Assembly (NCBI GenBank): GCA_944320495.1
Contig: CALUHR010000001.1
Span: forward strand, 21,697 to 85,696
Direction of reading: 5' to 3'
Source of the DNA: Candidatus Methanomethylophilaceae archaeon
GTDB taxonomy: Archaea; Thermoplasmatota; Thermoplasmata; Methanomassiliicoccales; Methanomethylophilaceae
Length of the DNA: 64,000 nt
The notes beneath the pieces were generated by a model, which was not told the origin of the DNA, did not search any database, and saw nothing but the letters and a program-made list of their open reading frames with translations. Below are positions 1 through 64,000 of the stretch, piece after piece (positions within the stretch are counted from its first letter, which is position 1; each line of letters opens with the position of its first letter). The position numbers were made by a program, and so were the translations under genes.

Positions 1-531
1 AAGCCCTCCGCCGACGGCTACCACGCGGAGATAGCGGCGAAGCTGGCGCCGCTTATGGAGCCCAACATGCCGCTGGTGCTCCTCGGCCCCGGGTTCGAGA
101 AGGAGACCCTCTCGGAGGACCTGAAGAAGGCGGATCCGTCCGCGTTCGGCAGGATGTACGTCTACCACACCGGTCAGTGCGGGATGGCGGGGATCAACGA
201 GCTCCTCAAGGGGGGCATGGGCGCCGACGTCCTCAGGGACTCCGCGGTCGGAACGGAGATCGAGGCCGTGGAGAGGCTGATGGCCGAGATATCCAAACCC
301 AACGGCCTGGGGACCTACGGGACCCAGGAGGTGATGGACGCCGCCATGGCCGGAGCGGTCGACACGCTGCTGGTGCTCGACTCCAAGGTCCGCGAGCAGG
401 ACATGGACGACGTGGTCCGCGCCGTGGAGTCCCAGAAGGGCAGCGTCATCGTGGTCTCGGGGCAGCACGACGGCGGTCGCGCCCTCGCATCCCTGGGGGG
501 CATGGGAGCCATCCTCAGGTACCGTCTCCGA
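1..531 (+). CDS. pelA: mRNA surveillance/ribosome rescue protein pelota (C-terminal part)
   Basis: This is the C-terminal 176 residues of archaeal pelota, which with aABCE1 rescues stalled ribosomes. The frame is open from base 1, so the N-terminus lies outside the window. Family hallmarks are the GTYGTQEVMDAAMAGAVDTLL segment near residues 104-124, the VVSGQHDGGRALASLGGMGAILRY ending, and the expected pelota finish right after AILRYRL. No TGA, TAA or TAG follows; the codon at the expected end is CGA (529-531), and without it the frame runs on into the next gene for 425 more codons. TATA-like sequence lies after the CGA, so the downstream gene is probably transcribed separately. Identity is secure; the end at CGA is inferred from family length and from the same pattern elsewhere in the window. 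Confidence 0.85.
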
Positions 532-544
532 CGTCTCGCCGAGC

Positions 545-567
545 TTATATATCGCGCATTTATATGG
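545..567 (+). promoter_or_regulatory. Probable TATA elements upstream of the homocitrate-synthase-like gene
   Basis: Two AT-rich TATA-like stretches, TTATATAT (545-552) and ATTTATATGG (558-567), stand out in GC-rich sequence between the expected pelota end and the ATG at 622. They argue that this DNA is intergenic rather than the linker of a fusion protein. Confidence 0.5.
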
Positions 568-621
568 CGGGTCAGCGAAGGCCGTGCCAATGCGGGCATG
601 GACCATTCGGATGGGATGCAT

Positions 622-1806
622 ATGAAGACCAAGAGCGAGGTAGTAGAACGTCTGAACGCCCCCCTCTGCATCTGCGACTCCACCCTCGGAGCCGGAGAGC
701 AGGCCGCCGGTGTGGTGTTCTCGAACATCGAGAAATACAGGATCGCGCAGCACCTGGACAACGCCGGCGTCCCCCAGCTGGAGGTCGGGAACCCGATGGT
801 GGGTACCGAGGAGAAGACCGCCGTGAAGCACATCGCCCACATGGGGCTCAGTGCATCCGTCATGTCCACCAACAGGGCGGACATCGCGGACATCAACGCC
901 AGCATCGAGTGCGACGTGGACGCCGTCTCCATCTCGCTCCCCACCTCCCAGCTCCAGATGGCCGAGATCCTCGGCAAGGACTCCAACTGGGTGCTCGACA
1001 AGGTCTTCGAGGCCGCTTCGTACGCCGCGCAGCACGGCCTCTACATCTGCTGTGTCGCGGAGGACGCCTCCAGGGCCGACCTCGGTTTCCTCATAGAATA
1101 CGCCAAGGCCGCCAAGGACGCCGGCGCCGACAGGTTCGGCTACGCGGACAGCATAGGCGTCGAGGATCCCTTCACCTGCAACGAGCGCATCAGGATGCTC
1201 AAGCAGATCTCCGGAATGGACGTGGAGATCATCACCCGCAACGACTTCGGCATGGCCACCGCGAACACCGTCGCCGCCGTCAAGGCAGGGGCCAGGTTCG
1301 CCAGGGTCACCGCGATGGGAATCGGCCCCAGGGCCGGATGTGCCCCGCTGGAGGAGGTCGTCATGGCCTCCAAGCACGTCCTCGGAATGGACACCGGCGT
1401 GGACACCGCCAAGCTCCGCCCAGTCGCCGAGTCCGTGTCCGTAGCCTCAGGCATCTCCATCTGGCCCAGCAAGCCCATCATAGGATCCAAGTGCTTCGCC
1501 CAGGAGACCGGGTTCGTCAACAACCCCGCCGTCACGGAGCCCTACGACCCCGCAGAGGTCGGAACCGAGAGGTCCCTGGTCATCGGAAAGCACTCCGTCA
1601 GGAATACCATCGTCGCCGCCATGAGCGACATGGGCATCGAGATCAGCAGGAACGATGCGGAGAACCTCCTCGTCCTCGTGAGGAAGGCCTCCTCCCAGAT
1701 GCACCGCTGCCTCAACCAGAGCGAGCTGTTCCTGCTCTACGAGGATATGATGTCCGGCAACAACACCTTCGACGACGTCCCCGTCCAGGACGCATCAGTC
1801 CAGTGA
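622..1806 (+). CDS. NifV/homocitrate-synthase-like DRE-TIM protein lacking canonical catalytic residues
   Basis: A 394-residue protein of the homocitrate/isopropylmalate synthase superfamily. The TIM-barrel start (DSTLGAGEQAAGVVFS, residues 19-34), the NDFGMATANTVAAVKAGA region (about 207-224) and the NifV-like C-terminal domain (VIGKHSVRNTIVAAMSDMGI) are clear. Active enzymes carry TLRDGEQ, whose Arg and metal-binding Asp are catalytic, and an HxHND metal motif. Here the first reads TLGAGEQ (G23, A24) and the second ITRND (I204, R206), and GERAGN reads GPRAGC. Metal binding and aldol condensation therefore look lost, which suggests a regulatory or altered role. The ATG at 622 is chosen because homology starts just after it; ATGs at 598 and 616 are also in frame. 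It ends in TGA and has no in-frame CGA. Confidence 0.75.
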   Translation: MKTKSEVVERLNAPLCICDSTLGAGEQAAGVVFSNIEKYRIAQHLDNAGVPQLEVGNPMVGTEEKTAVKHIAHMGLSASVMSTNRADIADINASIECDVDAVSISLPTSQLQMAEILGKDSNWVLDKVFEAASYAAQHGLYICCVAEDASRADLGFLIEYAKAAKDAGADRFGYADSIGVEDPFTCNERIRMLKQISGMDVEIITRNDFGMATANTVAAVKAGARFARVTAMGIGPRAGCAPLEEVVMASKHVLGMDTGVDTAKLRPVAESVSVASGISIWPSKPIIGSKCFAQETGFVNNPAVTEPYDPAEVGTERSLVIGKHSVRNTIVAAMSDMGIEISRNDAENLLVLVRKASSQMHRCLNQSELFLLYEDMMSGNNTFDDVPVQDASVQ

Positions 1807-1865
1807 AACCTCTCCGGCCCTCCGGGGCCGGAATTATGCTATTCCTCATGTTCTAAGGTATTAAT

Positions 1866-1895
1866 ATCTAATCAGATACCATCAACAATATAAAC
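1866..1895 (+). promoter_or_regulatory. Promoter of the winged-helix regulator with a small inverted repeat
   Basis: An AT-rich stretch holds AATATAAAC (1887-1895), a TATA box about 28 bases before the ATG at 1919, which fits a leaderless transcript. Just upstream ATCT-AATC-AGAT (1866-1877) is an inverted repeat that could be an autoregulatory operator. The operator role is a guess from position. Confidence 0.4.
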
Positions 1896-1918
1896 CGAAC
1901 CCGAAGGTCTGGCGGTCC

Positions 1919-2299
1919 ATGACCATCCTGAGGGTAAGCGAACTTATCGAATGCAAGCACATGACGAGCATACTCGCCTGTCTGTACATGCGCGGATCCA
2001 TGGGCAAGAGCGAGATCTACGACACGATCTCCAACAGCCCCAACATGGCACTGAAGCTCCGCATCCTCTCCGATGAGGGGCTGGTGGAGTCGAACCAGGT
2101 GGGGAGGCGCACCGAGTACAGTCTGACCGAGAAGGGGAGCTCCGTCGCGGAGAAGCTCTGCGGGCTGGAGGAGCTCGTCTACGGGAGGGTCGGGGACCTG
2201 AACCACCTGGAGGAGGGGACAATCCATCTGGACGGGGACGTCCCCGACGAGACCCGCGACTGGTTCGAGGACCGCAGGAGGGGCTGTTGTCCCCTGCGA
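1919..2299 (+). CDS. Winged-helix transcriptional regulator
   Basis: A 126-residue DNA-binding protein. Residues 10-90 form a winged helix: helices around TSILACLYMRGSMGKSEIYD and ALKLRILSDEGLVES, followed by the wing RRTEYSLTEKGSSVAEKL. The layout is that of small archaeal PadR/MarR-like or HxlR-like regulators. No canonical stop exists; the frame stays open antisense to paaK for 320 more codons. A CGA at 2297-2299 sits exactly against the paaK stop complement at 2300, so the two convergent genes meet with no gap or overlap. It may control the neighbouring paaK, whose leader holds a perfect inverted repeat at 3620-3636; that link is inference. Confidence 0.75.
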
Positions 2300-3601
2300 T
2301 CACTCGTAGCTCCTGTTGTCGGTGACGTGGTTCGCCTTGCCCTCGAACCTCTCCAGGGTCCCGGGCAGCTCGAGCCTGACGTCCGCCTTGATGTTGAGGA
2401 CGCTCTTCAGACGGGCCGAGAGGGTCTTGGACATCTCGGCCAGCTTGTTCATGTCCTCGGTGAGGTACTCCTCGTTGAGCTCGACCCTGACGGTCATGGC
2501 GTCCATGTAGTTGGCGTTCTCCAGGGTGATGTGGTAGAACGGGGAGAGGAACGGCAGCTCGCCGATGACGCTCTCGATCTGGGACGGGAACACGTTGACC
2601 CCGCGGACCACGAGCATGTCGTCGGTCCTTCCCGAGATCCTCGAGAGACGAGGGTGGGTCCTGCCGCAGGCGCACTTCTCCCAGGTGATCGAGGAGATGT
2701 CCCCCATTCTGTAACGGATCAGGGGGAACGCCTCCTTCTGGAGCATGGTGACGACGATCTGTCCCTTCTCGCCCTCGGCGCAGGGCTCGTCGTTCTCGTC
2801 GAGGATCTCGACGTAGGCCAGGTCGGCCCAGACGTGGATGCCCTGCTGCTCGGAGCATTCGAGGAACATGGGTCCGGACATCTCGCTGGCCCCGTAGCAG
2901 TTGTGGACGCGGACGCCGGTCCTGTCCTGGAGCTTCCTCCTCATGCTCTCGGACCAGGGCTCGCCGCCGGCGATGGCCAGCTTGACCTTGGTGTCCCTGC
3001 GGATGTCGACGCCGATCTTGTCGCAGACGTCGGCGATGTGGAACATGTAGGAGGGCGTCCCGGCCCAGGCGGTCACGGGGAGGTCCTGCATGAGCTGGAT
3101 CTGCCTCTCGGTGTTCCCGGTGCTTATGGGCAGGACGGTGGCGCCGATCCTCTCCGCACCGTAGTGGACCCCGAGCCCTCCGGTGAAGAGGCCGTATCCG
3201 TGGAAGTTCTGGAGCATGTCCTTCTTGGTCATGCCGAAGGAGGTCATGCCCCTGGCTAGGGACTCGGTCCAGTTGTCCAGGTCCTTCTGTGTGTATCCGA
3301 CGACGGTCGGTCTGCCGGTGGTGCCAGACGAGACGTGGATCCTGGTGATGTCGTCGTAGGGGACGGTGAACAGCTTGTCCGGGTAGTTGTCCCTCAGGTC
3401 GGACTTGCGCATGAACGGGACCTTGCGGAAGGCCTCGAAGCTGTCGATGTCCTCGGGGAGTACGCCGGCCTCGCGCATCCTGTCGTGGAAGAACGGGGAC
3501 TTGTCATACATCTCGCGCACCTTGGCCTTGAGCAGGCTGAGCTGGAGCTTCTCCAGTTCCTCGCGCGGCATAGTCTCGATCCTCTCGTTCCAGAACGCCA
3601 T
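2300..3601 (-). CDS. paaK: Phenylacetate-CoA ligase family protein (copy 1)
   Basis: A 433-residue AMP-forming ligase that would activate phenylacetate or another aryl acid with ATP and CoA. The adenylate-forming P-loop VSSGTTGRPTVVGYT lies near residue 90, followed by GYGLFTGGLGVHYGAERIG and a C-terminal subdomain with GRTDDMLVVRGVNVFPSQIE, where GRTDD and the RG turn are A8-type motifs. Length is normal for PaaK. In archaea these ligases occur with indolepyruvate oxidoreductase, present here at 52152-54553, and may run toward arylacetate with ATP gain. The stop is TGA. A full codon walk found no CGA among 433 codons. A TATA-like element lies at 3661-3670. Confidence 0.88.
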   Translation of the reverse strand: MAFWNERIETMPREELEKLQLSLLKAKVREMYDKSPFFHDRMREAGVLPEDIDSFEAFRKVPFMRKSDLRDNYPDKLFTVPYDDITRIHVSSGTTGRPTVVGYTQKDLDNWTESLARGMTSFGMTKKDMLQNFHGYGLFTGGLGVHYGAERIGATVLPISTGNTERQIQLMQDLPVTAWAGTPSYMFHIADVCDKIGVDIRRDTKVKLAIAGGEPWSESMRRKLQDRTGVRVHNCYGASEMSGPMFLECSEQQGIHVWADLAYVEILDENDEPCAEGEKGQIVVTMLQKEAFPLIRYRMGDISSITWEKCACGRTHPRLSRISGRTDDMLVVRGVNVFPSQIESVIGELPFLSPFYHITLENANYMDAMTVRVELNEEYLTEDMNKLAEMSKTLSARLKSVLNIKADVRLELPGTLERFEGKANHVTDNRSYE

Positions 3602-3619
3602 TTCCGTACCCTCTGCTAT

Positions 3620-3636
3620 GTGCTATCATCTAGCAC
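3620..3636. promoter_or_regulatory. Perfect inverted repeat in the paaK leader
   Basis: GTGCTA-TCATC-TAGCAC is a perfect 6-5-6 palindrome between the TATA-like element (3661-3670) and the paaK start codon at 3601. Position and symmetry suggest an operator; the winged-helix protein encoded at 1919 is the nearest candidate regulator. It could also be an mRNA hairpin. Confidence 0.45.
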
Positions 3637-3717
3637 GGTTGGTCGCAGTTATGCATGCCCGTATATAAGGAGTGCGATGAGAAAGGAAATACTCCCCAGG
3701 AGGGGAGGAAGTGTTTT

Positions 3718-4680
3718 TCACTCGAGGGTGGCGGAGCCCGCGACGCGGAGCTTCCCGCCCTCGAGGTACATGATTGTGGCCTTGTCACCGGGCCTGTGGA
3801 TGATGTCCGACTCGAGCTCGAGGACGACGGAGGCGGACCTGAAGTCGCCGTCGCCGTCGACGGAGGCCACCCTGCAGGGGACCATCTGCATCCAGTGGCC
3901 GATGTGGAGCACCATGCCCTCCTTCAGGGGGCTGGGCCAGTACTTGACGAGGGAGATCTTGCCCTCGATCTTCCTAGACATCTTCACGGACGGGTCGGTA
4001 GTGACGACGAATCCCCTGTCGAGCTCGTCGGACTCGATGCCACGGAGGGCTAGTCCGACGTGGTCGCCCTTGACACCGAAGTCCGCGTCGAGGTCGTGCT
4101 TCTGGATGGACTTGAGGGTGACTTCGCGCCTGATCGGGAACACGGTCATCTTGTCGTGCTTCCTGAACCATCCGTCGATGACGGATCCGAGGACCACGGT
4201 GCCGACGCCGCGAACGTTGAAGTGGCTGTCCACGGGGCACGAGCCGCAGGTCCCGTCGCTGGGCTGCCTGCCGTCCGCCTTCGCCATGGCGATGAGCTCC
4301 TCGCGCAGCTTGATGGGGTCCTCGTCCCTGAACTCGTAGTTCTCCAGGCAGGTGCCCGCCAGCAGGGGCTTGAGCTGCTCCGGCTGGATGTAGTTGCGGA
4401 GGACGATCCATCCCTTGTCGATGCCGAGGCTGTCCGTCATGACGATGGTCTCGCCCAGGAAGGAGTCGATGCTGTCCACGACGAGGATGGCGAACTCGGA
4501 CATCGCCACCGAGTAGAACAGGGACGAGAGCTTCTCGGGGTACTTGGAGGGCTCGATCAGGGTGAAGGAGTCGGTCCCGGACTTGTAGTCGTAGAAGGTC
4601 ATGTCGGTGACGGTTCCCTTCTTTCCGACCTCGCCGGCGAGGCCCTTGGCGCCGATGACGGCCACGTTCAGGTTGCCCAT
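3718..4680 (-). CDS. SelB-like elongation factor paralog without GTPase motifs (aSelBL type)
   Basis: A 320-residue protein with the domain order of an elongation factor: a degenerate G domain (residues 1-170), then EF-Tu-like beta barrels (KHDKMTVFPIRREVTLKSIQKHD, about 180-202, and MVLHIGHWMQMVPCRVASVD). The G1 motif GHVDHGKT expected in SelB is absent; the N-terminus reads NVAVIGAKGLAGEVGKKG. A CGSCPVD segment sits near 147-153. This matches the described archaeal SelB-like family that has lost GTP-binding residues and whose role is unknown. It lies 2 bases after the ACT-domain gene and downstream of paaK copy 2, probably one transcript. The stop is TGA. Confidence 0.75.
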   Translation of the reverse strand: MGNLNVAVIGAKGLAGEVGKKGTVTDMTFYDYKSGTDSFTLIEPSKYPEKLSSLFYSVAMSEFAILVVDSIDSFLGETIVMTDSLGIDKGWIVLRNYIQPEQLKPLLAGTCLENYEFRDEDPIKLREELIAMAKADGRQPSDGTCGSCPVDSHFNVRGVGTVVLGSVIDGWFRKHDKMTVFPIRREVTLKSIQKHDLDADFGVKGDHVGLALRGIESDELDRGFVVTTDPSVKMSRKIEGKISLVKYWPSPLKEGMVLHIGHWMQMVPCRVASVDGDGDFRSASVVLELESDIIHRPGDKATIMYLEGGKLRVAGSATLE

Positions 4681-4682
4681 GT

Positions 4683-5111
4683 TCAGATCTCCGCGTCGTC
4701 GAGGAGTCTGATGCCCGCCTTCTCGAGGATGTCGACGGCCTTCTCGGTGTCGTCGACGCGAACGAAGAGCACGCTGTCGCTCACTCCGGTGTAGAAGTAG
4801 CCGTACTCGATGTTGACGCCGGCGTTGCCGAGTACGTCGGCGGCCTCGAAGAAGGAGTCCGCCGCGTCGGTGACCGCGATGGCGATGATGTCCGTCTTGC
4901 GGATGATGATGCCCTTCTCCCTCAGCTTCTCGAAGGAGTCGTCGGGGTTCTCGACGATGGCCCTCAGGATGCCGAACTCGGCGGATTCCGCGAGGTTGAA
5001 CGCCCTCACCCTGATGCCCACGGACTTGATTATCTTGCAGACGTTGGCCAGACGGCCAGGCTCGTTGTTCACGAAAATCGAAAGCTGGGTAATGATCTTG
5101 CTCTCATCCAT
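4683..5111 (-). CDS. ACT-domain amino-acid-binding protein
   Basis: A 142-residue protein made of two ACT modules: residues 5-70 (QLSIFVNNEPGRLANVCKII, with the typical NxPGxLA turn) and 73-140 (AIAVTDAADSFFEAADVLGN, then YFYTGVSDSVLFVRVDD). ACT domains bind amino acids or related ligands and regulate enzymes. Genes of this type usually sit beside paaK in archaea, as here, with start and end abutting the flanking genes, so it probably senses an aromatic amino acid for the ligase. The stop is TGA. Confidence 0.82.
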   Translation of the reverse strand: MDESKIITQLSIFVNNEPGRLANVCKIIKSVGIRVRAFNLAESAEFGILRAIVENPDDSFEKLREKGIIIRKTDIIAIAVTDAADSFFEAADVLGNAGVNIEYGYFYTGVSDSVLFVRVDDTEKAVDILEKAGIRLLDDAEI

Positions 5112-6410
5112 TCAAATCACCCTTGTGTCGACGACCCTCTTGGCCTTGCCCTCGAACCTCGGCAGCTCGCCGGGAGCCTTGAGTTCCACCTTGGCATAGA
5201 TGTTCAGGTACTTCTTCAGCTCGGCCTCGATCTTCGCCCTGAGCTGGGCCATCTGGGCCATGTTGTCGCTGAAGGCCTCCGGACGGATCTCGACCTGGAC
5301 GGTCATCTCGTCCAGGGCACCCTCTCTGGAGACGTAGATCATGTACTGCTGACCGACCTCGGGGATGCGCATGAGCGTGTACTCGATCTGGGACGGGAAC
5401 ACGTTGATTCCGCGGACGATGAGCATGTCGTCGGACCTTCCGGAGATCCTCCCGATGCGGGGGGACGTGCGTCCGCAGGCGCACTCGTCCTCCATGAGGT
5501 AGGAGATGTCGCGGATCCTGTAGCGGATCATGGGCATGGCCTCCTTCTGGAGCATGGTGACGACCATCTCTCCCTTGTCGCCGTTCTCGACGGGTTCCCC
5601 GGAGTCGGGGTCGACGATCTCGACGAGCATGATGTCGCCGGCGACGTGGATCCCGTTCCTCTCGGTGCACTCGGTGAACATGGGTCCGGCCTGCTCGGAG
5701 GTGCCGTAGATGTCGTAGGCCTCGATGCCCATCTCGTCATGGATGAACTTGCGCATGCTCTCGGACCAGGGCTCGGCTCCGAGCAGTCCCTTGCGGAGCT
5801 TGGTGTCGTTCTTGATGCTGACGCCCATGGAGTTGGCGACGTCGTTGAGGTGGATCAGGTAGGACGGGGTGCACGCGATGGCGGTGACGCCGAGGTCCTG
5901 GATGAGCTCTACCTGCCTCTGGGTGTTACCGGTGCTGGAGGGCAGGACGGTCGCCCCGACCTTCTCGCCGCCGTAGTGGGCGCCGAGACCGCCGGTGAAC
6001 AGGCCGTAGCCGTAGGAGACCTGGAGGACGTCCCCAGGTCCGATGCCGACGGAGGTCATGGAGCGGGCGAGGGCCTCGGTCCAGTAGTCCAGGTCGTTCT
6101 GGGTGTATCCGACCAGCGTGGGCTTCCCGGTGGTCCCTGAGGAGACGTGGTACCTCACGATCTCGTTCTTCGGGACGGTGAAGAGCTTGTCCGGGTAGTT
6201 GTCGCGCAGGTCCTGCTTGTACATGAACGGGAGCTTGCGGATGTCCGCCAGACAGGTGATGTCGTCGGGGTGGACCTTGTTCTCGACCATGCGGTCGTGG
6301 TAGAACTTGTTGAAGGAATAGAGGTTGTATACCAGCTGTTTGAGCTCGCGGTACTGAAGCTTCTTGAGCTCCTCCACGGGCATGCATTCGATTCTGGGGT
6401 TCCAGTACAT
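5112..6410 (-). CDS. paaK: Phenylacetate-CoA ligase family protein (copy 2)
   Basis: A 432-residue AMP-forming aryl-CoA ligase, clearly paralogous to the copy at 2300-3601. It carries the VSSGTTGKPTLVGYT P-loop near residue 90, GYGYGLFTGGLGAHYGGEKVG, YGTSEQAGPMF and the C-terminal GRSDDMLIVRGINVFPSQIE motif. It heads a minus-strand group paaK-ACT-SelB-like with essentially no spacing. Together with IorAB it probably interconverts aryl-2-oxoacids, aryl-CoA and aryl acids with ATP formation or use; the direction is not shown by sequence. The stop is TGA. Confidence 0.88.
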   Translation of the reverse strand: MYWNPRIECMPVEELKKLQYRELKQLVYNLYSFNKFYHDRMVENKVHPDDITCLADIRKLPFMYKQDLRDNYPDKLFTVPKNEIVRYHVSSGTTGKPTLVGYTQNDLDYWTEALARSMTSVGIGPGDVLQVSYGYGLFTGGLGAHYGGEKVGATVLPSSTGNTQRQVELIQDLGVTAIACTPSYLIHLNDVANSMGVSIKNDTKLRKGLLGAEPWSESMRKFIHDEMGIEAYDIYGTSEQAGPMFTECTERNGIHVAGDIMLVEIVDPDSGEPVENGDKGEMVVTMLQKEAMPMIRYRIRDISYLMEDECACGRTSPRIGRISGRSDDMLIVRGINVFPSQIEYTLMRIPEVGQQYMIYVSREGALDEMTVQVEIRPEAFSDNMAQMAQLRAKIEAELKKYLNIYAKVELKAPGELPRFEGKAKRVVDTRVI

Positions 6411-6482
6411 GTTCGCCCTCTGGGATTATACGGGCTCGATGCGCAGACACTACTAAAAAGATACTATCGCGATGGAGGGTGC

Positions 6483-7061
6483 ATGGGACAGCAGGACGTC
6501 TGGGACTCGTTCTACCGCTCCAACGGCCGGGCGTGGAGGGGCAACTGCAGGATGCCGGACCCGCTGGGAGGCGGGGGCGACGCCCTCGACCTGGGGTGCG
6601 GGAGCGGCAAGAGCGTGTCCACGCTGATCGACATGGGCTACAGGGCGGTCGGCCTCGACTTCTCGGATGAGGCCGTGTCCATGTGCAGGGAGAGGTTCGG
6701 CGGGGCGGCGGAGTTCGTCTCCGGCGATGTGCTGGCACTGCCGTTCGATGACGGTTCCTTCGACTATGTGACGGCTGTCCATGTGCTCGAGCACCTGACC
6801 GACGAGGCTCTCCGTACGGCTGCGGGGGAGATCGCGAGGGTCCTGCGCCCGGGCGGATACGCCTTCGTCAGGGACTTCGCCCCGGGGGACCTGAGATCGG
6901 AATCCAGGGAGGGGTCCGACATCAGGTACATTCACCGCACCCCCGAGGAGCTGGTCTCAGCGTTCGGGGACGTGGAGGTCGTGTCGGCTGGTGTCGTGGA
7001 GGAGAAGACGCGGTTCGGGGCGGTCCGCCGCCGTTCCGAGGTCCTCCTGAGACGCAGGCGA
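6483..7061 (+). CDS. Class I SAM-dependent methyltransferase
   Basis: A 192-residue methyltransferase. Motif I is ALDLGCGSGKSVSTLIDMG (residues 34-52), with the acidic LDF after strand 2, then GDVLALPFDDGSFDYVTAVHVLEHL (about 80-104) and VLRPGGYAFVRDF, typical of the UbiE/type-11 family. Substrate unknown. The start is the ATG at 6483; no SD is obvious. No canonical stop occurs: the frame passes straight into the zinc-ribbon gene at 7113, after an in-frame CGA at 7059-7061 where the protein should end (RSEVLLRRR). A TATA-like CCTATATG lies at about 7082-7089 between the CGA and the next ATG, against a true fusion. Confidence 0.8.
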
Positions 7062-7112
7062 TGCTTCCCCGGTCATCGAAGCCTATATGTTGTCGGGCCC
7101 AATCGGCCGTTT

Positions 7113-7469
7113 ATGAAGTGCCCCCGTTGTGGTCACGAGAATCCGGATGAGGTCCTCTTCTGCGAGGAGTGCGACTGGAGGGTCGACGTCCCTTACATAC
7201 CGGAGAAGAAGCGCAATCCAGTGCATTTCGCAGGCGCGACGATCGTCCTGGGACTCATCGCCGCGGTGTGCGCGTTCATGAGCGGAACCGAGCTCGTGGC
7301 ACTGGCCGTCGGAGCCATCGCCCTCATCCTGGGAGGATACTCCATGGGCGTCGCCAGACTAGTCGAGACCGACAAGACCCAGCTGTGCCTCGCCATCTCA
7401 GGTGTCGGTATGATCCTCGGGGTCCTCGGATTCCTCATCGGCTTCGCGTCCTTCGTGGGAGCGATGTGA
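7113..7469 (+). CDS. Zinc-ribbon small membrane protein
   Basis: A 118-residue protein with an N-terminal zinc ribbon (MKCPRCGHENPDEVLFCEEC, two CxxC pairs) followed by transmembrane segments around residues 36-58, 60-78 and 92-115. Similar zinc-ribbon membrane proteins are common in archaea and mostly uncharacterised. Its TGA overlaps the ATG of the next gene by one base (TGATG at 7467-7471), so the two are translationally coupled. It is in frame with the upstream methyltransferase, but an internal promoter-like element and the CGA at 7059 suggest a separate protein. Confidence 0.72.
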   Translation: MKCPRCGHENPDEVLFCEECDWRVDVPYIPEKKRNPVHFAGATIVLGLIAAVCAFMSGTELVALAVGAIALILGGYSMGVARLVETDKTQLCLAISGVGMILGVLGFLIGFASFVGAM

Positions 7470-7990
7470 TGGCAGTCTACCGCGGGAAGTACATACTCGA
7501 GGGTCTCGGAAGCATAAGCCCCGAGATGGAGCACAACCTCGACATCGCCTACGACATCTGCATGTCCTACAAGGGGGACTTCCCCTGCGAGATGTGCGGG
7601 AGGTGCTGCCACCAGCCCCACATAGTCGTGAGGCCGGAGGAGATCGACCGCGTCTCCACGGCCGCGGGCATCCCCCTTCCCGTCTTCATGACCGAGTACC
7701 TGGTACGCATGCCGGACGGAAGGTTCCTGTTCAGGAAGACCGATCCGTGCGCGTTCCTAGGGAAGGACAACAGGTGCACCATCTGGAAGGACCGTCCTCA
7801 GATCTGCGACGACTTCCCCTACGCGGTCTCGATGTTCATGAGCCGCGTGTATCTCGCGCTCACGAATCCTGACGCGGACATCATGTCCCTCATATCCTAC
7901 ATGGATGACGAGTGGCCGTGCACTCGCGTCATCAAGGCGGACATAGCCTCCAAGATAGAGGCGGCCCGCAAGGACGTCGTCGTCCAGCGA
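7469..7990 (+). CDS. YkgJ-family cysteine-cluster (Fe-S/zinc) protein
   Basis: A 173-residue protein with the YkgJ signature CEMCGRCCHQP (residues about 31-41) and later cysteines in DPCAFLGKDNRCTIWKDRPQICDDFP, the usual CxxxCxxCC...C...C pattern for a metal or Fe-S cluster. Function is unknown for the family. The start is coupled to the upstream zinc-ribbon gene. No canonical stop near the natural end: a CGA at 7988-7990 closes it just inside the convergent hydrolase gene, an 11-base overlap. Otherwise the frame would run about 27 codons further, antisense to the hydrolase. Confidence 0.78.
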
Positions 7991-8765
7991 TCGGGTGCTC
8001 CGAGAAGAAGCCGAGCAGCTCGTCCGCGTACGCGTCGAACGGTATGCCATGGCCCTGTCCCTCCAGGATGATCATCCTGCTGTCGGGGATGCGATCCGCC
8101 ACCTTGATCCCCTGCTCGCAGGGGACCATGATGTCCTCGTCGCCGTGGATGAGCAGTGTCGGTGCGGTTATTCCGAGGTCCGGCTCGCCGGAATCGTTGT
8201 CGCCGATGGCGTCCAGCTGCAGGAGGAGACCGTGCGGGTCCAGGGGCTCACGCGGCAACGGTGCGTCCCTCCCCTCGGCCTCGAACCTCCTGAACGTGGA
8301 CTCGGTCAGGCAGAACGCGTTTATCGACCTGAACAGGCACTCCATAGGGGCCCTCCCGTCCAGGACCATGCCGATCATCCCCCTCAGGACGTAATCCGAT
8401 CTGGCCGGTCTCTGGAGATAGGTCCCCACGAGGGTCAGGTCGGCGACCCTGTCGGGATGCCTGCAGGCGAGCTTTCTCGCTATGTGGGATCCCATGGACC
8501 AACCCACCACATGCGCCTTCCCGATCCCGAGTTCGTCCATGACGGCGACGGCGTCGTCCGCCATGTCGGCCATCGAGAAGGGTCCGTCGTACACGGTGTC
8601 GCCCACCCCGCGATTGTCCATCGTCACGCAGAGGCACCCATCGAGCAGAGGAGGTATCCTCCTCCAGTAGGAACCGGCGGCTCCGAACCCGGCCAGTAGG
8701 ATGACGGGCTCCCCGTCACCGGAGGTCTCGTAGCATATCCTGGCCCCGACGGATTCGGCGAACAT
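7980..8765 (-). CDS. Alpha/beta-hydrolase fold protein
   Basis: A 261-residue alpha/beta hydrolase. The oxyanion region GEPVILLAGFGAAGSYW is near residue 17; the nucleophile elbow GWSMGSHIA near residue 93 has the catalytic Ser; Asp in LLIHGDEDIMVP (about 210) and His in ILEGQGHGIPFD (about 240) complete the triad. The substrate is unknown; the fold covers esterases, lipases and peptidases. There is no canonical stop: after EHPIAG come two consecutive CGA codons (complement of 7980-7982 and 7977-7979). The first is taken as the end. Without it the frame runs 16 codons further, through the 3' end of ykgJ. Confidence 0.8.
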
Positions 8766-8836
8766 GAAGCCGTCATGTCCGCATCCGCCTTAAACCAACG
8801 CGTAGCATAATTATCGTGGTAGGCGATTCCGCGTGC

Positions 8837-10075
8837 ATGTCCGAGTCCAAGAAGAGGATCCTTCTGATGGTCCTCGACGGTGCCGGTGACCGCGCCTGTC
8901 CCGAACTCAGGGGTCTCACCCCGTTGCAGCACGTCAGGACGCCGAACCTGGACTGGTTCGTCGAGCACGGGATCGCCGGGCTCTGCGATCCCATATCGCC
9001 CGGGGTGCGCGCCGGCAGCGACACCGCCCATCTCTCCATCCTGGGGTATGACGCCCGGGCCGTGTACACCGGCAGGGGTCCTTTCGAGGCCATCGGGGCG
9101 GGTGTGGACATACAGCCCGGCGATGTGGCGTTCAGATGTAACTTCGCCACCGTCAACAGCGACATGGAGATCCTGGACCGCAGGGCAGGCAGGATAAGGG
9201 AGCCTGAGACGGAACAGCTCGCCGAGGCGCTGGACGGCATAGAGATAGACGGGATCGAGTGCTCGGTCCACGCCGGAACGGAGCACAGGGCGGTGCTCGT
9301 CCTGAGGGGGGACGGGCTTTCGCCCGATGTCACGGACTGCGATCCGGGGGAGGACTCCCATCTGCTCAGGTGTGAGCCGCTCACCGAGGAGGCGCAACTC
9401 ACCGCGGACGTCGTCAACGGATTCCTGGACGAGGCCTACGAGAGGCTAAGGTCTCACACCGTCAACAGGAAGAGGTCCGCCGCCGGCCTCCCTCCGGCCA
9501 ACATTCTGGTCCCCCGTGGGGCTGGCGGATATCCCGACATCGAGTCGTTCCAGGAGAAGTACGGCATCAGCGCAACCTGCGTTGCCGGTGTCGGTCTCGT
9601 CAAGGGCATATGCAAGGTCTGCGGACTGGACGTCTATCCGCTCCCGCCAGTCTGCGACGGGGGCATGGACTCTGATCTCATCATGAAGATGGAGGGAGTC
9701 CTCGAAGCTCTCGAGGAGTACGATTTCGTCCTGATGAACATCAAGGCCCCGGACGTGGCGGGGCATGACGGCGACGCCAAGGCGAAGAGCGAGGTCATCA
9801 AGCGTATAGACGCGGCGGTGGGATTCTTCCGTTCCAGGATGCCTGAGGACCTGGTCGTCGTGATTACCTGCGACCACTGCACCCCGTGCTCGCTCCAGGA
9901 CCATAGTGGCGATCCGGTGCCCATAGCGTTCTACACCCAGGGCATGATCTGGGACGATGCCGGGGAGTTCAGCGAGACCGGATGCTCCAGGGGCATGGTC
10001 GGGAGGATCAGGGCGACAGACATCATCCCGATCTGCATGGACCTGGCAAACCGCACGTCGAAGTTCGGATCGTGA
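8837..10075 (+). CDS. apgM: 2,3-bisphosphoglycerate-independent phosphoglycerate mutase, archaeal type
   Basis: A 412-residue ApgM that interconverts 3- and 2-phosphoglycerate in glycolysis/gluconeogenesis. The alkaline-phosphatase-fold metal motifs are present: LLMVLDGAGDRA (N-terminal Asp), GSDTAHLSILGYD (catalytic Ser/Thr region), FVLMNIKAPDVAGHDGD and VVVITCDHCTPCSLQDHSGDPVP (Asp/His metal ligands). Length is normal. The ATG at 8837 is chosen over the GTG at 8816 because homology begins at KKRILLMVLDG. The stop is TGA, and no in-frame CGA occurs in 412 codons. The convergent pilin-like gene overlaps its last 6 bases. Confidence 0.92.
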   Translation: MSESKKRILLMVLDGAGDRACPELRGLTPLQHVRTPNLDWFVEHGIAGLCDPISPGVRAGSDTAHLSILGYDARAVYTGRGPFEAIGAGVDIQPGDVAFRCNFATVNSDMEILDRRAGRIREPETEQLAEALDGIEIDGIECSVHAGTEHRAVLVLRGDGLSPDVTDCDPGEDSHLLRCEPLTEEAQLTADVVNGFLDEAYERLRSHTVNRKRSAAGLPPANILVPRGAGGYPDIESFQEKYGISATCVAGVGLVKGICKVCGLDVYPLPPVCDGGMDSDLIMKMEGVLEALEEYDFVLMNIKAPDVAGHDGDAKAKSEVIKRIDAAVGFFRSRMPEDLVVVITCDHCTPCSLQDHSGDPVPIAFYTQGMIWDDAGEFSETGCSRGMVGRIRATDIIPICMDLANRTSKFGS

Positions 10076-10522
10076 GCACAGGCCCAGTTGTACCGTGAGG
10101 CTACCTCCTGTGGTGACCGGGACCGTCAGTCCCGCCGAGATGTCCGGTGTTCCGTAACCGTCCCCGATGCTCGTCCCCAGGACGTCACCGGATGGTGCCG
10201 AGAACGACAGATCCAGCAGATACGGTCTCCCCTTGCAGAAAGCATCCAGAGACTCCTCGAGATATTCCAGCGCCTCGCCCTTTCCCGTGACCAGGGACAG
10301 AGCCGCCATGTCGGACAGGCGGACCAGCGTGTCGTCCCCCTCCGACATGTCCGACATGCGGACCTTGGAGGACATCACGTCCTCCAGGAACCCGTAGGCG
10401 TCCCTGTCGTCATCCGCACCGGTGTCCGCGACCTGGGTGACCACGGAGGCCGCGATCATTATGACGAAGATGAACAGCATGGCGTCGACCATGGCGACGA
10501 ATCCGCGGTCGCTCGTGCGCAC
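10070..10522 (-). CDS. Type IV pilin-like or pseudopilin membrane protein A
   Basis: A 150-residue protein starting at GTG 10522: a short charged leader (RTSDRG) followed by one long hydrophobic helix (FVAMVDAMLFIFVIMIAASVV) and an extracytoplasmic domain ending SLTVQLGLCS. This is the shape of archaeal type IV pilin-like proteins, although no clear class III peptidase site can be assigned. It overlaps the preceding pilin-like gene by 10 bases and probably belongs with the ATPase/TadC operon at 13590-16728. The end is a CGA (complement of 10070-10072), immediately before the convergent apgM TGA. With no stop there, the frame continues 208 codons antisense to apgM. Confidence 0.65.
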
Positions 10523-10920
10523 AGGACCACCTCGAACACCGCGAGCACCTCCCTGCCGCCGTCGCACCCTATCACGGACGTGACCGACCTCGACCACGGC
10601 GAGCCGTCGGTGGACCCGATCACGAAGGGCCCCGTCGCCTCGCAGAACCCCCCGGGCACGGTCACTGTGACGGAGGCGCCGGAAAGGCCCCTGGACCCCA
10701 GATACCTCTCGATATAATCCTGAAACGCGGGGATAAACTCCCCGTCGACGATCTCTCCCGTGATTCTGTCGGGATCAAGCCCCTCGGTGGGGTCCGACGT
10801 GATACCTGCCGCGCCGACCGCCAGTCCGAGGAATGCCGTCAGCACGAGGATGACGGCCATCGCGGCTATCATCGACTCCAGGAATCCCATGTCGCCCCTG
10901 TCGTCCGCATACATGGTCAC
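10513..10920 (-). CDS. Type IV pilin-like or pseudopilin membrane protein B
   Basis: A 135-residue protein with leader MTMYADDRGDMGFLES, then a hydrophobic helix (MIAAMAVILVLTAFLGLAVGAA) and a soluble domain. It resembles its neighbour in layout (DRG before the helix), so the two are probably paired minor pilins. It ends at a CGA (complement of 10513-10515), 10 bases inside the GTG start of the next gene, an ordinary operon overlap. Without that CGA it would run 18 codons through the start of gene A to a distant stop. Start choice between the first and second Met is open. Confidence 0.62.
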
Positions 10921-10976
10921 ATGTGCGTCGGACCGGACATATAACCCTGAGCCGCTGCGTCAGTACTGCACCATCG

Positions 10977-12890
10977 TCATTCCTGGCGCAGGCCCCTCTT
11001 GTAGAGGCCTTGGGTGAAAGTCCCGCCGCACATCTCCAGGATCTTCTCCCTTAGCTTGGGGTCCTGGTCCCTGGAGTACCTCGCCACGGCCTTCGCGAGA
11101 GCCGGAGGCCTCTTCCTCACATCGATGCCCACGGAGGACACACCGGACCTGCCGAGCTCCGAGATGTCGTCGAGGAGGAACAGGTCCACGGAGTTCAGGA
11201 CGCGGGCGAACCCGCGGGAGTCGCGGTACACCGGGAACGACGCGCCCATGTCGTCAGTGATGGCCCCCGTCTCGATCCCCGGATCGCGGGTGTACATGAG
11301 CTCCGTCCTTCCGAAGGCCATGACCTCCGTCCTGGCGGGGTAGCGCGCCACGAGGTCGGACACCTCGTTCCTGGAGAGCTCCACTGAAAGCGTGGCCTGG
11401 TAGACGTCGCCGGGGAACAGCGAGTTGAAGGCGTTCATGGATGCCGCCGTGTATATCCTGGACCCCTTGGCGGACGCGAACTGCGACGGGTTCGCGATCA
11501 TGACGGATCCCTCCGCCTTGCACTCGTCCCTGCTGTCGAACCTCGGCAGGATGGTGACGAACTCCCTGCCGGCGGCCTCGCACGCTTCGCGGGCCTCGGT
11601 CAGGTGCGGGCCCCATTCGAAGTAGATCCTGTCGGCGTATGGCAGGACCGCGTCCAGCACCTTCATCCCGCTGACGTAGAACGACCTGTCCGGGACGGAG
11701 TCCCTGTGCGGGTTCCTGGCGGGGACGGTGCCCTCAACCTTCGGCCTCTGGGTGCTCCCGTTGAGCCTGGGGGCTCCGCCGATGAGGTTCTTGACCTCGT
11801 CTATGCGAGGGTCATAGGTGCGGTAGATGTCGTAGGTTCCGTCGGGGATCTTGAACGGCACGGTGATGGGGTCGAGGGTTCCGACCTTGAACCCGCCGAC
11901 CTTCTCGTCCCCTCTGAATATCGATATGCCGTCCTTCCTGCCGATGGGGTCCCTGAAGTCCACGGGCGTGAGGCGCTGGGCTCTGATCTCCGCGGTCCCT
12001 AGGCGGAACCCGCGATTGTCCGGGTAGAGCGGCTGGACGGGCGACACGACGCCGTCCAGGTATCCTGTGGACGTCCCGCGGTTGAACACGGTGCGCAGGA
12101 GTCCGAGGGCCTCCTCGTACTCCTCCCCGCGGTCCCCGTCCTCAGCGAGCGAGTAGACCTTGGCGGAGAGGTAGGCGTACGCCGGTGAGCGCATCCTCCC
12201 CTCGATCTTCAGAGAATCGACGCCGATGTCCCTCAGGGCCTCTATGCGGTCGGCCCCGAACAGGTCGGCGCAACTCAGCAGGTATCCGGAAGATCCCTTT
12301 GTCTCGTATCTCTTCCGGCACGGCTGCGCGCAGGATCCGCGGTTGCCGCTCCTGCCGCCCATGAAGCTGGACATGAGGCATCCGCCAGACATGCAGTAGC
12401 AGAGCGCCCCCTGGATGAACACCTCCGTCTCAATCGGGGAGTCGGGGACGATGCCGGCGAGCTCCTCCAGCGTGAGCTCCCTGGCGAGGACGGCGCGGTC
12501 GAGCCCCTGCTCTGCGCACCACTCCAGCCCCCTGAGGGAATGGATCTGCATCTGCGTGGAGGCGTGCTTCGGGATGTCTATCTCGGAGACGGCCCTCAGG
12601 AGTCCGAGGTCCTGTACGAGCACCGCGTCCGCGTCTATGTCCCTCAGGAACCTGACGAACGAGACGGCCTCGTCCATCTCCCTGTTCAGTATCGACGTGT
12701 TAACGGCGACATGCACCTTGACGTGGCGGTCGTGGGCGTAGCCTATTGCCCCCTCGAGCTCGCGATCGGTGAAATTCCCCGCGAACGCACGGGCGCCGAA
12801 GCTCTTGCCCGCCAGATAAACGGCGTCGCATCCGCCCTTAATCGCTGCTGCCAGTCCTTCCGGGTTGCCTGCCGGCGAAAGTATCTCCAC
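10977..12890 (-). CDS. Peptidase U32 family protein
   Basis: A 637-residue U32 protein. It opens with VEILSPAGNPEGLAAAIKGGCDAVYLAGKSFGARA, then VQDLGLLRAV, HASTQMQIHS and the cysteine cluster CYCMSGGCLMSSFMGGRSGNRGSCAQPCRKRYE (about residues 165-197), followed by the U32 collagenase-like C-terminal half. Bacterial relatives act in tRNA hydroxylation (TrhP) or ubiquinone synthesis; the archaeal role is unsettled. The GTG at 12890 is chosen because family homology starts there and an in-frame CGA lies upstream in the longer open frame. The stop is TGA. A complete codon walk found no CGA in 637 codons. Confidence 0.85.
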   Translation of the reverse strand: MEILSPAGNPEGLAAAIKGGCDAVYLAGKSFGARAFAGNFTDRELEGAIGYAHDRHVKVHVAVNTSILNREMDEAVSFVRFLRDIDADAVLVQDLGLLRAVSEIDIPKHASTQMQIHSLRGLEWCAEQGLDRAVLARELTLEELAGIVPDSPIETEVFIQGALCYCMSGGCLMSSFMGGRSGNRGSCAQPCRKRYETKGSSGYLLSCADLFGADRIEALRDIGVDSLKIEGRMRSPAYAYLSAKVYSLAEDGDRGEEYEEALGLLRTVFNRGTSTGYLDGVVSPVQPLYPDNRGFRLGTAEIRAQRLTPVDFRDPIGRKDGISIFRGDEKVGGFKVGTLDPITVPFKIPDGTYDIYRTYDPRIDEVKNLIGGAPRLNGSTQRPKVEGTVPARNPHRDSVPDRSFYVSGMKVLDAVLPYADRIYFEWGPHLTEAREACEAAGREFVTILPRFDSRDECKAEGSVMIANPSQFASAKGSRIYTAASMNAFNSLFPGDVYQATLSVELSRNEVSDLVARYPARTEVMAFGRTELMYTRDPGIETGAITDDMGASFPVYRDSRGFARVLNSVDLFLLDDISELGRSGVSSVGIDVRKRPPALAKAVARYSRDQDPKLREKILEMCGGTFTQGLYKRGLRQE

Positions 12891-13080
12891 GCCACCCAAT
12901 CCCCCGCCGATATAATGGTTGTTGTGGCGCTGGCCGTCGTCTCGTATCCTCTGACGGTCCGAGAGGGCTGCCGATTTGTATCGCAGAGGGTTCGTCATAT
13001 TGTTCAACTTATCTAAGAACGTGCATTAATACTTGCACTGACGGTCTCCGATTATAATCTTGGACGAGGAACCGCGCCCC

Positions 13081-13593
13081 ATGGAATCCAAATTCGGATT
13101 GGACAGGCTGTTCGGGCATTCGGAGGAGCCCCCTCCGGCAGAGGTCTGCGACGACCTCCTGACGATTGACTGCAGGGGATGCGGGTACGCACCCGTCCCC
13201 GGGTCCAGGGAGTGCCTTGGATGCATGGTGGAGAGGATGAGCGCCGTAGGCGGCGCGGACAGGCTGATCCTCCGCACCGGGAGGGACACCGAGATATCCG
13301 GCAGGGCGGGCATGGCCGTCAGGGAGGCGGCTTCGCTTAGGCGTTGGTCGATGCCCCAGGAGCCTCCCAAGGGGCGCTGCAGGGCATGTCCGGTGTCTAG
13401 GCATGGGATCCTCTCCCGCGCGTGGGAGCGCTTCCCGGAGGGCATGACGGACGGTCTGGCGGAGGAGGCTCTGTCGCAGGTCCCGGAGAGGGACGGGTGC
13501 AGGGAGTGTGTGGAATCCACCGTTCGCGCCCTCGCGCAGCTGGACGAGGGCATGGCGGAGATCCTCTCCAAGATGACTGGTGGTCTGCCATGA
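13081..13593 (+). CDS. Cysteine-rich protein of unknown function at the head of the secretion operon
   Basis: A 170-residue protein with four CxxC pairs: CRGC and CLGC (residues about 38-60), CRAC (about 105) and CREC (about 140), suggesting two zinc or Fe-S sites. I do not recognise a named family. The ATG at 13081 follows a GAGGA ribosome site; a TTG at 13060 is the alternative. Its TGA overlaps the ATG of the secretion ATPase (ATGA at 13590), so it is translationally coupled to it and probably serves the same pilus or secretion system. Confidence 0.6.
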   Translation: MESKFGLDRLFGHSEEPPPAEVCDDLLTIDCRGCGYAPVPGSRECLGCMVERMSAVGGADRLILRTGRDTEISGRAGMAVREAASLRRWSMPQEPPKGRCRACPVSRHGILSRAWERFPEGMTDGLAEEALSQVPERDGCRECVESTVRALAQLDEGMAEILSKMTGGLP

Positions 13594-15347
13594 AACTGCG
13601 CCTGCCGCCGTTCGCGACCATCATCCGCCCGTCGCCGGAGGACGATTTCGTCATCCCAGGGACCAAGGGCGGGGGACAAAACCCGCCCGGGAGACCTCCG
13701 TCCGCGCTCCAGAGGGCAGGGGGCAGCCCCTCGGCGTTCTCCGAGGCCTTCACGGTGCTCATGGGGGAGAACGTTCGCACCAAACCGTCATACACGGACT
13801 GCTGGATAGCATCGGTCCCCGAGCTCCGCCCGATCGCGTCGTACATGACAGACATGGGCTCCGTCCTCATCGGGCTGTCAGAGGGCGGTGAGACCGTGTA
13901 CTCCGTCACACCGAGGGAGTACGCGTACCCCGATCCGCTAAACGCGGTGGTGATGGACGTCATCGACGGGATCCGCGACGTGTACAGGGACGGCGGTGGG
14001 AGTCTGGACCGCGACACGGTCATGGGCATGACCCGCTCGGTCCTGACAGATAGGTGGGACGACCTGGAGAGGGCGTGCGGGGGCGGGGACGTGGAGTCGG
14101 TCATGAGGGACGTCTGCGCCATTGCGTACCGCCATTCCGTCGGCGCGGGGATATTCGAGGTCCTGCTGGCCGACCGCCACATCGAGGACATCTATGTGGA
14201 CGCACCTTGCAGCATGAACCGCATCCACGTCACGGTGAACGGGATCAACGGTCTGAACTCCCACATCAGATGCTCCACCAATCTGATGGCGGAGGAGCGC
14301 GAGGTATCCAACCTCCTGAACATCCTGAAGAGGGACAGTGGCCTTCGCTTCTGCAGGTCCTGCCCCGTCCTTGAGACGGATATGCGCGGGTTCGACGCGA
14401 GGGCGACCGTGGTGGGCTACCCGCTCAGCCCCAGGGGGAACGCGATTGCCATCAGGAAGCACTCCGTACGCCCGTGGACCCTTTCCCGTTTGATCGCCAA
14501 CGGCACCGTCAGCCCGAGGGCAGCCGGCATCCTCTCGTTCATAGTCAACAGCAGGGCGACCGTCCTGATATGCGGGGCGCGCGGGGCAGGCAAGAGCGCC
14601 CTCCTCAGCGCCCTGATGTTCGAGTTCCCGCTGAGCCAGAGGATACTCACCATCGAGGACACCCTGGAGCTGCCTGGAGACCACATGAGGAGGATGGGCT
14701 ACAAGGTGCAGACCATGCTGGTGGACGACCGCATCCAGGGGTCCGTCTCATCCCGCTCCGACGAGGCGTTGCGCGTGTCCCTGAGGCTGGGGGAGTCGGC
14801 GATAGTCATGGGGGAGGTCCGCGGGGAGGAGGCCAGGACGCTCTATCAGAGCATGCGCGCGGGCCGCGCCGGGAGCGCGATCATGGGCACGGTGCACGGC
14901 GACTCCGCCGCATCCGTCTACCAGAGGATGGTCTTCGACATGGGCATCCCACCCGAGGCGTTCGGCGCCACGGACATACTGGTGACCCTCGGGACGGTGA
15001 GGGACAGGCGCACGGGGAACCTCATCCGCAGGGTTAACGAGCTGGTGGCCACCGGTACATCCCCGGGAGAATTCCTGGATGTCTCAGGGGTGGACGGGCT
15101 TCTCGCATCGCCGTTCGCAGAGAGGGCCCTGTCCTCCCTTCAATTGGGCCGCAGGGACGTCGTGAAGGAGATCAGGGCGAGGTCGATGATGCGCTCGTAT
15201 CTGGCGTCCCTCGGCACCGAGGACGAGGGGTTCCTGGGACCGGAATGGGTCCTGGCGTCGAACGAGATCCTCGCCGGAATGCCCCAGTCGGCTTCCGCGG
15301 AGGAAGCCCTGGCCGTGCTGAAGGGGAGGACCGGTAGGGATGACCGA
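13590..15347 (+). CDS. Type II/IV secretion system ATPase (VirB11/GspE/TadA-like)
   Basis: A 585-residue archaeal pilus-assembly ATPase. After an N-terminal domain, the core shows Walker A LICGARGAGKSALLSAL (about residues 328-344), the Asp box RILTIEDTLEL (about 353), Walker B/His region SAIVMGEVRGEEARTLYQSMRAG (about 404-426) and IMGTVHGDS. It powers assembly of pilin-like subunits with the TadC membrane protein downstream. The A-loop lysine and the glutamates are intact. There is no canonical stop at the junction; a CGA at 15345-15347 ends it 8 bases inside tadC. Otherwise it would extend 42 codons into tadC. No other in-frame CGA among 585 codons. Confidence 0.88.
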
Positions 15348-16728
15348 TCCGAGGAGGCTGACCAACGAGGGCCCGACGGTCGTCGGGCTGATGACCTCCG
15401 TCATAGAGTCGGGGGGATCCCTGGATACGGCGGCCAGGGCGGTGTCCGAGGAGGGGCCGAGACTCTCCGCTGAGCTGTTCTCCGGAGCCGTGAGGCTCAC
15501 GGACACCAAGGGCTCCGTCGGAATCTCTCAGGCGCTATCCGAATCGCTTTCCGTTCTGCCGGAGTCCGCTTCGGGCTACAGGCAGGCGATGCTGCTGTGC
15601 ATCTCCGCATCCGAGGCGGCCGAACCGCAGGAGAGGCTCAGGATCCTCAAGGAGGCTTCCGATGTGGCCCTGGACGCCGTGCGCATCATTGGGGAGAAGT
15701 ACGCCGCAGGCCTCTCCACGCCGTGCATGGCGGTCTTCGGCCTGGGGATAATGGCACCTATGATCCTGATGTCCATACTGCCGATCATGGGCCTCGGCGG
15801 GATGTTCGCTGAGATGCCGGTGGACAGCGGCACGATGCTCATGGCGACTCTGGTCCTGATCCCGGCGGCGATTCTCTGCCTGGCGTACTGGCTGCGCCAA
15901 TCGAACCCGTTCCTGGAGCGTTCGGGGAGTCCCCGCGACGCGGTGTGCGCACTACCACTCCTCACAGCAATCCCGCTCTATCTGGCGATGATGTCCCTGC
16001 GCACGGGGGCCGTGGAGGCCCTGATTCTCTCGATCGCCCCGTCCGCGGTGGCCTGTCTGATAATGATGTTCGACGGCCGCAGGGCGGACCAGGCCAGGGC
16101 CAGGTCCGAGAAGGGGCTGAGGGACTGCGTCTTCGAGCTTGGCAACTCCCTGCTGGGAGGAGACAACTTCGAGACCGTGGCCGTGGAGGCTGTGTCGTCC
16201 AGGGTCGAGTGCAGGGATGTGGGCACTGCGCTCAGCAGGGAACTCGACCTGTGCAGGGGAGATGTCCGCGGTGCGATCAGGAGATCGGTGGGACCGGTAT
16301 CGCCCGAGGTCTCCAGGACCCTCTGCGACATCCAGCACTGCTCCGAGAAGGACACCGAGGACGCGGGGAGGTTGGCCATCGCCGTGGGGAGGCAGTACCA
16401 GAACACGTCCAACATCAGGAACGAGCTGGGCCTGAAGCTCAAGGGGATGACCGACATGATGGTGGGCACGGCGATGCTGTTCGCCCCGATGGTCCTCGGG
16501 ATGAGCACATCGATGCTCGGGCCGCTAAGCGAGATATCCGGATACGCCGGCCTTGAGGGCACGGAGGTGGTGCTGGCCGTGTATCTCGTAGAGCTCTGCG
16601 CGATCATCGCCGTGCTCACGTCGAGCCTGGGGGACGGCGATGGCATCAGGGGGATGGTGTGGAGGTTCTGTCTCTCGTGTCCGATCGCCCTGGTCGTGTT
16701 CTGGTTCTGCATCGGGGTCCAGCTCCGA
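15340..16728 (+). CDS. TadC-like secretion system membrane protein
   Basis: A 462-residue polytopic protein of the GspF/TadC type that forms the membrane platform for the pilus ATPase. It has hydrophobic clusters around residues 128-150 (VFGLGIMAPMILMSILPIMGLGG), 165-182, 205-240 and three near the C-terminus, separated by cytosolic helical domains with the T2SSF-like pattern LGNSLLGGDNFETVAVEAV. It overlaps the ATPase by 8 bases. At its end the frame reads CAG-CTC-CGA-AGG-TGT-TAA; the CGA at 16726-16728 fits the rule seen elsewhere, but the TAA two codons later makes this case uninformative alone. No other in-frame CGA. Confidence 0.8.
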
Positions 16729-16760
16729 AGGTGTTAACCCAGGGGAGGGGATGCGAGGGT

Positions 16761-17264
16761 ATGGACGGCAGGACCAGACTGTTGGTGGCGGGATGCATCG
16801 CATCTGGGGTGGTACTCGCCCTGATGTTCCTGTCGCCCCTCCTATCCCCCTACGGTCTCTTCAGGGGGCTTGACGGGTCCCCCGGATTCATAGACGGAGG
16901 CTGGGAGGGCGGAGGCCCGGCCAGTCTGGCGTATCTGCTGGGGGATCTCGTCTGTCATCAGGAGGAGGCCAGGAGCCTGATCCTGAACGGCTCCCAGATG
17001 CCCGTCTGCGCGAGGGACACCGGGATCCTCATAGGTCTCACGATCGGTTTCGCCGCATGTCTGCCCATCGGCAACAGGCTGGCGGACAGGCGCATCGCGG
17101 CCCTGGGCGTGGTGCTCGTAGCGGTCATGGCGGTCGAGTGGCTTGTGGAGACGACGGGCTTCGATTCGCAGGCCTGCAGGCTCATCTCTGGGGTTTCTGC
17201 CGGGGTCGGTGCGAGCCTATTTCTGGCTTGGATGCTATATAGGCAGGATGACCGGGGAGAGCGA
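16761..17264 (+). CDS. DUF2085 family membrane protein
   Basis: A 167-residue membrane protein with the DUF2085 signature: VCHQEEARSLILNGSQMPVCARDTGILIGLTIGF (about residues 70-103), i.e. CHQ and the P-V-C-A-R-D-T-G motif, with four predicted membrane helices. Function unknown; members are common in methanogens. It sits 32 bases after tadC in the same operon. The frame has no canonical stop at the natural end; a CGA at 17262-17264 closes it 17 bases inside the next gene. Without it the frame runs 154 codons out of phase through that gene. Confidence 0.75.
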
Positions 17265-17970
17265 CGCGGGTATCGACTGGGAGTACGGCAGGGCCGCCTC
17301 CGATGCGGTGGAGTGGCTCCTGAAGGAGGGATTCCTGAAAGAGGACGACTGCTCCATGAACGTCGCCTGCGGTCGCGGCGGATTCGCCGTTCCGATGAGC
17401 AGGGCGGTCCGTGTGCTGGTCTGCATGGACAGCAGCAGGGACTCCCTCGACATAACCGGTCAGCGCTGCGCCGGGGGATGTCGCACCGAGCTCTTTCAGC
17501 AGGACTGGCGCTCCTACGTCCCCGCCAGGGGGAGGTACGACTCATGTGTCATGTCGCCGTCGTACCTGTGCTTCAACATGGAGGCCATACGCAGGATCGA
17601 GACAGTCTCCAAAAGGGGATGCGCCGTGGTCTTCCCGCTAGAGTTCGACTACCGCAGGCTCCGGAAGGGATTCCTCCAGAGTCTCGGCGTCGATGCGGGC
17701 TTCCTGTCGATGCCGGAGTTCCCTGACCCGCGCCCGTTCGCCGTCTGGCTGTCGGAGAAGGGCAGGAACATGGAGACGCGTCGCTTCCAGTCCACAGTGG
17801 AGTGTCCCGACGAGGTCTTCAGGACGGCGATCGTCCGCGATTCCGTCCTTCACGGGGCCGACGAGGCCGCCGCAGCCTCCATGGCCGACAGATACGTCTC
17901 GAAGGTCAGCAGGGGCGGTGCGGTCAAGTACAAGTTCTCCGCCAACGTCGTTGCCTGGAACATGGTGCGA
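17248..17970 (+). CDS. SAM-dependent methyltransferase-like protein
   Basis: A 240-residue Rossmann-type protein. The SAM-binding loop is SMNVACGRGGFAVPMSR (about residues 36-52), followed by VLVCMDSSRDSL (acidic after strand 2) and YDSCVMSPSYLCFNMEAI, as in class I methyltransferases. Substrate unknown; the position as last gene of the secretion operon is the only context. The ATG at 17248 overlaps the DUF2085 gene. The end is a CGA at 17968-17970 (VVAWNMV), with a TAA six codons later, so termination at CGA is not independently provable here. Confidence 0.65.
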
Positions 17971-18155
17971 TCAAGTTCGGATCGTGGATAAGGGTGAGAC
18001 GAGCAGGCACGAAGTCCTGACGCCGGCCCGGCATGGTTGAAAGTTGAGGCACGCGGGTCTGTCTAAAGATGCGTGTATGTCGCACGGGTCTTACTGGCTA
18101 CTCGTCTCGACACGCCGTATCGGGACGTATTGAAAAAGCCTTCGGAGAGGTTTGT

Positions 18156-18176
18156 CGGGAGGGGTGTTGCCCCTCC
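18156..18176 (-). terminator. Hairpin terminator of nrdJ
   Basis: GGGAGGGG-loop-CCCCTCCC forms an 8-pair stem just after the nrdJ stop on the minus strand, followed by a T-rich stretch after a further short stem. Confidence 0.6.
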
Positions 18177-18184
18177 CATGAGAT

Positions 18185-20422
18185 TCACTCGCACTTGGTC
18201 CATCCGCAGGACTTGCAGACGTTGCAGCCGCCCTGGAACTCGAGCTCCGCCCCGCACTTGGGGCAGGGGTTCTTGATCTCCCTGACGGGTGTCTCCTCCG
18301 GTGCCTCCTCGGGGATCCCGCGGATCTGGGTCTGCATCTCGTTGTACATGTCCATCAGCGCCCAGCCGACGGCCATGGGGCAGCAGGATCCGAGGGAGGT
18401 GTCCCTCTTGGTGTGGGTCCTGACCACGTAGGATGGGCAGGAGCCGCAGGACTTGAGCTGGTCGACGATCTTGTCGATGCTGCATCCGGACCTGGCGGCC
18501 AGGGAGATCATTCTGGACAGTCCGACCATGAAGTTGTTGCATCCGCCGGTGGATCCCTTGTTGAGGTAGGCCTCCTTGAGCTCGCCGGTGTCGGGGTCGA
18601 AGAACGCGGTGCAGTGCAGGCTGCCGCATCCGGTCATCAGCTTCCTCTTCTTGCCGACGACGTTGTTGCTGACCTCCTCGACGGCCCCGCGCTTCTCCTC
18701 CTTGACGGCGGGTGCGGGCGCAGGTTCGGGGGCCTTGTCCTTGGTTGAGAGGATGCCGAGGCGCTTGCAGCCGTCGCGGAAGACGGTGACACCCTTGCAT
18801 CCGGACTCCCATGCGAGCATGTAGATGTTGTAGACGTCCTTCTCGGGGAAGTCCTCGGGGAGATTGACGGTGGAGCTGATCGACGCGTCGATGTGCTTCT
18901 GCCAGGTGGCCTGCATCCCGATCCTGTTCTTGTAGTCAAGGTTCTGGGCGGTGACGAAGTATCCGGGGAGCTGCTCCTCGGTCGTCACGTCGGGGTGCCT
19001 GTCCATGTAGGACTGCACGATGGGGGTGTAGACCTTGTAGTACTCGTCGTGGTCCGAGAGGGAGGTGGTCCTCCTCTCGTACGAGATGGCGAAGATCGGC
19101 TCGATGCCGCCGGAGATGCCCAGCATGGTCGAGAGCGTCCCGGTGGGGGCGATGGTGAGGAGCTGGGAGTTCCTGAGTCCGTACTCGGCGACCAGGGCGC
19201 GGGTCTCGTCGGAGGCGTTCTCCTTGAAGAAGGGAGATTCGAGGATCTGCTCGGGGACGCACTTGGCGAACATGCCCTTGTCCCTGGCCAGGACGGCGGA
19301 CTCGTTGAGGGCGGTGTCCATCATGAGCCTTCCGAGCTTGTCGCAGAAGTCGACGGCCTCGGGGGATCCGTAGGTGTAGCCGAGCATGATCAGCATGTCG
19401 GCGAGTCCCATGATGCCCAGCCCGATCTGCCTCCAGTTGCTGACGGACTCCTTCTGCTCCTGCAGGGGGTGCAGCGGGAGCCCCTCCTCCAGCACGTCGT
19501 TCAGGGCGCGGACGCAGATGCGGACCGACTCGATGAAGTCCTCGGACTGGAACTTCCCGTCTCTTACGAAGGCGGCCAGGTTCATGCTTCCGAGGAGGCA
19601 GCTGCCTCCGGCCGGGAGCGGCTCCTCGGCGCAGGGGTTGGTTCCGGCGTAGGAGTAGTCGGGGAACTCGGAGAGGAGGTTCCAGGAAGAGATCCTGTCC
19701 CAGAACAGGCATCCGGGCTCTCCGTAGTCCCAGTTGTTGTAGCATAGCCTCTCGAAGAACGCGTTGGCGTCGAGCTCCTTCTCGATGTGCTGGTTGCTCT
19801 CGGGGCGGTCGAACCACTGGATGAACTTCCTCCTGTCCCTGACGCAGTTCATGAACTCGTCGGTCACGCGGATGGACATGTTGGCCTTGGTGACCCTCTC
19901 GAGGTCGGTCTTGACGGACATGAACTCCTCGAGGTCGGGGTGCTCGCACGACATGGTGAGCATCAGCGCGCCGCGCCTACCGTGCTGGCCGATGAGGCCG
20001 GTGACCATGGAGAAGAGGTCGGTGAAGGACACAGCACCGGAGGTCTCCGAGGCGGTGTTGTTGATCCTGGCTCCCCTGGGGGCGAGCTTGGAGATGTCGA
20101 TTCCGCATCCTCCGCCGTAGCTGAAGGTGCGGGCGAGCCTCCCGGCGGTCTCGAAGATGGACTCGATGGAGTCCTCGGGCGGACTGAGCACGTAGCAGTT
20201 GGAATATGTGACCTTGAGCCCACCCTTGTAGAGGCCCCTGTTGGCGAGGATCCTACCTCCGAAGAGGAACTTCTTCTCGGCGATCAGCCTGCGGAGGTCC
20301 TGGTCCCCGTTGCTGACCCTGTCGAGCCACTCGTCGAAGGTCTCCCCGTCGTGGCAGTACTTCTTGTTCCAAATGTCTATTCCAAGCTGATTGTCGCTTC
20401 CAAGCCAATCCTCGATCTGCAC
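18185..20422 (-). CDS. nrdJ: Adenosylcobalamin-dependent (class II) ribonucleoside-diphosphate reductase
   Basis: A 745-residue class II reductase that makes deoxyribonucleotides with coenzyme B12. Visible are SNCYVLSPPEDSIESIFET (first active-site Cys region), GGGCGIDISKLAPRGA, NPCAEEPLPAGGSCLLGSMNLA (Asn, Cys and Glu of the active site), TIAPTGTLSTMLGISGGIEP and the C-terminal zinc-ribbon CPKCGAELEFQGGCNVCKSCGWTKC that carries the redox cysteines. The GTG at 20422 is used because GGGGGGAG precedes it; ATG at 20506 would add 28 unusual residues. TATA-like ATTATAAATT lies at 20513-20522. The stop is TGA; I walked the full gene and found no CGA codon among 745. Confidence 0.93.
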   Translation of the reverse strand: MQIEDWLGSDNQLGIDIWNKKYCHDGETFDEWLDRVSNGDQDLRRLIAEKKFLFGGRILANRGLYKGGLKVTYSNCYVLSPPEDSIESIFETAGRLARTFSYGGGCGIDISKLAPRGARINNTASETSGAVSFTDLFSMVTGLIGQHGRRGALMLTMSCEHPDLEEFMSVKTDLERVTKANMSIRVTDEFMNCVRDRRKFIQWFDRPESNQHIEKELDANAFFERLCYNNWDYGEPGCLFWDRISSWNLLSEFPDYSYAGTNPCAEEPLPAGGSCLLGSMNLAAFVRDGKFQSEDFIESVRICVRALNDVLEEGLPLHPLQEQKESVSNWRQIGLGIMGLADMLIMLGYTYGSPEAVDFCDKLGRLMMDTALNESAVLARDKGMFAKCVPEQILESPFFKENASDETRALVAEYGLRNSQLLTIAPTGTLSTMLGISGGIEPIFAISYERRTTSLSDHDEYYKVYTPIVQSYMDRHPDVTTEEQLPGYFVTAQNLDYKNRIGMQATWQKHIDASISSTVNLPEDFPEKDVYNIYMLAWESGCKGVTVFRDGCKRLGILSTKDKAPEPAPAPAVKEEKRGAVEEVSNNVVGKKRKLMTGCGSLHCTAFFDPDTGELKEAYLNKGSTGGCNNFMVGLSRMISLAARSGCSIDKIVDQLKSCGSCPSYVVRTHTKRDTSLGSCCPMAVGWALMDMYNEMQTQIRGIPEEAPEETPVREIKNPCPKCGAELEFQGGCNVCKSCGWTKCE

Positions 20423-20650
20423 TTCTCTCCCCCCGATGATTCCTCTCTTTTCGTTCGAGCCCAAGGTAACTTTTCCCCCTATTAAGGTCCAACGTGGATT
20501 ATGCATCCATCCATTATAAATTGGTGTGCAGATGTCGACAATGGACTGTTCTTTGTTAAGCTATGAGCTAGATTATTCCATAAATGTCTGAAATCAGACG
20601 ATTTTCGGCGGAAACAAGGCGATAGAGGAGGGGGAGGGACCCCCATCCCG

Positions 20651-22105
20651 TCACTGGCCGGGGCTCTGGCTCTTCCTGAGCAGCTCCATCTTGTCGGAGT
20701 AGTAGGACGGACTCATGTCCATATGGTGGACATGGGGGTTCTCGAACCTCTGCTCCTCCTCCCATATCTCCTCGGAGAGCTGCCTCCTCACATGGGCGCG
20801 GATGTCCCCGAGGGGGACGAAGGGCGCGACGCGCTCCCCCTTGGACACAACCTTCCTGAGAAGGGGCTTCGCGGTGCAATCCGTGAGCACGACGTCCTTC
20901 CAGGGACGTACGGTGTCGATGCACCTGTACGGTTCGGAGAGGTCCACCTCCTCGTAGTCGTGGGTTATCAGGTCGGCGGTGGCATGGCCGGTGGAGTCGT
21001 ACACCCTGTACACGGCCTTCCTGCCTGGGTTTGTGATCTTCTCGACGGTCTCCGAGACCTTGATTTTCGGCACGACGGTGCCGTCGCGCTCCAGCGCTGC
21101 GATCTTGTAGACGCCTCCGAACACCGGGTCGCTGCTGGAAGTGATGAGCCTCTCGCCCACCCCGAATGCGTCGATGCATCCGCCCTGGTCTATGATCGAG
21201 CTGATGGAATGCTCATCGAGGCTGTTGGACGCGACGATCCTGCAGTCCTCCAGGCCGGCGGCGTCGAGCATCCTGCGCACCTCCTTGGTTAGATAGGCGA
21301 GGTCGCCGGAGTCCAGGCGGACCCCCTTGAGCCTCCTGCCCATGGGTTCCAGGACCTCCTTCGCGCAGCGTATGGCGTTGGGGGTCCCGGATCTGAGCAC
21401 ATCGTAGGTGTCGATCAGCAGGATGGTGTCGTCCGGGTACAGTCTGGCGTAGCTCTCGAAGGCCTCGTACTCCGAGCGGTGGTACATGACCCAGCTGTGG
21501 GCCATGGTACCCGTGATGGGTATGCCGAACATCTTGCCGGCGAGGACGGTGGCGCTGCCGGACGCCCCGCCGATATAGGCGGCCCTGGCTCCGTAGACGG
21601 CGGCATCCATGTTGTGCGCCCTGCGGGCGCCGAAGTCGGAGACGCCCCTGCCCCTGGCCGCCCTGACGATGCGGGCGGTCTTGGTGGCGATGAGCGACTG
21701 ATGGTTGAACTGCGCGAGGATGGCGGTCTCTATCATCTGCGCGTCTATCATCGGGGCGGTGACGGTGATCACCGGCTCACCGGGATAGATGACGGTGCCC
21801 TCGTCGAAGGCGCAGACGTCTCCCCTGAAGCGGAAGCCCCTCAGGAACTCGAGGAACCTCTCGTCGAACATCCCCAGCGAGTTGAGGTAGTCTATGTCGT
21901 CATCGTCGAAGTGCATCTCCGTGATGAACTCGACGATCTGTTCCAGGCCGGCGAAAACAGCGTAGCCTCCCCCGTCCGGGACCCTGCGGAAGTACACATC
22001 GAAGGTGGCGATGTCGTCGCATCCCTCGATGAAGTATCCGTTGGACATAGTCAGTTCATACAGGTCCATCACCATGGACAGGTTGCGTCTGTCTCCCATG
22101 CTCAT
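20651..22105 (-). CDS. pncB: Nicotinate phosphoribosyltransferase
   Basis: A 484-residue NAPRTase of NAD salvage, joining nicotinate and PRPP. Motifs include MDLYELTMSNGYF at the N-terminus, SLIATKTARIVRAA, DFGARRAHNMDAAVYGARAAYIGG (phosphoribosyl site), GTMAHSWVMYHRSE and VRLDSGDLAYLTKEVR. The ATG at 22105 is preferred: homology begins there, GGAG lies upstream, and the longer frame from 22150 contains an in-frame CGA at 22121-22123. The stop is TGA and no CGA occurs inside 484 codons. It lies downstream of the alcohol dehydrogenase gene, 41 bases away on the same strand. Confidence 0.9.
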   Translation of the reverse strand: MSMGDRRNLSMVMDLYELTMSNGYFIEGCDDIATFDVYFRRVPDGGGYAVFAGLEQIVEFITEMHFDDDDIDYLNSLGMFDERFLEFLRGFRFRGDVCAFDEGTVIYPGEPVITVTAPMIDAQMIETAILAQFNHQSLIATKTARIVRAARGRGVSDFGARRAHNMDAAVYGARAAYIGGASGSATVLAGKMFGIPITGTMAHSWVMYHRSEYEAFESYARLYPDDTILLIDTYDVLRSGTPNAIRCAKEVLEPMGRRLKGVRLDSGDLAYLTKEVRRMLDAAGLEDCRIVASNSLDEHSISSIIDQGGCIDAFGVGERLITSSSDPVFGGVYKIAALERDGTVVPKIKVSETVEKITNPGRKAVYRVYDSTGHATADLITHDYEEVDLSEPYRCIDTVRPWKDVVLTDCTAKPLLRKVVSKGERVAPFVPLGDIRAHVRRQLSEEIWEEEQRFENPHVHHMDMSPSYYSDKMELLRKSQSPGQ

Positions 22106-22146
22106 GAGAACGCTCTCCGCTCGCCGCCCCATCGTCGCATCGTAGT

Positions 22147-23205
22147 TCATTCTTTTGGGGCCGGATCCATCACCAGGGCGACCTTCATGATCCCGTCGCC
22201 GCGCTCGGAGAAGAGGTCGTAGGCCTCCATCGCCCTGCTGAATGGGAACCTGTGCGTGATCAGGCAGGACGCGTCCACTCTTCCCGCGGCGATGAGTTCC
22301 ATAATCTCGCCGCAGTGGCATCCGTCCACGCCCCCGGTCTTGAAGGTGAGGTTCTTGCCGTACATGTCGGGGAGCGGCAGTGTCTGGGTCTCCTCGTACA
22401 TCGCCACGACAACGACGACGGCGTTCGGTCTCGCGATCCGCCAGGCGGTCTGCAGAGTGTCCCTGCCCCCGGCGACCTCAAGGACAACGTCTGCCCCGCG
22501 GCCGTCCGTCAACCCCTCGATGACCGTGCGCGGGTCCTCCGTTGCTGGGTCGATGTGGATGTCGCCGATGCCGTGCCTCCTCGCGAATACGAGGCGGAAC
22601 GGGTCGGTGTCGATCAGGACGATCTTCGCAGGGTTGCGCAGGGCGGCCATCATGGCGCAGCACAGTCCCGTCGGTCCAGCGCCTATGATCGCCACCACGT
22701 CGCCCTCCGAGATGCCGCCGATGTCAACCGCCCAATATCCCGTGGAGAGGAGGTCCCCGGTCAGGAGGGCCCTCTCGTCGGAGACGCCGTCGGGGATCCG
22801 AGTGAGGCAGTTGTCCGCGTAGGGTACGCGCGCGTACTCCGCCTGTCCCCCGTCGATCCTGCAGCCCAGGGCCCATCCGCCCTTGGGGTCCGTGCAGTTG
22901 TTCACCCAGCCATGCCTGCAGAAGAAGCAGTCCCCACAATAGGTCTCGCAGTTCACCGCGACCCTGTCCCCCGGCCTTATGCCATGCACATCCTCCCCGA
23001 CATCGGTCACGACGCCGACGAACTCGTGGCCTACGGCGATGCCCGGGACGGCCCTGGGCACGGCCCCGGCGCGTATGTGCAGGTCGCTGGTGCAGATCGC
23101 AGCCATGGTCACCCTGACGATCGCGTCCCTCGGGTCTTGGATACAGGGTTCCGGCTTCTCGGTGATGCGGAAATCGCCCTTTCCGACGTAGGTTACCGCC
23201 TTCAT
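22147..23205 (-). CDS. Zinc-dependent alcohol dehydrogenase family protein
   Basis: A 352-residue MDR dehydrogenase. Catalytic zinc ligands are visible in CTSDLH (Cys38) and GHEFVGVV (His/Glu about 61-62); structural zinc is held by CGDCFFCRHGWVNNC (about 91-105); the NAD(P) Rossmann loop is VAIIGAGPTGLCCAMMA (about 171-187). It resembles threonine, sorbitol or alcohol dehydrogenases; the substrate cannot be read from sequence. The stop TGA overlaps an ATGA 45 bases upstream of the NAPRTase start. No in-frame CGA in 352 codons. Confidence 0.82.
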   Translation of the reverse strand: MKAVTYVGKGDFRITEKPEPCIQDPRDAIVRVTMAAICTSDLHIRAGAVPRAVPGIAVGHEFVGVVTDVGEDVHGIRPGDRVAVNCETYCGDCFFCRHGWVNNCTDPKGGWALGCRIDGGQAEYARVPYADNCLTRIPDGVSDERALLTGDLLSTGYWAVDIGGISEGDVVAIIGAGPTGLCCAMMAALRNPAKIVLIDTDPFRLVFARRHGIGDIHIDPATEDPRTVIEGLTDGRGADVVLEVAGGRDTLQTAWRIARPNAVVVVVAMYEETQTLPLPDMYGKNLTFKTGGVDGCHCGEIMELIAAGRVDASCLITHRFPFSRAMEAYDLFSERGDGIMKVALVMDPAPKE

Positions 23206-23266
23206 GCCCCCTGGATGAGGAGGACCCTATATCCATCCAGCGGACCGGATCGGGGCGGAAGTACTG

Positions 23267-23274
23267 TTATATAG
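23267..23274 (+). promoter_or_regulatory. TATA box of the proteasome beta gene
   Basis: TTATATAG stands in the GC-rich spacer 75 bases before the proteasome start, the strongest TATA match in the divergent intergenic region 23206-23348. Confidence 0.55.
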
Positions 23275-23348
23275 AGGTCCATCCTTCCCAATTGACAGCA
23301 CGGTCGAGGACGGTGCCTTTTTCCATCACTCGATGAGGAGATTGACCA

Positions 23349-23981
23349 ATGACTGAGGACACTCTTAAGACTGGCACGACCACAATAGGGCTCAAGCTGA
23401 AGGACGGAGTCATACTGGCCTCCGACCAGAGGGCCACGATGAGCAACCTCATCGCCCACAGCCATGTCCAGAAGGTCTACAGGCTCTCGGACAACATCGG
23501 CATGACCATCGCCGGGGTAGTCGGGGACGCCCAGCTCATGGTCCGCTACATGCAGAGCGAGATCTCCATCTACACGATGAAGAAGGGAGCACCCATGTCC
23601 GTCACCGCGGCCGCCACCCTCATCGCCAGCGTCATCCGTCAGGGATTCTATCTCGGACTCATCGTCGGAGGATATGACAGGACCGGAGGGCACATCTTCA
23701 GCATCGACGGCGCCGGAGGATACATCGAGGACAACTACTGCTCCGTCGGATCCGGCTCCCTCTTCGCCCTCGGCGCGCTCGAGTCCAACTTCAAGGAGGG
23801 CATGACCAAGGAGGAGGGCATCGATGTTGCCATCACCGCCCTCAACTCCGCCAGGAGGAGGGACAACTGCACCGGAGACGGCATGCTCATCTCCTACATC
23901 GGCCCGGACGGCTACGAGGAGATCCCACGCGACAGGATCGTCTCCCGCTGCGAGGAGCTCGGGTTCAACTTCCCCAACTGA
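23349..23981 (+). CDS. psmB: Proteasome subunit beta
   Basis: A 210-residue 20S proteasome beta subunit. The short propeptide MTEDTLKTG precedes the catalytic Thr10 in TTTIGLKLKDGVILASDQRAT; Asp and Lys of the active site follow in LASDQRAT and the HVQKVYRL region, and GSGSLFALGALES matches the conserved late motif. It forms the inner rings of the archaeal proteasome and cleaves unfolded proteins. Length is typical. A TATA box lies upstream; the stop is TGA. Confidence 0.95.
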   Translation: MTEDTLKTGTTTIGLKLKDGVILASDQRATMSNLIAHSHVQKVYRLSDNIGMTIAGVVGDAQLMVRYMQSEISIYTMKKGAPMSVTAAATLIASVIRQGFYLGLIVGGYDRTGGHIFSIDGAGGYIEDNYCSVGSGSLFALGALESNFKEGMTKEEGIDVAITALNSARRRDNCTGDGMLISYIGPDGYEEIPRDRIVSRCEELGFNFPN

Positions 23982-24052
23982 GATTCATCACAAACCCCTT
24001 CCCAAAACCGATTTTCTACTCTCTTCAATCAAGATAGCAAGCAGGTCATCAC

Positions 24053-25957
24053 ATGAATGTCGACAGACTTTTCGACTCCCTGAGGGAGGAGGTGAGACGC
24101 GCGATGCCCCCGGACGTAAGCATCAAGGACATCAAGTTCGAGGGGCCGCTGGTGGTCGTGTACACGGACGAGTACGAGAAGCTCTCCGCCAACGACTCGG
24201 TCGCCAGGACAGTGGCGCAGACGATACACCGCAGGGTGGACATACGCCCCGACCCCGCCGGACTAGAGGACCCGGCGAAGGTCGAGGAGATGATCCGCTC
24301 CATGATTCCCGAGAAGGCGGACATCTTCGACATCAACTTCCTTGAGGAGACCGGGGAGGCCCTGGTCGAGGCGATCAACCCGTCAGAGGTGGTCGGGAAG
24401 GAGGGCAAGCTGCTGGCCGACCTGCGCAAGCAGTCCGGATGGAACGTCAAGGTCATCCGCGCCCCGCCGATACCGTCCAAGACCGTCTCCGACGTGAGGG
24501 GGTACCTGAGGGTCAACCACGAGGAGCGCCAGGAGATGCTGACATCGGTCGCCAGGCGCATCGCCAGGCCGAAGCTCGAGGGGGAGCAGTGGGTCCGTGT
24601 CACCGCCATGGGCGGATTCAGGCAGGTCGGACGCTCCGCGTCCCTCCTGACCACCCGTGAGAGCAAGATCCTCATCGACTGCGGTCTCGACCCGTCCTCG
24701 GACAACACGCCATACTTCGGCATCCCGGAGGCCCAGCCTCTGGCGGACATCGATGCCGTCGTCATCACCCATGCCCATCTGGACCACTGCGGCACCCTTC
24801 CGGCGCTGTTCAAGTACGGTTACAGGGGGCCCGTGTACTGCACGCCGCCCACCAGGGACCTCATGGCGCTGCTCCAGTTGGACAACATCAAGCTGGGGTT
24901 CGGGGAGAACAAGAAGACCCCCTACGAGGCGCAGCACGTCAGGCAGGAGATCCTGCACACGATCACGCTCAAGTACAACGAGGTCACCGACATCGCTCCG
25001 GATGTGCGCCTCACCTTCTACAACGCCGGACACATCCTCGGTTCCGCCATCGCCCACTTCCACATCGGCGAGGGCCTGCACAACGTGGCCTTCTCCGGCG
25101 ATACCAAGTACGAGAAGACCTGGCTGTTCAATCCCGCGAACACGAGGTTCCCCAGGCTCGAGACCCTGGTCATGGAGTCCACCTACGGAGGCCACAACGA
25201 CATGCAGCCCTCCAGGGCGGATGCGTCCGAGCAGCTAGGTCAGTACCTGCAGCAGGCCGTCGAGCACGGCGGCAAGGTGCTGATCCCCGTCTTCGCCGTC
25301 GGAAGGTCCCAGGAGGTCATGCTGGTCATCGAGGAGCTCATCCGCACCGGCAAGATCCCCAAGATGACCGTGTGGCTCGACGGTATGATCTGGGAGGCCA
25401 CAGCCATCCACACCGCGTACCCCGAGTACCTCAACAGCCAACTCAGGACCCAGATATTCCAGCAGAACAACAACCCGTTCCTGTCCCCCATCTTCAAGAG
25501 GGTCGAGACGGCCGACATGAGAGAGGAGATCTGCCACTCGCCCGACCCGTGCATCGTGCTCGCCACGAGCGGTATGATGTCCGGCGGACCGGTCATGGAG
25601 TACTTCCGCGAGTGGGCGGACGACGAGAGGAACTGGCTGCTCTTCGTAGGTTACCAGTCCGAGGGGAGCATCGGCCGCACCATCCAGAGGGGCAGGCCGG
25701 AGATCACCCTCAACATGCGCGGCAAGCCGATCACCCTGAAGATCAAGATGCAGAGGGAGACGGTGGACGGATTCTCCGGACACTCGGACAGGAAGCAGCT
25801 CATGCGCTACATATCGTCCCTCGACCCGAAGCCGGACAGGATCATCATCGGGCACGGCGACGACCGCAAGTGCACGGACCTGGCGTCCTCGATCTACAAG
25901 AAGTACGGCATCGAGACCAAGGCCCCGCAGAACCTCGAGACCATCAGGCTCAGGTGA
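24053..25957 (+). CDS. fttA: FttA/aCPSF1 beta-CASP ribonuclease, transcription termination factor
   Basis: A 634-residue archaeal CPSF homolog that cleaves nascent RNA and terminates transcription. N-terminal KH domains (residues 1-175) are followed by a metallo-beta-lactamase core with HAHLDHCG (about 241-248) and FSGDTKYE, and a beta-CASP domain with RAGHILGSA-type and SGMMSGGPVMEYF motifs, ending in SGHSDRKQLMRYI and IIGHGDDRKC. All metal ligands look intact and length is normal. It lies 71 bases after psmB and ends in TGA. It heads no visible operon. Confidence 0.93.
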   Translation: MNVDRLFDSLREEVRRAMPPDVSIKDIKFEGPLVVVYTDEYEKLSANDSVARTVAQTIHRRVDIRPDPAGLEDPAKVEEMIRSMIPEKADIFDINFLEETGEALVEAINPSEVVGKEGKLLADLRKQSGWNVKVIRAPPIPSKTVSDVRGYLRVNHEERQEMLTSVARRIARPKLEGEQWVRVTAMGGFRQVGRSASLLTTRESKILIDCGLDPSSDNTPYFGIPEAQPLADIDAVVITHAHLDHCGTLPALFKYGYRGPVYCTPPTRDLMALLQLDNIKLGFGENKKTPYEAQHVRQEILHTITLKYNEVTDIAPDVRLTFYNAGHILGSAIAHFHIGEGLHNVAFSGDTKYEKTWLFNPANTRFPRLETLVMESTYGGHNDMQPSRADASEQLGQYLQQAVEHGGKVLIPVFAVGRSQEVMLVIEELIRTGKIPKMTVWLDGMIWEATAIHTAYPEYLNSQLRTQIFQQNNNPFLSPIFKRVETADMREEICHSPDPCIVLATSGMMSGGPVMEYFREWADDERNWLLFVGYQSEGSIGRTIQRGRPEITLNMRGKPITLKIKMQRETVDGFSGHSDRKQLMRYISSLDPKPDRIIIGHGDDRKCTDLASSIYKKYGIETKAPQNLETIRLR

Positions 25958-25970
25958 AAAACATCCCCAT

Positions 25971-25993
25971 CCCCCGGCGGATCCTGCCGGGGG
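25971..25993. terminator. Bidirectional hairpin between fttA and the surface protein gene
   Basis: CCCCCGGC-7-base loop-GCCGGGGG is a perfect 8-base-pair stem centred between the two convergent genes. Confidence 0.6.
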
Positions 25994-26038
25994 ACGGTTC
26001 TCAAGAAGTTTCGGAGGGACGGCGGTGCCGCCCCGGAC

Positions 26039-28909
26039 TCAGGCGTTCCTGCGACGTACGACCACGACGGCGGCTATCGCTATCACCGCTATGACCGCTA
26101 TCGCGATGCCGACGATCAGCACGGTGTCGATGCCCCCGTCCTCGGTACCGGTCTCGGTCAGCGTGAAGGACGAGATCATGTCGGCGCCGGTTGTGGTGAA
26201 GGATGTGACCCCGTCGGAGACGGTTACGTCGAAGGGGTAGCCGAAGCCGTCGGAGCCGTATCCGTCCACATCCCATTCGCCGTTCAGGGTGATCGAGGCG
26301 TCCAGGTAGGTCTGGGACCCCTCCTCGTCCAGCGTGGATGCGTACATGGCGTACAGCGGGGCATCCACCCAGGTCATGTAGTCGGGCACGCTGTCGTTGC
26401 GCTCCAGCTCGAACCATACCGGACCTGCGGGGATGTCCGCCAGCGCGACGGTCACGCTCCCGATGTCGTTTCTGACGGTCAGGTGCGTCGTCGGACCGGT
26501 CCTCGCGTTCGTGAGCGAGGAGGCGTCGGCCAGATAGAACACGGAGTCGGAGCCGATGTCCACCTTCAGTACGGAGCCTTCCTGGGCGAAGTCGTAGGAC
26601 GGCACCCATACATCGGTCAGGGTCTCGTCGGCGTGGACGTGGTATTCGGTGCCTGCCGGATAGTAGTAGAATCCGCCGAACCATCCGGCGAACGTCATCC
26701 CCTCCGATTCGGACGAGGGCTCCACCGCTATGGTCTGACCGAACTCGTAGGTGGATGTGACTCCGCCGATGGTGACCTCGAAGGACGGCATGGACTGGTT
26801 CACGATGACGTATCTGTCCCCATGCCCGAGGTCGGTGACGGTGGCGGAGCCGTCGTCGTTGAGTTCGTACGGCATCCCGCTGAGGTACGGGTTGTAGGGC
26901 TCGATGATGTACTGTGCGCCGAAGCCCAGTCCGTGCTGGCAGGGCACCATGGTCACGGATACGACCTCGGAATCCACAATCTCCACGGTGGCGTCGATGT
27001 AGCTCCAGCTCGGGAAGTAGTACTCGCGATCGGCGATGATCGAGTCGTCGGTTCCGCTGCAGAAGATGGCGGTCCCGTTCACGCTCCCGCCCCCTATCTC
27101 CACGAAGTCCACGTGGCTGTCCTCGAAGGTCACGCTGACGTCTTCCGGCACGTAGAGTTCGGTCGATGCGAAGGTCAGGTAGTTGGAGATGTCGTTGCCT
27201 CCGTGGTCGAGGGCGTAGACCAGATCGCCGGAGACCACCGATGCGCCGGAGAACACGAGATCCGATCCTTCGATGTAGCTCATGGTGCCTTCGATGCTCT
27301 CGAGGTCCGCACGGTAGGTGTCGACGTTGAAGTCGGTCATGGCGGAGCCCTCGGCGGTCATTCCCGTGAGGGTCTCGGTCACTCCGAAGTTGCTTCCCCC
27401 GTTGTAGACGGTCATCGATCCGATCTCGATGGACTGCCCGTCGGAGCCGGAAACCGCCCTCAGATCGGAGATCTCGTAGGATGCGTTCCTGTGGAACTCG
27501 TCCGTGATGGATATCCGCCCCTCGGCCATGAGGGATCCGATCTCAATGAGGGTCTCGGCGCCCGTCTCCGAGGAGGAGGTCTGCACGTGCACTCCGCTGA
27601 TCCTCACGGCGGACATGACGGCCTCCTCGTTCCAGGAGGATCCGGTCGCCGAACCCAGCGAGACGGCGAGGTCCACATCGCCGGCGGATGCGCTGATGTC
27701 AGCTGAGATGTCGGAGAGTGCGAACTCCCCACCCATGGAACCGGTCTCGGCGGTGAGGTCGGACTTCACGGAGGCCGACGGTAGGTCGATGTTCAGGGCG
27801 AGGTCTGCGGCCGTCTGATCGGCGGAGATGCTGATCCTCGCACCGATCTCTGCGCCGGTGGCATCGAACTCGAAGGATAGCGACTGTTCGGCCGTAGTCT
27901 GGTGGATTGTCGCCGAGACCGATCCCACGGAAACGCCGAAGGTCTCGCCTTCGAGGTCTCCTCCGATCGTCATGGACCCGTCCTTTCCCTGGAGCAGGTC
28001 GAACTCGGTTCTGATGTCATCCGCACTGATGTCCATCGAGAAGTATTCGGTCTCGTACGAGAGCGAGACGGAACCAACCGAAACGGATGCGGGAATAGCC
28101 GTGCCATCATCGGATTGGGCGAGTCCGAATTCGACCCTGACATCCTCTGTGGATGCTGCCCCGATCCCTGGGATGGACATGGACAGCGACGCCGCGGAGA
28201 TGAATGCGGGGCCGTCCCCGGAGATGTCCGTCATGGACATGGCGCCGGTGGCCAGGTCGGCGGTCATGCGGATCTCTGCTCTCATATCGGTGCAGTCCGA
28301 GCTCAGGCTGGAGAATGGGAATTGGATCTCGGGGTACAGTGCCGATATGACCGATGTCGGCAGGGTGCCGGCGGATTCGGGTATATCGATGAGGACGGAC
28401 ACCTCGAAAGAGGTCTCGGTGATCGACACCCTGCCGTCCATCTCCTTGGAAGGGCCTCCGACGGTGACGCCGTCGAACATCGTGATCCTCCCGCCGTCGC
28501 TGATGTCCATCGAGACGATCATGTCAGCGGGGTCCGTCAGGTCTATGACGAGGTCAAAGGTGCCATCGAATCCGACATCTGTCCTGTCCGCCACCAGATA
28601 GGGGGTGGCCATGTACCATACCGTGGATCCGGGCATGAGCACTATGGTGCCGTCGCCCGATACGCTGGTGCTACCGTTGACGAGGAGGGATGACCCGGTC
28701 TCGAAGGTCATGGTGGCCCCATCCGCGAATGTCACGTTCTTTCCTGAGAGATCGAAGGTCTCCAGGGCCCCGAAGCTCCGGTCGCCGGAGACCTCGTAAG
28801 GCTCCAGATCCCCCGTCGCCGCTTCGCACCCATCCTCGGCCAGGATGGCCACGCCGGCGAAGGCGATTACGACTGCCAGCATGGCAGTCAGCGCTATTCT
28901 TCTGTCCAT
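26039..28909 (-). CDS. Large secreted, C-terminally anchored surface protein
   Basis: A 956-residue protein with signal peptide (LTAMLAVVIAFAGVAILA, residues 8-25), a very long Ser/Thr/Asp-rich ectodomain of repeated beta-rich segments such as GSMTIGGDLEGETFGVSVGS, and a C-terminal membrane anchor TVLIVGIAIAVIAVIAIAAVVVV followed by RRRNA. Residues about 725-775 (EFGQTIAVEPSSESEGMTFAGWFGG...GTEYHV...TLTDVW) look like a Listeria-Bacteroides (InlB B-type) repeat. Adhesin-like proteins of this build are typical of gut methanogens; the binding partner is unknown. Cysteines are rare. The stop is TGA; no CGA seen in the C-terminal quarter I walked. Confidence 0.72.
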   Translation of the reverse strand: MDRRIALTAMLAVVIAFAGVAILAEDGCEAATGDLEPYEVSGDRSFGALETFDLSGKNVTFADGATMTFETGSSLLVNGSTSVSGDGTIVLMPGSTVWYMATPYLVADRTDVGFDGTFDLVIDLTDPADMIVSMDISDGGRITMFDGVTVGGPSKEMDGRVSITETSFEVSVLIDIPESAGTLPTSVISALYPEIQFPFSSLSSDCTDMRAEIRMTADLATGAMSMTDISGDGPAFISAASLSMSIPGIGAASTEDVRVEFGLAQSDDGTAIPASVSVGSVSLSYETEYFSMDISADDIRTEFDLLQGKDGSMTIGGDLEGETFGVSVGSVSATIHQTTAEQSLSFEFDATGAEIGARISISADQTAADLALNIDLPSASVKSDLTAETGSMGGEFALSDISADISASAGDVDLAVSLGSATGSSWNEEAVMSAVRISGVHVQTSSSETGAETLIEIGSLMAEGRISITDEFHRNASYEISDLRAVSGSDGQSIEIGSMTVYNGGSNFGVTETLTGMTAEGSAMTDFNVDTYRADLESIEGTMSYIEGSDLVFSGASVVSGDLVYALDHGGNDISNYLTFASTELYVPEDVSVTFEDSHVDFVEIGGGSVNGTAIFCSGTDDSIIADREYYFPSWSYIDATVEIVDSEVVSVTMVPCQHGLGFGAQYIIEPYNPYLSGMPYELNDDGSATVTDLGHGDRYVIVNQSMPSFEVTIGGVTSTYEFGQTIAVEPSSESEGMTFAGWFGGFYYYPAGTEYHVHADETLTDVWVPSYDFAQEGSVLKVDIGSDSVFYLADASSLTNARTGPTTHLTVRNDIGSVTVALADIPAGPVWFELERNDSVPDYMTWVDAPLYAMYASTLDEEGSQTYLDASITLNGEWDVDGYGSDGFGYPFDVTVSDGVTSFTTTGADMISSFTLTETGTEDGGIDTVLIVGIAIAVIAVIAIAAVVVVRRRNA

Positions 28910-29040
28910 GAAATATCACCTTGCGGAATCCGTCGGGATACTGCAGAAATCGTATCGACGGGAATGCATTTAACAGGTATGTAAAGAGAATGGGCAGAGG
29001 TACTGATAGAAGGAGTGGGAAGAGGGATAGAATATGGAAT

Positions 29041-29060
29041 GGGCCCGCCGTAGCGGACCC
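29041..29060 (-). terminator. Rubrerythrin terminator hairpin
   Basis: GGGTCCGC-TAC-GGCGGGCCC (read on the minus strand) forms a stem just past the rubrerythrin TGA, followed by AT-rich DNA. Confidence 0.5.
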
Positions 29061-29075
29061 TTGAGTTTTAGAGAA

Positions 29076-29615
29076 TCACCAGTTGGTGGCCCTGACCTCG
29101 AAGAAAGACTGGGCGTGCTTGCACACCGGGCAGACCTGGGGCGCGGTCTCTCCGACGTGGATGTATCCGCAGTTGCGGCATTTCCACATGACGACCTGGT
29201 CCTTCTTGAAGACCATTCCGCCCTCGAGGTTCTTCAGGAGGTCGTTGTACCTGGCCTCGTGGGTCTTCTCGATTCCGCCGACGGCCTCGAACAGGGCGGC
29301 GATCTCGTCGAATCCCTCCTCCCTCGCGGTCTTCGCGAAGTCGGCGTACATGGTGGTCCACTCGTAGTTCTCGCCGGCGGCGGCGTCCTTCAGGTTCTCG
29401 ACGGTCTTGGGGACCTTGTTGTCGTGGAGGGCCTTGAACCACAGCTTGGCGTGCTCCTTCTCGTTCTCGGCGGTCTCGAGGAAGATGTCGGCGATCTGCT
29501 CGTATCCCTCTTTCTTGGCCTGGGAGGCGTAGTAGGTGTATTTGTTCCTGGCCATGGACTCGCCAGCGAAGGCGGCGTTCAGGTTGGCTTCTGTTTTGGA
29601 TCCTTTGAGTTCCAT
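29076..29615 (-). CDS. rbr: Rubrerythrin
   Basis: A 179-residue rubrerythrin that reduces hydrogen peroxide in anaerobes. The diiron four-helix bundle shows [20 protein letters not shown] (Glu20 region), [15 protein letters not shown] (ExxH) and [34 protein letters not shown]; the C-terminal rubredoxin-like site is [10 protein letters not shown]...[11 protein letters not shown]. All iron ligands are present. It is monocistronic with its own terminator. The stop is TGA. Confidence 0.94.
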
Positions 29616-29719
29616 AATATCCTCGGATAGGGGGATGGACGCCGACGATTAATAAGTTAACGGCGTTAGGACGACCTAAGACAAAGATATGCATTGCTGA
29701 CCTCACGATATGTGGGATA

Positions 29720-30346
29720 TCGGTGCCTGAGCTTGTCCTTCCACGACCTCTTCAGATTGCCGTCCTTGTCGAACTTGGTCCTCATCAGCTTGTCGTAGTT
29801 GCTCCGGATCTTCGGGTCGGCCGGCTTGATCTCCATCAGCAGCTCCAGCTCCGCCTTCGCCTTCCGATAGTCCTTGAGATCGTTCAGGAGCAGGACCGCG
29901 TAGTTCTGATGGTAGACGTAGTTGGACGGATCCGTGGCGATAGCCTTCTCGTAGAATTCGCCCGCCCTCCTGAAGTCAGTTATCTGGTTGCGGAGGAATC
30001 TGGCATACTCGTTGTACAGGTCGCCAGAGGGACAGAGTTCCACAAGTCTTTTGAAGAGCTCGTCGGTCTCCTTGTTGTTCCTCTTGTCGCGGGCGAGGAC
30101 CGAGACCTTCGCCTTCATGGCATCGGTGTTGACGGGGTCCAGATCCAGGATGACGTCCAGCTGCATCAGCCCGTAGCTGACGTCCTGGAGGTCCCTGATG
30201 GCGATCTCCGCGAGGACCAGCCTGGGCTTGGTGTTGTGCGGGTCTGTGGCCAGATACGCCTCCAGCGTGTTAGCGGCTCCCGTGGGGTTGCCGCTGGACG
30301 CCTGGTTCCTCGCCTTGGTGATGGCCTCGAATGCCGGATCGCTCAT
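29720..30346 (-). CDS. TPR-repeat protein
   Basis: A 208-residue helical-repeat protein built of TPR-like units: NQASSGNPTGAANTLEAYLATDPHN, VSYGLMQLDVILDLDPVNTDAMKAKV, ELFKRLVELCPSGDLYNEYARFL, GEFYEKAIATDPSNYVYHQNYAVLL and KAKAELELLMEIKPADPKI. Such proteins are scaffolds; the partner is unknown. A TATA-like ATTATAAAC at about 30368-30376 lies 26 bases before the ATG, fitting a leaderless transcript. The predicted end is a CGA (complement of 29720-29722, after KDKLRH); a TAA follows 15 codons later, so the case is only supportive. Confidence 0.72.
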
Positions 30347-30434
30347 GACACCCCGAGCGGTGACCTGTTTATAATGGGTTTATCGGAAGCCTCGTCGGAG
30401 TCGGGATCGACCGTTCGAAGGTCTCTTAACCGCG

Positions 30435-30845
30435 ATGGCGGTTGTACGGTCGATGGGAGCTCGCAAGGCGGCCGTTTCGTTCCTGGCCGGGATGCTGATG
30501 ACCGTGCTACTGGTGGTCATCATACCGGTCATAGTCGATGAGTACATCCAGGAGTGGATACGGGAGGCGGTCGGGGACACCGGACTTGCCTTCTTGACAT
30601 CCGATGTCATAGTGACCATACTCATCTGGGTCGTCATCCTGGGATTCATGATAGTCCTCGGGGCCGGAGGCATACTCAGACGCTTCGGCATTTTCGGGAT
30701 CCTCGGCCTGATCTTCGCCTATTGGATCATGGGCGATGTGACGGATGCTGTCCTGCCGCTGCTGATCCTCGTGGCGATGCTTGTCGTCTCATGGGTGCGC
30801 GATGTCAGGAGGAGGAAGAGGGATGGTACCCTCAAAACCAGATGA
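30435..30845 (+). CDS. Small integral membrane protein, unknown family
   Basis: A 136-residue protein with an N-terminal membrane helix (AVSFLAGMLMTVLLVVIIPVIV), a short acidic loop, and three more helices (VIVTILIWVVILGFMIVLGAGG, FGIFGILGLIFAYWIMG, AVLPLLILVAMLVVSWV), ending in a basic tail RRRKRDGTLKTR that should be cytoplasmic. I do not recognise the family. It is divergent from the TPR gene with an 88-base promoter spacer. The stop is TGA. Confidence 0.6.
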   Translation: MAVVRSMGARKAAVSFLAGMLMTVLLVVIIPVIVDEYIQEWIREAVGDTGLAFLTSDVIVTILIWVVILGFMIVLGAGGILRRFGIFGILGLIFAYWIMGDVTDAVLPLLILVAMLVVSWVRDVRRRKRDGTLKTR

Positions 30846-30996
30846 TGAGGTCTCAACGAACATCAACACCGTTAATCTGGGCAGTTAGTTTTAAATATAA
30901 GATGAAAATGCCCATTACAGGGAAGCCCGACGTCCGTAGCCCGTCAGTCGTTTTCCTCCTTTACCCGACACGGAACCATTTACTGGCGACGGCTCT

Positions 30997-31007
30997 CCCC
31001 CCCCCCC
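30997..31007. repeat. Poly-C tract upstream of the N-acetyltransferase gene
   Basis: Eleven consecutive C in the 233-base spacer 30846-31078. Such tracts are prone to slippage; the spacer otherwise holds a TATA-like TTTTAAATATAAG at about 30889-30901. Confidence 0.6.
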
Positions 31008-31078
31008 TTCTTGTCCAACAACATCTGATGTCTGAGATCGGACGCATCCATCTTTAATCCGCATCCTCATGACGGGTC

Positions 31079-31918
31079 GTGGATCGCAGTTCCATCGATC
31101 GTTCGGATTCATCCGGTAGGAAGGAGCCGGATGAGGGCAGGAGTTTCGATGTCGATGCATATCTGGCTCGCATCGGGATGCCCCGTCCCTCCGAGCCGGA
31201 TCTCGGATACGCCGACTCCCTGGTCCTCTCGCATCAGTGCTCGGTCCCATTCGAGAATCTGGACTGCTACGACCTTGGGAAGGTCCCGGACACATCGATG
31301 GGAGCCGTGTTCGCGAAGGTCGTCCGCGATCATCGCGGCGGGTACTGCTTCGAGATCAACAAGCTGTTCTCCCGTCTGCTCTCGGAATGCGGATACAGGG
31401 CGTGGCCGATATCCTGCAGCGTCCTTCACGGCAGCGACCATGCGGAGATGATGCTTCATCGCGCCACGCTGGTCGAGATCGACGGCTCTGTCTACTACTG
31501 CGATGTCGGCATCGGAGGTCCGCAGCCTGCCGGGCTTGTCCCCCTGGACGGATCCAGGACCCTTCTAGGAGAGCACTATTCCGTCGAGAGGGACGATGGG
31601 CCCTGGTGCTATCTGGTCCGCCATCGCGACGACGGCACATGTGCCAGATTGGTCGCGTTCCTCGACTTCCCCGTGCCGGATGGGTTCTTCGTTCCATTCA
31701 ACCACTACTGCTCCACCAGCGCGGATTCCAAGTTCACCAGGAGGCGCATCGTCAACATGCGCACGCATCGCGGCAGCCTGTCCCTCGTGGGCGGGACACT
31801 GACCGAGCGTTGCGACGGGAGGACCACCGTGACGGAATACGATCGCTGCGAGGATCTGGCAATGATGCTCCGCGAGAAGTTCGGGATAGAGGTCCAGCCG
31901 TCCGATCTGAGGGTGCGA
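31079..31918 (+). CDS. Arylamine N-acetyltransferase family protein
   Basis: A 279-residue NAT that would transfer acetyl from acetyl-CoA to an amine. The N-terminal DAYLARIG, HQCSVPFENLDCY, catalytic Cys in RGGYCFEINKLFSRLL (about residue 90), HRATLVEIDGSVYYCDVGIGG (His and Asp of the triad) and FNHYCSTSADSKF are typical. The first 25 residues are poorly conserved; GTG 31079 is the only upstream in-frame start seen. There is no canonical stop at the natural end: the CGA at 31916-31918 (after QPSDLRV) leaves a 10-base gap to the convergent gene; otherwise the frame runs 38 codons antisense into it. No other in-frame CGA. Confidence 0.82.
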
Positions 31919-31928
31919 TCCCCTTCGG

Positions 31929-33068
31929 TCATTCCTTCCCATTCCTCTTCCTCTCGAATCCTTCGCATATCATCCTGCGATCGGTGTTCTCGAAGTTGTT
32001 GGCGTAGAGGAATCCGTACATCACCGATGTGACCAGCAGCGGGATGAGGAACGAGAGGTAGTTGACGATGATGCGCTCCACATCGTTGCCCAGGTACACG
32101 GACAGCAGGAACATCATCATGAACGCACCCAGCGTGGCGAAGGTGGTGAAGAGCCTGTGCTTGGCACCCTCCCACAGGTAGTAGTCCCTCGGGGCGTCGG
32201 AGGTCACCCTGGCGCCGACGCAGCGGACGATCTGCCACGGGAGTATGAGGGCCGGTGTGAACATGGACAGCATGAGGGTGATGGAGAGCATCGTCTTCCA
32301 GTCCATGACCTCCAGGAAGTACGGGTTGACGAAGAGATAGGACGAGACCAGGAGCCCGAGCATGAACAGATAGGTGGAGATGCTCACCGCCCTGCCGAGG
32401 TCGAATGCATGCTCCCCCCTCGGATCCAGTTCGATGCTTCTGATATCGATGATGTCCGGGACCATGAAGAAGCGCTCGGCCTTCCCGCGTTTCCCTTCCT
32501 TGGCATGGGATGCCATGGACGAGAAGACGTTCGGCATGTAGATGCGCAGGTAGGACGAGATCACGCTGGTCACTCCGATGGAGGTGAAGAGCACGACCGC
32601 GTAGGTGGCCAGGAAGCAAACAATCTCCCTGGTGAGCCCGTGGAGCTCTATCCCGATTGCCCCGAGCATGTCCGACACGGCGACCAGGAACGAGAAGTCC
32701 CCGAATATCGCGCCGCACACCCACAGAAGCAGAGAGAGAGCGGCGGCGAACAGGATGATCACCCAGCCGGGGAAGACGCCCTTGGACATCATCAGGCTGC
32801 AGGGGACGCCCAGTATCGCGAAGCAGAACACGAACGACAGGCACAGGAGCTCTATGAGTCCCGGGATGGTGAACTCGCCGAGATAGATCGCGGCCGCCAG
32901 CCATATGAGCAGGGCGACCACGACGAAGTACGGGAATCCGCGGGCGATCTTCGTCTCGCCGCTGGCTATGCGGGGCTCGCCGTCCCCGTCGCGCCCCATG
33001 CCCTCGGCCGCGGCGTCGAGCCTGTCGGCGAATCCGTCGACCGCGCTGTCGATCCTGTCCCTCTTCAC
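31929..33068 (-). CDS. Polytopic membrane protein of unknown function
   Basis: A 379-residue protein with a soluble N-terminal 50 residues and about eight membrane helices: FPYFVVVALLIWLAAAIYLG, LIELLCLSFVFCFAILGV, WVIILFAAALSLLLWVCGAIFG, FLATYAVVLFTSIGVTSVI, a cytosolic loop (residues 185-225), then ISTYLFMLGLLVSSYLFV, MLSITLMLSMFTPALILPW, FATLGAFMMMFLLSVYLG and YLSFLIPLLVTSVMYGFLYA. I recognise no family. It is divergent from HMG-CoA reductase and ends in TGA 10 bases from the NAT end. Confidence 0.65.
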   Translation of the reverse strand: MKRDRIDSAVDGFADRLDAAAEGMGRDGDGEPRIASGETKIARGFPYFVVVALLIWLAAAIYLGEFTIPGLIELLCLSFVFCFAILGVPCSLMMSKGVFPGWVIILFAAALSLLLWVCGAIFGDFSFLVAVSDMLGAIGIELHGLTREIVCFLATYAVVLFTSIGVTSVISSYLRIYMPNVFSSMASHAKEGKRGKAERFFMVPDIIDIRSIELDPRGEHAFDLGRAVSISTYLFMLGLLVSSYLFVNPYFLEVMDWKTMLSITLMLSMFTPALILPWQIVRCVGARVTSDAPRDYYLWEGAKHRLFTTFATLGAFMMMFLLSVYLGNDVERIIVNYLSFLIPLLVTSVMYGFLYANNFENTDRRMICEGFERKRNGKE

Positions 33069-33100
33069 GGCGAGAAGATTGCTGTCTCATTTAAAAAGGG

Positions 33101-33120
33101 TCTGATACCTTTTTATCAGA
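33101..33120. promoter_or_regulatory. Perfect inverted repeat in the HMG-CoA reductase promoter
   Basis: TCTGATA-CCTTTT-TATCAGA is a 7-6-7 palindrome between an ATTTAAAAAG TATA-like box (about 33089-33098) and the ATG at 33131. It is a good operator candidate; no regulator can be named. Confidence 0.5.
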
Positions 33121-33130
33121 TGTCACTGCG

Positions 33131-34297
33131 ATGCGGGTACTCATGGCCGAGCAGAGCGGACTGAAGAATCGCGGACACACAGTCGCAGACATGGAGGAGA
33201 GGCGCGCGGCCGCCGAGGCCTTCACCGGAGCGACACTCGAGGAGATAGCCAGAGGGGGCATGGACCCCGAGACGGCGTCCAAGAACATCGAGAACATGAT
33301 CGGGACGACCCAGATTCCGCTCGGCTATGCCGGACCGGTCGACATCCACGGAGGGTACGCCCAGGGCAGGTTCCTCATCCCGCTCGCGACCACCGAGGGC
33401 GCGCTCATCGCATCGATCTCCCGCGGCATGTCGGTCATCAACGACGGCGGAGGGGTGAGCGTCGCCGTCTTCCAGGATGCCATGACGAGGGCGCCCGTGT
33501 TCCGCGTCGAGGGCGTCGAGCATGCTACCAGGGTCATGCAGTGGGTCGACACCCACCACGAGGAGATCGATTACGCCGTGTCCACCACGACCTCTCATGG
33601 GAAGCTCGTGAGGATCGAGATGTTCCCGTCCGGCAGGAGCCTGTACATGCGCCTGTCCTTCCAGACCGGGGACGCCATGGGGATGAACATGGCCACCATA
33701 GCCAGCGAGGCCGTCTGCAGGCTGGTCGAGACAGAGACCGGGGCCACGCTCGTCTCGGTCTCCGGGAACATGTGCTCGGACAAGAAGCCCGCCGCCATCA
33801 ACATGATCGAGGGTCGCGGGAAGACCGTGGTCGCAGAGGCCCGCATACCCAGGGAGGTCGTCGAAGGGCGCCTCCACGCCACGTCCGAGGCGATCGTCGA
33901 GACCAACTACCGCAAGAACCTGGTCGGCAGCAGCATGGCCGGCACGATGGGCGCCAACGCCCATGCGGCCAACATGGTCGCCGCGCTGTACATAGCGACC
34001 GGTCAGGACCCGGCGCAGGTCGTGGGCGGGAGCATGGCCATCACCACCTGCGAGGACATCGACGGCGACCTCTACATCGCCGTGCGCATGCCCGCGGTCG
34101 AGGTCGGCACCGTCGGCGGCGGGACCAGGCTCCCCTGCCAGAGGGAGGCCCTCTCCATGATCGGGTGCGTCGGCGAGGGCAAGGCGAGGAAGCTGGCCGA
34201 GATCGTGGCCACCACCGTCCTCGCGGGCGAGCTCTCGACGCTCGCGGCGCAGGCCGCGGGTCAGCTCGGCGCCGCACATGCCCGTCTGGGCCGCTGA
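33131..34297 (+). CDS. hmgA: Hydroxymethylglutaryl-CoA reductase
   Basis: A 388-residue HMG-CoA reductase, making mevalonate for archaeal isoprenoid lipids. Motifs: ENMIGTTQIPLGYAGP, ATTEGALIASISRGM (catalytic Glu), SGNMCSDKKPAAINMIEGRGK (catalytic Lys), IATGQDPAQVVGGSMAIT (catalytic Asp) and the C-terminal GAAHARLG (catalytic His near the end). Length is right for the archaeal soluble enzyme. The stop is TGA. Start at 33131 or at the second Met (33143). Confidence 0.95.
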   Translation: MRVLMAEQSGLKNRGHTVADMEERRAAAEAFTGATLEEIARGGMDPETASKNIENMIGTTQIPLGYAGPVDIHGGYAQGRFLIPLATTEGALIASISRGMSVINDGGGVSVAVFQDAMTRAPVFRVEGVEHATRVMQWVDTHHEEIDYAVSTTTSHGKLVRIEMFPSGRSLYMRLSFQTGDAMGMNMATIASEAVCRLVETETGATLVSVSGNMCSDKKPAAINMIEGRGKTVVAEARIPREVVEGRLHATSEAIVETNYRKNLVGSSMAGTMGANAHAANMVAALYIATGQDPAQVVGGSMAITTCEDIDGDLYIAVRMPAVEVGTVGGGTRLPCQREALSMIGCVGEGKARKLAEIVATTVLAGELSTLAAQAAGQLGAAHARLGR

Positions 34298-34348
34298 GGC
34301 TCGCGCGCGTGCGCGTCCATTTATAGGGCATCCCCGTTCCGCGTAAGC

Positions 34349-36007
34349 ATGCCAGTCATAAACTTCAGGTACAGCGACCTGTGCTCGATGCTCGGGGAGG
34401 AGGTACCGGAGCAGACGCTCGTAGACAGGATCCCGATGATCGGGGCCGACATGGGGGACACCGAGGGCGGTTCCGACGAGATGTCTGTGGAGTTCTTCCC
34501 GGACCGTCCCGACATGTACAGCGTCGAGGGTGTAGCCAGGGCCATGAGGGCCTTCCTCGACATCGAGCCCGGGATGAAGACCTACCCCGTGGGGGAATCG
34601 GACATCGAGGTCACCATCGACCGGAGCGTCAAGGAGGTCCGTCCGTACTTCCTCTGCGGGATCGTACGCGGCGTCGACGTCACCGACGAGCTCCTGAAGT
34701 CCATGATGGAGACGCAGGAGAAGCTCCACATCACCATCGGCAGGAAGAGGAGCAAGCTGGCAATCGGCATCCACGACCTCTCCAAGGTCAAACCACCGTT
34801 CATCTACAGGCTCGCCGAGCCCCACTCCATCCGCTTCGTCCCCCTCGCCATGGACGAGGAGATGGACATGGCCGAGATCCTCGAGAGGAATGAGAAGGGC
34901 AGGGAGTACAACAAGCTCCTGGAGGGGATGTCCGAGTACCCCGTCATCCTCGATTCCGAGGGGCAGGTCCTTTCGTTCCCGCCCATCATCAACGGCCGTC
35001 TCACCACCGTGACGGTCGGCAGGCACGACCTCTTCATCGATGTCACCGGAAACGACGCAAAGGCCGTCAAGGGCGCCCTGGACATCGTCGCTTGCGCTCT
35101 CGCCGAGCGTGGCGGGAAGATCGAGTCCGTGATCATGCACGAAGGGGACGCCACGTTCAGGTCCCCAGACCTCACCCCCACCGTCAGGAGGATCTCCGCA
35201 TCCGCCTGCGACAGGTTCCTGGGCAAGGACATCGGCCCGGAGGGCACCGTCGAATGCCTCCGCAGGATGGGCATGGACGCCGTCGCCGAGGGAGACGAGG
35301 TCACCGTGACCATCCCGCCAGTCAGACTGGACATCATGCACGACGTGGACATCTACGAGGATGTCGCCACCGGATACGGCTTCGAGAGGTTCGGGGGATC
35401 GTACACTGTCACCCAGACCCCTGGTGCCCTGCTTCCGGAGACCGCGTTCTCCGAGTCGCTGAGGGACATCCTCGTCGGTCTCGGGTTCACCGAGGTCAAC
35501 ACCCTCACCCTGAGCAACCAGAGGGAGGAGTTCGAAATCCCCGGATTCCCGGAGGTCGATGTCGTGCGCGTCCTCAACCCGATCACCGAGGACCACACAT
35601 GCCTCAGGGCGTACCTCGCCCCCAGCCTCGTCAGGATCCTCAGGCACAACAAGCACCGCGACCTGCCCCAGAGGATCTTCGAGGTCGGATACGTAGTCAG
35701 GGACCAGCTCACCCAGCTCCGCCTCTGCGCCATGGCCACAGCGTCCAAGGTCCCCTTCACCGAGGTCAAGTCCTGGACCGAGTCCATCCTCCGCGAGGCC
35801 GGCGTCGAATACACGCTCGAACCCTGCGAGTACCCCACATTCGTCCGCGGGAGGGGCGCCCAGGTGATCTCAGGAGGGAAGGTCATCGGCATGTTCGGCG
35901 AGATGTCCCCGAAGGTCGTCGTCGACTACGGCATAACCCATCCCATCGGATTCTGCGAGCTGGATCTGGAGCCCATCATCGCCGGGAAGAGCGACACCCT
36001 GTTCTGA
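34349..36007 (+). CDS. pheT: Phenylalanine-tRNA ligase beta subunit
   Basis: A 552-residue archaeal PheRS beta chain. The N-terminal B1 region (INFRYSDLCSMLGEEVPEQTLVDRIPMIGADM), B3/B4 editing region (PFIYRLAEPHSIRFVPLAM), B5 (RRISASACDRFLGKDIGPEGT and VTIPPVRLDIMHDVDIYEDVATGYGFE) and the catalytic-like core (LRDILVGLGFTEVNTLTLSNQ) are present. It pairs with a PheS encoded elsewhere. It lies 51 bases after hmgA on the same strand and ends in TGA. Confidence 0.94.
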   Translation: MPVINFRYSDLCSMLGEEVPEQTLVDRIPMIGADMGDTEGGSDEMSVEFFPDRPDMYSVEGVARAMRAFLDIEPGMKTYPVGESDIEVTIDRSVKEVRPYFLCGIVRGVDVTDELLKSMMETQEKLHITIGRKRSKLAIGIHDLSKVKPPFIYRLAEPHSIRFVPLAMDEEMDMAEILERNEKGREYNKLLEGMSEYPVILDSEGQVLSFPPIINGRLTTVTVGRHDLFIDVTGNDAKAVKGALDIVACALAERGGKIESVIMHEGDATFRSPDLTPTVRRISASACDRFLGKDIGPEGTVECLRRMGMDAVAEGDEVTVTIPPVRLDIMHDVDIYEDVATGYGFERFGGSYTVTQTPGALLPETAFSESLRDILVGLGFTEVNTLTLSNQREEFEIPGFPEVDVVRVLNPITEDHTCLRAYLAPSLVRILRHNKHRDLPQRIFEVGYVVRDQLTQLRLCAMATASKVPFTEVKSWTESILREAGVEYTLEPCEYPTFVRGRGAQVISGGKVIGMFGEMSPKVVVDYGITHPIGFCELDLEPIIAGKSDTLF

Positions 36008-36017
36008 GGCGCATCCC

Positions 36018-36491
36018 ATGGAAGTCGGCGACAGGTTCCCGGAGTTCAGGCTCAGGGACGAGAACGGCGAGGAGCTGGACAGCTCGTCGCTGGAGGGCAT
36101 AAGGTACGTGATCTACTTCTATCCGAAGGACAACACGCCCGGATGCACCAAGGAGGCCGAGGAGTTCAGCGCCAGCATCGGGCAGTTCCTGATGCGCAAC
36201 ATCCCTGTGATAGGTGTGAGCAAGGACTCCGTCGAATCCCATCGGAAGTTCATCGACAAGCACCAGCTCAGGGTGAAGCTCCTCAGCGATCCCGACCACG
36301 AGCTGATGGAGAAGGTCGGCGCCTGGGGCACCAAGGTCTCCTACGGCAAGGAGACCGTCGGCACCATCAGGTCGACCTTCCTGGTCGGCAGGGACGGGAC
36401 CGTCGAGGCCGTCTGGCGCAACGTCAAGGTCAACGGGCATGTGGACAAGGTCCTCGCATGCGCCGTGTCCTGTTCGAAATCGAAGAGCTGA
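36018..36491 (+). CDS. bcp: Peroxiredoxin, BCP/PrxQ type
   Basis: A 157-residue thioredoxin-fold peroxidase. The peroxidatic Cys lies in YFYPKDNTPGCTKEAEEFS (about residue 41), with GVSKDSVESHRKFIDKHQLRVKLLSDPD and RSTFLVGRDGTVEAVWRNVK following. A second Cys five residues after the first, usual in many BCPs, is absent here (CTKEAEEF), so it may be a 1-Cys type or use Cys152. It is 10 bases after pheT and ends in TGA, overlapping the convergent etfA end by 12 bases. Confidence 0.9.
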   Translation: MEVGDRFPEFRLRDENGEELDSSSLEGIRYVIYFYPKDNTPGCTKEAEEFSASIGQFLMRNIPVIGVSKDSVESHRKFIDKHQLRVKLLSDPDHELMEKVGAWGTKVSYGKETVGTIRSTFLVGRDGTVEAVWRNVKVNGHVDKVLACAVSCSKSKS

Positions 36492-37541
36492 ATCCAGGCT
36501 CCTCAGGACCTCTCCGGCATCCGCCAGGAGGCTGAGGTCCGCGAAACCGTGTATGGGGGCGTCGGGATCGCTGTTGACGGCGATGATCCTGCGCGCCCCC
36601 GTCATGCCAACCCTGTGCTGTACGGCGCCGGATATCCCGAACGCGATGTAGAGGTCGGGGGACACGATCCTCCCGGACATGCCGACCTGACGGGAGCGGG
36701 GCATCCATCCCCTCTCGACCAGGGCGCGGGAGCAGCACACGGCCCCTCCCATCTTCTTCGCCACGGATTCCGCCACATCGATCAGGCCCCTGTCGCGTAT
36801 GCCGTCGCCGAGCGCGATGAGCACACGGGCGTCCTCGATCCCGTGATCGGCATCGATCCGCTCGTCCGATACGATGTCCTTCACGGAATCGCCCGGGTAC
36901 TGCCAGTAGATCGCCGTGCCCTTCCTGTCCTCCCTCTCCGGCATCCCGAAGGCGCCCGGACGGACCGTGGCGACCTGCGGATACCCCACATACCTGATGT
37001 CGGCCATCAGGGAGCCTCCGAAGGCGGGTCTCGTCGCGACAAGGTCGCGTCCGTCGGCACCGAGGCCGGTGCAGTCCGCGGTGATCCCCGAGCCGATGGA
37101 TGCGGCCACACGAGGCGCCAGCTCCCTTCCGAAGGGGGTGGCCGAGAACAGGACGATCGCAGGTTCGATCCTCGCGATGACGGCGGAGATGCATTCCGCA
37201 TACGCCTCGGGCATGTAGGTCTCGAGTCTGGCGTCCCTGACGTGGTAGATCGTGTCCACGCCGTATCCGAACGCATCGGGATACATTCCCTTGACCTCCG
37301 GTCCGCCGAACACCACTCCGAAGACGCGGCCGACACCGAGCGAGCGGGCCGCGCCGATGAGCTCCGCGGAGTGGTCCGCGAGCCTGACGCCCTCCCCGGA
37401 GCCCGTAGTCTCCAGATGGACCAGGATGCCGTCAGCCACGGACTGGTTGATGTCGTAGCGCTTGAGCATGCCGGGCGGGAGCCTGTCGGGGTCGTCCCCT
37501 CCGCCGCACGTGGAGCATGAGCCCCCTTCGCATCCGCTCAT
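36480..37541 (-). CDS. etfA: Electron transfer flavoprotein subunit alpha
   Basis: A 353-residue EtfA that carries electrons with EtfB. A Cys-rich N-terminal tag (CEGGSCSTCGGG) precedes the Etf N-domain; the FAD-binding C-domain shows ADCTGLGAD, RPAFGGSLMADI, SRALVERGWMPRSRQVGMSGRIVSPDLYIAFGISGAVQHRVGM and IIAVNSDPDAPIHGFADLSLLADAGEVL, all canonical. The start overlaps the etfB TGA (ATGA). No canonical stop exists at the family end; a CGA (complement of 36480-36482, after SLDSAL) closes it, and a second CGA lies two codons on. Otherwise the frame runs 168 codons antisense through the peroxiredoxin. No interior CGA in 353 codons. Confidence 0.9.
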
Positions 37542-38311
37542 CTGGATCCAGCCTCCCTGATGATTATGTCGGCGGCCTTGGACGGATCGGTGATCTCGAC
37601 CATCATGTTCCTCCTGGCGGACTGCACGGTCCTGGTGGATGCTATCCTGGTGAGCGATCCCTTCAGTCCGACCGAGTACAGGCCGAGGCCGACGTCTATG
37701 CGATTGAGTATGTGCGGCTCGTGCCCCCTCGCCCTCAGGTACCCATCGGCGTTGGGGATGGAACCGTTGGGGTCCACGTTGCCGAACGCAACCACGGACC
37801 CCTTCGGGACCCTGGCGGTCCTCGTGAAGGTGCCGTAGTCCTGAACCGCGACGAAGCCATCGCCTTCCCTTGACAGCTCGGTCACGTATGCGAACTGCTG
37901 AACGTCCATGAGCGCTGCGAACTCGAAGGGCACCTGGCCCGTCTCGCCGTCGATGGCGCGCCCTCCGAAGACGTAGAGGCAGGCGTCGCAGGCGTATCTG
38001 CCGGCGTATGCGGCGAGCGTCCTGGAAGTTGCCCACGTGTCGGCACCGGCGAAGTCCCTGTCCGATATGAGGAAGGAGTCGTCCGCTCCGAGTTCGATGC
38101 AGCGTCTGAGCGCATCTGCGGCCTGCATGGGCCCCATCGTGACCGCGACGACCTCGTCGTCATCACCCCTGATGCGGAGGGTCCTGAGGAGCGCAAGCTC
38201 GGAATAGGGGTCTAGTATGCTCGGGACGCCCGCTCTGACGAGCGAGCCGTCTTCGTCCACGGTGACGGACATCGTGTCGGGGACCTGCTTCACGAAGACG
38301 ACGAACCTCAT
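37538..38311 (-). CDS. etfB: Electron transfer flavoprotein subunit beta
   Basis: A 257-residue EtfB: FVVFVKQVPDTMSVTVDEDGSL at the N-terminus, NPYSELALLRTL-like ILDPYSELALLR, VTMGPMQAADALRRCIELGADDSFLISDRDFAGADTWATSRTLA and a GRAIDGETGQVPFEFAALMDVQQFAYV segment, all typical. It binds AMP/FAD and forms the electron carrier with EtfA. ATGA overlaps couple it to both neighbours. The stop is TGA. Confidence 0.93.
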   Translation of the reverse strand: MRFVVFVKQVPDTMSVTVDEDGSLVRAGVPSILDPYSELALLRTLRIRGDDDEVVAVTMGPMQAADALRRCIELGADDSFLISDRDFAGADTWATSRTLAAYAGRYACDACLYVFGGRAIDGETGQVPFEFAALMDVQQFAYVTELSREGDGFVAVQDYGTFTRTARVPKGSVVAFGNVDPNGSIPNADGYLRARGHEPHILNRIDVGLGLYSVGLKGSLTRIASTRTVQSARRNMMVEITDPSKAADIIIREAGSR

Positions 38312-39861
38312 CTCCTCTCCTCCAGGATGTTACCGGGGCACAGGATGCCCTTGGGATCGATCACGCTCTTGACGCATCTTAGCTCCTCGATCCCCTCGTC
38401 GCCGTACATCATGCGCATGTACTCGCGCTTGATCTTGCCTATCCCATGCTCCGCGCTGGGGGACCCGCCGAGCTCGACCGCCTTCCTCGCGAACTCCGCG
38501 TAAACGGCCTTGGCCTTCTCGAAGTCGTCCATCGACTTCAGTATGATCTCCACGTGCGGGTGGTTGTTCCCCAGGTGTCCGAATACGACGTATTCGAGGC
38601 CGGCCTCCTCGAGTTTCTTCCTGTAGAACGACATCATCTCGTCGGCGCGGTCGTCGGGCACCGCCATGTCCGTCCCCATCTTGTGGATGCCCGGCATGGT
38701 CCCTTTAAGCGAGGCGACGTACTCGAAGATGGACCTCGGTATGGCATGGCGCATGTCCCTCATGCGCCCCTGGTCCTCGCGACCCCTGCCGCACCAGATC
38801 ATGGATGCGTCGCCACCGTGTGCCTCCGCCATGCGGCAGACGGCCTCGATGCGGGAGTCCTCAGTACCGTCGGCGGCCACGTCGAGGAAGACGGCCGCCC
38901 CGGCACAATCGGGCAGGTCCGGGATCCTTATCGCCGCCGGGTCGTCGGTCCTCACGCGGCGGATCAGGTCGAGTGACCCGCCGTCCATGTACTCCAGGAA
39001 CTCGGGACCGATCCCATCATCGGCGCGGATGTCGCGTATCATGCCGAGAGCATCCGCATCAGAAGGCAGGAACGCTATGAGCGAAACTGTCGGGTGCCAC
39101 GGCGCCAGATAGACATCGGCCTCTGCGATGATTCCGAAGATCCCCTCGGACCCCACGAACAGGTCCACGAGGTCCATGTCCTTTCCGAACCTCGGGCCCA
39201 TCGCGCTCTTGACGTTGTCGTTGTAGGTGTATCTGGGCACATCGAAGGAGTAGAGCTCCCTGCCGGCGGGGAATGTCATGCGCCATCCGTCGGCGCATAT
39301 GTCCCCGCGGGTGATGTCCAGCCCCTGTCCGTCCGGCAGGACCATGTAGAGCCTTCTCACCCAGTCCCTCGTGGGGCCGTACTTGAACGTCCTCGGTCCC
39401 GAGGAGTTGCAGGCTATGTTCCCTCCGATGGAGCCGTCCAGCTCCGTCGGGTCTATGGGATAGAGCCACGGGACCAGCTCCGATCTGAGCGATTCGATGG
39501 CCCCGGGCGTGATGTCCGCAAGGTCATCGAAGTCCCTGCGCTCCAGCAGGGAGTTCATCTCGCGGACGGTGGTGCATGGGAGCACCCTGACGAAGTACCC
39601 CCTCTCGTCCCTGCCGATGCCGATGACGCCGGTCATGCGCTCGAGCGAGAGCACGTAGCCGTCGGTGGGCACGCATCCTCCGCACACCCCTGTGCGCATG
39701 GCGCTGACGGTCATGCGGTTGCCCTTGGAGTGGTTGATCCTCATGGCCTCCCTGAGCTCGGCCTCGTCGTTCGGAAGGACGACGTAGTCGGCGCGGCCGG
39801 TCATCTTCGATTCATCCGTGAGGTACTTGGACCCCTGGCGGATCTGCCTCCTGTCGAACAT
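38308..39861 (-). CDS. GlcD-type FAD-binding 2-hydroxyacid dehydrogenase
   Basis: A 517-residue FAD oxidoreductase of the GlcD/D-lactate dehydrogenase family. The PCMH FAD-binding fold spans about residues 25-210 (TVSAMRTGVCGGCVPTDGYVLSLERM, DGSIGGNIACNSSGPRTFKYG), followed by the FAD-oxidase C domain with GHLGNNHPHVEIIL and a final GSPSAEHGIGKIKREYMRMMYG. Coupled to EtfAB, it probably oxidises lactate, glycolate or a similar acid and hands electrons to Etf. No C-terminal Fe-S domain is present. ATGA overlap with etfB; the stop is TGA. Confidence 0.87.
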   Translation of the reverse strand: MFDRRQIRQGSKYLTDESKMTGRADYVVLPNDEAELREAMRINHSKGNRMTVSAMRTGVCGGCVPTDGYVLSLERMTGVIGIGRDERGYFVRVLPCTTVREMNSLLERRDFDDLADITPGAIESLRSELVPWLYPIDPTELDGSIGGNIACNSSGPRTFKYGPTRDWVRRLYMVLPDGQGLDITRGDICADGWRMTFPAGRELYSFDVPRYTYNDNVKSAMGPRFGKDMDLVDLFVGSEGIFGIIAEADVYLAPWHPTVSLIAFLPSDADALGMIRDIRADDGIGPEFLEYMDGGSLDLIRRVRTDDPAAIRIPDLPDCAGAAVFLDVAADGTEDSRIEAVCRMAEAHGGDASMIWCGRGREDQGRMRDMRHAIPRSIFEYVASLKGTMPGIHKMGTDMAVPDDRADEMMSFYRKKLEEAGLEYVVFGHLGNNHPHVEIILKSMDDFEKAKAVYAEFARKAVELGGSPSAEHGIGKIKREYMRMMYGDEGIEELRCVKSVIDPKGILCPGNILEERR

Positions 39862-39862
39862 C

Positions 39863-40810
39863 TCATCCCTCCCAGATGCGGGGTATCATCGCCGCGGTGA
39901 TGGCCTGCTCCGTAAGCCCGAGACGGTCCAGAAGCCCGTGGCTGAGCATTCCGACCGCGCCCTGGCGCTTGCCTATCCCCTCGCCGCCGTAGAGCTCCCT
40001 GACGGCGTCGCCGACGGTCCTTCCGGATCTGACCAGGGACGCTATGTCGTCCGGGTAGCGGAACCCGGAACCCTGGCCGTAGGTTATCCTCCCGTCCGAG
40101 CTGACGACGGCGCAGTGCTGAATGTCGTACAGGCCATCCGGGAACTCGAAGACGCCCGCCTCTATCCCGACGGCCATCCCGTGGTTGCCGAGGGCGTTCC
40201 TCGCACGGTTCTCCGCCCCGAGGCGCGTCTCCCCCTCGAAGGGCTGCTGCGGCACGCCGCCCTGGACGTCAACAGCGGTGATCCGCACATCGCCGTATAT
40301 GCGCTCCATGACGTTGCGGACGGCCTCCACCTTCACGGGGTTGAGAGACCCGACGGCGATGTCTGGGACATCCCTCCTGCCGGTGCGGCCGTATTCGCCG
40401 CGGAGGATGGCGGAAGCGCTGATCTTGGACCCGTCGTCGGCGTCCACAAGGGGGACAACGGACAGCTCCAGCGGACGCACCCCTCTGGAGGCGCGCTCCT
40501 CGTTGAGCATCCTGCCGTTCCCGAGGGTCTCATCGGAGACCACTAGGACGTCTGCGGAGTCCATAATCTCCCTCGGGCCGTACATGTCGTCGATGACGAA
40601 CAGCTCGTATCCGCCCAGCTGGTCGAGGAACGCTTTTAGCTCGCGCTCACGGACCTCAAGCGGCACGTACACGGGCCTCCCTGATGCGGCCATGCGGTCC
40701 GACGTTATCCCCACGAGGACCCTGTCACCGACCTCGAAGGCCCTCCTCAGGAGGGCGGCGTGGCCGTCATGCAGGACGTCGAAGGTCCCTGCGACAGCGG
40801 AAGTCCTCAT
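39863..40810 (-). CDS. Bifunctional phosphopantetheine adenylyltransferase / DUF84 NTPase fusion
   Basis: A 315-residue two-domain protein. Residues 1-150 are a nucleotidyltransferase: AGTFDVLHDGHAALLRRAFEVGD (HxGH motif as DGHA), ISASAILRGEY near 140-150, as in archaeal PPAT of coenzyme A synthesis. Residues 155-315 match inosine/xanthosine triphosphatase DUF84: IAVGSLNPVKVEAVRNVM, GVPQQPFEGETRLGAENRARNAL and EAGVFEFPDGLYDIQHCAVV. The start is ATG 40810, overlapping the upstream TGA. The continuous frame has no CGA between the domains that I noticed, so this appears to be a real fusion. The stop is TGA. Confidence 0.8.
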   Translation of the reverse strand: MRTSAVAGTFDVLHDGHAALLRRAFEVGDRVLVGITSDRMAASGRPVYVPLEVRERELKAFLDQLGGYELFVIDDMYGPREIMDSADVLVVSDETLGNGRMLNEERASRGVRPLELSVVPLVDADDGSKISASAILRGEYGRTGRRDVPDIAVGSLNPVKVEAVRNVMERIYGDVRITAVDVQGGVPQQPFEGETRLGAENRARNALGNHGMAVGIEAGVFEFPDGLYDIQHCAVVSSDGRITYGQGSGFRYPDDIASLVRSGRTVGDAVRELYGGEGIGKRQGAVGMLSHGLLDRLGLTEQAITAAMIPRIWEG

Positions 40811-41010
40811 ATCGTGATCACTACGCAGACAACGACGACGGCCACGAGCGCGACCCAGATCAGCATGAGCTTCCTGAGCTTCCCCTTGACCTCGCCCCTG
40901 GCCGTTTCCTCGCACTCGGGGGAGCAGAAGTTCCCCTTGCCGACGAACGCCTTCCCGCACTTCTCGCAGTGGCGGTGCTGCGGTATCCTCTCTACTGTTG
41001 GCTCTGTCAT
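40807..41010 (-). CDS. DUF2116-type zinc-ribbon membrane protein
   Basis: A 67-residue protein with a treble-clef-like zinc ribbon HCEKCGKAFVGKGNFCSPECEE (residues 14-35) and one C-terminal membrane helix (MLIWVALVAVVVVCVVITI). Small archaeal proteins of this kind are uncharacterised. It is coupled by ATGA overlaps to trmY before it and the PPAT fusion after it. The stop is TGA. Confidence 0.75.
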   Translation of the reverse strand: MTEPTVERIPQHRHCEKCGKAFVGKGNFCSPECEETARGEVKGKLRKLMLIWVALVAVVVVCVVITI

Positions 41011-41603
41011 GATGATGCCTCTCTGCGGTCCATCTCGTTGTGCACGACCACTATGCAGTGGTTGGCGTGCAGGCTCTTGGGACCCAGGTTGATCCTGTCA
41101 GGATCGTGTGATTCGAAAATGCGCTCCTCTTCCTCGGTGGGGTCCCTGTCGTCGCCCATGACGAACACTGGGTTCTCGGGGAACTCGTATCCCCTGCAGT
41201 CGGTCCCGTCCTCCCTGAGGTAGATTAGCTTGCTGTCGCGGGTCAGCTCTTCGAGGACCTGCTCCAGGGACCTGCGCACGACGCTGACGCCGGGCGAGGC
41301 CAGGACCTCGCGGTCCTCGAGAGGCTTCATGAGGGCGTTGCGGATCAGCGATGCGGTGCTCCTCTCGTCCGGGTTGAGGTATCTGACGGTCTCCCCTCTG
41401 AATATGACCGTCTTGGGGGCATCGTCGCCCCCTTCCAGGACCAGGTAGACCTCCACATCCCTGCGGATGCCGTGACTCAGGAACAGGGATGCGTTGACGC
41501 ATCTCACCAGGATGTCGAGCCTACCGGCCCCTCCCGCTATGTCGTCCAGCTTGAAGTCCCCGGTTGTGGAGGCACGATGGCCGATGACGACGAATCTCTT
41601 CAT
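41007..41603 (-). CDS. trmY: tRNA (pseudouridine(54)-N(1))-methyltransferase
   Basis: A 198-residue SPOUT enzyme that methylates pseudouridine 54 in archaeal tRNA. It begins MKRFVVIGHRASTTGDFKLDDIAGGAGRLDILVRCVNASLFLSHGIRRD, the diagnostic TrmY start, and has the trefoil-knot C-terminal region PVFVMGDDRDPTEEEE and LGPKSLHANHCIVVVHNEMDRR with the Cys typical of the family. It lies four bases after srp54 and ends in TGA overlapping the next ATG. Confidence 0.92.
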   Translation of the reverse strand: MKRFVVIGHRASTTGDFKLDDIAGGAGRLDILVRCVNASLFLSHGIRRDVEVYLVLEGGDDAPKTVIFRGETVRYLNPDERSTASLIRNALMKPLEDREVLASPGVSVVRRSLEQVLEELTRDSKLIYLREDGTDCRGYEFPENPVFVMGDDRDPTEEEERIFESHDPDRINLGPKSLHANHCIVVVHNEMDRREASS

Positions 41604-41607
41604 CGGA

Positions 41608-42960
41608 TCACTGGAGGTCCTTGATGCTGTCGAGATCGATTCCGCCCATCTGCTTCATCATCATCTTGCGCATCTTGCGGTCCTTGCCGAACCTCTCCAT
41701 CGTGTTCTTGGTGGTGTTGTATTGCTTGAGAAGCTCGCGCACGTCGTGGACGGAGACGCCTGCGCCGGCGGCGATCCTCTCCACGCGCTTCGATTTGATG
41801 ATCTCGGGGTTCTCCTTTTCCTGGGGGGTCATGGAGTCCATGATCACGCGGAAGACCTCGAGCTTCTTCTGGGAGGCCTCGTAGTCGATCTTGTCCTCGT
41901 ATCCGCTCATCCCTGGGAGCATGCTCATGAGCTTCTGGAGGGTCCCCATCTTGCCGACGGCCTTCATCTGATAGTACATGTCGTTCAGATTGAACTTGCC
42001 CTTGGCGAGGCTCTTGGAGATCTGCTCGATCATCTCGTCGTCGCCCATCTCCTCGGTGGCGGTAGCGATGAGCGTGCCTATGTCGCCCATGCCGAGCAGG
42101 CGGCCGATGAACTTCTTGGCGTCGAAGGGCTCGAGGTCGCGTATGTGTTCCCCCACTCCGAGGAACACGATCCTCGCCTTGGTCTTGGACATGGCGGAGA
42201 TGGCGCCACCTCCCTTGGCGGTTCCGTCCATCTTCGTCAGGATGACCCCCGTGACGCCGACGGCGTTGTGGAAGGCCTCAGCCTGGGGTCCGGCCTGCTG
42301 ACCCACCTGGGAGTCGAGGACGAGGAGCCTTTCCTCGGGCTTCGCCACCTCGGCGATGCGCTTGATCTCCTCGATCAGGTCGTCCTCGAGGGCGTGTCTT
42401 CCGGACGTGTCGATGATGATGACCTTCTTGTCCTTGAAGTGGGCCATTCCGTGCTCGACAATCTTCGCTGCATCGGTCTCGCCGGGCTCCCCGTAGACCT
42501 CGACGTTGACCTTCTCTCCGAGCTGCTTCAGCTGGTCGAGAGCGGCGGGCCTGTATACGTCGGCGCCGATGAGTCCCACGGAGAGGTTCTTCTTCGAGAA
42601 GTAGAGTGCGAGCTTCCCCGTGGTAGTGGTCTTTCCCTGTCCGTACAGTCCGACCATCATGATCGTCTGCGGTTTGAGGGCCAGCCCTTCGCCGTTGTCG
42701 ACGAGCCTCACGAGCTCCTCGCGGATGATGTTGGTGAGGTGCTGCTTCATGCTGGTGCCCGCGGGGGGAGCATCCTCCTTCACCCTCTGCTTGATCCCGT
42801 TGGTGACGTCCAGGACCAGCTTGACGTTGACATCAGCTTCGAGCAGCGCGCGCTGCAGGTCCTTGCAGATGTCGTTGACCAGCTCGTCATCCACCGACGA
42901 TGCGTGGCCGACGCGGCCCATGACGTTCCTCAGAGATTTCCCGAGACCTTCCAAGACCAT
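41608..42960 (-). CDS. srp54: Signal recognition particle 54 kDa protein
   Basis: A 450-residue SRP GTPase. N domain (residues 1-90), G domain with P-loop VGLYGQGKTTTTGKLA (about 105-120), DVYRPAALDQLK, IIDTSGRH (about 185), TKMDGTAKGGG and the M domain with MLPGMSGYEDKIDYEASQKKL and a Met-rich end (KMRKMMMKQMGGID). It binds 7S RNA and targets membrane proteins. It leads the seven-gene minus-strand operon. A TATA element (ACTTAATATAAAG, 42985-42997) lies upstream. The stop is TGA. Confidence 0.96.
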   Translation of the reverse strand: MVLEGLGKSLRNVMGRVGHASSVDDELVNDICKDLQRALLEADVNVKLVLDVTNGIKQRVKEDAPPAGTSMKQHLTNIIREELVRLVDNGEGLALKPQTIMMVGLYGQGKTTTTGKLALYFSKKNLSVGLIGADVYRPAALDQLKQLGEKVNVEVYGEPGETDAAKIVEHGMAHFKDKKVIIIDTSGRHALEDDLIEEIKRIAEVAKPEERLLVLDSQVGQQAGPQAEAFHNAVGVTGVILTKMDGTAKGGGAISAMSKTKARIVFLGVGEHIRDLEPFDAKKFIGRLLGMGDIGTLIATATEEMGDDEMIEQISKSLAKGKFNLNDMYYQMKAVGKMGTLQKLMSMLPGMSGYEDKIDYEASQKKLEVFRVIMDSMTPQEKENPEIIKSKRVERIAAGAGVSVHDVRELLKQYNTTKNTMERFGKDRKMRKMMMKQMGGIDLDSIKDLQ

Positions 42961-43185
42961 CTGTATCGCGCGCCCATATGCGCGACTTAATATAAAGTGT
43001 AGCGAAGGAGAATCGGATAACGAGTAAGGTTGTGGGGACCGGCCAGATTATAAGAAGGGATGGGATGCACTCTACAGCCTGGCCGAATCCCAGCAAAACT
43101 CTATACTCCGAGAAGATATTTAAAAGTTATTGCAAAAATAAAGCATGGAGCTAATTTAGTTTCTGTTTGAAGTTTATAAAAGATT

Positions 43186-43203
43186 GGCGGGGCGAACCCC
43201 GCC
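43186..43203 (-). terminator. Terminator of the coiled-coil protein gene
   Basis: GGCGGGG-TTCG-CCCCGCC (minus strand) forms a 7-pair stem with a TTCG tetraloop, followed by AATCTTTTAT. The rest of 42961-43212 is AT-rich with a TATTTAAAAG box near 43117-43126 and no gene. Confidence 0.7.
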
Positions 43204-43212
43204 TGAAATGTT

Positions 43213-44214
43213 TCAGAGGTACCCGGACTTCTGCAGGGCCATGAGGTCCTCGGTGGAGAGCTTCTCTCCCGCCTTGAAGCGCTCGAAGATCTCCTTGGCC
43301 TCCTTCCTGCCCTCGACGTCGGCACGCCTCTTGTTGGCGCGGGCGCTGTTCTTCTTGCCGTGGAATCCGGCAGCGTCCCTGTCGATCTCGTGGACGGACT
43401 TGATCTGGGCGATGTGCTTGCGGTGCTCCTCGTCGGCAGCCTGCTTGCACTCGACGAACTTCGCCTGGGCGGCGTCGGCCTCCTTCCTGAGCCTGTCGGC
43501 CTGCTCGTAGAAGCCGATCATCTTGTCGTGAGCGGACTGGGCCTTCTCGGCGTACTCGGAGACCTGGTGGTGGTAGGTCTCGGCCTCGGCCTTGGCGTCC
43601 CTCAGCTGCTGGACGAGTCCTTTGACCTCGTCGTTCTCGGAGTAGGCCTTCTCCCTCTCCTCGATCTGCTTGGCGAGCAGGGAGATCTGCTTGACGATCT
43701 CGTTCTCCTTGTCCTTGCCCAGGGATTTGGTCATCTGGGTGTACTCGAGGTCCTGGAGTTGCTTCTTCAGCTGCTTGACGGGAACCTCGTTCCTGTCGTC
43801 GGACTTCTCGTTGCGGTAAGGCGCAAGCTGCTCCTTGAGGGCGCTGACCTTCTGGTTCCACTCGTCCCTGAGCTCTTTCGTCTCCCTTACCTTCTGGTTG
43901 AAGGAGTCGCGTTCCTCCCTGCACTTGCCTGCCTCGTCGACGAGCTCCCTGACCTGGGCGTTGAGAGCGTCCCTCTTGGACTTCCACTCCTTGGTCTGCG
44001 CGTTGAGCTCATCGCGCTTCTTCCTGTGCATGTCTGCCTCTTCGTTGAGGCTCTCGCGGTTCGCTTCCGGTGCCGCGGCTTCCTGAGTCGCAGTCTCCTC
44101 CGGGTTGCAGGGGGCATCTGTAGACTCAGTTACCATGACTTCCTGCTCCTCCATCTGAGAATCCTGCTGCTGTGCTTCCTCCGTAAAACCTTCCATAAAT
44201 CCACACTCAAACAT
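43213..44214 (-). CDS. Archaeal coiled-coil protein (COG1340-like)
   Basis: A 333-residue, almost entirely helical protein. Heptad-rich stretches run from about residue 50 to 290 (KKRDELNAQTKEWKSKRDAL, EERDSFNQKVRETKELRDEW, NEIVKQISLLAKQIEEREKA), with a basic patch and a C-terminal FERFKAGEKLSTEDLMALQKSG. It resembles uncharacterised archaeal coiled-coil proteins of the COG1340 type. ATG 44214 is chosen; an in-frame CGA sits directly upstream (CGT-CGA-ATG), and TTAAAT at about 44232 would give a leaderless message. The stop is TGA. Confidence 0.75.
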   Translation of the reverse strand: MFECGFMEGFTEEAQQQDSQMEEQEVMVTESTDAPCNPEETATQEAAAPEANRESLNEEADMHRKKRDELNAQTKEWKSKRDALNAQVRELVDEAGKCREERDSFNQKVRETKELRDEWNQKVSALKEQLAPYRNEKSDDRNEVPVKQLKKQLQDLEYTQMTKSLGKDKENEIVKQISLLAKQIEEREKAYSENDEVKGLVQQLRDAKAEAETYHHQVSEYAEKAQSAHDKMIGFYEQADRLRKEADAAQAKFVECKQAADEEHRKHIAQIKSVHEIDRDAAGFHGKKNSARANKRRADVEGRKEAKEIFERFKAGEKLSTEDLMALQKSGYL

Positions 44215-44371
44215 TCGACGCGGCCATGATTTAAGCATGGCCCACTTCGTCGGAGGCTATCCGAATCTTGTTTATAAGGATTTTTATCGTCGACCCGCGG
44301 GGCCGATCGCTGGTCCTCCTTTATGCGTGCGACTATTTATCTATGGACATTCAATCGCCGGCCCGATTCAA

Positions 44372-45739
44372 ATGAGCAACGTCTGTCCCTTGGACTACAG
44401 GTACGGTCGCGAGGACATGAAGAATGTCTTCAGCGAGGACAGCCGCATACGCAACGAGATGCTCGTCGAGGCCGCCCTCGCCAGGGCGCACGCCTCTCTC
44501 GGCACCATCCCGCAGTCTGCGGCCGACGAGATCACCCGCGCTGCGACGCTGGACGTCGTCAGCGTCGACAGGATAAAGCAGATCGAGTCGGAGACCCGCC
44601 ACGACCTCATGGCCATGGTCAAGGCCGTGACCGAGAAGTGCGAGGGGGATGCCGGCAAGTACGTCCATCTCGGAGCAACATCAAACGACATCGTGGACAC
44701 AGCCACCGCCCTCCAGCTCAAGGAGGCCATGGGCATCGTCCTCGAGGACGTCGACAACCTGATCATGACGTTCGCCGCCCTGGCCAAGAGGGAGAGGGAC
44801 ACCCTCGAGATCGGCAGGACGCACGCGCAGTTCGCCATCCCGATCACCTACGGGTTCAAGGTCGCCGGATACATCGCGGAGATGATCAGGCACAGGGAGA
44901 GGATCATAGAGGCCATGCCCAGGGTGTGCGCCGGCAAGATGGCCGGTGCCGTCGGTACTGGAGCGGCCCTCGGAGCCAACTTCTTCGAGGTCCAGCGCAG
45001 GGTGATGTCCGATCTCGGGCTCACCTACGAGCCCGCGGCTACGCAGGTCGTCGGACGCGACAGGTACACCGAGGCCATATGCCTCATGGCGAACATCGCC
45101 GCATCCCTCGAGAGGTACTGCACCGAGGTCAGGAACCTCCAGAGGTCCGAGGTCGCCGAGGCGTCCGAGTACTTCGACGTGTCCAAGCAGGTGGGCAGCT
45201 CCACGATGGCTCAGAAGAGGAATCCGATGAACTCCGAGAACGTCTGCGGTCTGGCCCGCGTCATCCGCGGATTCGTCACGCCCGCCTTCGAGAGCCAGAT
45301 TCTCTGGCACGAGAGGGATCTGTGCAACTCCTCCACCGAGAGATTCACCCTGCCCCATGTGTTCGTCCTCATCGACGAGATTCTCAAGAAGACCGCCTGG
45401 ATCTACTCCGGGCTGGAGATCCATCGCGACAGGATGCTCGAGAACATCGAGTCCTCCCGCGGACTGGTCATGGCCGAGCCCCTCATGATGAAGCTCACCG
45501 AGAAGGGCATCGGCAGGCAGGACGCGCACGAGATCATCCGCTCATCCGCCATGGTCGCCGAGGACACCGGCAGGCACCTGAGGGATGTCCTGATGGAGAG
45601 GGAGGACCTCAAGGGTGTCCTCACCCCGGAGGAGATCGTCGCCACCATGGATGCCTCCAACTACGTTGGCGGAGCCAGGGAGATCGTCGACAAGATGGTC
45701 GCCGCCGCCGAGGACGTCGTTGGAAGGAAGGTCGAGCGA
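44372..45739 (+). CDS. purB: Adenylosuccinate lyase
   Basis: A 455-residue lyase of AMP and IMP synthesis. Fumarase-superfamily signatures are KYVHLGATSNDIVDTATALQLKEA (catalytic His region), EIGRTHAQFAIPITYGFKVAGY and SSTMAQKRNPMNSENVCGLAR (signature loop with catalytic Ser). It starts at ATG 44372 with a TTTATAAGG TATA box near 44270. There is no canonical stop: the frame at the family end reads GTC-GAG-CGA, and the CGA (45737-45739) overlaps the next ATG as CGATG, the exact analogue of the common TGATG junction. Without it the protein gains 30 residues unlike any lyase. Confidence 0.93.
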
Positions 45740-45903
45740 TGGACAGGAAGCATCAGGGGCTCGTCCTCGGGGCGATCGTCGGAGCCGCGCTCTGCGCCTT
45801 CATGTACTTCGAGTCCCACAGCTGGGTGAGTCTCATACTGATCCCGATCGGCGCGCTCATGGGAGCAGCGCCCCAGTACCTCAGACCCAAGGACGAGGAC
45901 TGA
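45739..45903 (+). CDS. Small membrane protein
   Basis: A 54-residue protein, MDRKHQG followed by two short hydrophobic segments (LVLGAIVGAALCAFMYF, VSLILIPIGALMGAAPQYL) and RPKDED. Unknown family. Its ATG shares the A of the purB CGA, so its start depends on purB termination there. The stop is TGA, followed by a terminator hairpin. Confidence 0.62.
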   Translation: MDRKHQGLVLGAIVGAALCAFMYFESHSWVSLILIPIGALMGAAPQYLRPKDED

Positions 45904-45915
45904 AAAAACGAAGAT

Positions 45916-45938
45916 GGGTCGGGGTTCCCTCCCGACCC
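45916..45938. terminator. Bidirectional terminator hairpin
   Basis: GGGTCGGG-7-base loop-CCCGACCC lies between convergent genes, with A-run on one side and TGTTTAT on the other. Confidence 0.65.
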
Positions 45939-45953
45939 TGTTTATCTCTATTA

Positions 45954-46379
45954 TCAGAGGACCTTCTTGCCGGCTTTCGGTCCGGGGGCGACGTTGTACA
46001 CGTCCTCGATGCACATCTTGACGAGGTGCTTGGCAGGGGCGGTCTCCATCCTGGAATGGGCGATGGTGACGGCCTTCTCGTAGTCGGAGCCGGAGTCCAA
46101 GATCTCGAGGGATCCCTTGACCTGCCAGCATCCGCCCTTGTACTCGGGGGACCAGAGGAAGAAGGACGCCTTGGGGTTCTCCTTCATGTTGGCGATGGTC
46201 TTGTCGAAGAAGTTGTCGATAATCCAGATCTTCCCGTCCTCGCCGGGGAAGAGCATCCCGACGGGTACGACGTTGGGGACGCCGTCCTTGCTGGCCGTGG
46301 CGAGGGAGAAGATGCGCATGGCCTTCATACACTCCTTCATCTCGGGGGTCAGCTCCTTGTCGCAGTTGTTGCACGACAT
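45954..46379 (-). CDS. Pyridoxamine 5'-phosphate oxidase-like flavin/heme-binding protein
   Basis: A 141-residue split-barrel protein: MKAMRIFSLATASKDGVPNVVPVGML, WIIDNFFDKTIANMKENPKASFFLWSPEYKGGCWQVKGSLEIL, the standard PNPOx-like strand pattern for binding FMN or similar. An N-terminal CNNC may bind metal. The true substrate is unknown. It is monocistronic and ends in TGA. Confidence 0.8.
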   Translation of the reverse strand: MSCNNCDKELTPEMKECMKAMRIFSLATASKDGVPNVVPVGMLFPGEDGKIWIIDNFFDKTIANMKENPKASFFLWSPEYKGGCWQVKGSLEILDSGSDYEKAVTIAHSRMETAPAKHLVKMCIEDVYNVAPGPKAGKKVL

Positions 46380-46462
46380 GAGGGACTAATCTAATTCCGG
46401 ATATTAACGGAGGAGCTTTGCGATAGGTGTTATCATTATCCTATTTGTATAATCAATGGAGA

Positions 46463-46475
46463 ATTCTATTATAAG
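46463..46475 (+). promoter_or_regulatory. TATA box of the first MFS gene
   Basis: TCTATTATAAGGG lies about 28 bases before the ATG at 46498, which fits a leaderless transcript; comparable AT boxes precede the other two MFS genes at the same distance. Confidence 0.5.
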
Positions 46476-46497
46476 GGGAATTTTTTTAACGAGACTT

Positions 46498-47706
46498 ATG
46501 GCGCAGAAGGAGAGGATCTTCACAAGGGATTTCACCATAGATGCGGTAATCTCCCTCTGCTGTTCGCTGAACTACTTCACTCTGCTGATCAACATCACCG
46601 GGTATGCTTCGTTCGCCTTCGGAGCCGACCCTGCTGCCGGCGGGACCGCGGCGGGCATCTACGTCATCGGCGGGCTGCTGTCCCGTGTTCTCATAGGGAA
46701 GTACGTCGAGCTCGTCGGACGCAAGAAGATGCTGATCGCAGGTCTGCTCCTGGCCGTGGTCATGTCGGCATCGTACTTCTTCGTCACATCCATAGCCATG
46801 CTGTATGTCGTCCGCTTCATTCACGGGATGAGCTACGGTCTGAGCAGCACGTGCACGTCAGACATCGTGGCAAAGCTCGTCCCGCCCAGCAGGCGCGGCG
46901 AGGGTCTCGGTTACTTCTTCCTCGGAACTACCATCGCATGCGCCATCGGTCCCCTCCTGGGCATGAGCCTGGGTCAGGCGCATAACTACGACGGGGTGTT
47001 CACCGTGGGGTTGGTGATGTATTCGATCTCCCTGCTGCTCGCCCTTTTCATCCACGTCCCGGAGGAGGACCTCACCGAGGAGCAGAAGGCGGAGGCCAGG
47101 AGCTTCAGCGTGCACAACCTGTTCCAGTGGTCCGCGGTCCCCCTGGCCGTGACCGTCATGGTGTTCTACTTCTCCTACTCCGGGGTCCTCTCGTTCATTT
47201 CGGAGTACGCCGAGGAGATCGACATGGTCGAGGCGGCGACCTACTTCTATCTGGCCGTCGCCGCAGGCACCCTGATATCCAGGATATTCGCCGGGCGCAT
47301 CTATGATTCCAAAGGGCCGAACGTGGTCATGATTCCCGCGTTCATCTGCTTCATAGTCGGCATGGTGGTGTTCGCGGAGGCCCCGAACGAGGTCCTGTTC
47401 CTAGGAGCCGGGTTCATAATCGGATTCGCGATCTCGATCGTGTTCTCGATATGCCAGTCCATCGTCGTCGCCCGCAGCCCACCGAGGAGGTACGGGGTCA
47501 CCACGTCCACGTTCTCAGCTCTCAACGATCTGGGGACGGGGATCGGCCCCTCGGTCCTGGGGGTTCTGATCACCGCCATCGGCTATCAGAACATGTACCT
47601 CACATGTGCGGGTGTGGCCTGCGTCAGCATGCTGATGTACTGGACGATCCACGGCAGGAGGGAGGGCAACAGGCCCGGCCGCGACATCGTCCAGGACTCC
47701 GAATGA
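46498..47706 (+). CDS. MFS transporter (tandem copy 1)
   Basis: A 402-residue, 12-helix major facilitator. It begins MAQKERIFTRDF, then helix 1, the A-motif loop GKYVELVGRKKMLIAG (between helices 2 and 3), LVPPSRRGEGLGYFF after helix 4-5, RIFAGRIYDSKG as the second-half A-like motif, and ARSPPRRYGVTTSTFSALNDLGTGIGPS. The substrate is unknown; drug-type exporters look similar. Start at 46498 by alignment with copies 2 and 3, which begin the same way. The stop is TGA (VQDSE). Confidence 0.85.
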   Translation: MAQKERIFTRDFTIDAVISLCCSLNYFTLLINITGYASFAFGADPAAGGTAAGIYVIGGLLSRVLIGKYVELVGRKKMLIAGLLLAVVMSASYFFVTSIAMLYVVRFIHGMSYGLSSTCTSDIVAKLVPPSRRGEGLGYFFLGTTIACAIGPLLGMSLGQAHNYDGVFTVGLVMYSISLLLALFIHVPEEDLTEEQKAEARSFSVHNLFQWSAVPLAVTVMVFYFSYSGVLSFISEYAEEIDMVEAATYFYLAVAAGTLISRIFAGRIYDSKGPNVVMIPAFICFIVGMVVFAEAPNEVLFLGAGFIIGFAISIVFSICQSIVVARSPPRRYGVTTSTFSALNDLGTGIGPSVLGVLITAIGYQNMYLTCAGVACVSMLMYWTIHGRREGNRPGRDIVQDSE

Positions 47707-47766
47707 GGTTGTCGATGGACGGCCGATAAACATCAGGATATACCTGCTATCGCAATCAGTAATCTG

Positions 47767-48972
47767 ATGGGTCAGCAGAGACTATTCACGAAGGATTTCG
47801 TCCTCAACACGTTGGTGTCGTTCTGCTGCTATCTCAATTTCTACACGCTGCTCATCAATATGAACGGCTTCGCCTCCGATGAGTTTGGAGCCGATCCCGC
47901 CATGGGCGGCGTGGTAGCGGGAATCTATGTCATCGGCGGACTGCTAACCAGGGTCCTGCTCGGGAAATATGTCGAGATGTTCGGACGCAAGAGGATGCTG
48001 GTGTGCAGCCTCGTGCTGGCGGTGGTCATGTCCGTGTGTTATCTGATGGCAACATCGATGGTCATGCTCTGCATCGTGCGGCTGGTCCATGGGATGAGCT
48101 ATGGTCTGAGCAGCACGTGCACGTCGGACATAGCTGCCAAGCTGGTGCCACCCAGCAGGAGGGGCGAGGGTCTGGGGTATTTCTTCCTGAGCATCACCGT
48201 GTCCTGCGCGATAGGTCCGCTTCTGGGGATGACGTTGGGATCCTCCAACCACTATCAGGACGTGTTCATGGTCGCAATGGCAATGCAGATCCTGGCCCTT
48301 CTGATGGCCCTGCCGCTCCATGTTCCCGAGGAGAGGCTCTCGGAATCCCAAAAGAAGGAGGCCAGAAGCTTCAGGCTGAACAGTCTCCTGCAGGTCTCCG
48401 CTCTCCCGCTCTCGTTCACGGCCCTCATCTTCTTCTTCGCCTACTCGGGGGTTCTCGCCTTTCTTTCCGAGTATACGGCGGATATAGGGCTGTCCGATGT
48501 GGCCCCTTATTTCTACCTGGTCGTTGCCGCTGGTACGCTGGTGTCGAGGCTGTACGCCGGCAGGGTCTACGATATGAAGGGCTCCAACGTCGTGATGATC
48601 CCAGGATTCATCCTCTTCGTGCTCGGGATGGCAATCTTCGCCACGGTGCACAATGTCGTCGTGTTCATGATGTCGGGGTTCCTGATCGGAGTGGGAATCT
48701 CGATCATATTCGCGATTACTCAGTCCATCCTGGTTGCCCACAGTCCTCCGAGGAGGTACGGTGTCACCACGTCGACTTTCTCAGCTTTCGATGACCTTGG
48801 TACTGGAATAGGCCCATCCATACTCGGTATGCTGATAATGTCCATCGGTTACCAGGACATGTTCCTGCTATGTTCGGCCCTGGGATTGGTCAGTATGGCG
48901 ATGTACTGGGTCATCCACGGCAGGAAGGAGGGGGATAGCCCCGGCCGCGACATCGTCCAGGATTCGGATTGA
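47767..48972 (+). CDS. MFS transporter (tandem copy 2)
   Basis: A 401-residue MFS paralog of the flanking copies, with identical landmarks: MGQQRLFTKDF start, GKYVEMFGRKRMLVCS, HGMSYGLSSTCTSDIAAKLVPPSRRGEGLGYFFLS, RLYAGRVYDMKG, HSPPRRYGVTTSTFSAFDDLGTGIGPS and the tail GRKEGDSPGRDIVQDSD. A GGATATACC box about 27 bases upstream suggests its own promoter. Substrate unknown. The stop is TGA. Confidence 0.85.
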   Translation: MGQQRLFTKDFVLNTLVSFCCYLNFYTLLINMNGFASDEFGADPAMGGVVAGIYVIGGLLTRVLLGKYVEMFGRKRMLVCSLVLAVVMSVCYLMATSMVMLCIVRLVHGMSYGLSSTCTSDIAAKLVPPSRRGEGLGYFFLSITVSCAIGPLLGMTLGSSNHYQDVFMVAMAMQILALLMALPLHVPEERLSESQKKEARSFRLNSLLQVSALPLSFTALIFFFAYSGVLAFLSEYTADIGLSDVAPYFYLVVAAGTLVSRLYAGRVYDMKGSNVVMIPGFILFVLGMAIFATVHNVVVFMMSGFLIGVGISIIFAITQSILVAHSPPRRYGVTTSTFSAFDDLGTGIGPSILGMLIMSIGYQDMFLLCSALGLVSMAMYWVIHGRKEGDSPGRDIVQDSD

Positions 48973-48987
48973 GAATCGTGATGGAGG

Positions 48988-49073
48988 TGGTGTCGGAGAG
49001 GGGATTCGAACCCCTGAACCACTAAGGACAGGATCCTAAGTCCTGCATCTTTGGCCTGCTTGATTACCCCGAC
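48988..49073 (-). tRNA. tRNA-Leu (anticodon UAG)
   Basis: The minus strand folds as a class II tRNA: acceptor GTCGGGG pairs with CTCCGAC, anticodon stem CAGGA/TCCTG encloses loop CTTAGGA giving anticodon TAG (reads CUA), T arm AGGGGTTCGAATCCCCT, discriminator A and an encoded CCA (48988-48990). A variable arm lies after the anticodon stem, as in tRNA-Leu. It sits between MFS copies 2 and 3, antisense to them. A CTAATATC box upstream may be its promoter. Confidence 0.9.
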
Positions 49074-49269
49074 CTATGACCCTCCATTCGCTGGTCCGAT
49101 ATTAGGGTTGCGAGAATCACGGACGTCTCACGGAGTAGGCTACGAGCGGCTCTGGACATGCCATTGCTACAACGATCCAGTCTGTATTGTCATATCCATG
49201 CGGTCGATGGCTGGATGTCAGCCAATCGCGGGAATTCATTAATAAAGGTTATAGGTGAATACATCCAGC

Positions 49270-50475
49270 ATGCCCAAGGAGAAGATCTTCACCAAGGATT
49301 TCACCCTCGATTCGATCATCTCCTTCTGCTGTTCCCTGAACTACTTCATGCTGTTGATCAACATAGCGGGATTCGCCTCCGTTGAGTTCGGAGCCGATCC
49401 CGCTGCAGGCGGCATGGCTGCTGGAATCTACGTCATCGGCGGTCTGATCTCAAGGGTGTTCATCGGGAAGTACGTGGAGCTGTTCGGACGCAAGCGGATG
49501 CTCGTGATTAGCCTCCTCGCGGCAGCGCTGATGTCCGCATCCTATTTCTTCGTCTCATCGCTGATCATGCTGTTCGCAGTACGTTTCCTGCACGGCATGT
49601 GCTACGGTCTAAGCAGCACGTGCACATCAGACATCGTGGCAAAGCTAGTCCCGCCAAGCAGGCGCGGCGAGGGGCTGGGATACTTCTTCCTCAGCCTGAC
49701 CCTCTCATGCGCGATTGGTCCTCTGCTCGGAATGACCCTCGGGGCCTCCCAGAGTTATGACACCGTGTTCGCGATAGGTCTCGTCATGTACTCGGTCGCT
49801 CTGGTCATGGCTCTGATACTTCATGTCCCAGAGGAGGAGCTGACAGAGGGTCAGAAGGCCGAGGCAAGGAGCTTCGACATCCGCAACCTCTTCCAGGTGT
49901 CCGCAATCCCTCTGTCCCTCATGGTCATGGTATTCTACTTCGCCTACTCGGGGGTCCTCTCCTTTCTGGCGGAGTACGCCGAATTCCTGGACATCGTGGG
50001 CATAGCCTCGTTCTTTTACGTGGCAGTGGCGATCGGCACTCTGGTATCGAGGCTCTCAGCTGGAAGGATCTACGATGCCAGGGGCTCCAATATCGTCATG
50101 ATACCCGGTCTCCTGAGCTTTATCTCCGGCATGGTGATATTCGCCACGACGGACAACGAGATGCTCTTCCTGGGAGCAGGGCTCCTGATAGGGTTCGGGA
50201 TTTCCATCGTGTACTCGATAACCCAGTCCATCATCGTGGCCCACAGCCCGCCGAGGAGGTACGGCGTTACTATGTCCACCTACTCGGCCTTCGATGATCT
50301 CGGCTCCGGGATAGGTCCGTCCATCCTGGGTCTGCTTATCACGTCCGTGGGATTCCGCGACATGTACCTCTTCAGTGCAGGCGTGGCCTGCCTCAGCCTG
50401 CTGATGTATTGGGTCATCCACGGCAGGAGGGAGGGACGGACGCCCGGGTGCGAGATCAGGCCCGACACGGATTGA
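49270..50475 (+). CDS. MFS transporter (tandem copy 3)
   Basis: A 401-residue MFS paralog: MPKEKIFTKDF start, GKYVELFGRKRMLVIS, HGMCYGLSSTCTSDIVAKLVPPSRRGEGLGYFFLS, RLSAGRIYDARG, HSPPRRYGVTMSTYSAFDDLGSGIGPS and the tail GRREGRTPGCEIRPDTD. ATTAATAAAGG about 28 bases before the ATG suggests a leaderless message. It is separated from copy 2 by the tRNA-Leu. Substrate unknown. The stop is TGA. Confidence 0.85.
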   Translation: MPKEKIFTKDFTLDSIISFCCSLNYFMLLINIAGFASVEFGADPAAGGMAAGIYVIGGLISRVFIGKYVELFGRKRMLVISLLAAALMSASYFFVSSLIMLFAVRFLHGMCYGLSSTCTSDIVAKLVPPSRRGEGLGYFFLSLTLSCAIGPLLGMTLGASQSYDTVFAIGLVMYSVALVMALILHVPEEELTEGQKAEARSFDIRNLFQVSAIPLSLMVMVFYFAYSGVLSFLAEYAEFLDIVGIASFFYVAVAIGTLVSRLSAGRIYDARGSNIVMIPGLLSFISGMVIFATTDNEMLFLGAGLLIGFGISIVYSITQSIIVAHSPPRRYGVTMSTYSAFDDLGSGIGPSILGLLITSVGFRDMYLFSAGVACLSLLMYWVIHGRREGRTPGCEIRPDTD

Positions 50476-50708
50476 ACGTAGCCCCGACTCATGACCCATG
50501 TGGGAGAGTAATCTGGATCTTCGGAATCCAATCGTGCCGTCATTAAATACGGGGTGCCAATCACCGTTCATGGTCCCGGCGGATGTGCCAGCCAGTATCG
50601 ATACGAGCCACGGTCTCATGGTCGCGCAATCAGTCAGTGGGACGTCAGGTCGTGACGATGCCCTCCGTTCCGATGTGGCATGTACGATTGGTCCGCGGAG
50701 GTCGTCGG

Positions 50709-52085
50709 TTGCCGAGCGATCACGAAATCTATGGTACGATGCAGGTCGGCCAGCTCTTCGCCAGATGCGCGGTTCCGGGCGTCATCTCTGGTCTGGTGTG
50801 GGCGCTCTGCTCCATCGCGGACGGGATCTTCGTGGGCAACTATCTCGGCAGCGATTCGCTGGCCGCCGTGAATCTGGCTTGGCCCGTCATGACCGTCGTC
50901 ATGGCGCTGGTGGATATGATAGCGGCCGGCTCCTCGGTCAGGATCTCGATGCATCTCGGCTCGGGGGATGTCGAATCAGCCAGGAGGGTCTTCTCGGGAT
51001 CGGTCCGGTTCATTGTCGTCATATCGGTTCTTTTCACCCTGTTCGGGGTGTTTCTCGCCGATCCGGTTGTACGCGTATTCGGCGCCGAAGGTGAGCTGGC
51101 CGAAGTCACTGCCCAGTACATCGCCGTATTCAGTCTGTTCGCTCCTGTGGGTCTGTTGTTCTTCGCCACGGACAACTACCTGAGGATATGCGGAGCCGTC
51201 GGGCTGAGCATGTGGATCAACGTGGGCGTCACGGTCCTCAACATAGGGCTCCTGGCACTGCTGATCGGCGTGATGGGGTACGGGACTTGGGCTAGCGCTT
51301 TCGCCACGGGCTTCAGCGTCTGCGTGGGTTCGGTGGTCGCCCTGGTCCCCTTTCTCCGCGGGAGGTACGTGCTCACATTCGTTAGGGGATGGATGGATCT
51401 GCGCACCACGGCCCGCGTGATGTACAACGGGATCTCCACGTTCTTCAACGGTGTCTCCGGGTCGCTCTACATGATGGTGGCTAACACTGTGCTCCTGGCG
51501 ATCGCGGGCAATGCCGGCGTCTCCTCCTTCGGGATCATCATGTACGTGAACTCGGTGATCGGGTCGCTGTTCTTCGGTACGGCGTCGGCCATGCAGCCGG
51601 CGCTCAGCTACAACCACGGTGCTGGCGACGGTCACAGGGTGAGGTCGCTTTCCGCGGTCATGTTCGCCGTGTCCATGGCGATGGGCGTCGGCATGTGCGC
51701 CGCATGCATCCTATTGGACGACGGTATCGTGTCTGTCTTCCTGAGCGACGGCGACTCATCCGTGGCGGCGATGGCCGCTGCCGGTCTCTCGATATATGCG
51801 TTCTCGTACCTCACGATGTGGGCGTCCACGGAGGTCAACCAGGTCCTGGCTGCGACGGACCTCCCGACGTACGCGCTGTCTGTCGGCGTGACGTCCCAGC
51901 TCGTCATACCGGTACTGCTCCTGCTCCCGATGTCGGAATGGGGGGTGGACGGCGTGTGGTGGTCGATGGTCCTTGGTTATGCGGTGTCCGCTGTGTTCGC
52001 GGCGGTCATGCTGTTCCTGGGCATCCGCAGGGGGATATTCTCGGCAGGATCCCCGTGCCCTCCGTCCGATCCCGATGCATTCCGA
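50709..52085 (+). CDS. MATE family efflux transporter
   Basis: A 458-residue MATE protein with 12 helices. N-terminal HEIYGTMQVGQLFARCAVPGVISGLVWALCSIADGIFVGNYLGSDSLAAVNLAWP is diagnostic, and the second half repeats it (GISTFFNGVSGSLYMMVANTVLLAIAGN). It would export drugs or metabolites with Na+ or H+. TTG 50709 is chosen since GGAGGT lies 6 bases upstream; ATG 50739 is the alternative. The C-terminal frame reads GCA-TTC-CGA; the CGA at 52083-52085 is taken as the end and a TAA lies nine codons later. No earlier in-frame CGA. The spacer 50476-50708 holds no other gene. Confidence 0.85.
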
Positions 52086-52151
52086 GCCCCCGTCCGCACG
52101 CGCACCTATAACTAATGGAGACTGGATGCCAGACCCATCGAGGGTTTTCAA

Positions 52152-53966
52152 ATGTCGGATCTACTGTCAGACGGGGGGAGGAGACTCCTCCTGGGGAACG
52201 AGGCTATCGTCCGCGGTCTGTTCGAGGCGGGCGCAGGATTCGCCTCCACGTATCCCGGGACCCCCTCCTCCGAGATCGGGAACCTCCTGGAGGCCCTGTC
52301 CGCGGACGCGGGCATGTACTTCGAGTTCTCCGATAACGAGAAGGTGGCGATGGAGGTCTCCGCCGCCGCCGCATCCGCGGGGGTACGCTCGTTCGTTTTC
52401 ATGAAGCACGTCGGCCTCAACGTCGCGGCCGACCCGATGATGACCCTGGCCTACTCCGGTGTCAGGGCGGGCATGCTCATCCTCACCGCCGACGACCCGT
52501 CGGCCCACAGCTCCCAGAACGAGCAGGACAACAGGTTCTACGCGAAGCTGTCCCTCCTGCCGATGGTGGAGCCTTCCACACCGATGGAGGCCAAGGCCAT
52601 GGTCCCGGAGGCCTACCGCATCTCCGAGGAGCTCGGCCTGCCGGTGATCTTCAGGACCACCACCAGGGTCAACCACGCCCGTGCTCCCGTCGAGTTCGGC
52701 CAGAGGGCCGAGCCCAGAACCAAGGGCCATTTCGACAGGGACTTCGTCCGCTTCGTCAACATCCCCGCCAACGCGAGGGTCAACAGGAAGAGGCTCCTCC
52801 AGCTCAACGAGAGGGCCCTGGAGATGTCCGAGTCCTCCAGCCTCAACTTCGTCGAGGGCGAGGGGGACGTCGGCGTGATCACCTCCGGCGTGTCCTACAC
52901 CTACGTGAAGGAGGCACTGAAGGGCGTCTCCATCCTGAAGCTAGGATTCACGCATCCCGTGCCCGAGAGGATGGTGGCCGACTTCGTCCGTGGCAAGAAG
53001 TCCATCATCGTCGTGGAGGAGCTCGACCCGTACCTGGAGGACGAGGTCCTCAGGATCTGCGCCCAGAACGGCCTCTCGGTCCCCGTCTTCGGGAAGAGGT
53101 CCGGACACCTCCCCTATGCATGGGAGTACTCGCCGGACACCCTGAAGGGCGTGGCCGATATCGCCGAAGTGACGGAGTTCAGGGAGCCCATGCCCCAGCC
53201 GGACATCAAGCTCCCGGCTAGGCCCCCGACGCTGTGCGCCGGATGCCCCCACAGGGGTATCTTCGCGGCCACCAAGAGGGCAGTCGGCAACAGGGACGTC
53301 GTCTACTGCTCGGACATCGGATGCTACACCCTCGGCGGTTCCCCGCCGTTCAACGAGGCCGACTTCATCATCTGCATGGGAGGCGGCGCCGGAGCTGCCG
53401 GAGGATTCGCCCAGACCACCGACCAGCTGCCCATAGCGTTCATGGGAGACTCCACGTTCTTCCATTCCGGTGTCAACCCGCTGATCAACGCCCTGTTCAA
53501 CGATCACAAGATCGTCATGGTGGTGCTCGACAACCGCACCACCGCCATGACCGGGCACCAGCCCAACCCCGGCACCGGCAGGGAGTTCGGAGGGATCACC
53601 ACCGAGCCCCTGGACATCGAGGCCATCGCCCGCGGGGTGGGGGCCAAGTTCGTCAGGACCGTGGATCCCTACGATGTGAAGGCCGCCACCGAGGTCATGA
53701 AGGAAGCGATTGAGTACGACGGCGTCGCCGTCGTGATCTCCAAGCAGGCCTGCCCCCTGGAGCTCAAGAAGCGCAGGATGCTCGCCGCGAGGACCTGCGA
53801 GGTGGACCAGGAGCTGTGCATCCAGTGTTTCAACTGCCTGCGCACCATAGCATGTCCGGCGCTGATCAAGAGGGACGGTCTCGTGGAGACCGATCCCACC
53901 CAGTGCATCGGGTGCGGCATGTGTGCGAACGTCTGTCCCAAGCACGCCATAGGGGTGAAGAAGTGA
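52152..53966 (+). CDS. iorA: Indolepyruvate ferredoxin oxidoreductase subunit alpha
   Basis: A 604-residue IorA that oxidises aryl-2-oxoacids from aromatic amino acids to aryl-acetyl-CoA with ferredoxin. N-terminal pyrimidine domain (GNEAIVRGLFEAGAGFASTYPGTPSSEIGN), TPP-binding C-terminal domain (CAGCPHRGIF, GDSTFFHSGVNPLINALFN with GDS...N) and two 4Fe-4S motifs at the end (CIQCFNCLRTIACP and CIGCGMCANVCPKHAI). Length is normal. It overlaps iorB by four bases (GTGA) and ends in TGA. The products fit the two PaaK ligases at 2300-6410. Confidence 0.95.
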   Translation: MSDLLSDGGRRLLLGNEAIVRGLFEAGAGFASTYPGTPSSEIGNLLEALSADAGMYFEFSDNEKVAMEVSAAAASAGVRSFVFMKHVGLNVAADPMMTLAYSGVRAGMLILTADDPSAHSSQNEQDNRFYAKLSLLPMVEPSTPMEAKAMVPEAYRISEELGLPVIFRTTTRVNHARAPVEFGQRAEPRTKGHFDRDFVRFVNIPANARVNRKRLLQLNERALEMSESSSLNFVEGEGDVGVITSGVSYTYVKEALKGVSILKLGFTHPVPERMVADFVRGKKSIIVVEELDPYLEDEVLRICAQNGLSVPVFGKRSGHLPYAWEYSPDTLKGVADIAEVTEFREPMPQPDIKLPARPPTLCAGCPHRGIFAATKRAVGNRDVVYCSDIGCYTLGGSPPFNEADFIICMGGGAGAAGGFAQTTDQLPIAFMGDSTFFHSGVNPLINALFNDHKIVMVVLDNRTTAMTGHQPNPGTGREFGGITTEPLDIEAIARGVGAKFVRTVDPYDVKAATEVMKEAIEYDGVAVVISKQACPLELKKRRMLAARTCEVDQELCIQCFNCLRTIACPALIKRDGLVETDPTQCIGCGMCANVCPKHAIGVKK

Positions 53967-54553
53967 AGTACACAATCCAGATCGTGGGGGTCGGGGGACA
54001 GGGAGTCCTCCTGGCTTCGAACGTCCTGGGCACGGCGGCCATGAACGCCGGCCACAGGGTCATGATGAGCGAGGTCCATGGGATGGCCCAGAGGGGAGGG
54101 AGCGTCCTGTCCACCGTCAGATTCGGGGACGAGGTGTACAGCCCTCTCGAGGCAGAGGGAGGCGCCGACCTCATCCTGGGATTCGAGCCCGCCGAGACCG
54201 TCAGGAGCCTCCATCTCGGTAACGGGTCCTCGTCCATCGTGATGAACCTGGATCCCGTGCTGCCCTCGATGGTGGCCGCGGGGTTCGACGAGTATCCCGA
54301 TGTGGGATCGCTCGTGGAAGCGGTGAGGTCCGTCAATCCCAACGTCGTGACCCTCGATGCCACCAAGCTGGCCATCGAGGCCGGCAAGGCGGTCGCGGCA
54401 AACGCCGTCATGATCGGCGCCGTCGCCGCCATGAAGGACATCCCGCTCACCAGGGATCAGCTCAGAGACGCGCTCATCGCGTCCGTTCCAGAGAAGTTCA
54501 GGGACCTGAACCTCAAGGCCTTCGACCTCGGGTTCATGGCCATCCAGAACTGA
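53963..54553 (+). CDS. iorB: Indolepyruvate ferredoxin oxidoreductase subunit beta
   Basis: A 196-residue IorB, gamma domain of 2-oxoacid:ferredoxin oxidoreductases: KYTIQIVGVGGQGVLLASNVLGTAAMNAGHRVMMSEVHGMAQRGGSVLSTVRFG and the EPAETVRSLHL segment are characteristic. The start is GTG 53963 inside the iorA stop (GTGA), so the two are translationally coupled. The stop is TGA, then a strong terminator hairpin. Confidence 0.94.
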   Translation: MKYTIQIVGVGGQGVLLASNVLGTAAMNAGHRVMMSEVHGMAQRGGSVLSTVRFGDEVYSPLEAEGGADLILGFEPAETVRSLHLGNGSSSIVMNLDPVLPSMVAAGFDEYPDVGSLVEAVRSVNPNVVTLDATKLAIEAGKAVAANAVMIGAVAAMKDIPLTRDQLRDALIASVPEKFRDLNLKAFDLGFMAIQN

Positions 54554-54560
54554 GGAAACC

Positions 54561-54584
54561 GGGTCGGGGGACCCCCCCCGGCCC
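54561..54584. terminator. Terminator between iorB and cdd
   Basis: GGGTCGGGGG pairs with the following CCCCCCCCGGCCC to form a GC-rich stem in the 33-base gap between the convergent genes; an 8-C run is part of it. Confidence 0.55.
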
Positions 54585-54586
54585 AT

Positions 54587-54979
54587 TCAGTCCCCTGTTT
54601 TCATCGCATCCCACCTCATGGGGAGAAGCTCGCGGAGCGTCATGGCGGAATCGTTCGTCACGGCCACCTCCGCCTCCAGGTTCCCGTGGTCGATCTGGCT
54701 GAGGAGCTCCCTGCACCTTCCGCACGGCGGGATGACCCTGCCGTCCTTGTACACGGTGGCGATGCGGACGACCCTCGTGCGACCGGTTCCGAGCATGGCC
54801 GCAACCGCAGCGTGCTCCGCGCAGAAGCCCATGGAGCATGGGACGTCGATGTTCACGCCGGTGAATATCTCGCCGTCGGACGTCTCGAGGGCGCATCCGA
54901 CCAATCCCGATTCGCCGTCGCGGAAGCTGATCGGGATGCGAGCATCCGATGCCCTGGCAATGAGCGATTGCATGTCCAT
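54587..54979 (-). CDS. cdd: Cytidine deaminase
   Basis: A 130-residue zinc deaminase of pyrimidine salvage. The zinc site is CAEHAAVAAM (Cys and catalytic Glu, about residues 53-62) and PPCGRCREL (about 85-93); FRDGESGLVGCALETSDGEIFTGVNID is the usual N-terminal substrate region. Length is normal for the tetrameric type. The stop is TGA. Confidence 0.93.
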   Translation of the reverse strand: MDMQSLIARASDARIPISFRDGESGLVGCALETSDGEIFTGVNIDVPCSMGFCAEHAAVAAMLGTGRTRVVRIATVYKDGRVIPPCGRCRELLSQIDHGNLEAEVAVTNDSAMTLRELLPMRWDAMKTGD

Positions 54980-55034
54980 GGGAGGCAGAATGTCGGACGC
55001 CTACGTCTAGGTGTCGGAGCATAAGATAGGAGGT

Positions 55035-55057
55035 GCAGAGGGGCGACGCCCCTCTGC
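55035..55057 (-). terminator. Terminator of the FtsZ-like gene
   Basis: GCAGAGGGG-CGTCG-CCCCTCTGC is a 9-pair stem just past the gene end on the minus strand, followed by an A/T-rich stretch. Confidence 0.65.
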
Positions 55058-55077
55058 GTGGGGGAGAAAATCCTGAA

Positions 55078-55779
55078 TCAGGCGCTGATGAGAGTCTCTA
55101 TCGGATAGGACGCCTTCGGCCTGGGTGTCTCGTCGGCCTGCACGGGCACGGACTTGGCGCGCCTGAAGATGGCCGCGATGGTGTCGACGTTGGCCAGGAC
55201 GTGGGCCCTGATGCTGATGTTGACCTCTCCGAATGCCTGGGGCATCGTGAGATCGGGCATCCTGAGGAGCACCTTGTCGTTGTCCACGAGGAGTGTGTTC
55301 TCGCAGATGGACCTGATGTGCTCCCAGCCCTTCCTGGCGACGTCCTTCCTGTCCCCCTCGATCATGAAGGGGCTGATGCCGATCGCGAAGGTCATGGCAC
55401 CTTGGGACTGAGCCGCGTCGATGACGACGGGCATGGCCCCTGTTCCGGTGCCTCCTCCGAGTCCGGCGATGACGAAGACGGCGTCGTATCCCGTGAGGGC
55501 GGAGCGTATCTCCTCCTCGTGGATGTCGGCGCACCTCTTCCCGATGACCGCGTCTCCCTTCGCGCCCTCGCCGTGCAGGACCTGCCTGCAGATGTAGATC
55601 TTGGTGTCGGCGCTGGTGCTGTGGAGCGCGTCCTTGTCGGTGTTGATAGCAATGGTGTCCACCGGGCAGCATGCCTCGTAGAACGAGCTGACGACGTTGC
55701 ATCCAGCTCCGCCCACGCCGACTACTGCCACGCGCGGCTCGGCCGCGATGTCCATTCCCTGTTCGTTCATTTTGCTCAC
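55078..55779 (-). CDS. Short FtsZ/tubulin-superfamily protein
   Basis: A 233-residue protein with the FtsZ N-terminal GTPase fold: VAVVGVGGAGCNVVSSF (residues 18-34), NTDKDAL, and the tubulin signature AGLGGGTGTGAMPVVI (about 105-120). It ends soon after the T7-loop region (VLANVDTIAAIFRRA), where FtsZ normally has NLDFAD with a catalytic Asp and then about 150 more residues. The C-terminal GTPase-activating domain is missing. It may bind GTP without FtsZ-type polymer turnover, or be a non-canonical division or cytoskeletal protein. ATG 55779 or the Met three codons on. The stop is TGA and lies next to a terminator, so the shortness is not a sequencing cut. Confidence 0.78.
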   Translation of the reverse strand: MSKMNEQGMDIAAEPRVAVVGVGGAGCNVVSSFYEACCPVDTIAINTDKDALHSTSADTKIYICRQVLHGEGAKGDAVIGKRCADIHEEEIRSALTGYDAVFVIAGLGGGTGTGAMPVVIDAAQSQGAMTFAIGISPFMIEGDRKDVARKGWEHIRSICENTLLVDNDKVLLRMPDLTMPQAFGEVNISIRAHVLANVDTIAAIFRRAKSVPVQADETPRPKASYPIETLISA

Positions 55780-55867
55780 CCAATGGCTCTTTCTGTCGGT
55801 GAAATCGTTTGGCCAGCACCGTACCGGCCTCTGCCGGAGGCAGTCCCATCCGGCCGGCCGGTGCTAT

Positions 55868-55884
55868 GTTGTTTCCCATCCCTT
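55868..55884 (-). repeat. 17-base repeat copy 1 (upstream of the FtsZ-like gene)
   Basis: AAGGGATGGGAAACAAC (minus strand) is identical to 56279-56295. Here it lies between the RHH gene stop and the FtsZ-like gene, about 90 bases before that start. It contains an ATG beginning Met-Gly-Asn-Asn. Confidence 0.7.
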
Positions 55885-55891
55885 GGTTTCT

Positions 55892-56251
55892 TCACTTGAG
55901 TGCAGCGTTCCTCTGTGCGGTCCTGAAGGAGTCGGCTACCGCCTCCTCCTCGACCGTCGCAGGCACGATCCTGTCCAGGACGCACTTGCGGACGAACTCC
56001 TCCTCGCTCAGGCATATGCCGCGCTGGACGAGGCCCTGGAGAGCGTCCATCTGGAGGTCGCTGAAGCGGACGAAGATCCCGCTTCCAGACGCGACGGTTC
56101 CACCGTTCCTCTGGGAGTCGATGTATCCCTTGATCGCGTCGCGGATGAAGTCGGACCTGTTGCCGATGTCATGCTCATCCATGAAGTCCTCCATCATCTG
56201 GATGACCTCCGGTCCCATCCTGAGCGTGACCTTGGTTCCTTCGTCCGTCAT
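55892..56251 (-). CDS. Ribbon-helix-helix transcriptional regulator
   Basis: A 119-residue protein with an N-terminal RHH fold: TKVTLRMGPEVIQMMEDFMDEHDIGNRSDFIRDAIKGYID (residues 5-44, strand then two helices with the NRSDFIRDAI pattern), and a C-terminal helical domain, perhaps for oligomerisation or ligand. The ATG at 56251 is chosen; a longer frame from 56290 contains an in-frame CGA and starts in the 17-base repeat. It is divergent from leuS across a spacer rich in GTCGGAC/GTCCGAC motifs, which are good operator candidates for this protein. The stop is TGA. Confidence 0.82.
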   Translation of the reverse strand: MTDEGTKVTLRMGPEVIQMMEDFMDEHDIGNRSDFIRDAIKGYIDSQRNGGTVASGSGIFVRFSDLQMDALQGLVQRGICLSEEEFVRKCVLDRIVPATVEEEAVADSFRTAQRNAALK

Positions 56252-56278
56252 TCTCCATCCCTTTCCTCGCAAGAGAGA

Positions 56279-56295
56279 GTTGTTTCCCATCCCTT
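56279..56295 (-). repeat. 17-base repeat copy 2 with a possible leader ORF
   Basis: Same 17 bases as 55868-55884. On the minus strand it opens ATG-GGA-AAC-AAC-TCT-CTC-TTG-CGA, a seven-codon reading frame ended by CGA, 12 bases before the RHH start. It could be a leader peptide or only a duplicated 5' region. Confidence 0.5.
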
Positions 56296-56314
56296 CTCAC
56301 TTGCAAGTAGTCTA

Positions 56315-56600
56315 TGTCCGACGATGTATTTAAAACTGTCTTACATGGTCGGACATTGTCCGACAAGTCCTGAGGACAGGGGAAACGATCCCCGTCCGTC
56401 GGACATGCCGTATTCCGACCATGCAAGGAGGAAAAATCGGCCGAAACCGCTCCTCCTTTTAATAAAGAGATGCGGAGGATATAGATAAACATGGCGAAAT
56501 CGGCCCGTCGTACCTGTCGGACAGACCGTCTTACGCCATACGGTCGGCTCCGCACCGTCGGACATGCTTGCGCTCGTCGGACGGCATTGTTTCCTCCGAC
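56315..56600. promoter_or_regulatory. Cluster of GTCGGAC/GTCCGAC operator-like motifs
   Basis: The 436-base spacer 56252-56687 holds about nine copies of GTCGGA/TCCGAC: 56315-56322, a perfect 8-1-8 palindrome GTCGGACA-T-TGTCCGAC (56348-56364), GTCGGACA (56398-56405), TTCCGAC (about 56413), TGTCGGACA (about 56515-56523), GGTCGGCT (about 56542), CGTCGGACA (about 56557), CGTCGGACG (about 56575) and TCCGACGG (about 56596). Ribbon-helix-helix proteins bind such short symmetric sites in arrays, and an RHH gene starts at the spacer edge. Binding itself is inference. Confidence 0.6.
56350..56460 (+). ncRNA. Candidate small RNA between RHH and leuS
   Basis: A TATA-like TATTTAAAA (56327-56335) is followed, about 25 bases on, by a hairpin GGAC-A-GGGGA-AACGA-TCCCC-GTCC (56374-56397) and then an 8-pair stem AAGGAGGA/TCCTCCTT (56425-56458) that ends in a short T run and TTAATAAAG, terminator-like. 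No ORF of note fits. A transcript of roughly 110 bases on the plus strand is possible; the same features could instead serve the divergent promoters. Confidence 0.3.
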
Positions 56601-56687
56601 GGGCCCAGCCAGTTCGGCCGTCGGCCCGCTCTCCACGACACCTATTAATGCTATATCCTAATCGCGTGCGCATAGAGGGTACACCAG

Positions 56688-59570
56688 ATGACCGACTACG
56701 GTAGCATGGAGGCCAAATGGCAGGCACGCTGGCAGGAGGCGGGCCTCGACAAGGCCGAGAGGATTGACGGCAAGCCCAAGTTCATGATCATATTCGCCTA
56801 CCCCGGCGTTACGGGGTATCTCCACGTCGGACATCTGCGCGGCTACACGTACGTCGATGCCATCGGCAGATACAAGCGCATGACGGGCTACAACGTACTC
56901 TTCCCCGTGGGAACCCATGCCACCGGCAACGGAGGCATCAGCCTCGCCACCAAGATCGCCCGCAGGGACGAGAAGACCATAGATTACCTCCTCAGGAACG
57001 GATGCCCGGAGGACAAGATCCCCGAGCTCGAGAAGCCGATGTCCGTCATCGAGTTCTTCAACGACGTGTACGTCAACGAGTACTGGAAGAGATTCGGCTT
57101 CCTTGCTGACTGGAGGAGGTTCACCTGCACCCTGTACCCGGACTACGGCAAGTTCATACAGTGGCAGTTCCACAAGCTCAAGGATGCCGGTCTGCTGATT
57201 CAGAAGCCCTACTACGCGCCGTTCTGCCCCAACTGTGGGCCGGTAGCCGTCGATCCCTCCGAGACAGACATCTCCAAGGGCGGAAGGGCTGAGACGCAGG
57301 AGTACACCCTGCTCAAGTTCAGGCACGGCGATGAGTTCCTCGTGGCCGCCACCCTCAGGCCCGAGACCGTGTACGGCCAGGTATGCTTCTGGGTCAATCC
57401 CGAGGTGGAGTACAGGAGGATCAGGAAGGACGGCGAGACATGGATCGTCTCCCCGCAGGCCGCCGAGAAGCTGACCCTCCAGAAGGACGGCATCGAGGAG
57501 GTCGGCACCATACCCGGCTCCGAGATGATCGGCTGGATGTGCGAGGCCCCCATGATCCACCGCGAGATCCCCGTGTTCCCCGCGTCGTTCTGCAACCCCG
57601 ATGTCGGCACCGGGCTGGTCACCTCCGTTCCGTCCGACGCACCCGACGACTGGATCTCCCTCGAGGCGGTCAAGAAGGACCCTTCCCTGAAGGAGAAGTA
57701 CGGACTCACCCAGGAGCTGATCGACTCCGTCGTTCCGATATCGATCATCGACATCAAGGGATACGGAGACTTCCCGGCCAAGGACATGATCGAGCGCCTG
57801 GGCATCACCGCGCCCGGAGACCCGAAGCTCGTGGAGGCCAAGAAGCAGGTCTACAAGGACGGCTACCACATGGGCCGCATGAAGGACGTCTGCGGAGAGT
57901 TCGCCGGCATGCGCGTCGATGAGGCCAAAGACAAGATGCGCCAGGCCATGATCGACGCCGGCGAGGCCGAGCCCTTCCACGACCTCTCGGAGGAGGTTGT
58001 CTGCAGGTGCGGCGCCCGCGTCCACATCAGGAGGATCGACGACCAGTGGTTCATCAACTACGGCGATGCAGACCTGACGGAGAGGACCAAGGCCCACGCC
58101 AAGGAAATGGACCTCAACCCGCCCGAGTTCTCAGAGAACGTGCAGGGCATCCTGGACTGGTTCAGGGAGAGGGCCTGCGTCAGGCTGGGCAACTGGCTCG
58201 GGACCAGGTTCCCCTTCGATGAGAAGTGGATCATCGAGGCCATCTCAGACTCCACGCTCTATCCCATCTACTACACGATCTCGCTCTACGCCAATGACCA
58301 CAGGATCGAGCCCGAGCAGATGACCTTGGAGTTCTTCGACTACGTGGTGCTCGGAAAGGGCGACATCTCCGGTGTGTCCAAGTCCACCGGCGTGTCCGAG
58401 GAGCTTCTGGACAGGATCAGGAAGGACGTCCTCTACTGGTATCCGCTGGACATCAACCTGGGCGGCAAGGAGCACATGACCGTCCACTTCCCGGCGTTCC
58501 TGTTCAATCACATGGCCATCCTGCCCGACGAGATGCAGCCCCGCGGCATCACCGTCAACTGGTATGTCACCGGCAAGAACAGCGACAAGATCTCCAAGTC
58601 CAAGGGAGGGGCCCAGCCCATCCCCGGCGCGGCGGCCAAGTTCGGCGTCGACGCCATGCGCCTCTACTACGCCCACGTCGCATCCATGTTCGTGGACGTG
58701 GAGTGGAGCGAGGAGACCGTCCTAACCTACAGGCAGAGGGTCGACAGGGTGTTCGGCGCCGTCACGGAGCTCATCTCCAGGGAGTCCGATGCCCCGGCCG
58801 GCGAGATCGACGCCTGGCTGCTCTCCAGGTTCAACCGCCATCTCGCCGAGATCCGCACCGCCATGGAGAGGTACGACCTGAGGCAGATGTGCACCACCGT
58901 CTACTTCGACATGCTCAACGACATCCGCTGGTACACTAGACGCGGAGGCTCCTGCAGGGCCACCATCGATGCCGCCCTGAGGATCTGGATACAGGCCATG
59001 ATGCCCGTCACACCACACACCGCCGAGGAGCTGTGGGAGAGCGCCGGGTTCGACGGGCTCGTGTCCGCCGGTCAGCTGCCGGAGCCCGACAGGTCCGTCA
59101 TCTCCGCCGCGTCAGAGCACGGTGAGGACATGATCCGCGACGTGATGTCCGACATCACCGAGATCAGGAAGATCGCCGGCATCGAGGCGAAGCGCGTCGT
59201 GCTGTACACGTCCCCGGAGTGGAAGAGGGAGGTCATGAGGCGTGCGGCCGCCATGCGCGAATCCGGTGAGCTCAGCGTCCCCGCCCTCACCAAGGCGTGC
59301 ATGACCGACGAGGCCATCAAGAGGAACGGGAAGGCCGCATCCGAGCTCGCCAAGAAGGTCGCCATCGACTTCTCCAGGTCCGAGTCCGGCGCCTGGGAGC
59401 CCGTGTACTCCACCGACGAGTTCGCCCTGCTCGACGGCGCCAAGGGATTCCTGTCCGATGAGATCGGTCTCGAGGTCGACGTGCTCTCCGCCGATGCGGA
59501 GGACGTCTACGACCCTCAGAAGAAGGCCAGGGCCGCCGCCCCCGGAAGGCCCGCCATCCTGCTGGAGTGA
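56688..59570 (+). CDS. leuS: Leucine-tRNA ligase, archaeal type
   Basis: A 960-residue class I synthetase. HIGH-type motif PGVTGYLHVGHLRGYTY (about residues 36-52), FPVGTHATGNG, the CP1 editing domain (TLRPETVYGQVCFWVNPE), LNPPEFSENVQGILDWFRERACVRLGNWLGTRFPF, and the KMSKS-type loop NSDKISKSKGGAQP (about 634-647). Archaeal length and order. It starts at ATG 56688 with a CTATATCC box about 36 bases upstream. Its TGA lies 5 bases before the nitroreductase ATG. A full scan of its frame found no CGA in 960 codons. Confidence 0.96.
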   Translation: MTDYGSMEAKWQARWQEAGLDKAERIDGKPKFMIIFAYPGVTGYLHVGHLRGYTYVDAIGRYKRMTGYNVLFPVGTHATGNGGISLATKIARRDEKTIDYLLRNGCPEDKIPELEKPMSVIEFFNDVYVNEYWKRFGFLADWRRFTCTLYPDYGKFIQWQFHKLKDAGLLIQKPYYAPFCPNCGPVAVDPSETDISKGGRAETQEYTLLKFRHGDEFLVAATLRPETVYGQVCFWVNPEVEYRRIRKDGETWIVSPQAAEKLTLQKDGIEEVGTIPGSEMIGWMCEAPMIHREIPVFPASFCNPDVGTGLVTSVPSDAPDDWISLEAVKKDPSLKEKYGLTQELIDSVVPISIIDIKGYGDFPAKDMIERLGITAPGDPKLVEAKKQVYKDGYHMGRMKDVCGEFAGMRVDEAKDKMRQAMIDAGEAEPFHDLSEEVVCRCGARVHIRRIDDQWFINYGDADLTERTKAHAKEMDLNPPEFSENVQGILDWFRERACVRLGNWLGTRFPFDEKWIIEAISDSTLYPIYYTISLYANDHRIEPEQMTLEFFDYVVLGKGDISGVSKSTGVSEELLDRIRKDVLYWYPLDINLGGKEHMTVHFPAFLFNHMAILPDEMQPRGITVNWYVTGKNSDKISKSKGGAQPIPGAAAKFGVDAMRLYYAHVASMFVDVEWSEETVLTYRQRVDRVFGAVTELISRESDAPAGEIDAWLLSRFNRHLAEIRTAMERYDLRQMCTTVYFDMLNDIRWYTRRGGSCRATIDAALRIWIQAMMPVTPHTAEELWESAGFDGLVSAGQLPEPDRSVISAASEHGEDMIRDVMSDITEIRKIAGIEAKRVVLYTSPEWKREVMRRAAAMRESGELSVPALTKACMTDEAIKRNGKAASELAKKVAIDFSRSESGAWEPVYSTDEFALLDGAKGFLSDEIGLEVDVLSADAEDVYDPQKKARAAAPGRPAILLE

Positions 59571-59574
59571 TGGG

Positions 59575-60030
59575 ATGTTCATAGACATCGCTCGCTCCAG
59601 GCACAGCTGCAGGTCCTACACGGAGGCGCCCCTGTCGGACGAGCAGGTCCGCCTGATTATGGAGGCCGGCGAGCTCGCCCCCTCCTCCAGGGACCTCCAT
59701 CCAGTGAGGCTCATCCCCGTGTCGGACATCCCGACGATCAGGAGGCTGGCCGGATGCAAGGACCATGGCGCCGAGCCCCTGCGCGGGGCGACCTTCGCCG
59801 TCGTCGTTGCAGCAGACGAGGGGAAGGCCGACACATGGCTGGAGGACGCATCAATCGCATCCATTATGATGCAGCTGGAGGCGGAGGACCTCGGGATCGG
59901 CTCGTGCTGGATCCAGATCCACCTCAGGTCCCTGGGCGACCGTCCCGCGGAGGACGTCGTCAGGGAGATCATGGGTCTGGAGGACGGCACCAGGGTGCTG
60001 TCCGTCATCTCCTTCGGAAGGAAGGCATGA
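59575..60030 (+). CDS. Nitroreductase family protein
   Basis: A 151-residue small nitroreductase-like flavoprotein: IARSRHSCRSYTEAPLSDEQVRLIMEAGELAPSSRDLHPVRLIPV (FMN-binding start) and IASIMMQLEAEDLGIGSCWIQIHLR. Shorter than classical NfsB, as in archaeal members. It likely reduces a small substrate with NAD(P)H; the substrate is unknown. It follows leuS after 4 bases and its TGA overlaps the next ATG (ATGA at 60027). Confidence 0.85.
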   Translation: MFIDIARSRHSCRSYTEAPLSDEQVRLIMEAGELAPSSRDLHPVRLIPVSDIPTIRRLAGCKDHGAEPLRGATFAVVVAADEGKADTWLEDASIASIMMQLEAEDLGIGSCWIQIHLRSLGDRPAEDVVREIMGLEDGTRVLSVISFGRKA

Positions 60031-60548
60031 TCGTCGAGCCCCTGCATCCCCAGGACGTCGAGGCCGCTCGGTCGCTGTATCTGGATGCGTTCCCGGAGTA
60101 CGAGCGCGCGGAATGGGAAGCTCTCGTCAACAATTCGGGATGGGGGGATGCAGAGCTGCTCGGGATATACGATGCCGGCCTTGCGGGCATCTCGTATGTG
60201 ATATTCGACGAGACGTTCCTCTTCGTCCTCTATCTCGCCATCGAACCCTCCCGCAGGGGGACGGGCGTGGGCTCCGGGGCATTACGCATCATCGAGAGCA
60301 TGTATTCCCATGGCAGGACATTCCTCAACGTAGAGCCCACGGACGAGGCCTGCGACAATCCCGAGCAGCGTTTACGCAGGGTGGCCTTCTACGAGCGCTG
60401 CGGTTACTCCGCAGCATGGAAGCTCGTCATCGACGAGAACGAGAAGTACACGGTCATGTGCAAAGGGGTCCCGATAACCCCTGACGAGATGGAATCCTTC
60501 AGGGTCAGGCACGGCTTCTCAAGACTGTTCGGGCATCAGGGGGAACGA
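60027..60548 (+). CDS. GNAT family N-acetyltransferase
   Basis: A 173-residue acetyltransferase: LHPQDVEAARSLYLDAFPEYERAEWEAL at the N-terminus and the acetyl-CoA loop VLYLAIEPSRRGTGVGSGALRII (about residues 71-93, the R-x-x-G-x-G/A pattern), then FYERCGYSA. Substrate unknown. It is coupled to the nitroreductase gene. No canonical stop at the natural end: a CGA at 60546-60548 (after GHQGE) closes it seven bases before the convergent UbiX-like gene end; otherwise the frame runs 29 codons antisense into that gene. Confidence 0.85.
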
Positions 60549-60555
60549 TCCGACG

Positions 60556-61104
60556 TCGTTTCCATCTCTCATACAGTGAGTGCTCGATCCCGACCTGGTC
60601 CAGGCACCTGCCCACGACTATGTCCACGATGTCGCTGACGGTCCTGGGTCTGGGATAGAACCCCGGGTTGGCATCGACGATCGTGACGCCCAGTCTAGCG
60701 AGCTTCAGTTCGTTCTCCAGCATGATGGCGCTCTTGGGCGTCTCCCTGACCAGCAGGACGAGCCTCCTGTTCTCCTTTATGCACACCGATGCCGCACGGG
60801 ATATGAGGGTGTCGGCTATGCCGTTGGCGAACTTGGCAACGGAAGATTCGCTGCACGGGGCGACGAACATCGCTTCGTAGCGGAAGCTTCCGGATGCGAT
60901 AGAGGCGAACATCTCGTCGTCGGAGAAGACCTGGTCGGCCATGGACTCGACCTGTTCGACCGTGTAGTCGGTCTCGGCGGGGATGATCTCCCTGGCGGTG
61001 CGGGACATGACGAGTATCCTCTCGCCCTTCAGCTCCTGAAGGAGCCTTATCCCGTAGATGGCACCGGATGCGCCCGATATGGCGACGACGTACCTCACGA
61101 CCAT
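60556..61104 (-). CDS. ubiX: UbiX-like flavin prenyltransferase
   Basis: A 182-residue flavoprotein of the UbiX/PadI family, which makes prenylated FMN for UbiD decarboxylases. RYVVAISGASGAIYGIRLLQEL (FMN-binding start), FRYEAMFVAPCSESSVAKFANGIADTLISRAASVCIKENRRLVLLVRETPKS and NPGFYPRPRTVSDIVDIVVGRCLDQVGIEH are near-diagnostic. ATG 61104 is chosen; 61110 is possible. There is no stop at the family end; a CGA (complement of 60556-60558, after YERWK) ends it, with a second CGA nine codons on. Otherwise it would extend 17 residues past a point where UbiX proteins stop. Confidence 0.9.
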
Positions 61105-61158
61105 CACCATGGCCATGGCGTAGAAAACTGTTAGGGTCCGAAGCGATAGAGGGCTCGT

Positions 61159-61170
61159 TCCCCCCCCCCC
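61159..61170. repeat. Poly-C/G tract in the ubiX upstream region
   Basis: Twelve C on the plus strand (G12 toward ubiX), followed by ATATAATTACGTATTATAC. It lies about 55 bases before the ubiX start and could slip, changing spacing to the promoter box. Confidence 0.6.
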
Positions 61171-61230
61171 CATATAATTACGTATTATACTTCGGTTCGC
61201 GTTAAGAAACCTCAATCGGTTGTATTATGC

Positions 61231-62247
61231 ATGGGATGGAAAACCTATGCTATCCTGGCGGCCGCGGTCATTGCCATCGTCGTGACCGCCGTCGCTCTAT
61301 GGCCGGAAGACGGGGGCGATTCTCACGACCGTACCCCTCAGGACGTGTCATTGGACGTGAGGGAGGATCTCCGTGCCGGGGATTGGATGGACTTCGAATA
61401 CCGGTTCCCAGACCTTTTGGACATGTCTATGCCTGTGAGGGTGACCGTCACATCGGTTGATGAGAACGGGGTGAGGATCGTCGCCGAGGCAGGCGGGAAG
61501 ATAATCGCCGATGAGTACATGGACACGACTTCCGGATCATCCACCGAAACAGAGTATCTGGGAGAGGAGGCGATAGACACGGTCTATGGGTACGTGACTT
61601 GTCAAAAGTTCCTCGAGACGGACGAGGGCGGGACAGTTACTGCATGGTACTTGGATGGGATGGTGATGAAGATAGACGGGACCTACGACGGGATGAGATG
61701 CGTCATAGACCTCAAGGAATGTTCCTTCGTCACTCCCGTTAGTCCGGATGAGGTCGTGTCCGACGGGTCGATGTTCTTCTACGACGGGTCTTCCGACACG
61801 TTCACCGGGAGCTTCGACGTCTTCGACCAGAGCATGATAATGACTCTGCATGTCAATGAACAGGACTCTGCACGCGGACCCACCATCGACGTCCAGTACA
61901 ACATCGACCTATACGGAACCGGCGAACTGATTCCCTCTTCGATAAGGGTGGAGACCGTCGGTTCCGGGGACATCGACATGATAGGTCACAAACCAGCTAC
62001 TGGTCAGGAGTTCGACAAAAATCCGGGCATGACCGTGGTCAACAACTCCAACACCGCACAGGAGATCTACTCCGTTGAGTTCAGCGGATTCGGTCAGACG
62101 GACTACCTGTCTCTCGGCGGCATGGACTCGTTCTACTTCTTCGGGGAACGTGGTGCCAGAATCGTCGGGGAGGTCTCGGTGTCCACGCCTCAGGGCGAGG
62201 AGACCGTGATGTTCACACTGACGGTAGCTGCAGGGATTACCGGATAA
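61231..62247 (+). CDS. Membrane-anchored extracytoplasmic protein of unknown function
   Basis: A 338-residue protein with an uncleaved-looking N-terminal helix (TYAILAAAVIAIVVTAVALW, residues 5-24) and a soluble acidic ectodomain rich in beta-strand patterns (MDFEYRFPDLLDMSMPVRVTVTSVDENGVRIVAEAGG). Two Cys (about 129 and 152) could form a disulfide. No recognised family. It is the only gene in the window that ends in TAA, and its base composition is a little less GC-rich than its neighbours, which may hint at a different origin. Confidence 0.6.
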   Translation: MGWKTYAILAAAVIAIVVTAVALWPEDGGDSHDRTPQDVSLDVREDLRAGDWMDFEYRFPDLLDMSMPVRVTVTSVDENGVRIVAEAGGKIIADEYMDTTSGSSTETEYLGEEAIDTVYGYVTCQKFLETDEGGTVTAWYLDGMVMKIDGTYDGMRCVIDLKECSFVTPVSPDEVVSDGSMFFYDGSSDTFTGSFDVFDQSMIMTLHVNEQDSARGPTIDVQYNIDLYGTGELIPSSIRVETVGSGDIDMIGHKPATGQEFDKNPGMTVVNNSNTAQEIYSVEFSGFGQTDYLSLGGMDSFYFFGERGARIVGEVSVSTPQGEETVMFTLTVAAGITG

Positions 62248-62257
62248 TACTGAAAAT

Positions 62258-62283
62258 GCCGGCATCCGTAGGGGGATGCCGGC
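62258..62283. terminator. Bidirectional hairpin between convergent genes
   Basis: GCCGGCATCC-6-base loop-GGATGCCGGC is a perfect 10-pair stem in the 64-base gap between the convergent genes. Confidence 0.7.
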
Positions 62284-62311
62284 GGAATAAACGGGAACAC
62301 CCGGTGGACGG

Positions 62312-63307
62312 TCAGTCCATTGCCGAGTTTATCGCAATTTCCCCTATGTCCATGGAGTACTCGGCGATCCTCTTGACGGAGCTGGCGATGAGCTCCGCTG
62401 CCATAGCGGACTTGCCAGTGAGGTCGTCGGCCATCGCGCTGATGTCCCTGGAGCGTCTGACGAGGTCCTCCCCGCGCTCGATGCATGCGTTGGCCTTGTC
62501 CATGTCCTTGGATGACCAGGTACCGACGGAGTCGACCATCAGGGTGATGACCTCCCTGCCGGTGGAGAGTATGTCGTCGTCCAGGCTGCTGGGGTCATCG
62601 ATAAGAGGCCTCAGGTTGGATGCGAGAAGCACGGCGTGGTCACCGATCCTCTCGAGGGCGCGGCTGATGCTGCCGCAGCGGGAGATCTCGCAGAGGTCCA
62701 TGCCCATGCGGCGGGAGATGGTTATGTCCTTCTGGTGGATGTTGACCTGGCGTGAGATGAGCCAGTCTATCCTGTCCACCTCGCGGTCCCTGTCGGACAT
62801 GCCGTCCAATAGTCTGATGTCCTTGTTTTCGAGGCCGTCCATGGTGTCGGTCAGCATGTTGCGAACGAGCACCTTCATCCTCTCGACGGATTTGGCAGGC
62901 TTCATCTCGCCCTGGTCCATAAGGTCCTTGATGACGATGCTGTTGTCGCTCTCTTCCATTATCTCCAGACCGATGGCGGTCTGTGCGAAGGAGGAGGCGG
63001 CAGAAGCGGCCATGCTTGAGAGTCCCGATTCCGATTTGAGCACGATGGAGTCATGTCCCGCGATGTATGCTCCGACGAGCTTCCTGTAGAGGAAGTCCCT
63101 GTCGGTGATACCGTCAGCCTCGATGACCTTGACGGAAGCCGCGGATGCGGTCTGCTCCCCGCCGGGGTAAATCACCATGCTGCCGTCAGGCTGGGGCTGC
63201 AGTCCGACGGTGTCGTTCTTCTTCAGTCCGACGGAATCGGCCCAGTCCTTCGGCAGCGTGATCATGAAGGAGGAGCCACCGGTAATCTGAATCTTCCTTA
63301 GGTCCAT
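62312..63307 (-). CDS. phoU: PhoU-family regulator with N-terminal AbrB/SpoVT domain
   Basis: A 331-residue protein. Residues 1-45 form an AbrB-like DNA-binding hairpin (RKIQITGGSSFMITLPKDWADSVGLKKND), and the rest two PhoU three-helix units (SCGSISRALERIGDHAVLLASNL with the E-R-I-x-D-H motif near 220, and SVKRIAEYSMDIGEIAINSAMD at the end). AbrB-PhoU fusions are common in archaea and regulate phosphate uptake. ATG 63307 is chosen with GGGAG upstream; the Met at 63337 would lie inside the TATA region. A PstS-like gene follows divergently. The stop is TGA. Confidence 0.88.
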   Translation of the reverse strand: MDLRKIQITGGSSFMITLPKDWADSVGLKKNDTVGLQPQPDGSMVIYPGGEQTASAASVKVIEADGITDRDFLYRKLVGAYIAGHDSIVLKSESGLSSMAASAASSFAQTAIGLEIMEESDNSIVIKDLMDQGEMKPAKSVERMKVLVRNMLTDTMDGLENKDIRLLDGMSDRDREVDRIDWLISRQVNIHQKDITISRRMGMDLCEISRCGSISRALERIGDHAVLLASNLRPLIDDPSSLDDDILSTGREVITLMVDSVGTWSSKDMDKANACIERGEDLVRRSRDISAMADDLTGKSAMAAELIASSVKRIAEYSMDIGEIAINSAMD

Positions 63308-63756
63308 ATGCTCCCTACCGGATTTCATCTTTATCATTATAAAGATAATTAATAGAGTATATATTATAATATATTGACTATATATTCATCAAGGAATCAA
63401 GAGCACAACATATCGGGATGATCGAATCGGATTTTGCAAAGGTCATGTATATGCACTTATCAACGATTATGTCCGATATTATCTCAGGAACCATTATCCA
63501 TTATAGAGTCCAATATGATTTGAAAATACAGAGAATGGTACACAGTTGGATTAGATACCATAATGATAATAGAAAAATATCCACAAATATCTGATTTATT
63601 TATAAACAACGGATCTCGCTTATAAAACCCAATATGTATTCTAAGTACAATATGTATAATTACATATTATCTATATCTATACAAATAAATCAATATAATA
63701 AATCGGCTAACTATATACCAAGAACCGAGGTAGCGGGATATTGAGGTGTCACTACC
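63308..63756. promoter_or_regulatory. Long AT-rich divergent promoter region of phoU and pstS-like genes
   Basis: 449 bases without a plausible gene. The AT content is far above the rest of the window, with many TATA-like runs (CTTTATAATG near 63333 toward phoU; TATATATTATAATATATTG near 63357-63376; TATAATTACATATTA near 63653). A ribosome site GAGGTG (63744-63749) precedes the TTG at 63757. This is likely a phosphate-responsive control region; the regulator would be the adjacent AbrB-PhoU protein. Confidence 0.55.
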
Positions 63757-64000
63757 TTGGACAAAAAGATAACCGCAATCATTGTGGTCGTCATCATAAT
63801 CGTTGCAGCCGCTGCCGTCTATGTAGGCTTCGGAGGAAGCAACGACGGAAACGATGATGGCAACTCTGATGTTCATGCCGTCACCCTCGATGGTGTCGTC
63901 GCTTCCGAGGACAACGTCCTCAACGGAACCTACCCCATCCAGAGGAACCTGATCGTCTGCACCCTTGGCGAGCCCACCGGCAACGTCAAGAACTTCATCG
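63757..64000 (+). CDS. PstS-like phosphate-binding protein, start only (truncated by window end)
   Basis: Reading from TTG 63757 (SD GAGGTG seven bases before; an in-frame TGA at 63742 excludes an earlier start) gives 81 codons. A membrane helix (ITAIIVVVIIIVAAAAVYVGF, residues 5-25) and an Asn/Asp/Gly-rich linker are followed by LDGVVASEDNVLNGTYPIQRNL and GEPTGNVKNFI. These last segments match the C-terminal part of PstS, not its N-terminus, so the usual first 200 residues of the binding protein appear to be absent. It may be a small anchored remnant or accessory of the phosphate system. Confidence 0.6.
   Translation, partial: MDKKITAIIVVVIIIVAAAAVYVGFGGSNDGNDDGNSDVHAVTLDGVVASEDNVLNGTYPIQRNLIVCTLGEPTGNVKNFI

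What the first reader, a model, noticed from the sequence alone, without database searches (positions are those of the whole stretch)
1..64000. CGA behaves as a stop codon: 18 of about 60 genes end at an in-frame CGA and no other stop
Seen: at 18 gene ends the expected C-terminus is followed by in-frame CGA, not TGA/TAA/TAG. Positions (first base of the codon on + coordinates, minus genes by their lower base): 529, 2297, 7059, 7988, 7980(-), 10070(-), 10513(-), 15345, 16726, 17262, 17968, 29720(-), 31916, 36480(-), 45737, 52083, 60546, 60556(-). The other ends are 41 TGA, 1 TAA, 0 TAG. I walked about 7,000 sense codons of 16 genes (paaK1, apgM, U32, GspE, TadC, nrdJ, pncB, ADH, NAT, etfA, leuS, MATE and others) and found no interior CGA. 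Known: no stop reassignment of CGA is described to me; Arg codons are reassigned to other amino acids in some bacteria. Inference: CGA is a termination signal here, by reassignment, by an unassigned codon with stalling, or by C-to-U editing to UGA. Four cases have a TAA within 16 codons and are only supportive (16726, 17968, 29720, 52083).
Basis: partly seen in the sequence, partly recalled or inferred. Interest (0 to 1): 0.97.

Follow-up and report, generated by a model that had tools for sequence, protein, structure and literature searches.

The report
CGA: a fourth stop codon in archaea
In one genus of methane-making archaea, many genes end at CGA, normally a codon for the amino acid arginine, at or within a few codons of the place where relatives have a normal stop codon; CGA has likely become a fourth stop signal, which would be the first such change known in a cell's own genome, and almost the only CGA left inside the genes sampled sits in the release-factor gene, likely as a self-control switch.

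Summary
All 18 CGA codons lie where stated. A codon-usage caller that scores CGA as neutral ends 13 of 46 window genes at CGA, and 56 of 345 in a 464 kb sample. In G014, of the same genus, 12 of 18 orthologues end there with TGA or TAA. Codon by codon, coding stops at CGA as at TGA: 35 of 36 against 159 of 161; the best other sense codon reaches 0.30. CGA is 1 of 81,350 confident coding codons. That one is Arg78 of aRF1, the release factor. It is CGA in 24 of 25 genus members. In 20 other members the tRNA is present with a broken 31-39 pair or C33. Inferred: aRF1 reads CGA as stop, competing with a weak tRNA; codon 78 is a prfB-like feedback site. Sense-to-stop change is known from mitochondria and plastids; my searches listed none for a cellular genome. 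No protein or RNA data exist here.

The parts
1..531 (+). 3' part of the pelota gene (starts before the window), ends at CGA 529
   Evidence: 29 of 36 blastp homologues end within 8 residues of the CGA, 1 at the next standard stop; G008 has CGA there too; reading through would fuse it to the next gene. Named pelota by eye and by weak aRF1 match
529..531 (+). CGA stop
   Evidence: G014 TGA at +1; G008 CGA at +0
2297..2299 (+). CGA stop
   Evidence: G008 CGA at +0; 0 of 4 standard-stop homologues end at this place
7059..7061 (+). CGA stop
   Evidence: G014 TAA at +9, G008 CGA at +0; 1 of 3 blastp homologues ends at the next standard stop
7988..7990 (+). CGA stop, convergent with 7980(-)
   Evidence: G014 TGA at +0, G008 CGA at +0
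7980..7982 (-). CGA stop
   Evidence: G008 CGA at +0 only
10070..10072 (-). CGA stop
   Evidence: G014 TGA at +1, G008 CGA at +0
10513..10515 (-). CGA stop
   Evidence: G014 TGA at +0, G008 CGA at +0; not called
15345..15347 (+). CGA stop
   Evidence: G014 TGA at +0
16726..16728 (+). CGA stop, TAA 3 codons on
   Evidence: G014 TGA at +0
17262..17264 (+). CGA stop
   Evidence: G014 TGA at +2; not called
17968..17970 (+). CGA, probable stop, TAA 7 codons on
   Evidence: no homologue support
29720..29722 (-). CGA stop
   Evidence: G014 TGA at +1
31916..31918 (+). CGA, possible stop
   Evidence: only; no homologue found and not called
36480..36482 (-). CGA stop
   Evidence: G014 TGA at +2, G028 CGA at -2
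45737..45739 (+). CGA stop
   Evidence: G014 and G028 TGA at +0
52083..52085 (+). CGA, probable stop, standard stop 10 codons on
   Evidence: 3 of 3 homologues end there; not called
60546..60548 (+). CGA stop
   Evidence: 1 of 1 homologue ends there; not called
60556..60558 (-). CGA stop, convergent with 60546
   Evidence: G014 TGA at +3

Best explanation
In this archaeon, which its named relatives place in the Methanomethylophilaceae, genes end at CGA where relatives have TGA, and CGA is likely read as a fourth stop codon by the release factor aRF1. CGA was likely first purged from coding sequence across the genus and the cognate tRNA-Arg(UCG) weakened (broken 31-39 pair or C33). aRF1 would then accept YGA, that is UGA and CGA, and TGA-to-CGA mutations at gene ends would become silent. 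The one sense CGA found in the sampled genes of this genome is codon 78 (Arg) of the aRF1 gene. There the weak tRNA and aRF1 itself are predicted to compete: much aRF1 would mean termination at codon 78, little aRF1 would mean read-through, a feedback loop like that of bacterial prfB but in frame. Where the codon was lost (G028, codon 78 is CGC), no tRNA-Arg(UCG) was found and CGA use as a stop is the highest of the five larger samples. Shown: positions, avoidance, ends of relatives, the aRF1 codon, the state of the tRNA. Inferred: recognition by aRF1, the competition, the feedback, the order of events.
For: (1) Ends in the G000 sample: TGA 274, CGA 57, TAA 12, TAG 3 of 346 called stretches; one of the 57 is aRF1 codon 78, so 56 of 345 ends; a stricter count gives 43 of 342. 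The gap from the last confident coding codon is alike for CGA (median 19) and TGA (21). (2) Codon-wise test: strong coding signal before and none after at 35 of 36 CGA, 159 of 161 TGA, best other sense codon 11 of 37; G008 16 of 17, G028 39 of 42, G026 9 of 10, G001 2 of 3. The one exception each in G000, G008, G001 and G026 is aRF1 codon 78; the three in G028 look like junctions of two genes in one frame. (3) Orthologue ends. (4) Behind CGA no protein constraint: substitutions G000 vs G008 by codon position 20, 21, 80 before and 15, 10, 6 after (12 genes), as for TGA 20, 25, 190 then 76, 79, 63 (44 genes). (5) No back-up needed: the next standard stop after CGA lies at median 31 (G000) and 27 (G028) codons, after TGA 32 and 26. 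(6) Assemblies of two sister species agree: CGA at 11 of 12 shared ends. (7) CGA in confident coding codons: 1 of 81,350 in G000, 1 of 7,194 in G001, 1 of 8,039 in G026 and 1 of 2,770 in G025, each time aRF1 codon 78; 0 of 39,267 in G028 (with L229 added, 2 of 44,162, both at one junction). (8) aRF1 codon 78 is CGA in 24 of 25 genus genomes, CGC in G028, and in the 24 it is the only CGA of the aligned gene. (9) G028: 43 tRNA hits, Arg anticodons UCU, CCU, GCG, CCG; Arg UCG is the only isoacceptor typed in G000 that is missing; G007, with CGA at codon 78, has it. (10) Terminal CGA prefers +4 T (30 of 57, against 22.6% of all CGA, p 1.2e-6); the aRF1 CGA is followed by C in 24 of 24, a weak context for UGA and part of prfB control (PMC5289835, abstract and opening text). 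(11) Private aRF1 changes in codon-reading motifs in CGA-using lineages: G28S in GTx (G000, G008), K60R in NIKS (G001), K66N and N67H beside NIKS (G028).
Against: No protein or RNA data: stop reading is inferred from DNA. tRNA-Arg(UCG) is present in G000, so CGA can still be read as Arg. NIKS is intact in G000 aRF1 and no change is shared by all CGA users: G025 (4 of 17 ends without aRF1 codon 78) has none in the named motifs, while G020 (S126A) and G018 (L121M) have one but 1 of 19 and 0 of 9 CGA ends. Low interior CGA is by itself no proof: G014 (2 of 57,262) and G007 (2 of 55,311) avoid it too, yet only 8 of 246 and 10 of 286 genes end at CGA there, mostly with a standard stop close behind (7 of 8 within 16 codons, 9 of 10 within 8). 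In 11 further genus loci pooled, coding stops at only 2 of 4 CGA. G008 has CGA at a conserved Arg of carB where G000 and G014 have CGT, and G007 and G014 hold one or two other interior CGA. Eight of the 18 G000 ends that agree with homologues have a standard stop within 12 codons; 1 of 21 agrees with the next standard stop (2 of 11 in G008). Codon constancy at aRF1 78 is not special as such: R186 is CGT, and R50, R162 and R189 are AGG, in 25 of 25. For nine genus genomes with CGA at codon 78 (G003, G009, G011, G012, G013, G016, G019, G024, G030) I did not find tRNA-Arg(UCG) by similarity or by a pattern that assumes U33, and made no full scan. The sample is 26% of the genome; G028 is 87% complete.
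Confidence: 0.85

Rival explanations
1. CGA is an unassigned, hungry codon: the tRNA is too poor, ribosomes stall at CGA and are rescued (pelota), so genes end there without true release.
For: tRNA-Arg(UCG) is defective in the 20 genus members where it was typed and was not found in G028; an unassigned CGG is known in Mycoplasma capricolum (cited in PMC8629427, passage and reference seen).
Against: Use at 56 of 345 and 52 of 148 gene ends, often without back-up stops, conserved between sister species, with a +4 T preference known from release-factor termination; stalling at so many ends would be costly. aRF1 codon 78 makes sense as a release-factor sensor, less so as a stall site.
Confidence: 0.07
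2. mRNA C-to-U editing turns CGA into UGA, so the code itself is unchanged.
For: CGA and UGA differ by this one change; editing would also explain avoidance inside genes and could give the same feedback at aRF1.
Against: No such genome-wide editing in archaea is known to me (recalled, not searched); it would have to act on CGA in many contexts; it gives no reason for aRF1 motif changes.
Confidence: 0.05
3. Artefact: base errors or misassembly turn TGA into CGA.
For: The genomes compared are largely metagenome assemblies, which can hold errors.
Against: Same CGA ends in the assemblies of two species (11 of 12); CGA ends in 8 of 16 named loci of the genus; a tRNA absence that matches.
Confidence: 0.01
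4. CGA stays Arg and proteins carry C-terminal extensions or fusions.
For: tRNA-Arg(UCG) exists in G000.
Against: No constraint after CGA; fusions with unrelated neighbours, e.g. pelota to the next gene; coding signal stops at CGA in 35 of 36 cases.
Confidence: 0.02

Closest known systems
Sense-to-stop UCA/UCG in mitochondria of sphaeroplealean green algae (PMC6821328; abstract and passages seen)
   Same: A sense codon is confined to gene ends, a cognate tRNA is missing, release factor changes correlate, codon disappearance is the proposed drive
   Different: Small organelle genomes with a bacterial-type mtRF1a; here a cellular genome of 1.77 Mb with an archaeal aRF1, and another codon
UUA/UCA stops in peDinoflagellate plastids (PMC12574857; passages seen), called there the first case outside mitochondria
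   Same: Sense-to-stop with no cognate tRNAs and a changed release factor
   Different: Plastid, not a cellular genome; no feedback codon in the passages seen
AGA/AGG stops of human mitochondria read by mtRF1 (PMC9810596; abstract and outline seen)
   Same: Arg codons become stops and a release factor reads them
   Different: One gene each and an extra factor; here dozens of genes per sample and one aRF1
CGA/CGG reassigned to Trp in Absconditabacteria and other Arg codon changes (PMC8629427; passages seen)
   Same: CGA loses its Arg meaning in a cellular genome
   Different: New amino acid, low GC; here a stop, at 61% GC. Codetta by its authors' statement cannot detect sense-to-stop (PMC9825746, passages)
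prfB programmed frameshift autoregulation (PMC12421855 abstract and outline; PMC5289835 abstract and opening text)
   Same: A stop read by the factor lies inside its own gene, followed by C
   Different: In-frame read-through by a weak tRNA instead of a frameshift; the codon is a former sense codon; archaeal factor

Membership tests
Sense-to-stop codon reassignment | Codon lies at the 3' ends of genes where relatives have standard stops | tested here: met
   12 of 18 window sites against G014; homologue ends
Sense-to-stop codon reassignment | Codon absent from the inside of genes | tested here: met
   1 of 81,350 coding codons in G000 (aRF1 codon 78), 0 of 39,267 in G028; samples, not whole genomes
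Sense-to-stop codon reassignment | Cognate tRNA lost | tested here: inconclusive
   Not lost in G000, though its anticodon stem is defective; not found in G028
Sense-to-stop codon reassignment | Changes in the codon-reading part of the release factor | tested here: inconclusive
   Private changes G28S, K60R, K66N and N67H in CGA users, none shared by all, and G025 without one
Sense-to-stop codon reassignment | Peptide release at the codon | not testable with these tools
   needs biochemistry
prfB-type autoregulation of a release factor | In-frame codon read by the factor inside its own gene | tested here: met
   CGA at aRF1 codon 78 in 24 of 25 genomes, if CGA is a stop
prfB-type autoregulation of a release factor | Programmed +1 frameshift | tested here: not met
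   The reading frame continues unshifted after codon 78, so it is not a member, only works alike
prfB-type autoregulation of a release factor | Weak context with C after the codon | tested here: met
   C in 24 of 24
prfB-type autoregulation of a release factor | Output falls as factor rises | not testable with these tools
   needs a reporter
Unassigned codon (as CGG in Mycoplasma capricolum) | Codon avoided throughout, ends included | tested here: not met
   56 of 345 and 52 of 148 gene ends

The most novel reading that the evidence does not exclude
A cellular genome has gained a fourth stop codon, CGA, caught at several stages across one genus: in G007 and G014 CGA ends few genes and mostly with a back-up stop; in G000, G008, G001 and G026 it stands alone at many ends while its one sense use found in the samples of G000, G001 and G026 is in the release factor gene, as a feedback sensor read by a crippled tRNA; in G028 sensor and tRNA are gone and the codon is purely a stop. 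Release-factor feedback would thus be what keeps the last sense use and the tRNA alive.
Probability: 0.6. Interest if true: 0.98.

Novelty: new variant of a known kind. Interest (0 to 1): 0.96.

Why it matters
The sense-to-stop changes that I found in print are in organelles (PMC12574857 calls plastids the first case outside mitochondria). A genome of about 1.8 Mb with CGA as a working stop would show that a cell's own genome can make this change, would give a series of living intermediates between sense and stop, and would offer a natural test of codon capture against ambiguous decoding. It would break the rule, recalled here, that archaeal and eukaryotic class 1 factors need U at the first position, and so give a handle on how aRF1/eRF1 read the codon. 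It would also mean that standard gene prediction overruns the true end in 5 of 44 (G001) to 52 of 148 (G028) sampled genes of the CGA-using species, and that screens such as Codetta, which cannot see sense-to-stop, leave a blind spot. Many named relatives come from rumen or gut samples.

Tried and rejected
Rejected readings. (a) First I took the gene at the window start for aRF1; it is pelota, and aRF1 is on contig 2. (b) (codon counts on tblastn HSPs) were spoiled by antisense frames and 5' extensions of ORFs and showed false interior CGA, TGA and TAG; replaced by the cleaned set and by the codon-usage caller. After cleaning, still held 2 CGA in 16,203 columns of G000, in HSPs that also carry stops in G000 and that I judge antisense. 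(c) (CGA rates from stop-to-stop ORFs of the named loci) was too noisy and not used. (d) One search lists 5 interior CGA in G000 and 7 in G008; by eye they are junctions of two genes in one frame (two CGA at one junction in three cases), apart from G008 carB. (e) The caller also counts an interior CGA as an end: one search showed one such in G000 (aRF1), two in G008 (aRF1, carB), one each in G014 and G007, and one each (aRF1) in G001, G026 and G025; counts in this report are corrected for these (G028 left at 52, with L266 12078 unclear). (f) I expected tRNA-Arg(UCG) to be missing in G000; it is not. (g) I expected one shared aRF1 change in all CGA users; there is none. (h) CGA ends outside the genus: L190 2 of 2, L222 1 of 2 and L202 2 of 2 agree with homologue ends, so low-level use may be family-wide, but L173, L182, L214 and one of three in L223 look like ordinary sense CGA. 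Pooled test, coding stops at CGA: 11 further genus loci 2 of 4; Methanomethylophilus-like 5 of 8; L195, L197, L200 3 of 5; Methanoplasma-like 1 of 10; L181, L182, L188 0 of 4; other families 6 of 18; too small to decide. (i) The +-12 codon criterion is weak because CGA is a frequent trinucleotide. (j) An aRF1 structure model was not made: it would not show first-base reading.

Full report
What the window is. The window is G000:C1:21697-85696, from an assembly of 1,768,794 bases in 14 contigs, 90.58% complete, 1.8% contamination. Relatives with named records place it in the order Methanomassiliicoccales, family Methanomethylophilaceae (aRF1 100% identical in the record of G008, 'uncultured Methanomassiliicoccales archaeon SI.A92.metabat-bins.58', and 82 to 89% in records that include 'Candidatus Methanomethylophilaceae archaeon'; lineage). 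I do not know the genus name.

The observation. It found 46 window genes, 33 ending at TGA and 13 at CGA. In 464 kb of G000 (26% of the genome, window included) it found 346 stretches: TGA 274, CGA 57, TAA 12, TAG 3; one of the 57 is the interior codon 78 of aRF1, which leaves 56 of 345. A stricter count gave CGA 43 of 342. The distance from the last confident coding codon to the end is alike for CGA (median 19) and TGA (21). Seventeen of the 18 window sites have at least one independent support; 31916 has none.

Not chance. For every codon I asked how often coding signal is strong for 30 codons before it and gone for 30 codons after it. In G000: TGA 159 of 161, CGA 35 of 36, best other sense codon (five or more cases) TTG 11 of 37, median of sense codons 0.12. 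CGA in G028 39 of 42, G008 16 of 17, G026 9 of 10, G014 5 of 5, G007 6 of 6, G001 2 of 3. The single exceptions in G000, G008, G001 and G026 are aRF1 codon 78. The three in G028 look like junctions of neighbouring genes in one frame; at one of them G014 has TGA in the same place ('KKDTLF*GDDM' in G014 against 'RKDTLF[CGA]GDSM' in G028), the other two (L229) I judged by eye. A pooled test of 11 further loci of the genus is small and weak: 2 of 4.

Ends of relatives. G014 orthologues of the window genes end at TGA or TAA at 12 of 18 sites. In a wider comparison of 70 aligned C-termini, 13 lacked a standard stop within 12 codons in G000 and 11 of these had CGA there; because CGA is frequent as a trinucleotide this count alone is weak. 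Of CGA-ended genes with homologues, the homologues end at the CGA for 18 of 21 in G000 (8 of the 18 have a standard stop within 12 codons; 1 of 21 fits the next standard stop, 2 fit neither), 9 of 11 in G008 (2 fit the next standard stop) and 17 of 17 in G028; genes without homologues in the set (22, 14 and 35) were left out. After CGA there is no codon-position bias in substitutions between G000 and G008 (12 genes), so the sequence behind it does not look like protein under selection. G008 has CGA at 11 of these 12 ends and AGA at one.

Inside genes. CGA occurs in 1 of 81,350 confident coding codons of G000, 1 of 43,027 of G008, 2 of 57,262 of G014, 0 of 39,267 of G028, 2 of 55,311 of G007, 1 of 7,194 of G001, 1 of 8,039 of G026 and 1 of 2,770 of G025. 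The one in G000, G001, G026 and G025 is aRF1 codon 78. The one counted in G008 is a conserved Arg of carB, CGT in G000 and G014; G008 has aRF1 codon 78 as well, missed by that count. Of the two in G014 one lies directly behind a TGA. With one more locus (L229) G028 shows 2 of 44,162, both at one gene junction. So CGA was purged also where few genes end with it; avoidance alone is not evidence for a stop.

The release factor. The eRF1 N-domain profile finds two genes in the assembly: pelota, whose 3' part opens the window, and aRF1 on contig 2. aRF1 codon 78 (conserved Arg of SIAARLK) is CGA in 24 of 25 genus genomes in the codon alignment and CGC in G028; in those 24 it is the only CGA of the aligned gene. 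The preceding two bases are CT and the following base is C in 24 of 24. Other Arg positions of aRF1 are also codon-constant (R186 CGT, and R50, R162, R189 AGG, 25 of 25), so constancy as such proves little; the point is that this one is CGA. In other genera of the family aRF1 carries none to four CGA at shifting positions, often R25; whether this means the same there is open. G028 aRF1 itself ends at CGA. Aligned with human eRF1 (human number = ours + 3 in the N domain; motif names in yeast numbering, which equals ours here, from PMC4482090, passages), CGA-using lineages have private changes in codon-reading motifs: G28S in GTx (G000, G008), K60R in NIKS (G001), K66N and N67H next to NIKS (G028). 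L121M, before YxCxxxF, is in G018, G026 and G028, and S126A in G020, although G018 and G020 show 0 of 9 and 1 of 19 CGA ends; G025 uses CGA and has none of these. The determinant is not settled.

The tRNA. G000 has Arg tRNAs UCU, CCU, GCG, CCG and UCG. The UCG one was typed in 21 of the 31 genomes of the genus, G000 and G008 among them, minus G028 where a full scan found none: 16 and G007, G010, G018, G026, which makes 20. In 15 of 15 printed the 31-39 pair is A.A or C.A; G010, G018 and G026 have the same stem letters (read by eye); G007 and G022 have C33 in place of U33. So 20 of 20 typed are abnormal. In G032, G036 and G053, outside the genus, the stem can pair, and in G034 the 31-39 pair can (by eye). 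For G003, G009, G011, G012, G013, G016, G019, G024 and G030 neither similarity nor a pattern that assumes U33 found it and no full scan was made. G028 was used as a test: since its aRF1 has no internal CGA, the tRNA should be dispensable. G007, which keeps CGA at codon 78, has it. G028 is 87% complete, so chance absence is possible.

A gradient. CGA ends, interior cases taken out: G014 8 of 246 (7 with a standard stop within 16 codons), G007 10 of 286 (9 within 8), G001 5 of 44, G000 56 of 345, G008 32 of 194, G025 4 of 17, G026 11 of 36, G028 52 of 148. Of 16 named loci of the genus analysed, 8 have at least one CGA end and 8 have none. In G000 and G028 a standard stop follows CGA no sooner than it follows TGA. 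Terminal CGA prefers +4 T (G000 30 of 57, G008 22 of 34, G028 25 of 52; p 1.2e-6, 9e-8 and 7e-4 against all CGA; against TGA ends p 5e-4, 9e-4 and 0.07; interior cases not taken out here).

Mechanism. Shown: the positions, avoidance, homologous ends, aRF1 codon, tRNA state. Inferred: aRF1 reads YGA; competition with the weak tRNA decides at codon 78 and sets the aRF1 level; loss of the loop frees the genome of the tRNA. Editing and stalling remain as rivals that only RNA and protein data can exclude.

Literature. Sense-to-stop changes in print: green algal mitochondria (PMC6821328), human mitochondrial AGR (PMC9810596), plastids of peDinoflagellates, called the first outside mitochondria (PMC12574857). 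Codetta's authors state that it cannot detect sense-to-stop changes (PMC9825746). Searches for CGA, stop codon, archaea, Methanomethylophil and Methanomassiliicoccales, for sense-to-stop and for aRF1 reassignment listed no report of this; the lists were read by title and start of abstract, were capped, and only open-licence full texts are held. The comparative genomics paper of the order (PMC4153887, passages) treats TAG, and its main text has no word that begins with CGA.

Noticed in passing
window 7980-7990 and 60546-60558: Two convergent gene pairs in which both genes end at CGA within about ten bases of each other.
   Followed up: no
L122 complement of 2229-2231 (G008): CGA at a conserved Arg of carB in G008, CGT in G000 and G014: strain variant, assembly error or a real ambiguous codon. 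Gene name by eye.
   Followed up: partly
L048 complement of 154-1950: A gene that by eye (no search made) looks like arginyl-tRNA synthetase lies directly beside aRF1.
   Followed up: no
L190, L202, L222 (other genera of the family): A few CGA gene ends with homologue support also outside the genus, among them strain 1R26, so low-level CGA stops may be family-wide.
   Followed up: partly
G000 sample: TAG ends only 3 of 346 called stretches; in this order TAG is known to serve pyrrolysine (PMC4153887 passages). Not examined here.
   Followed up: no
L391 (G007), L154 (G022): tRNA-Arg(UCG) with C33 instead of the nearly universal U33.
   Followed up: partly
L262 9149-9224 (G028): A second, low-scoring tRNA-Pro(UGG), 33 bits, near another one.
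   Followed up: no
aRF1 of genera outside g1 (L172-L222): aRF1 often has one CGA, commonly at R25, R78, R123 or R327, in genera where CGA is rare too: feedback sites that moved, or chance.
   Followed up: partly
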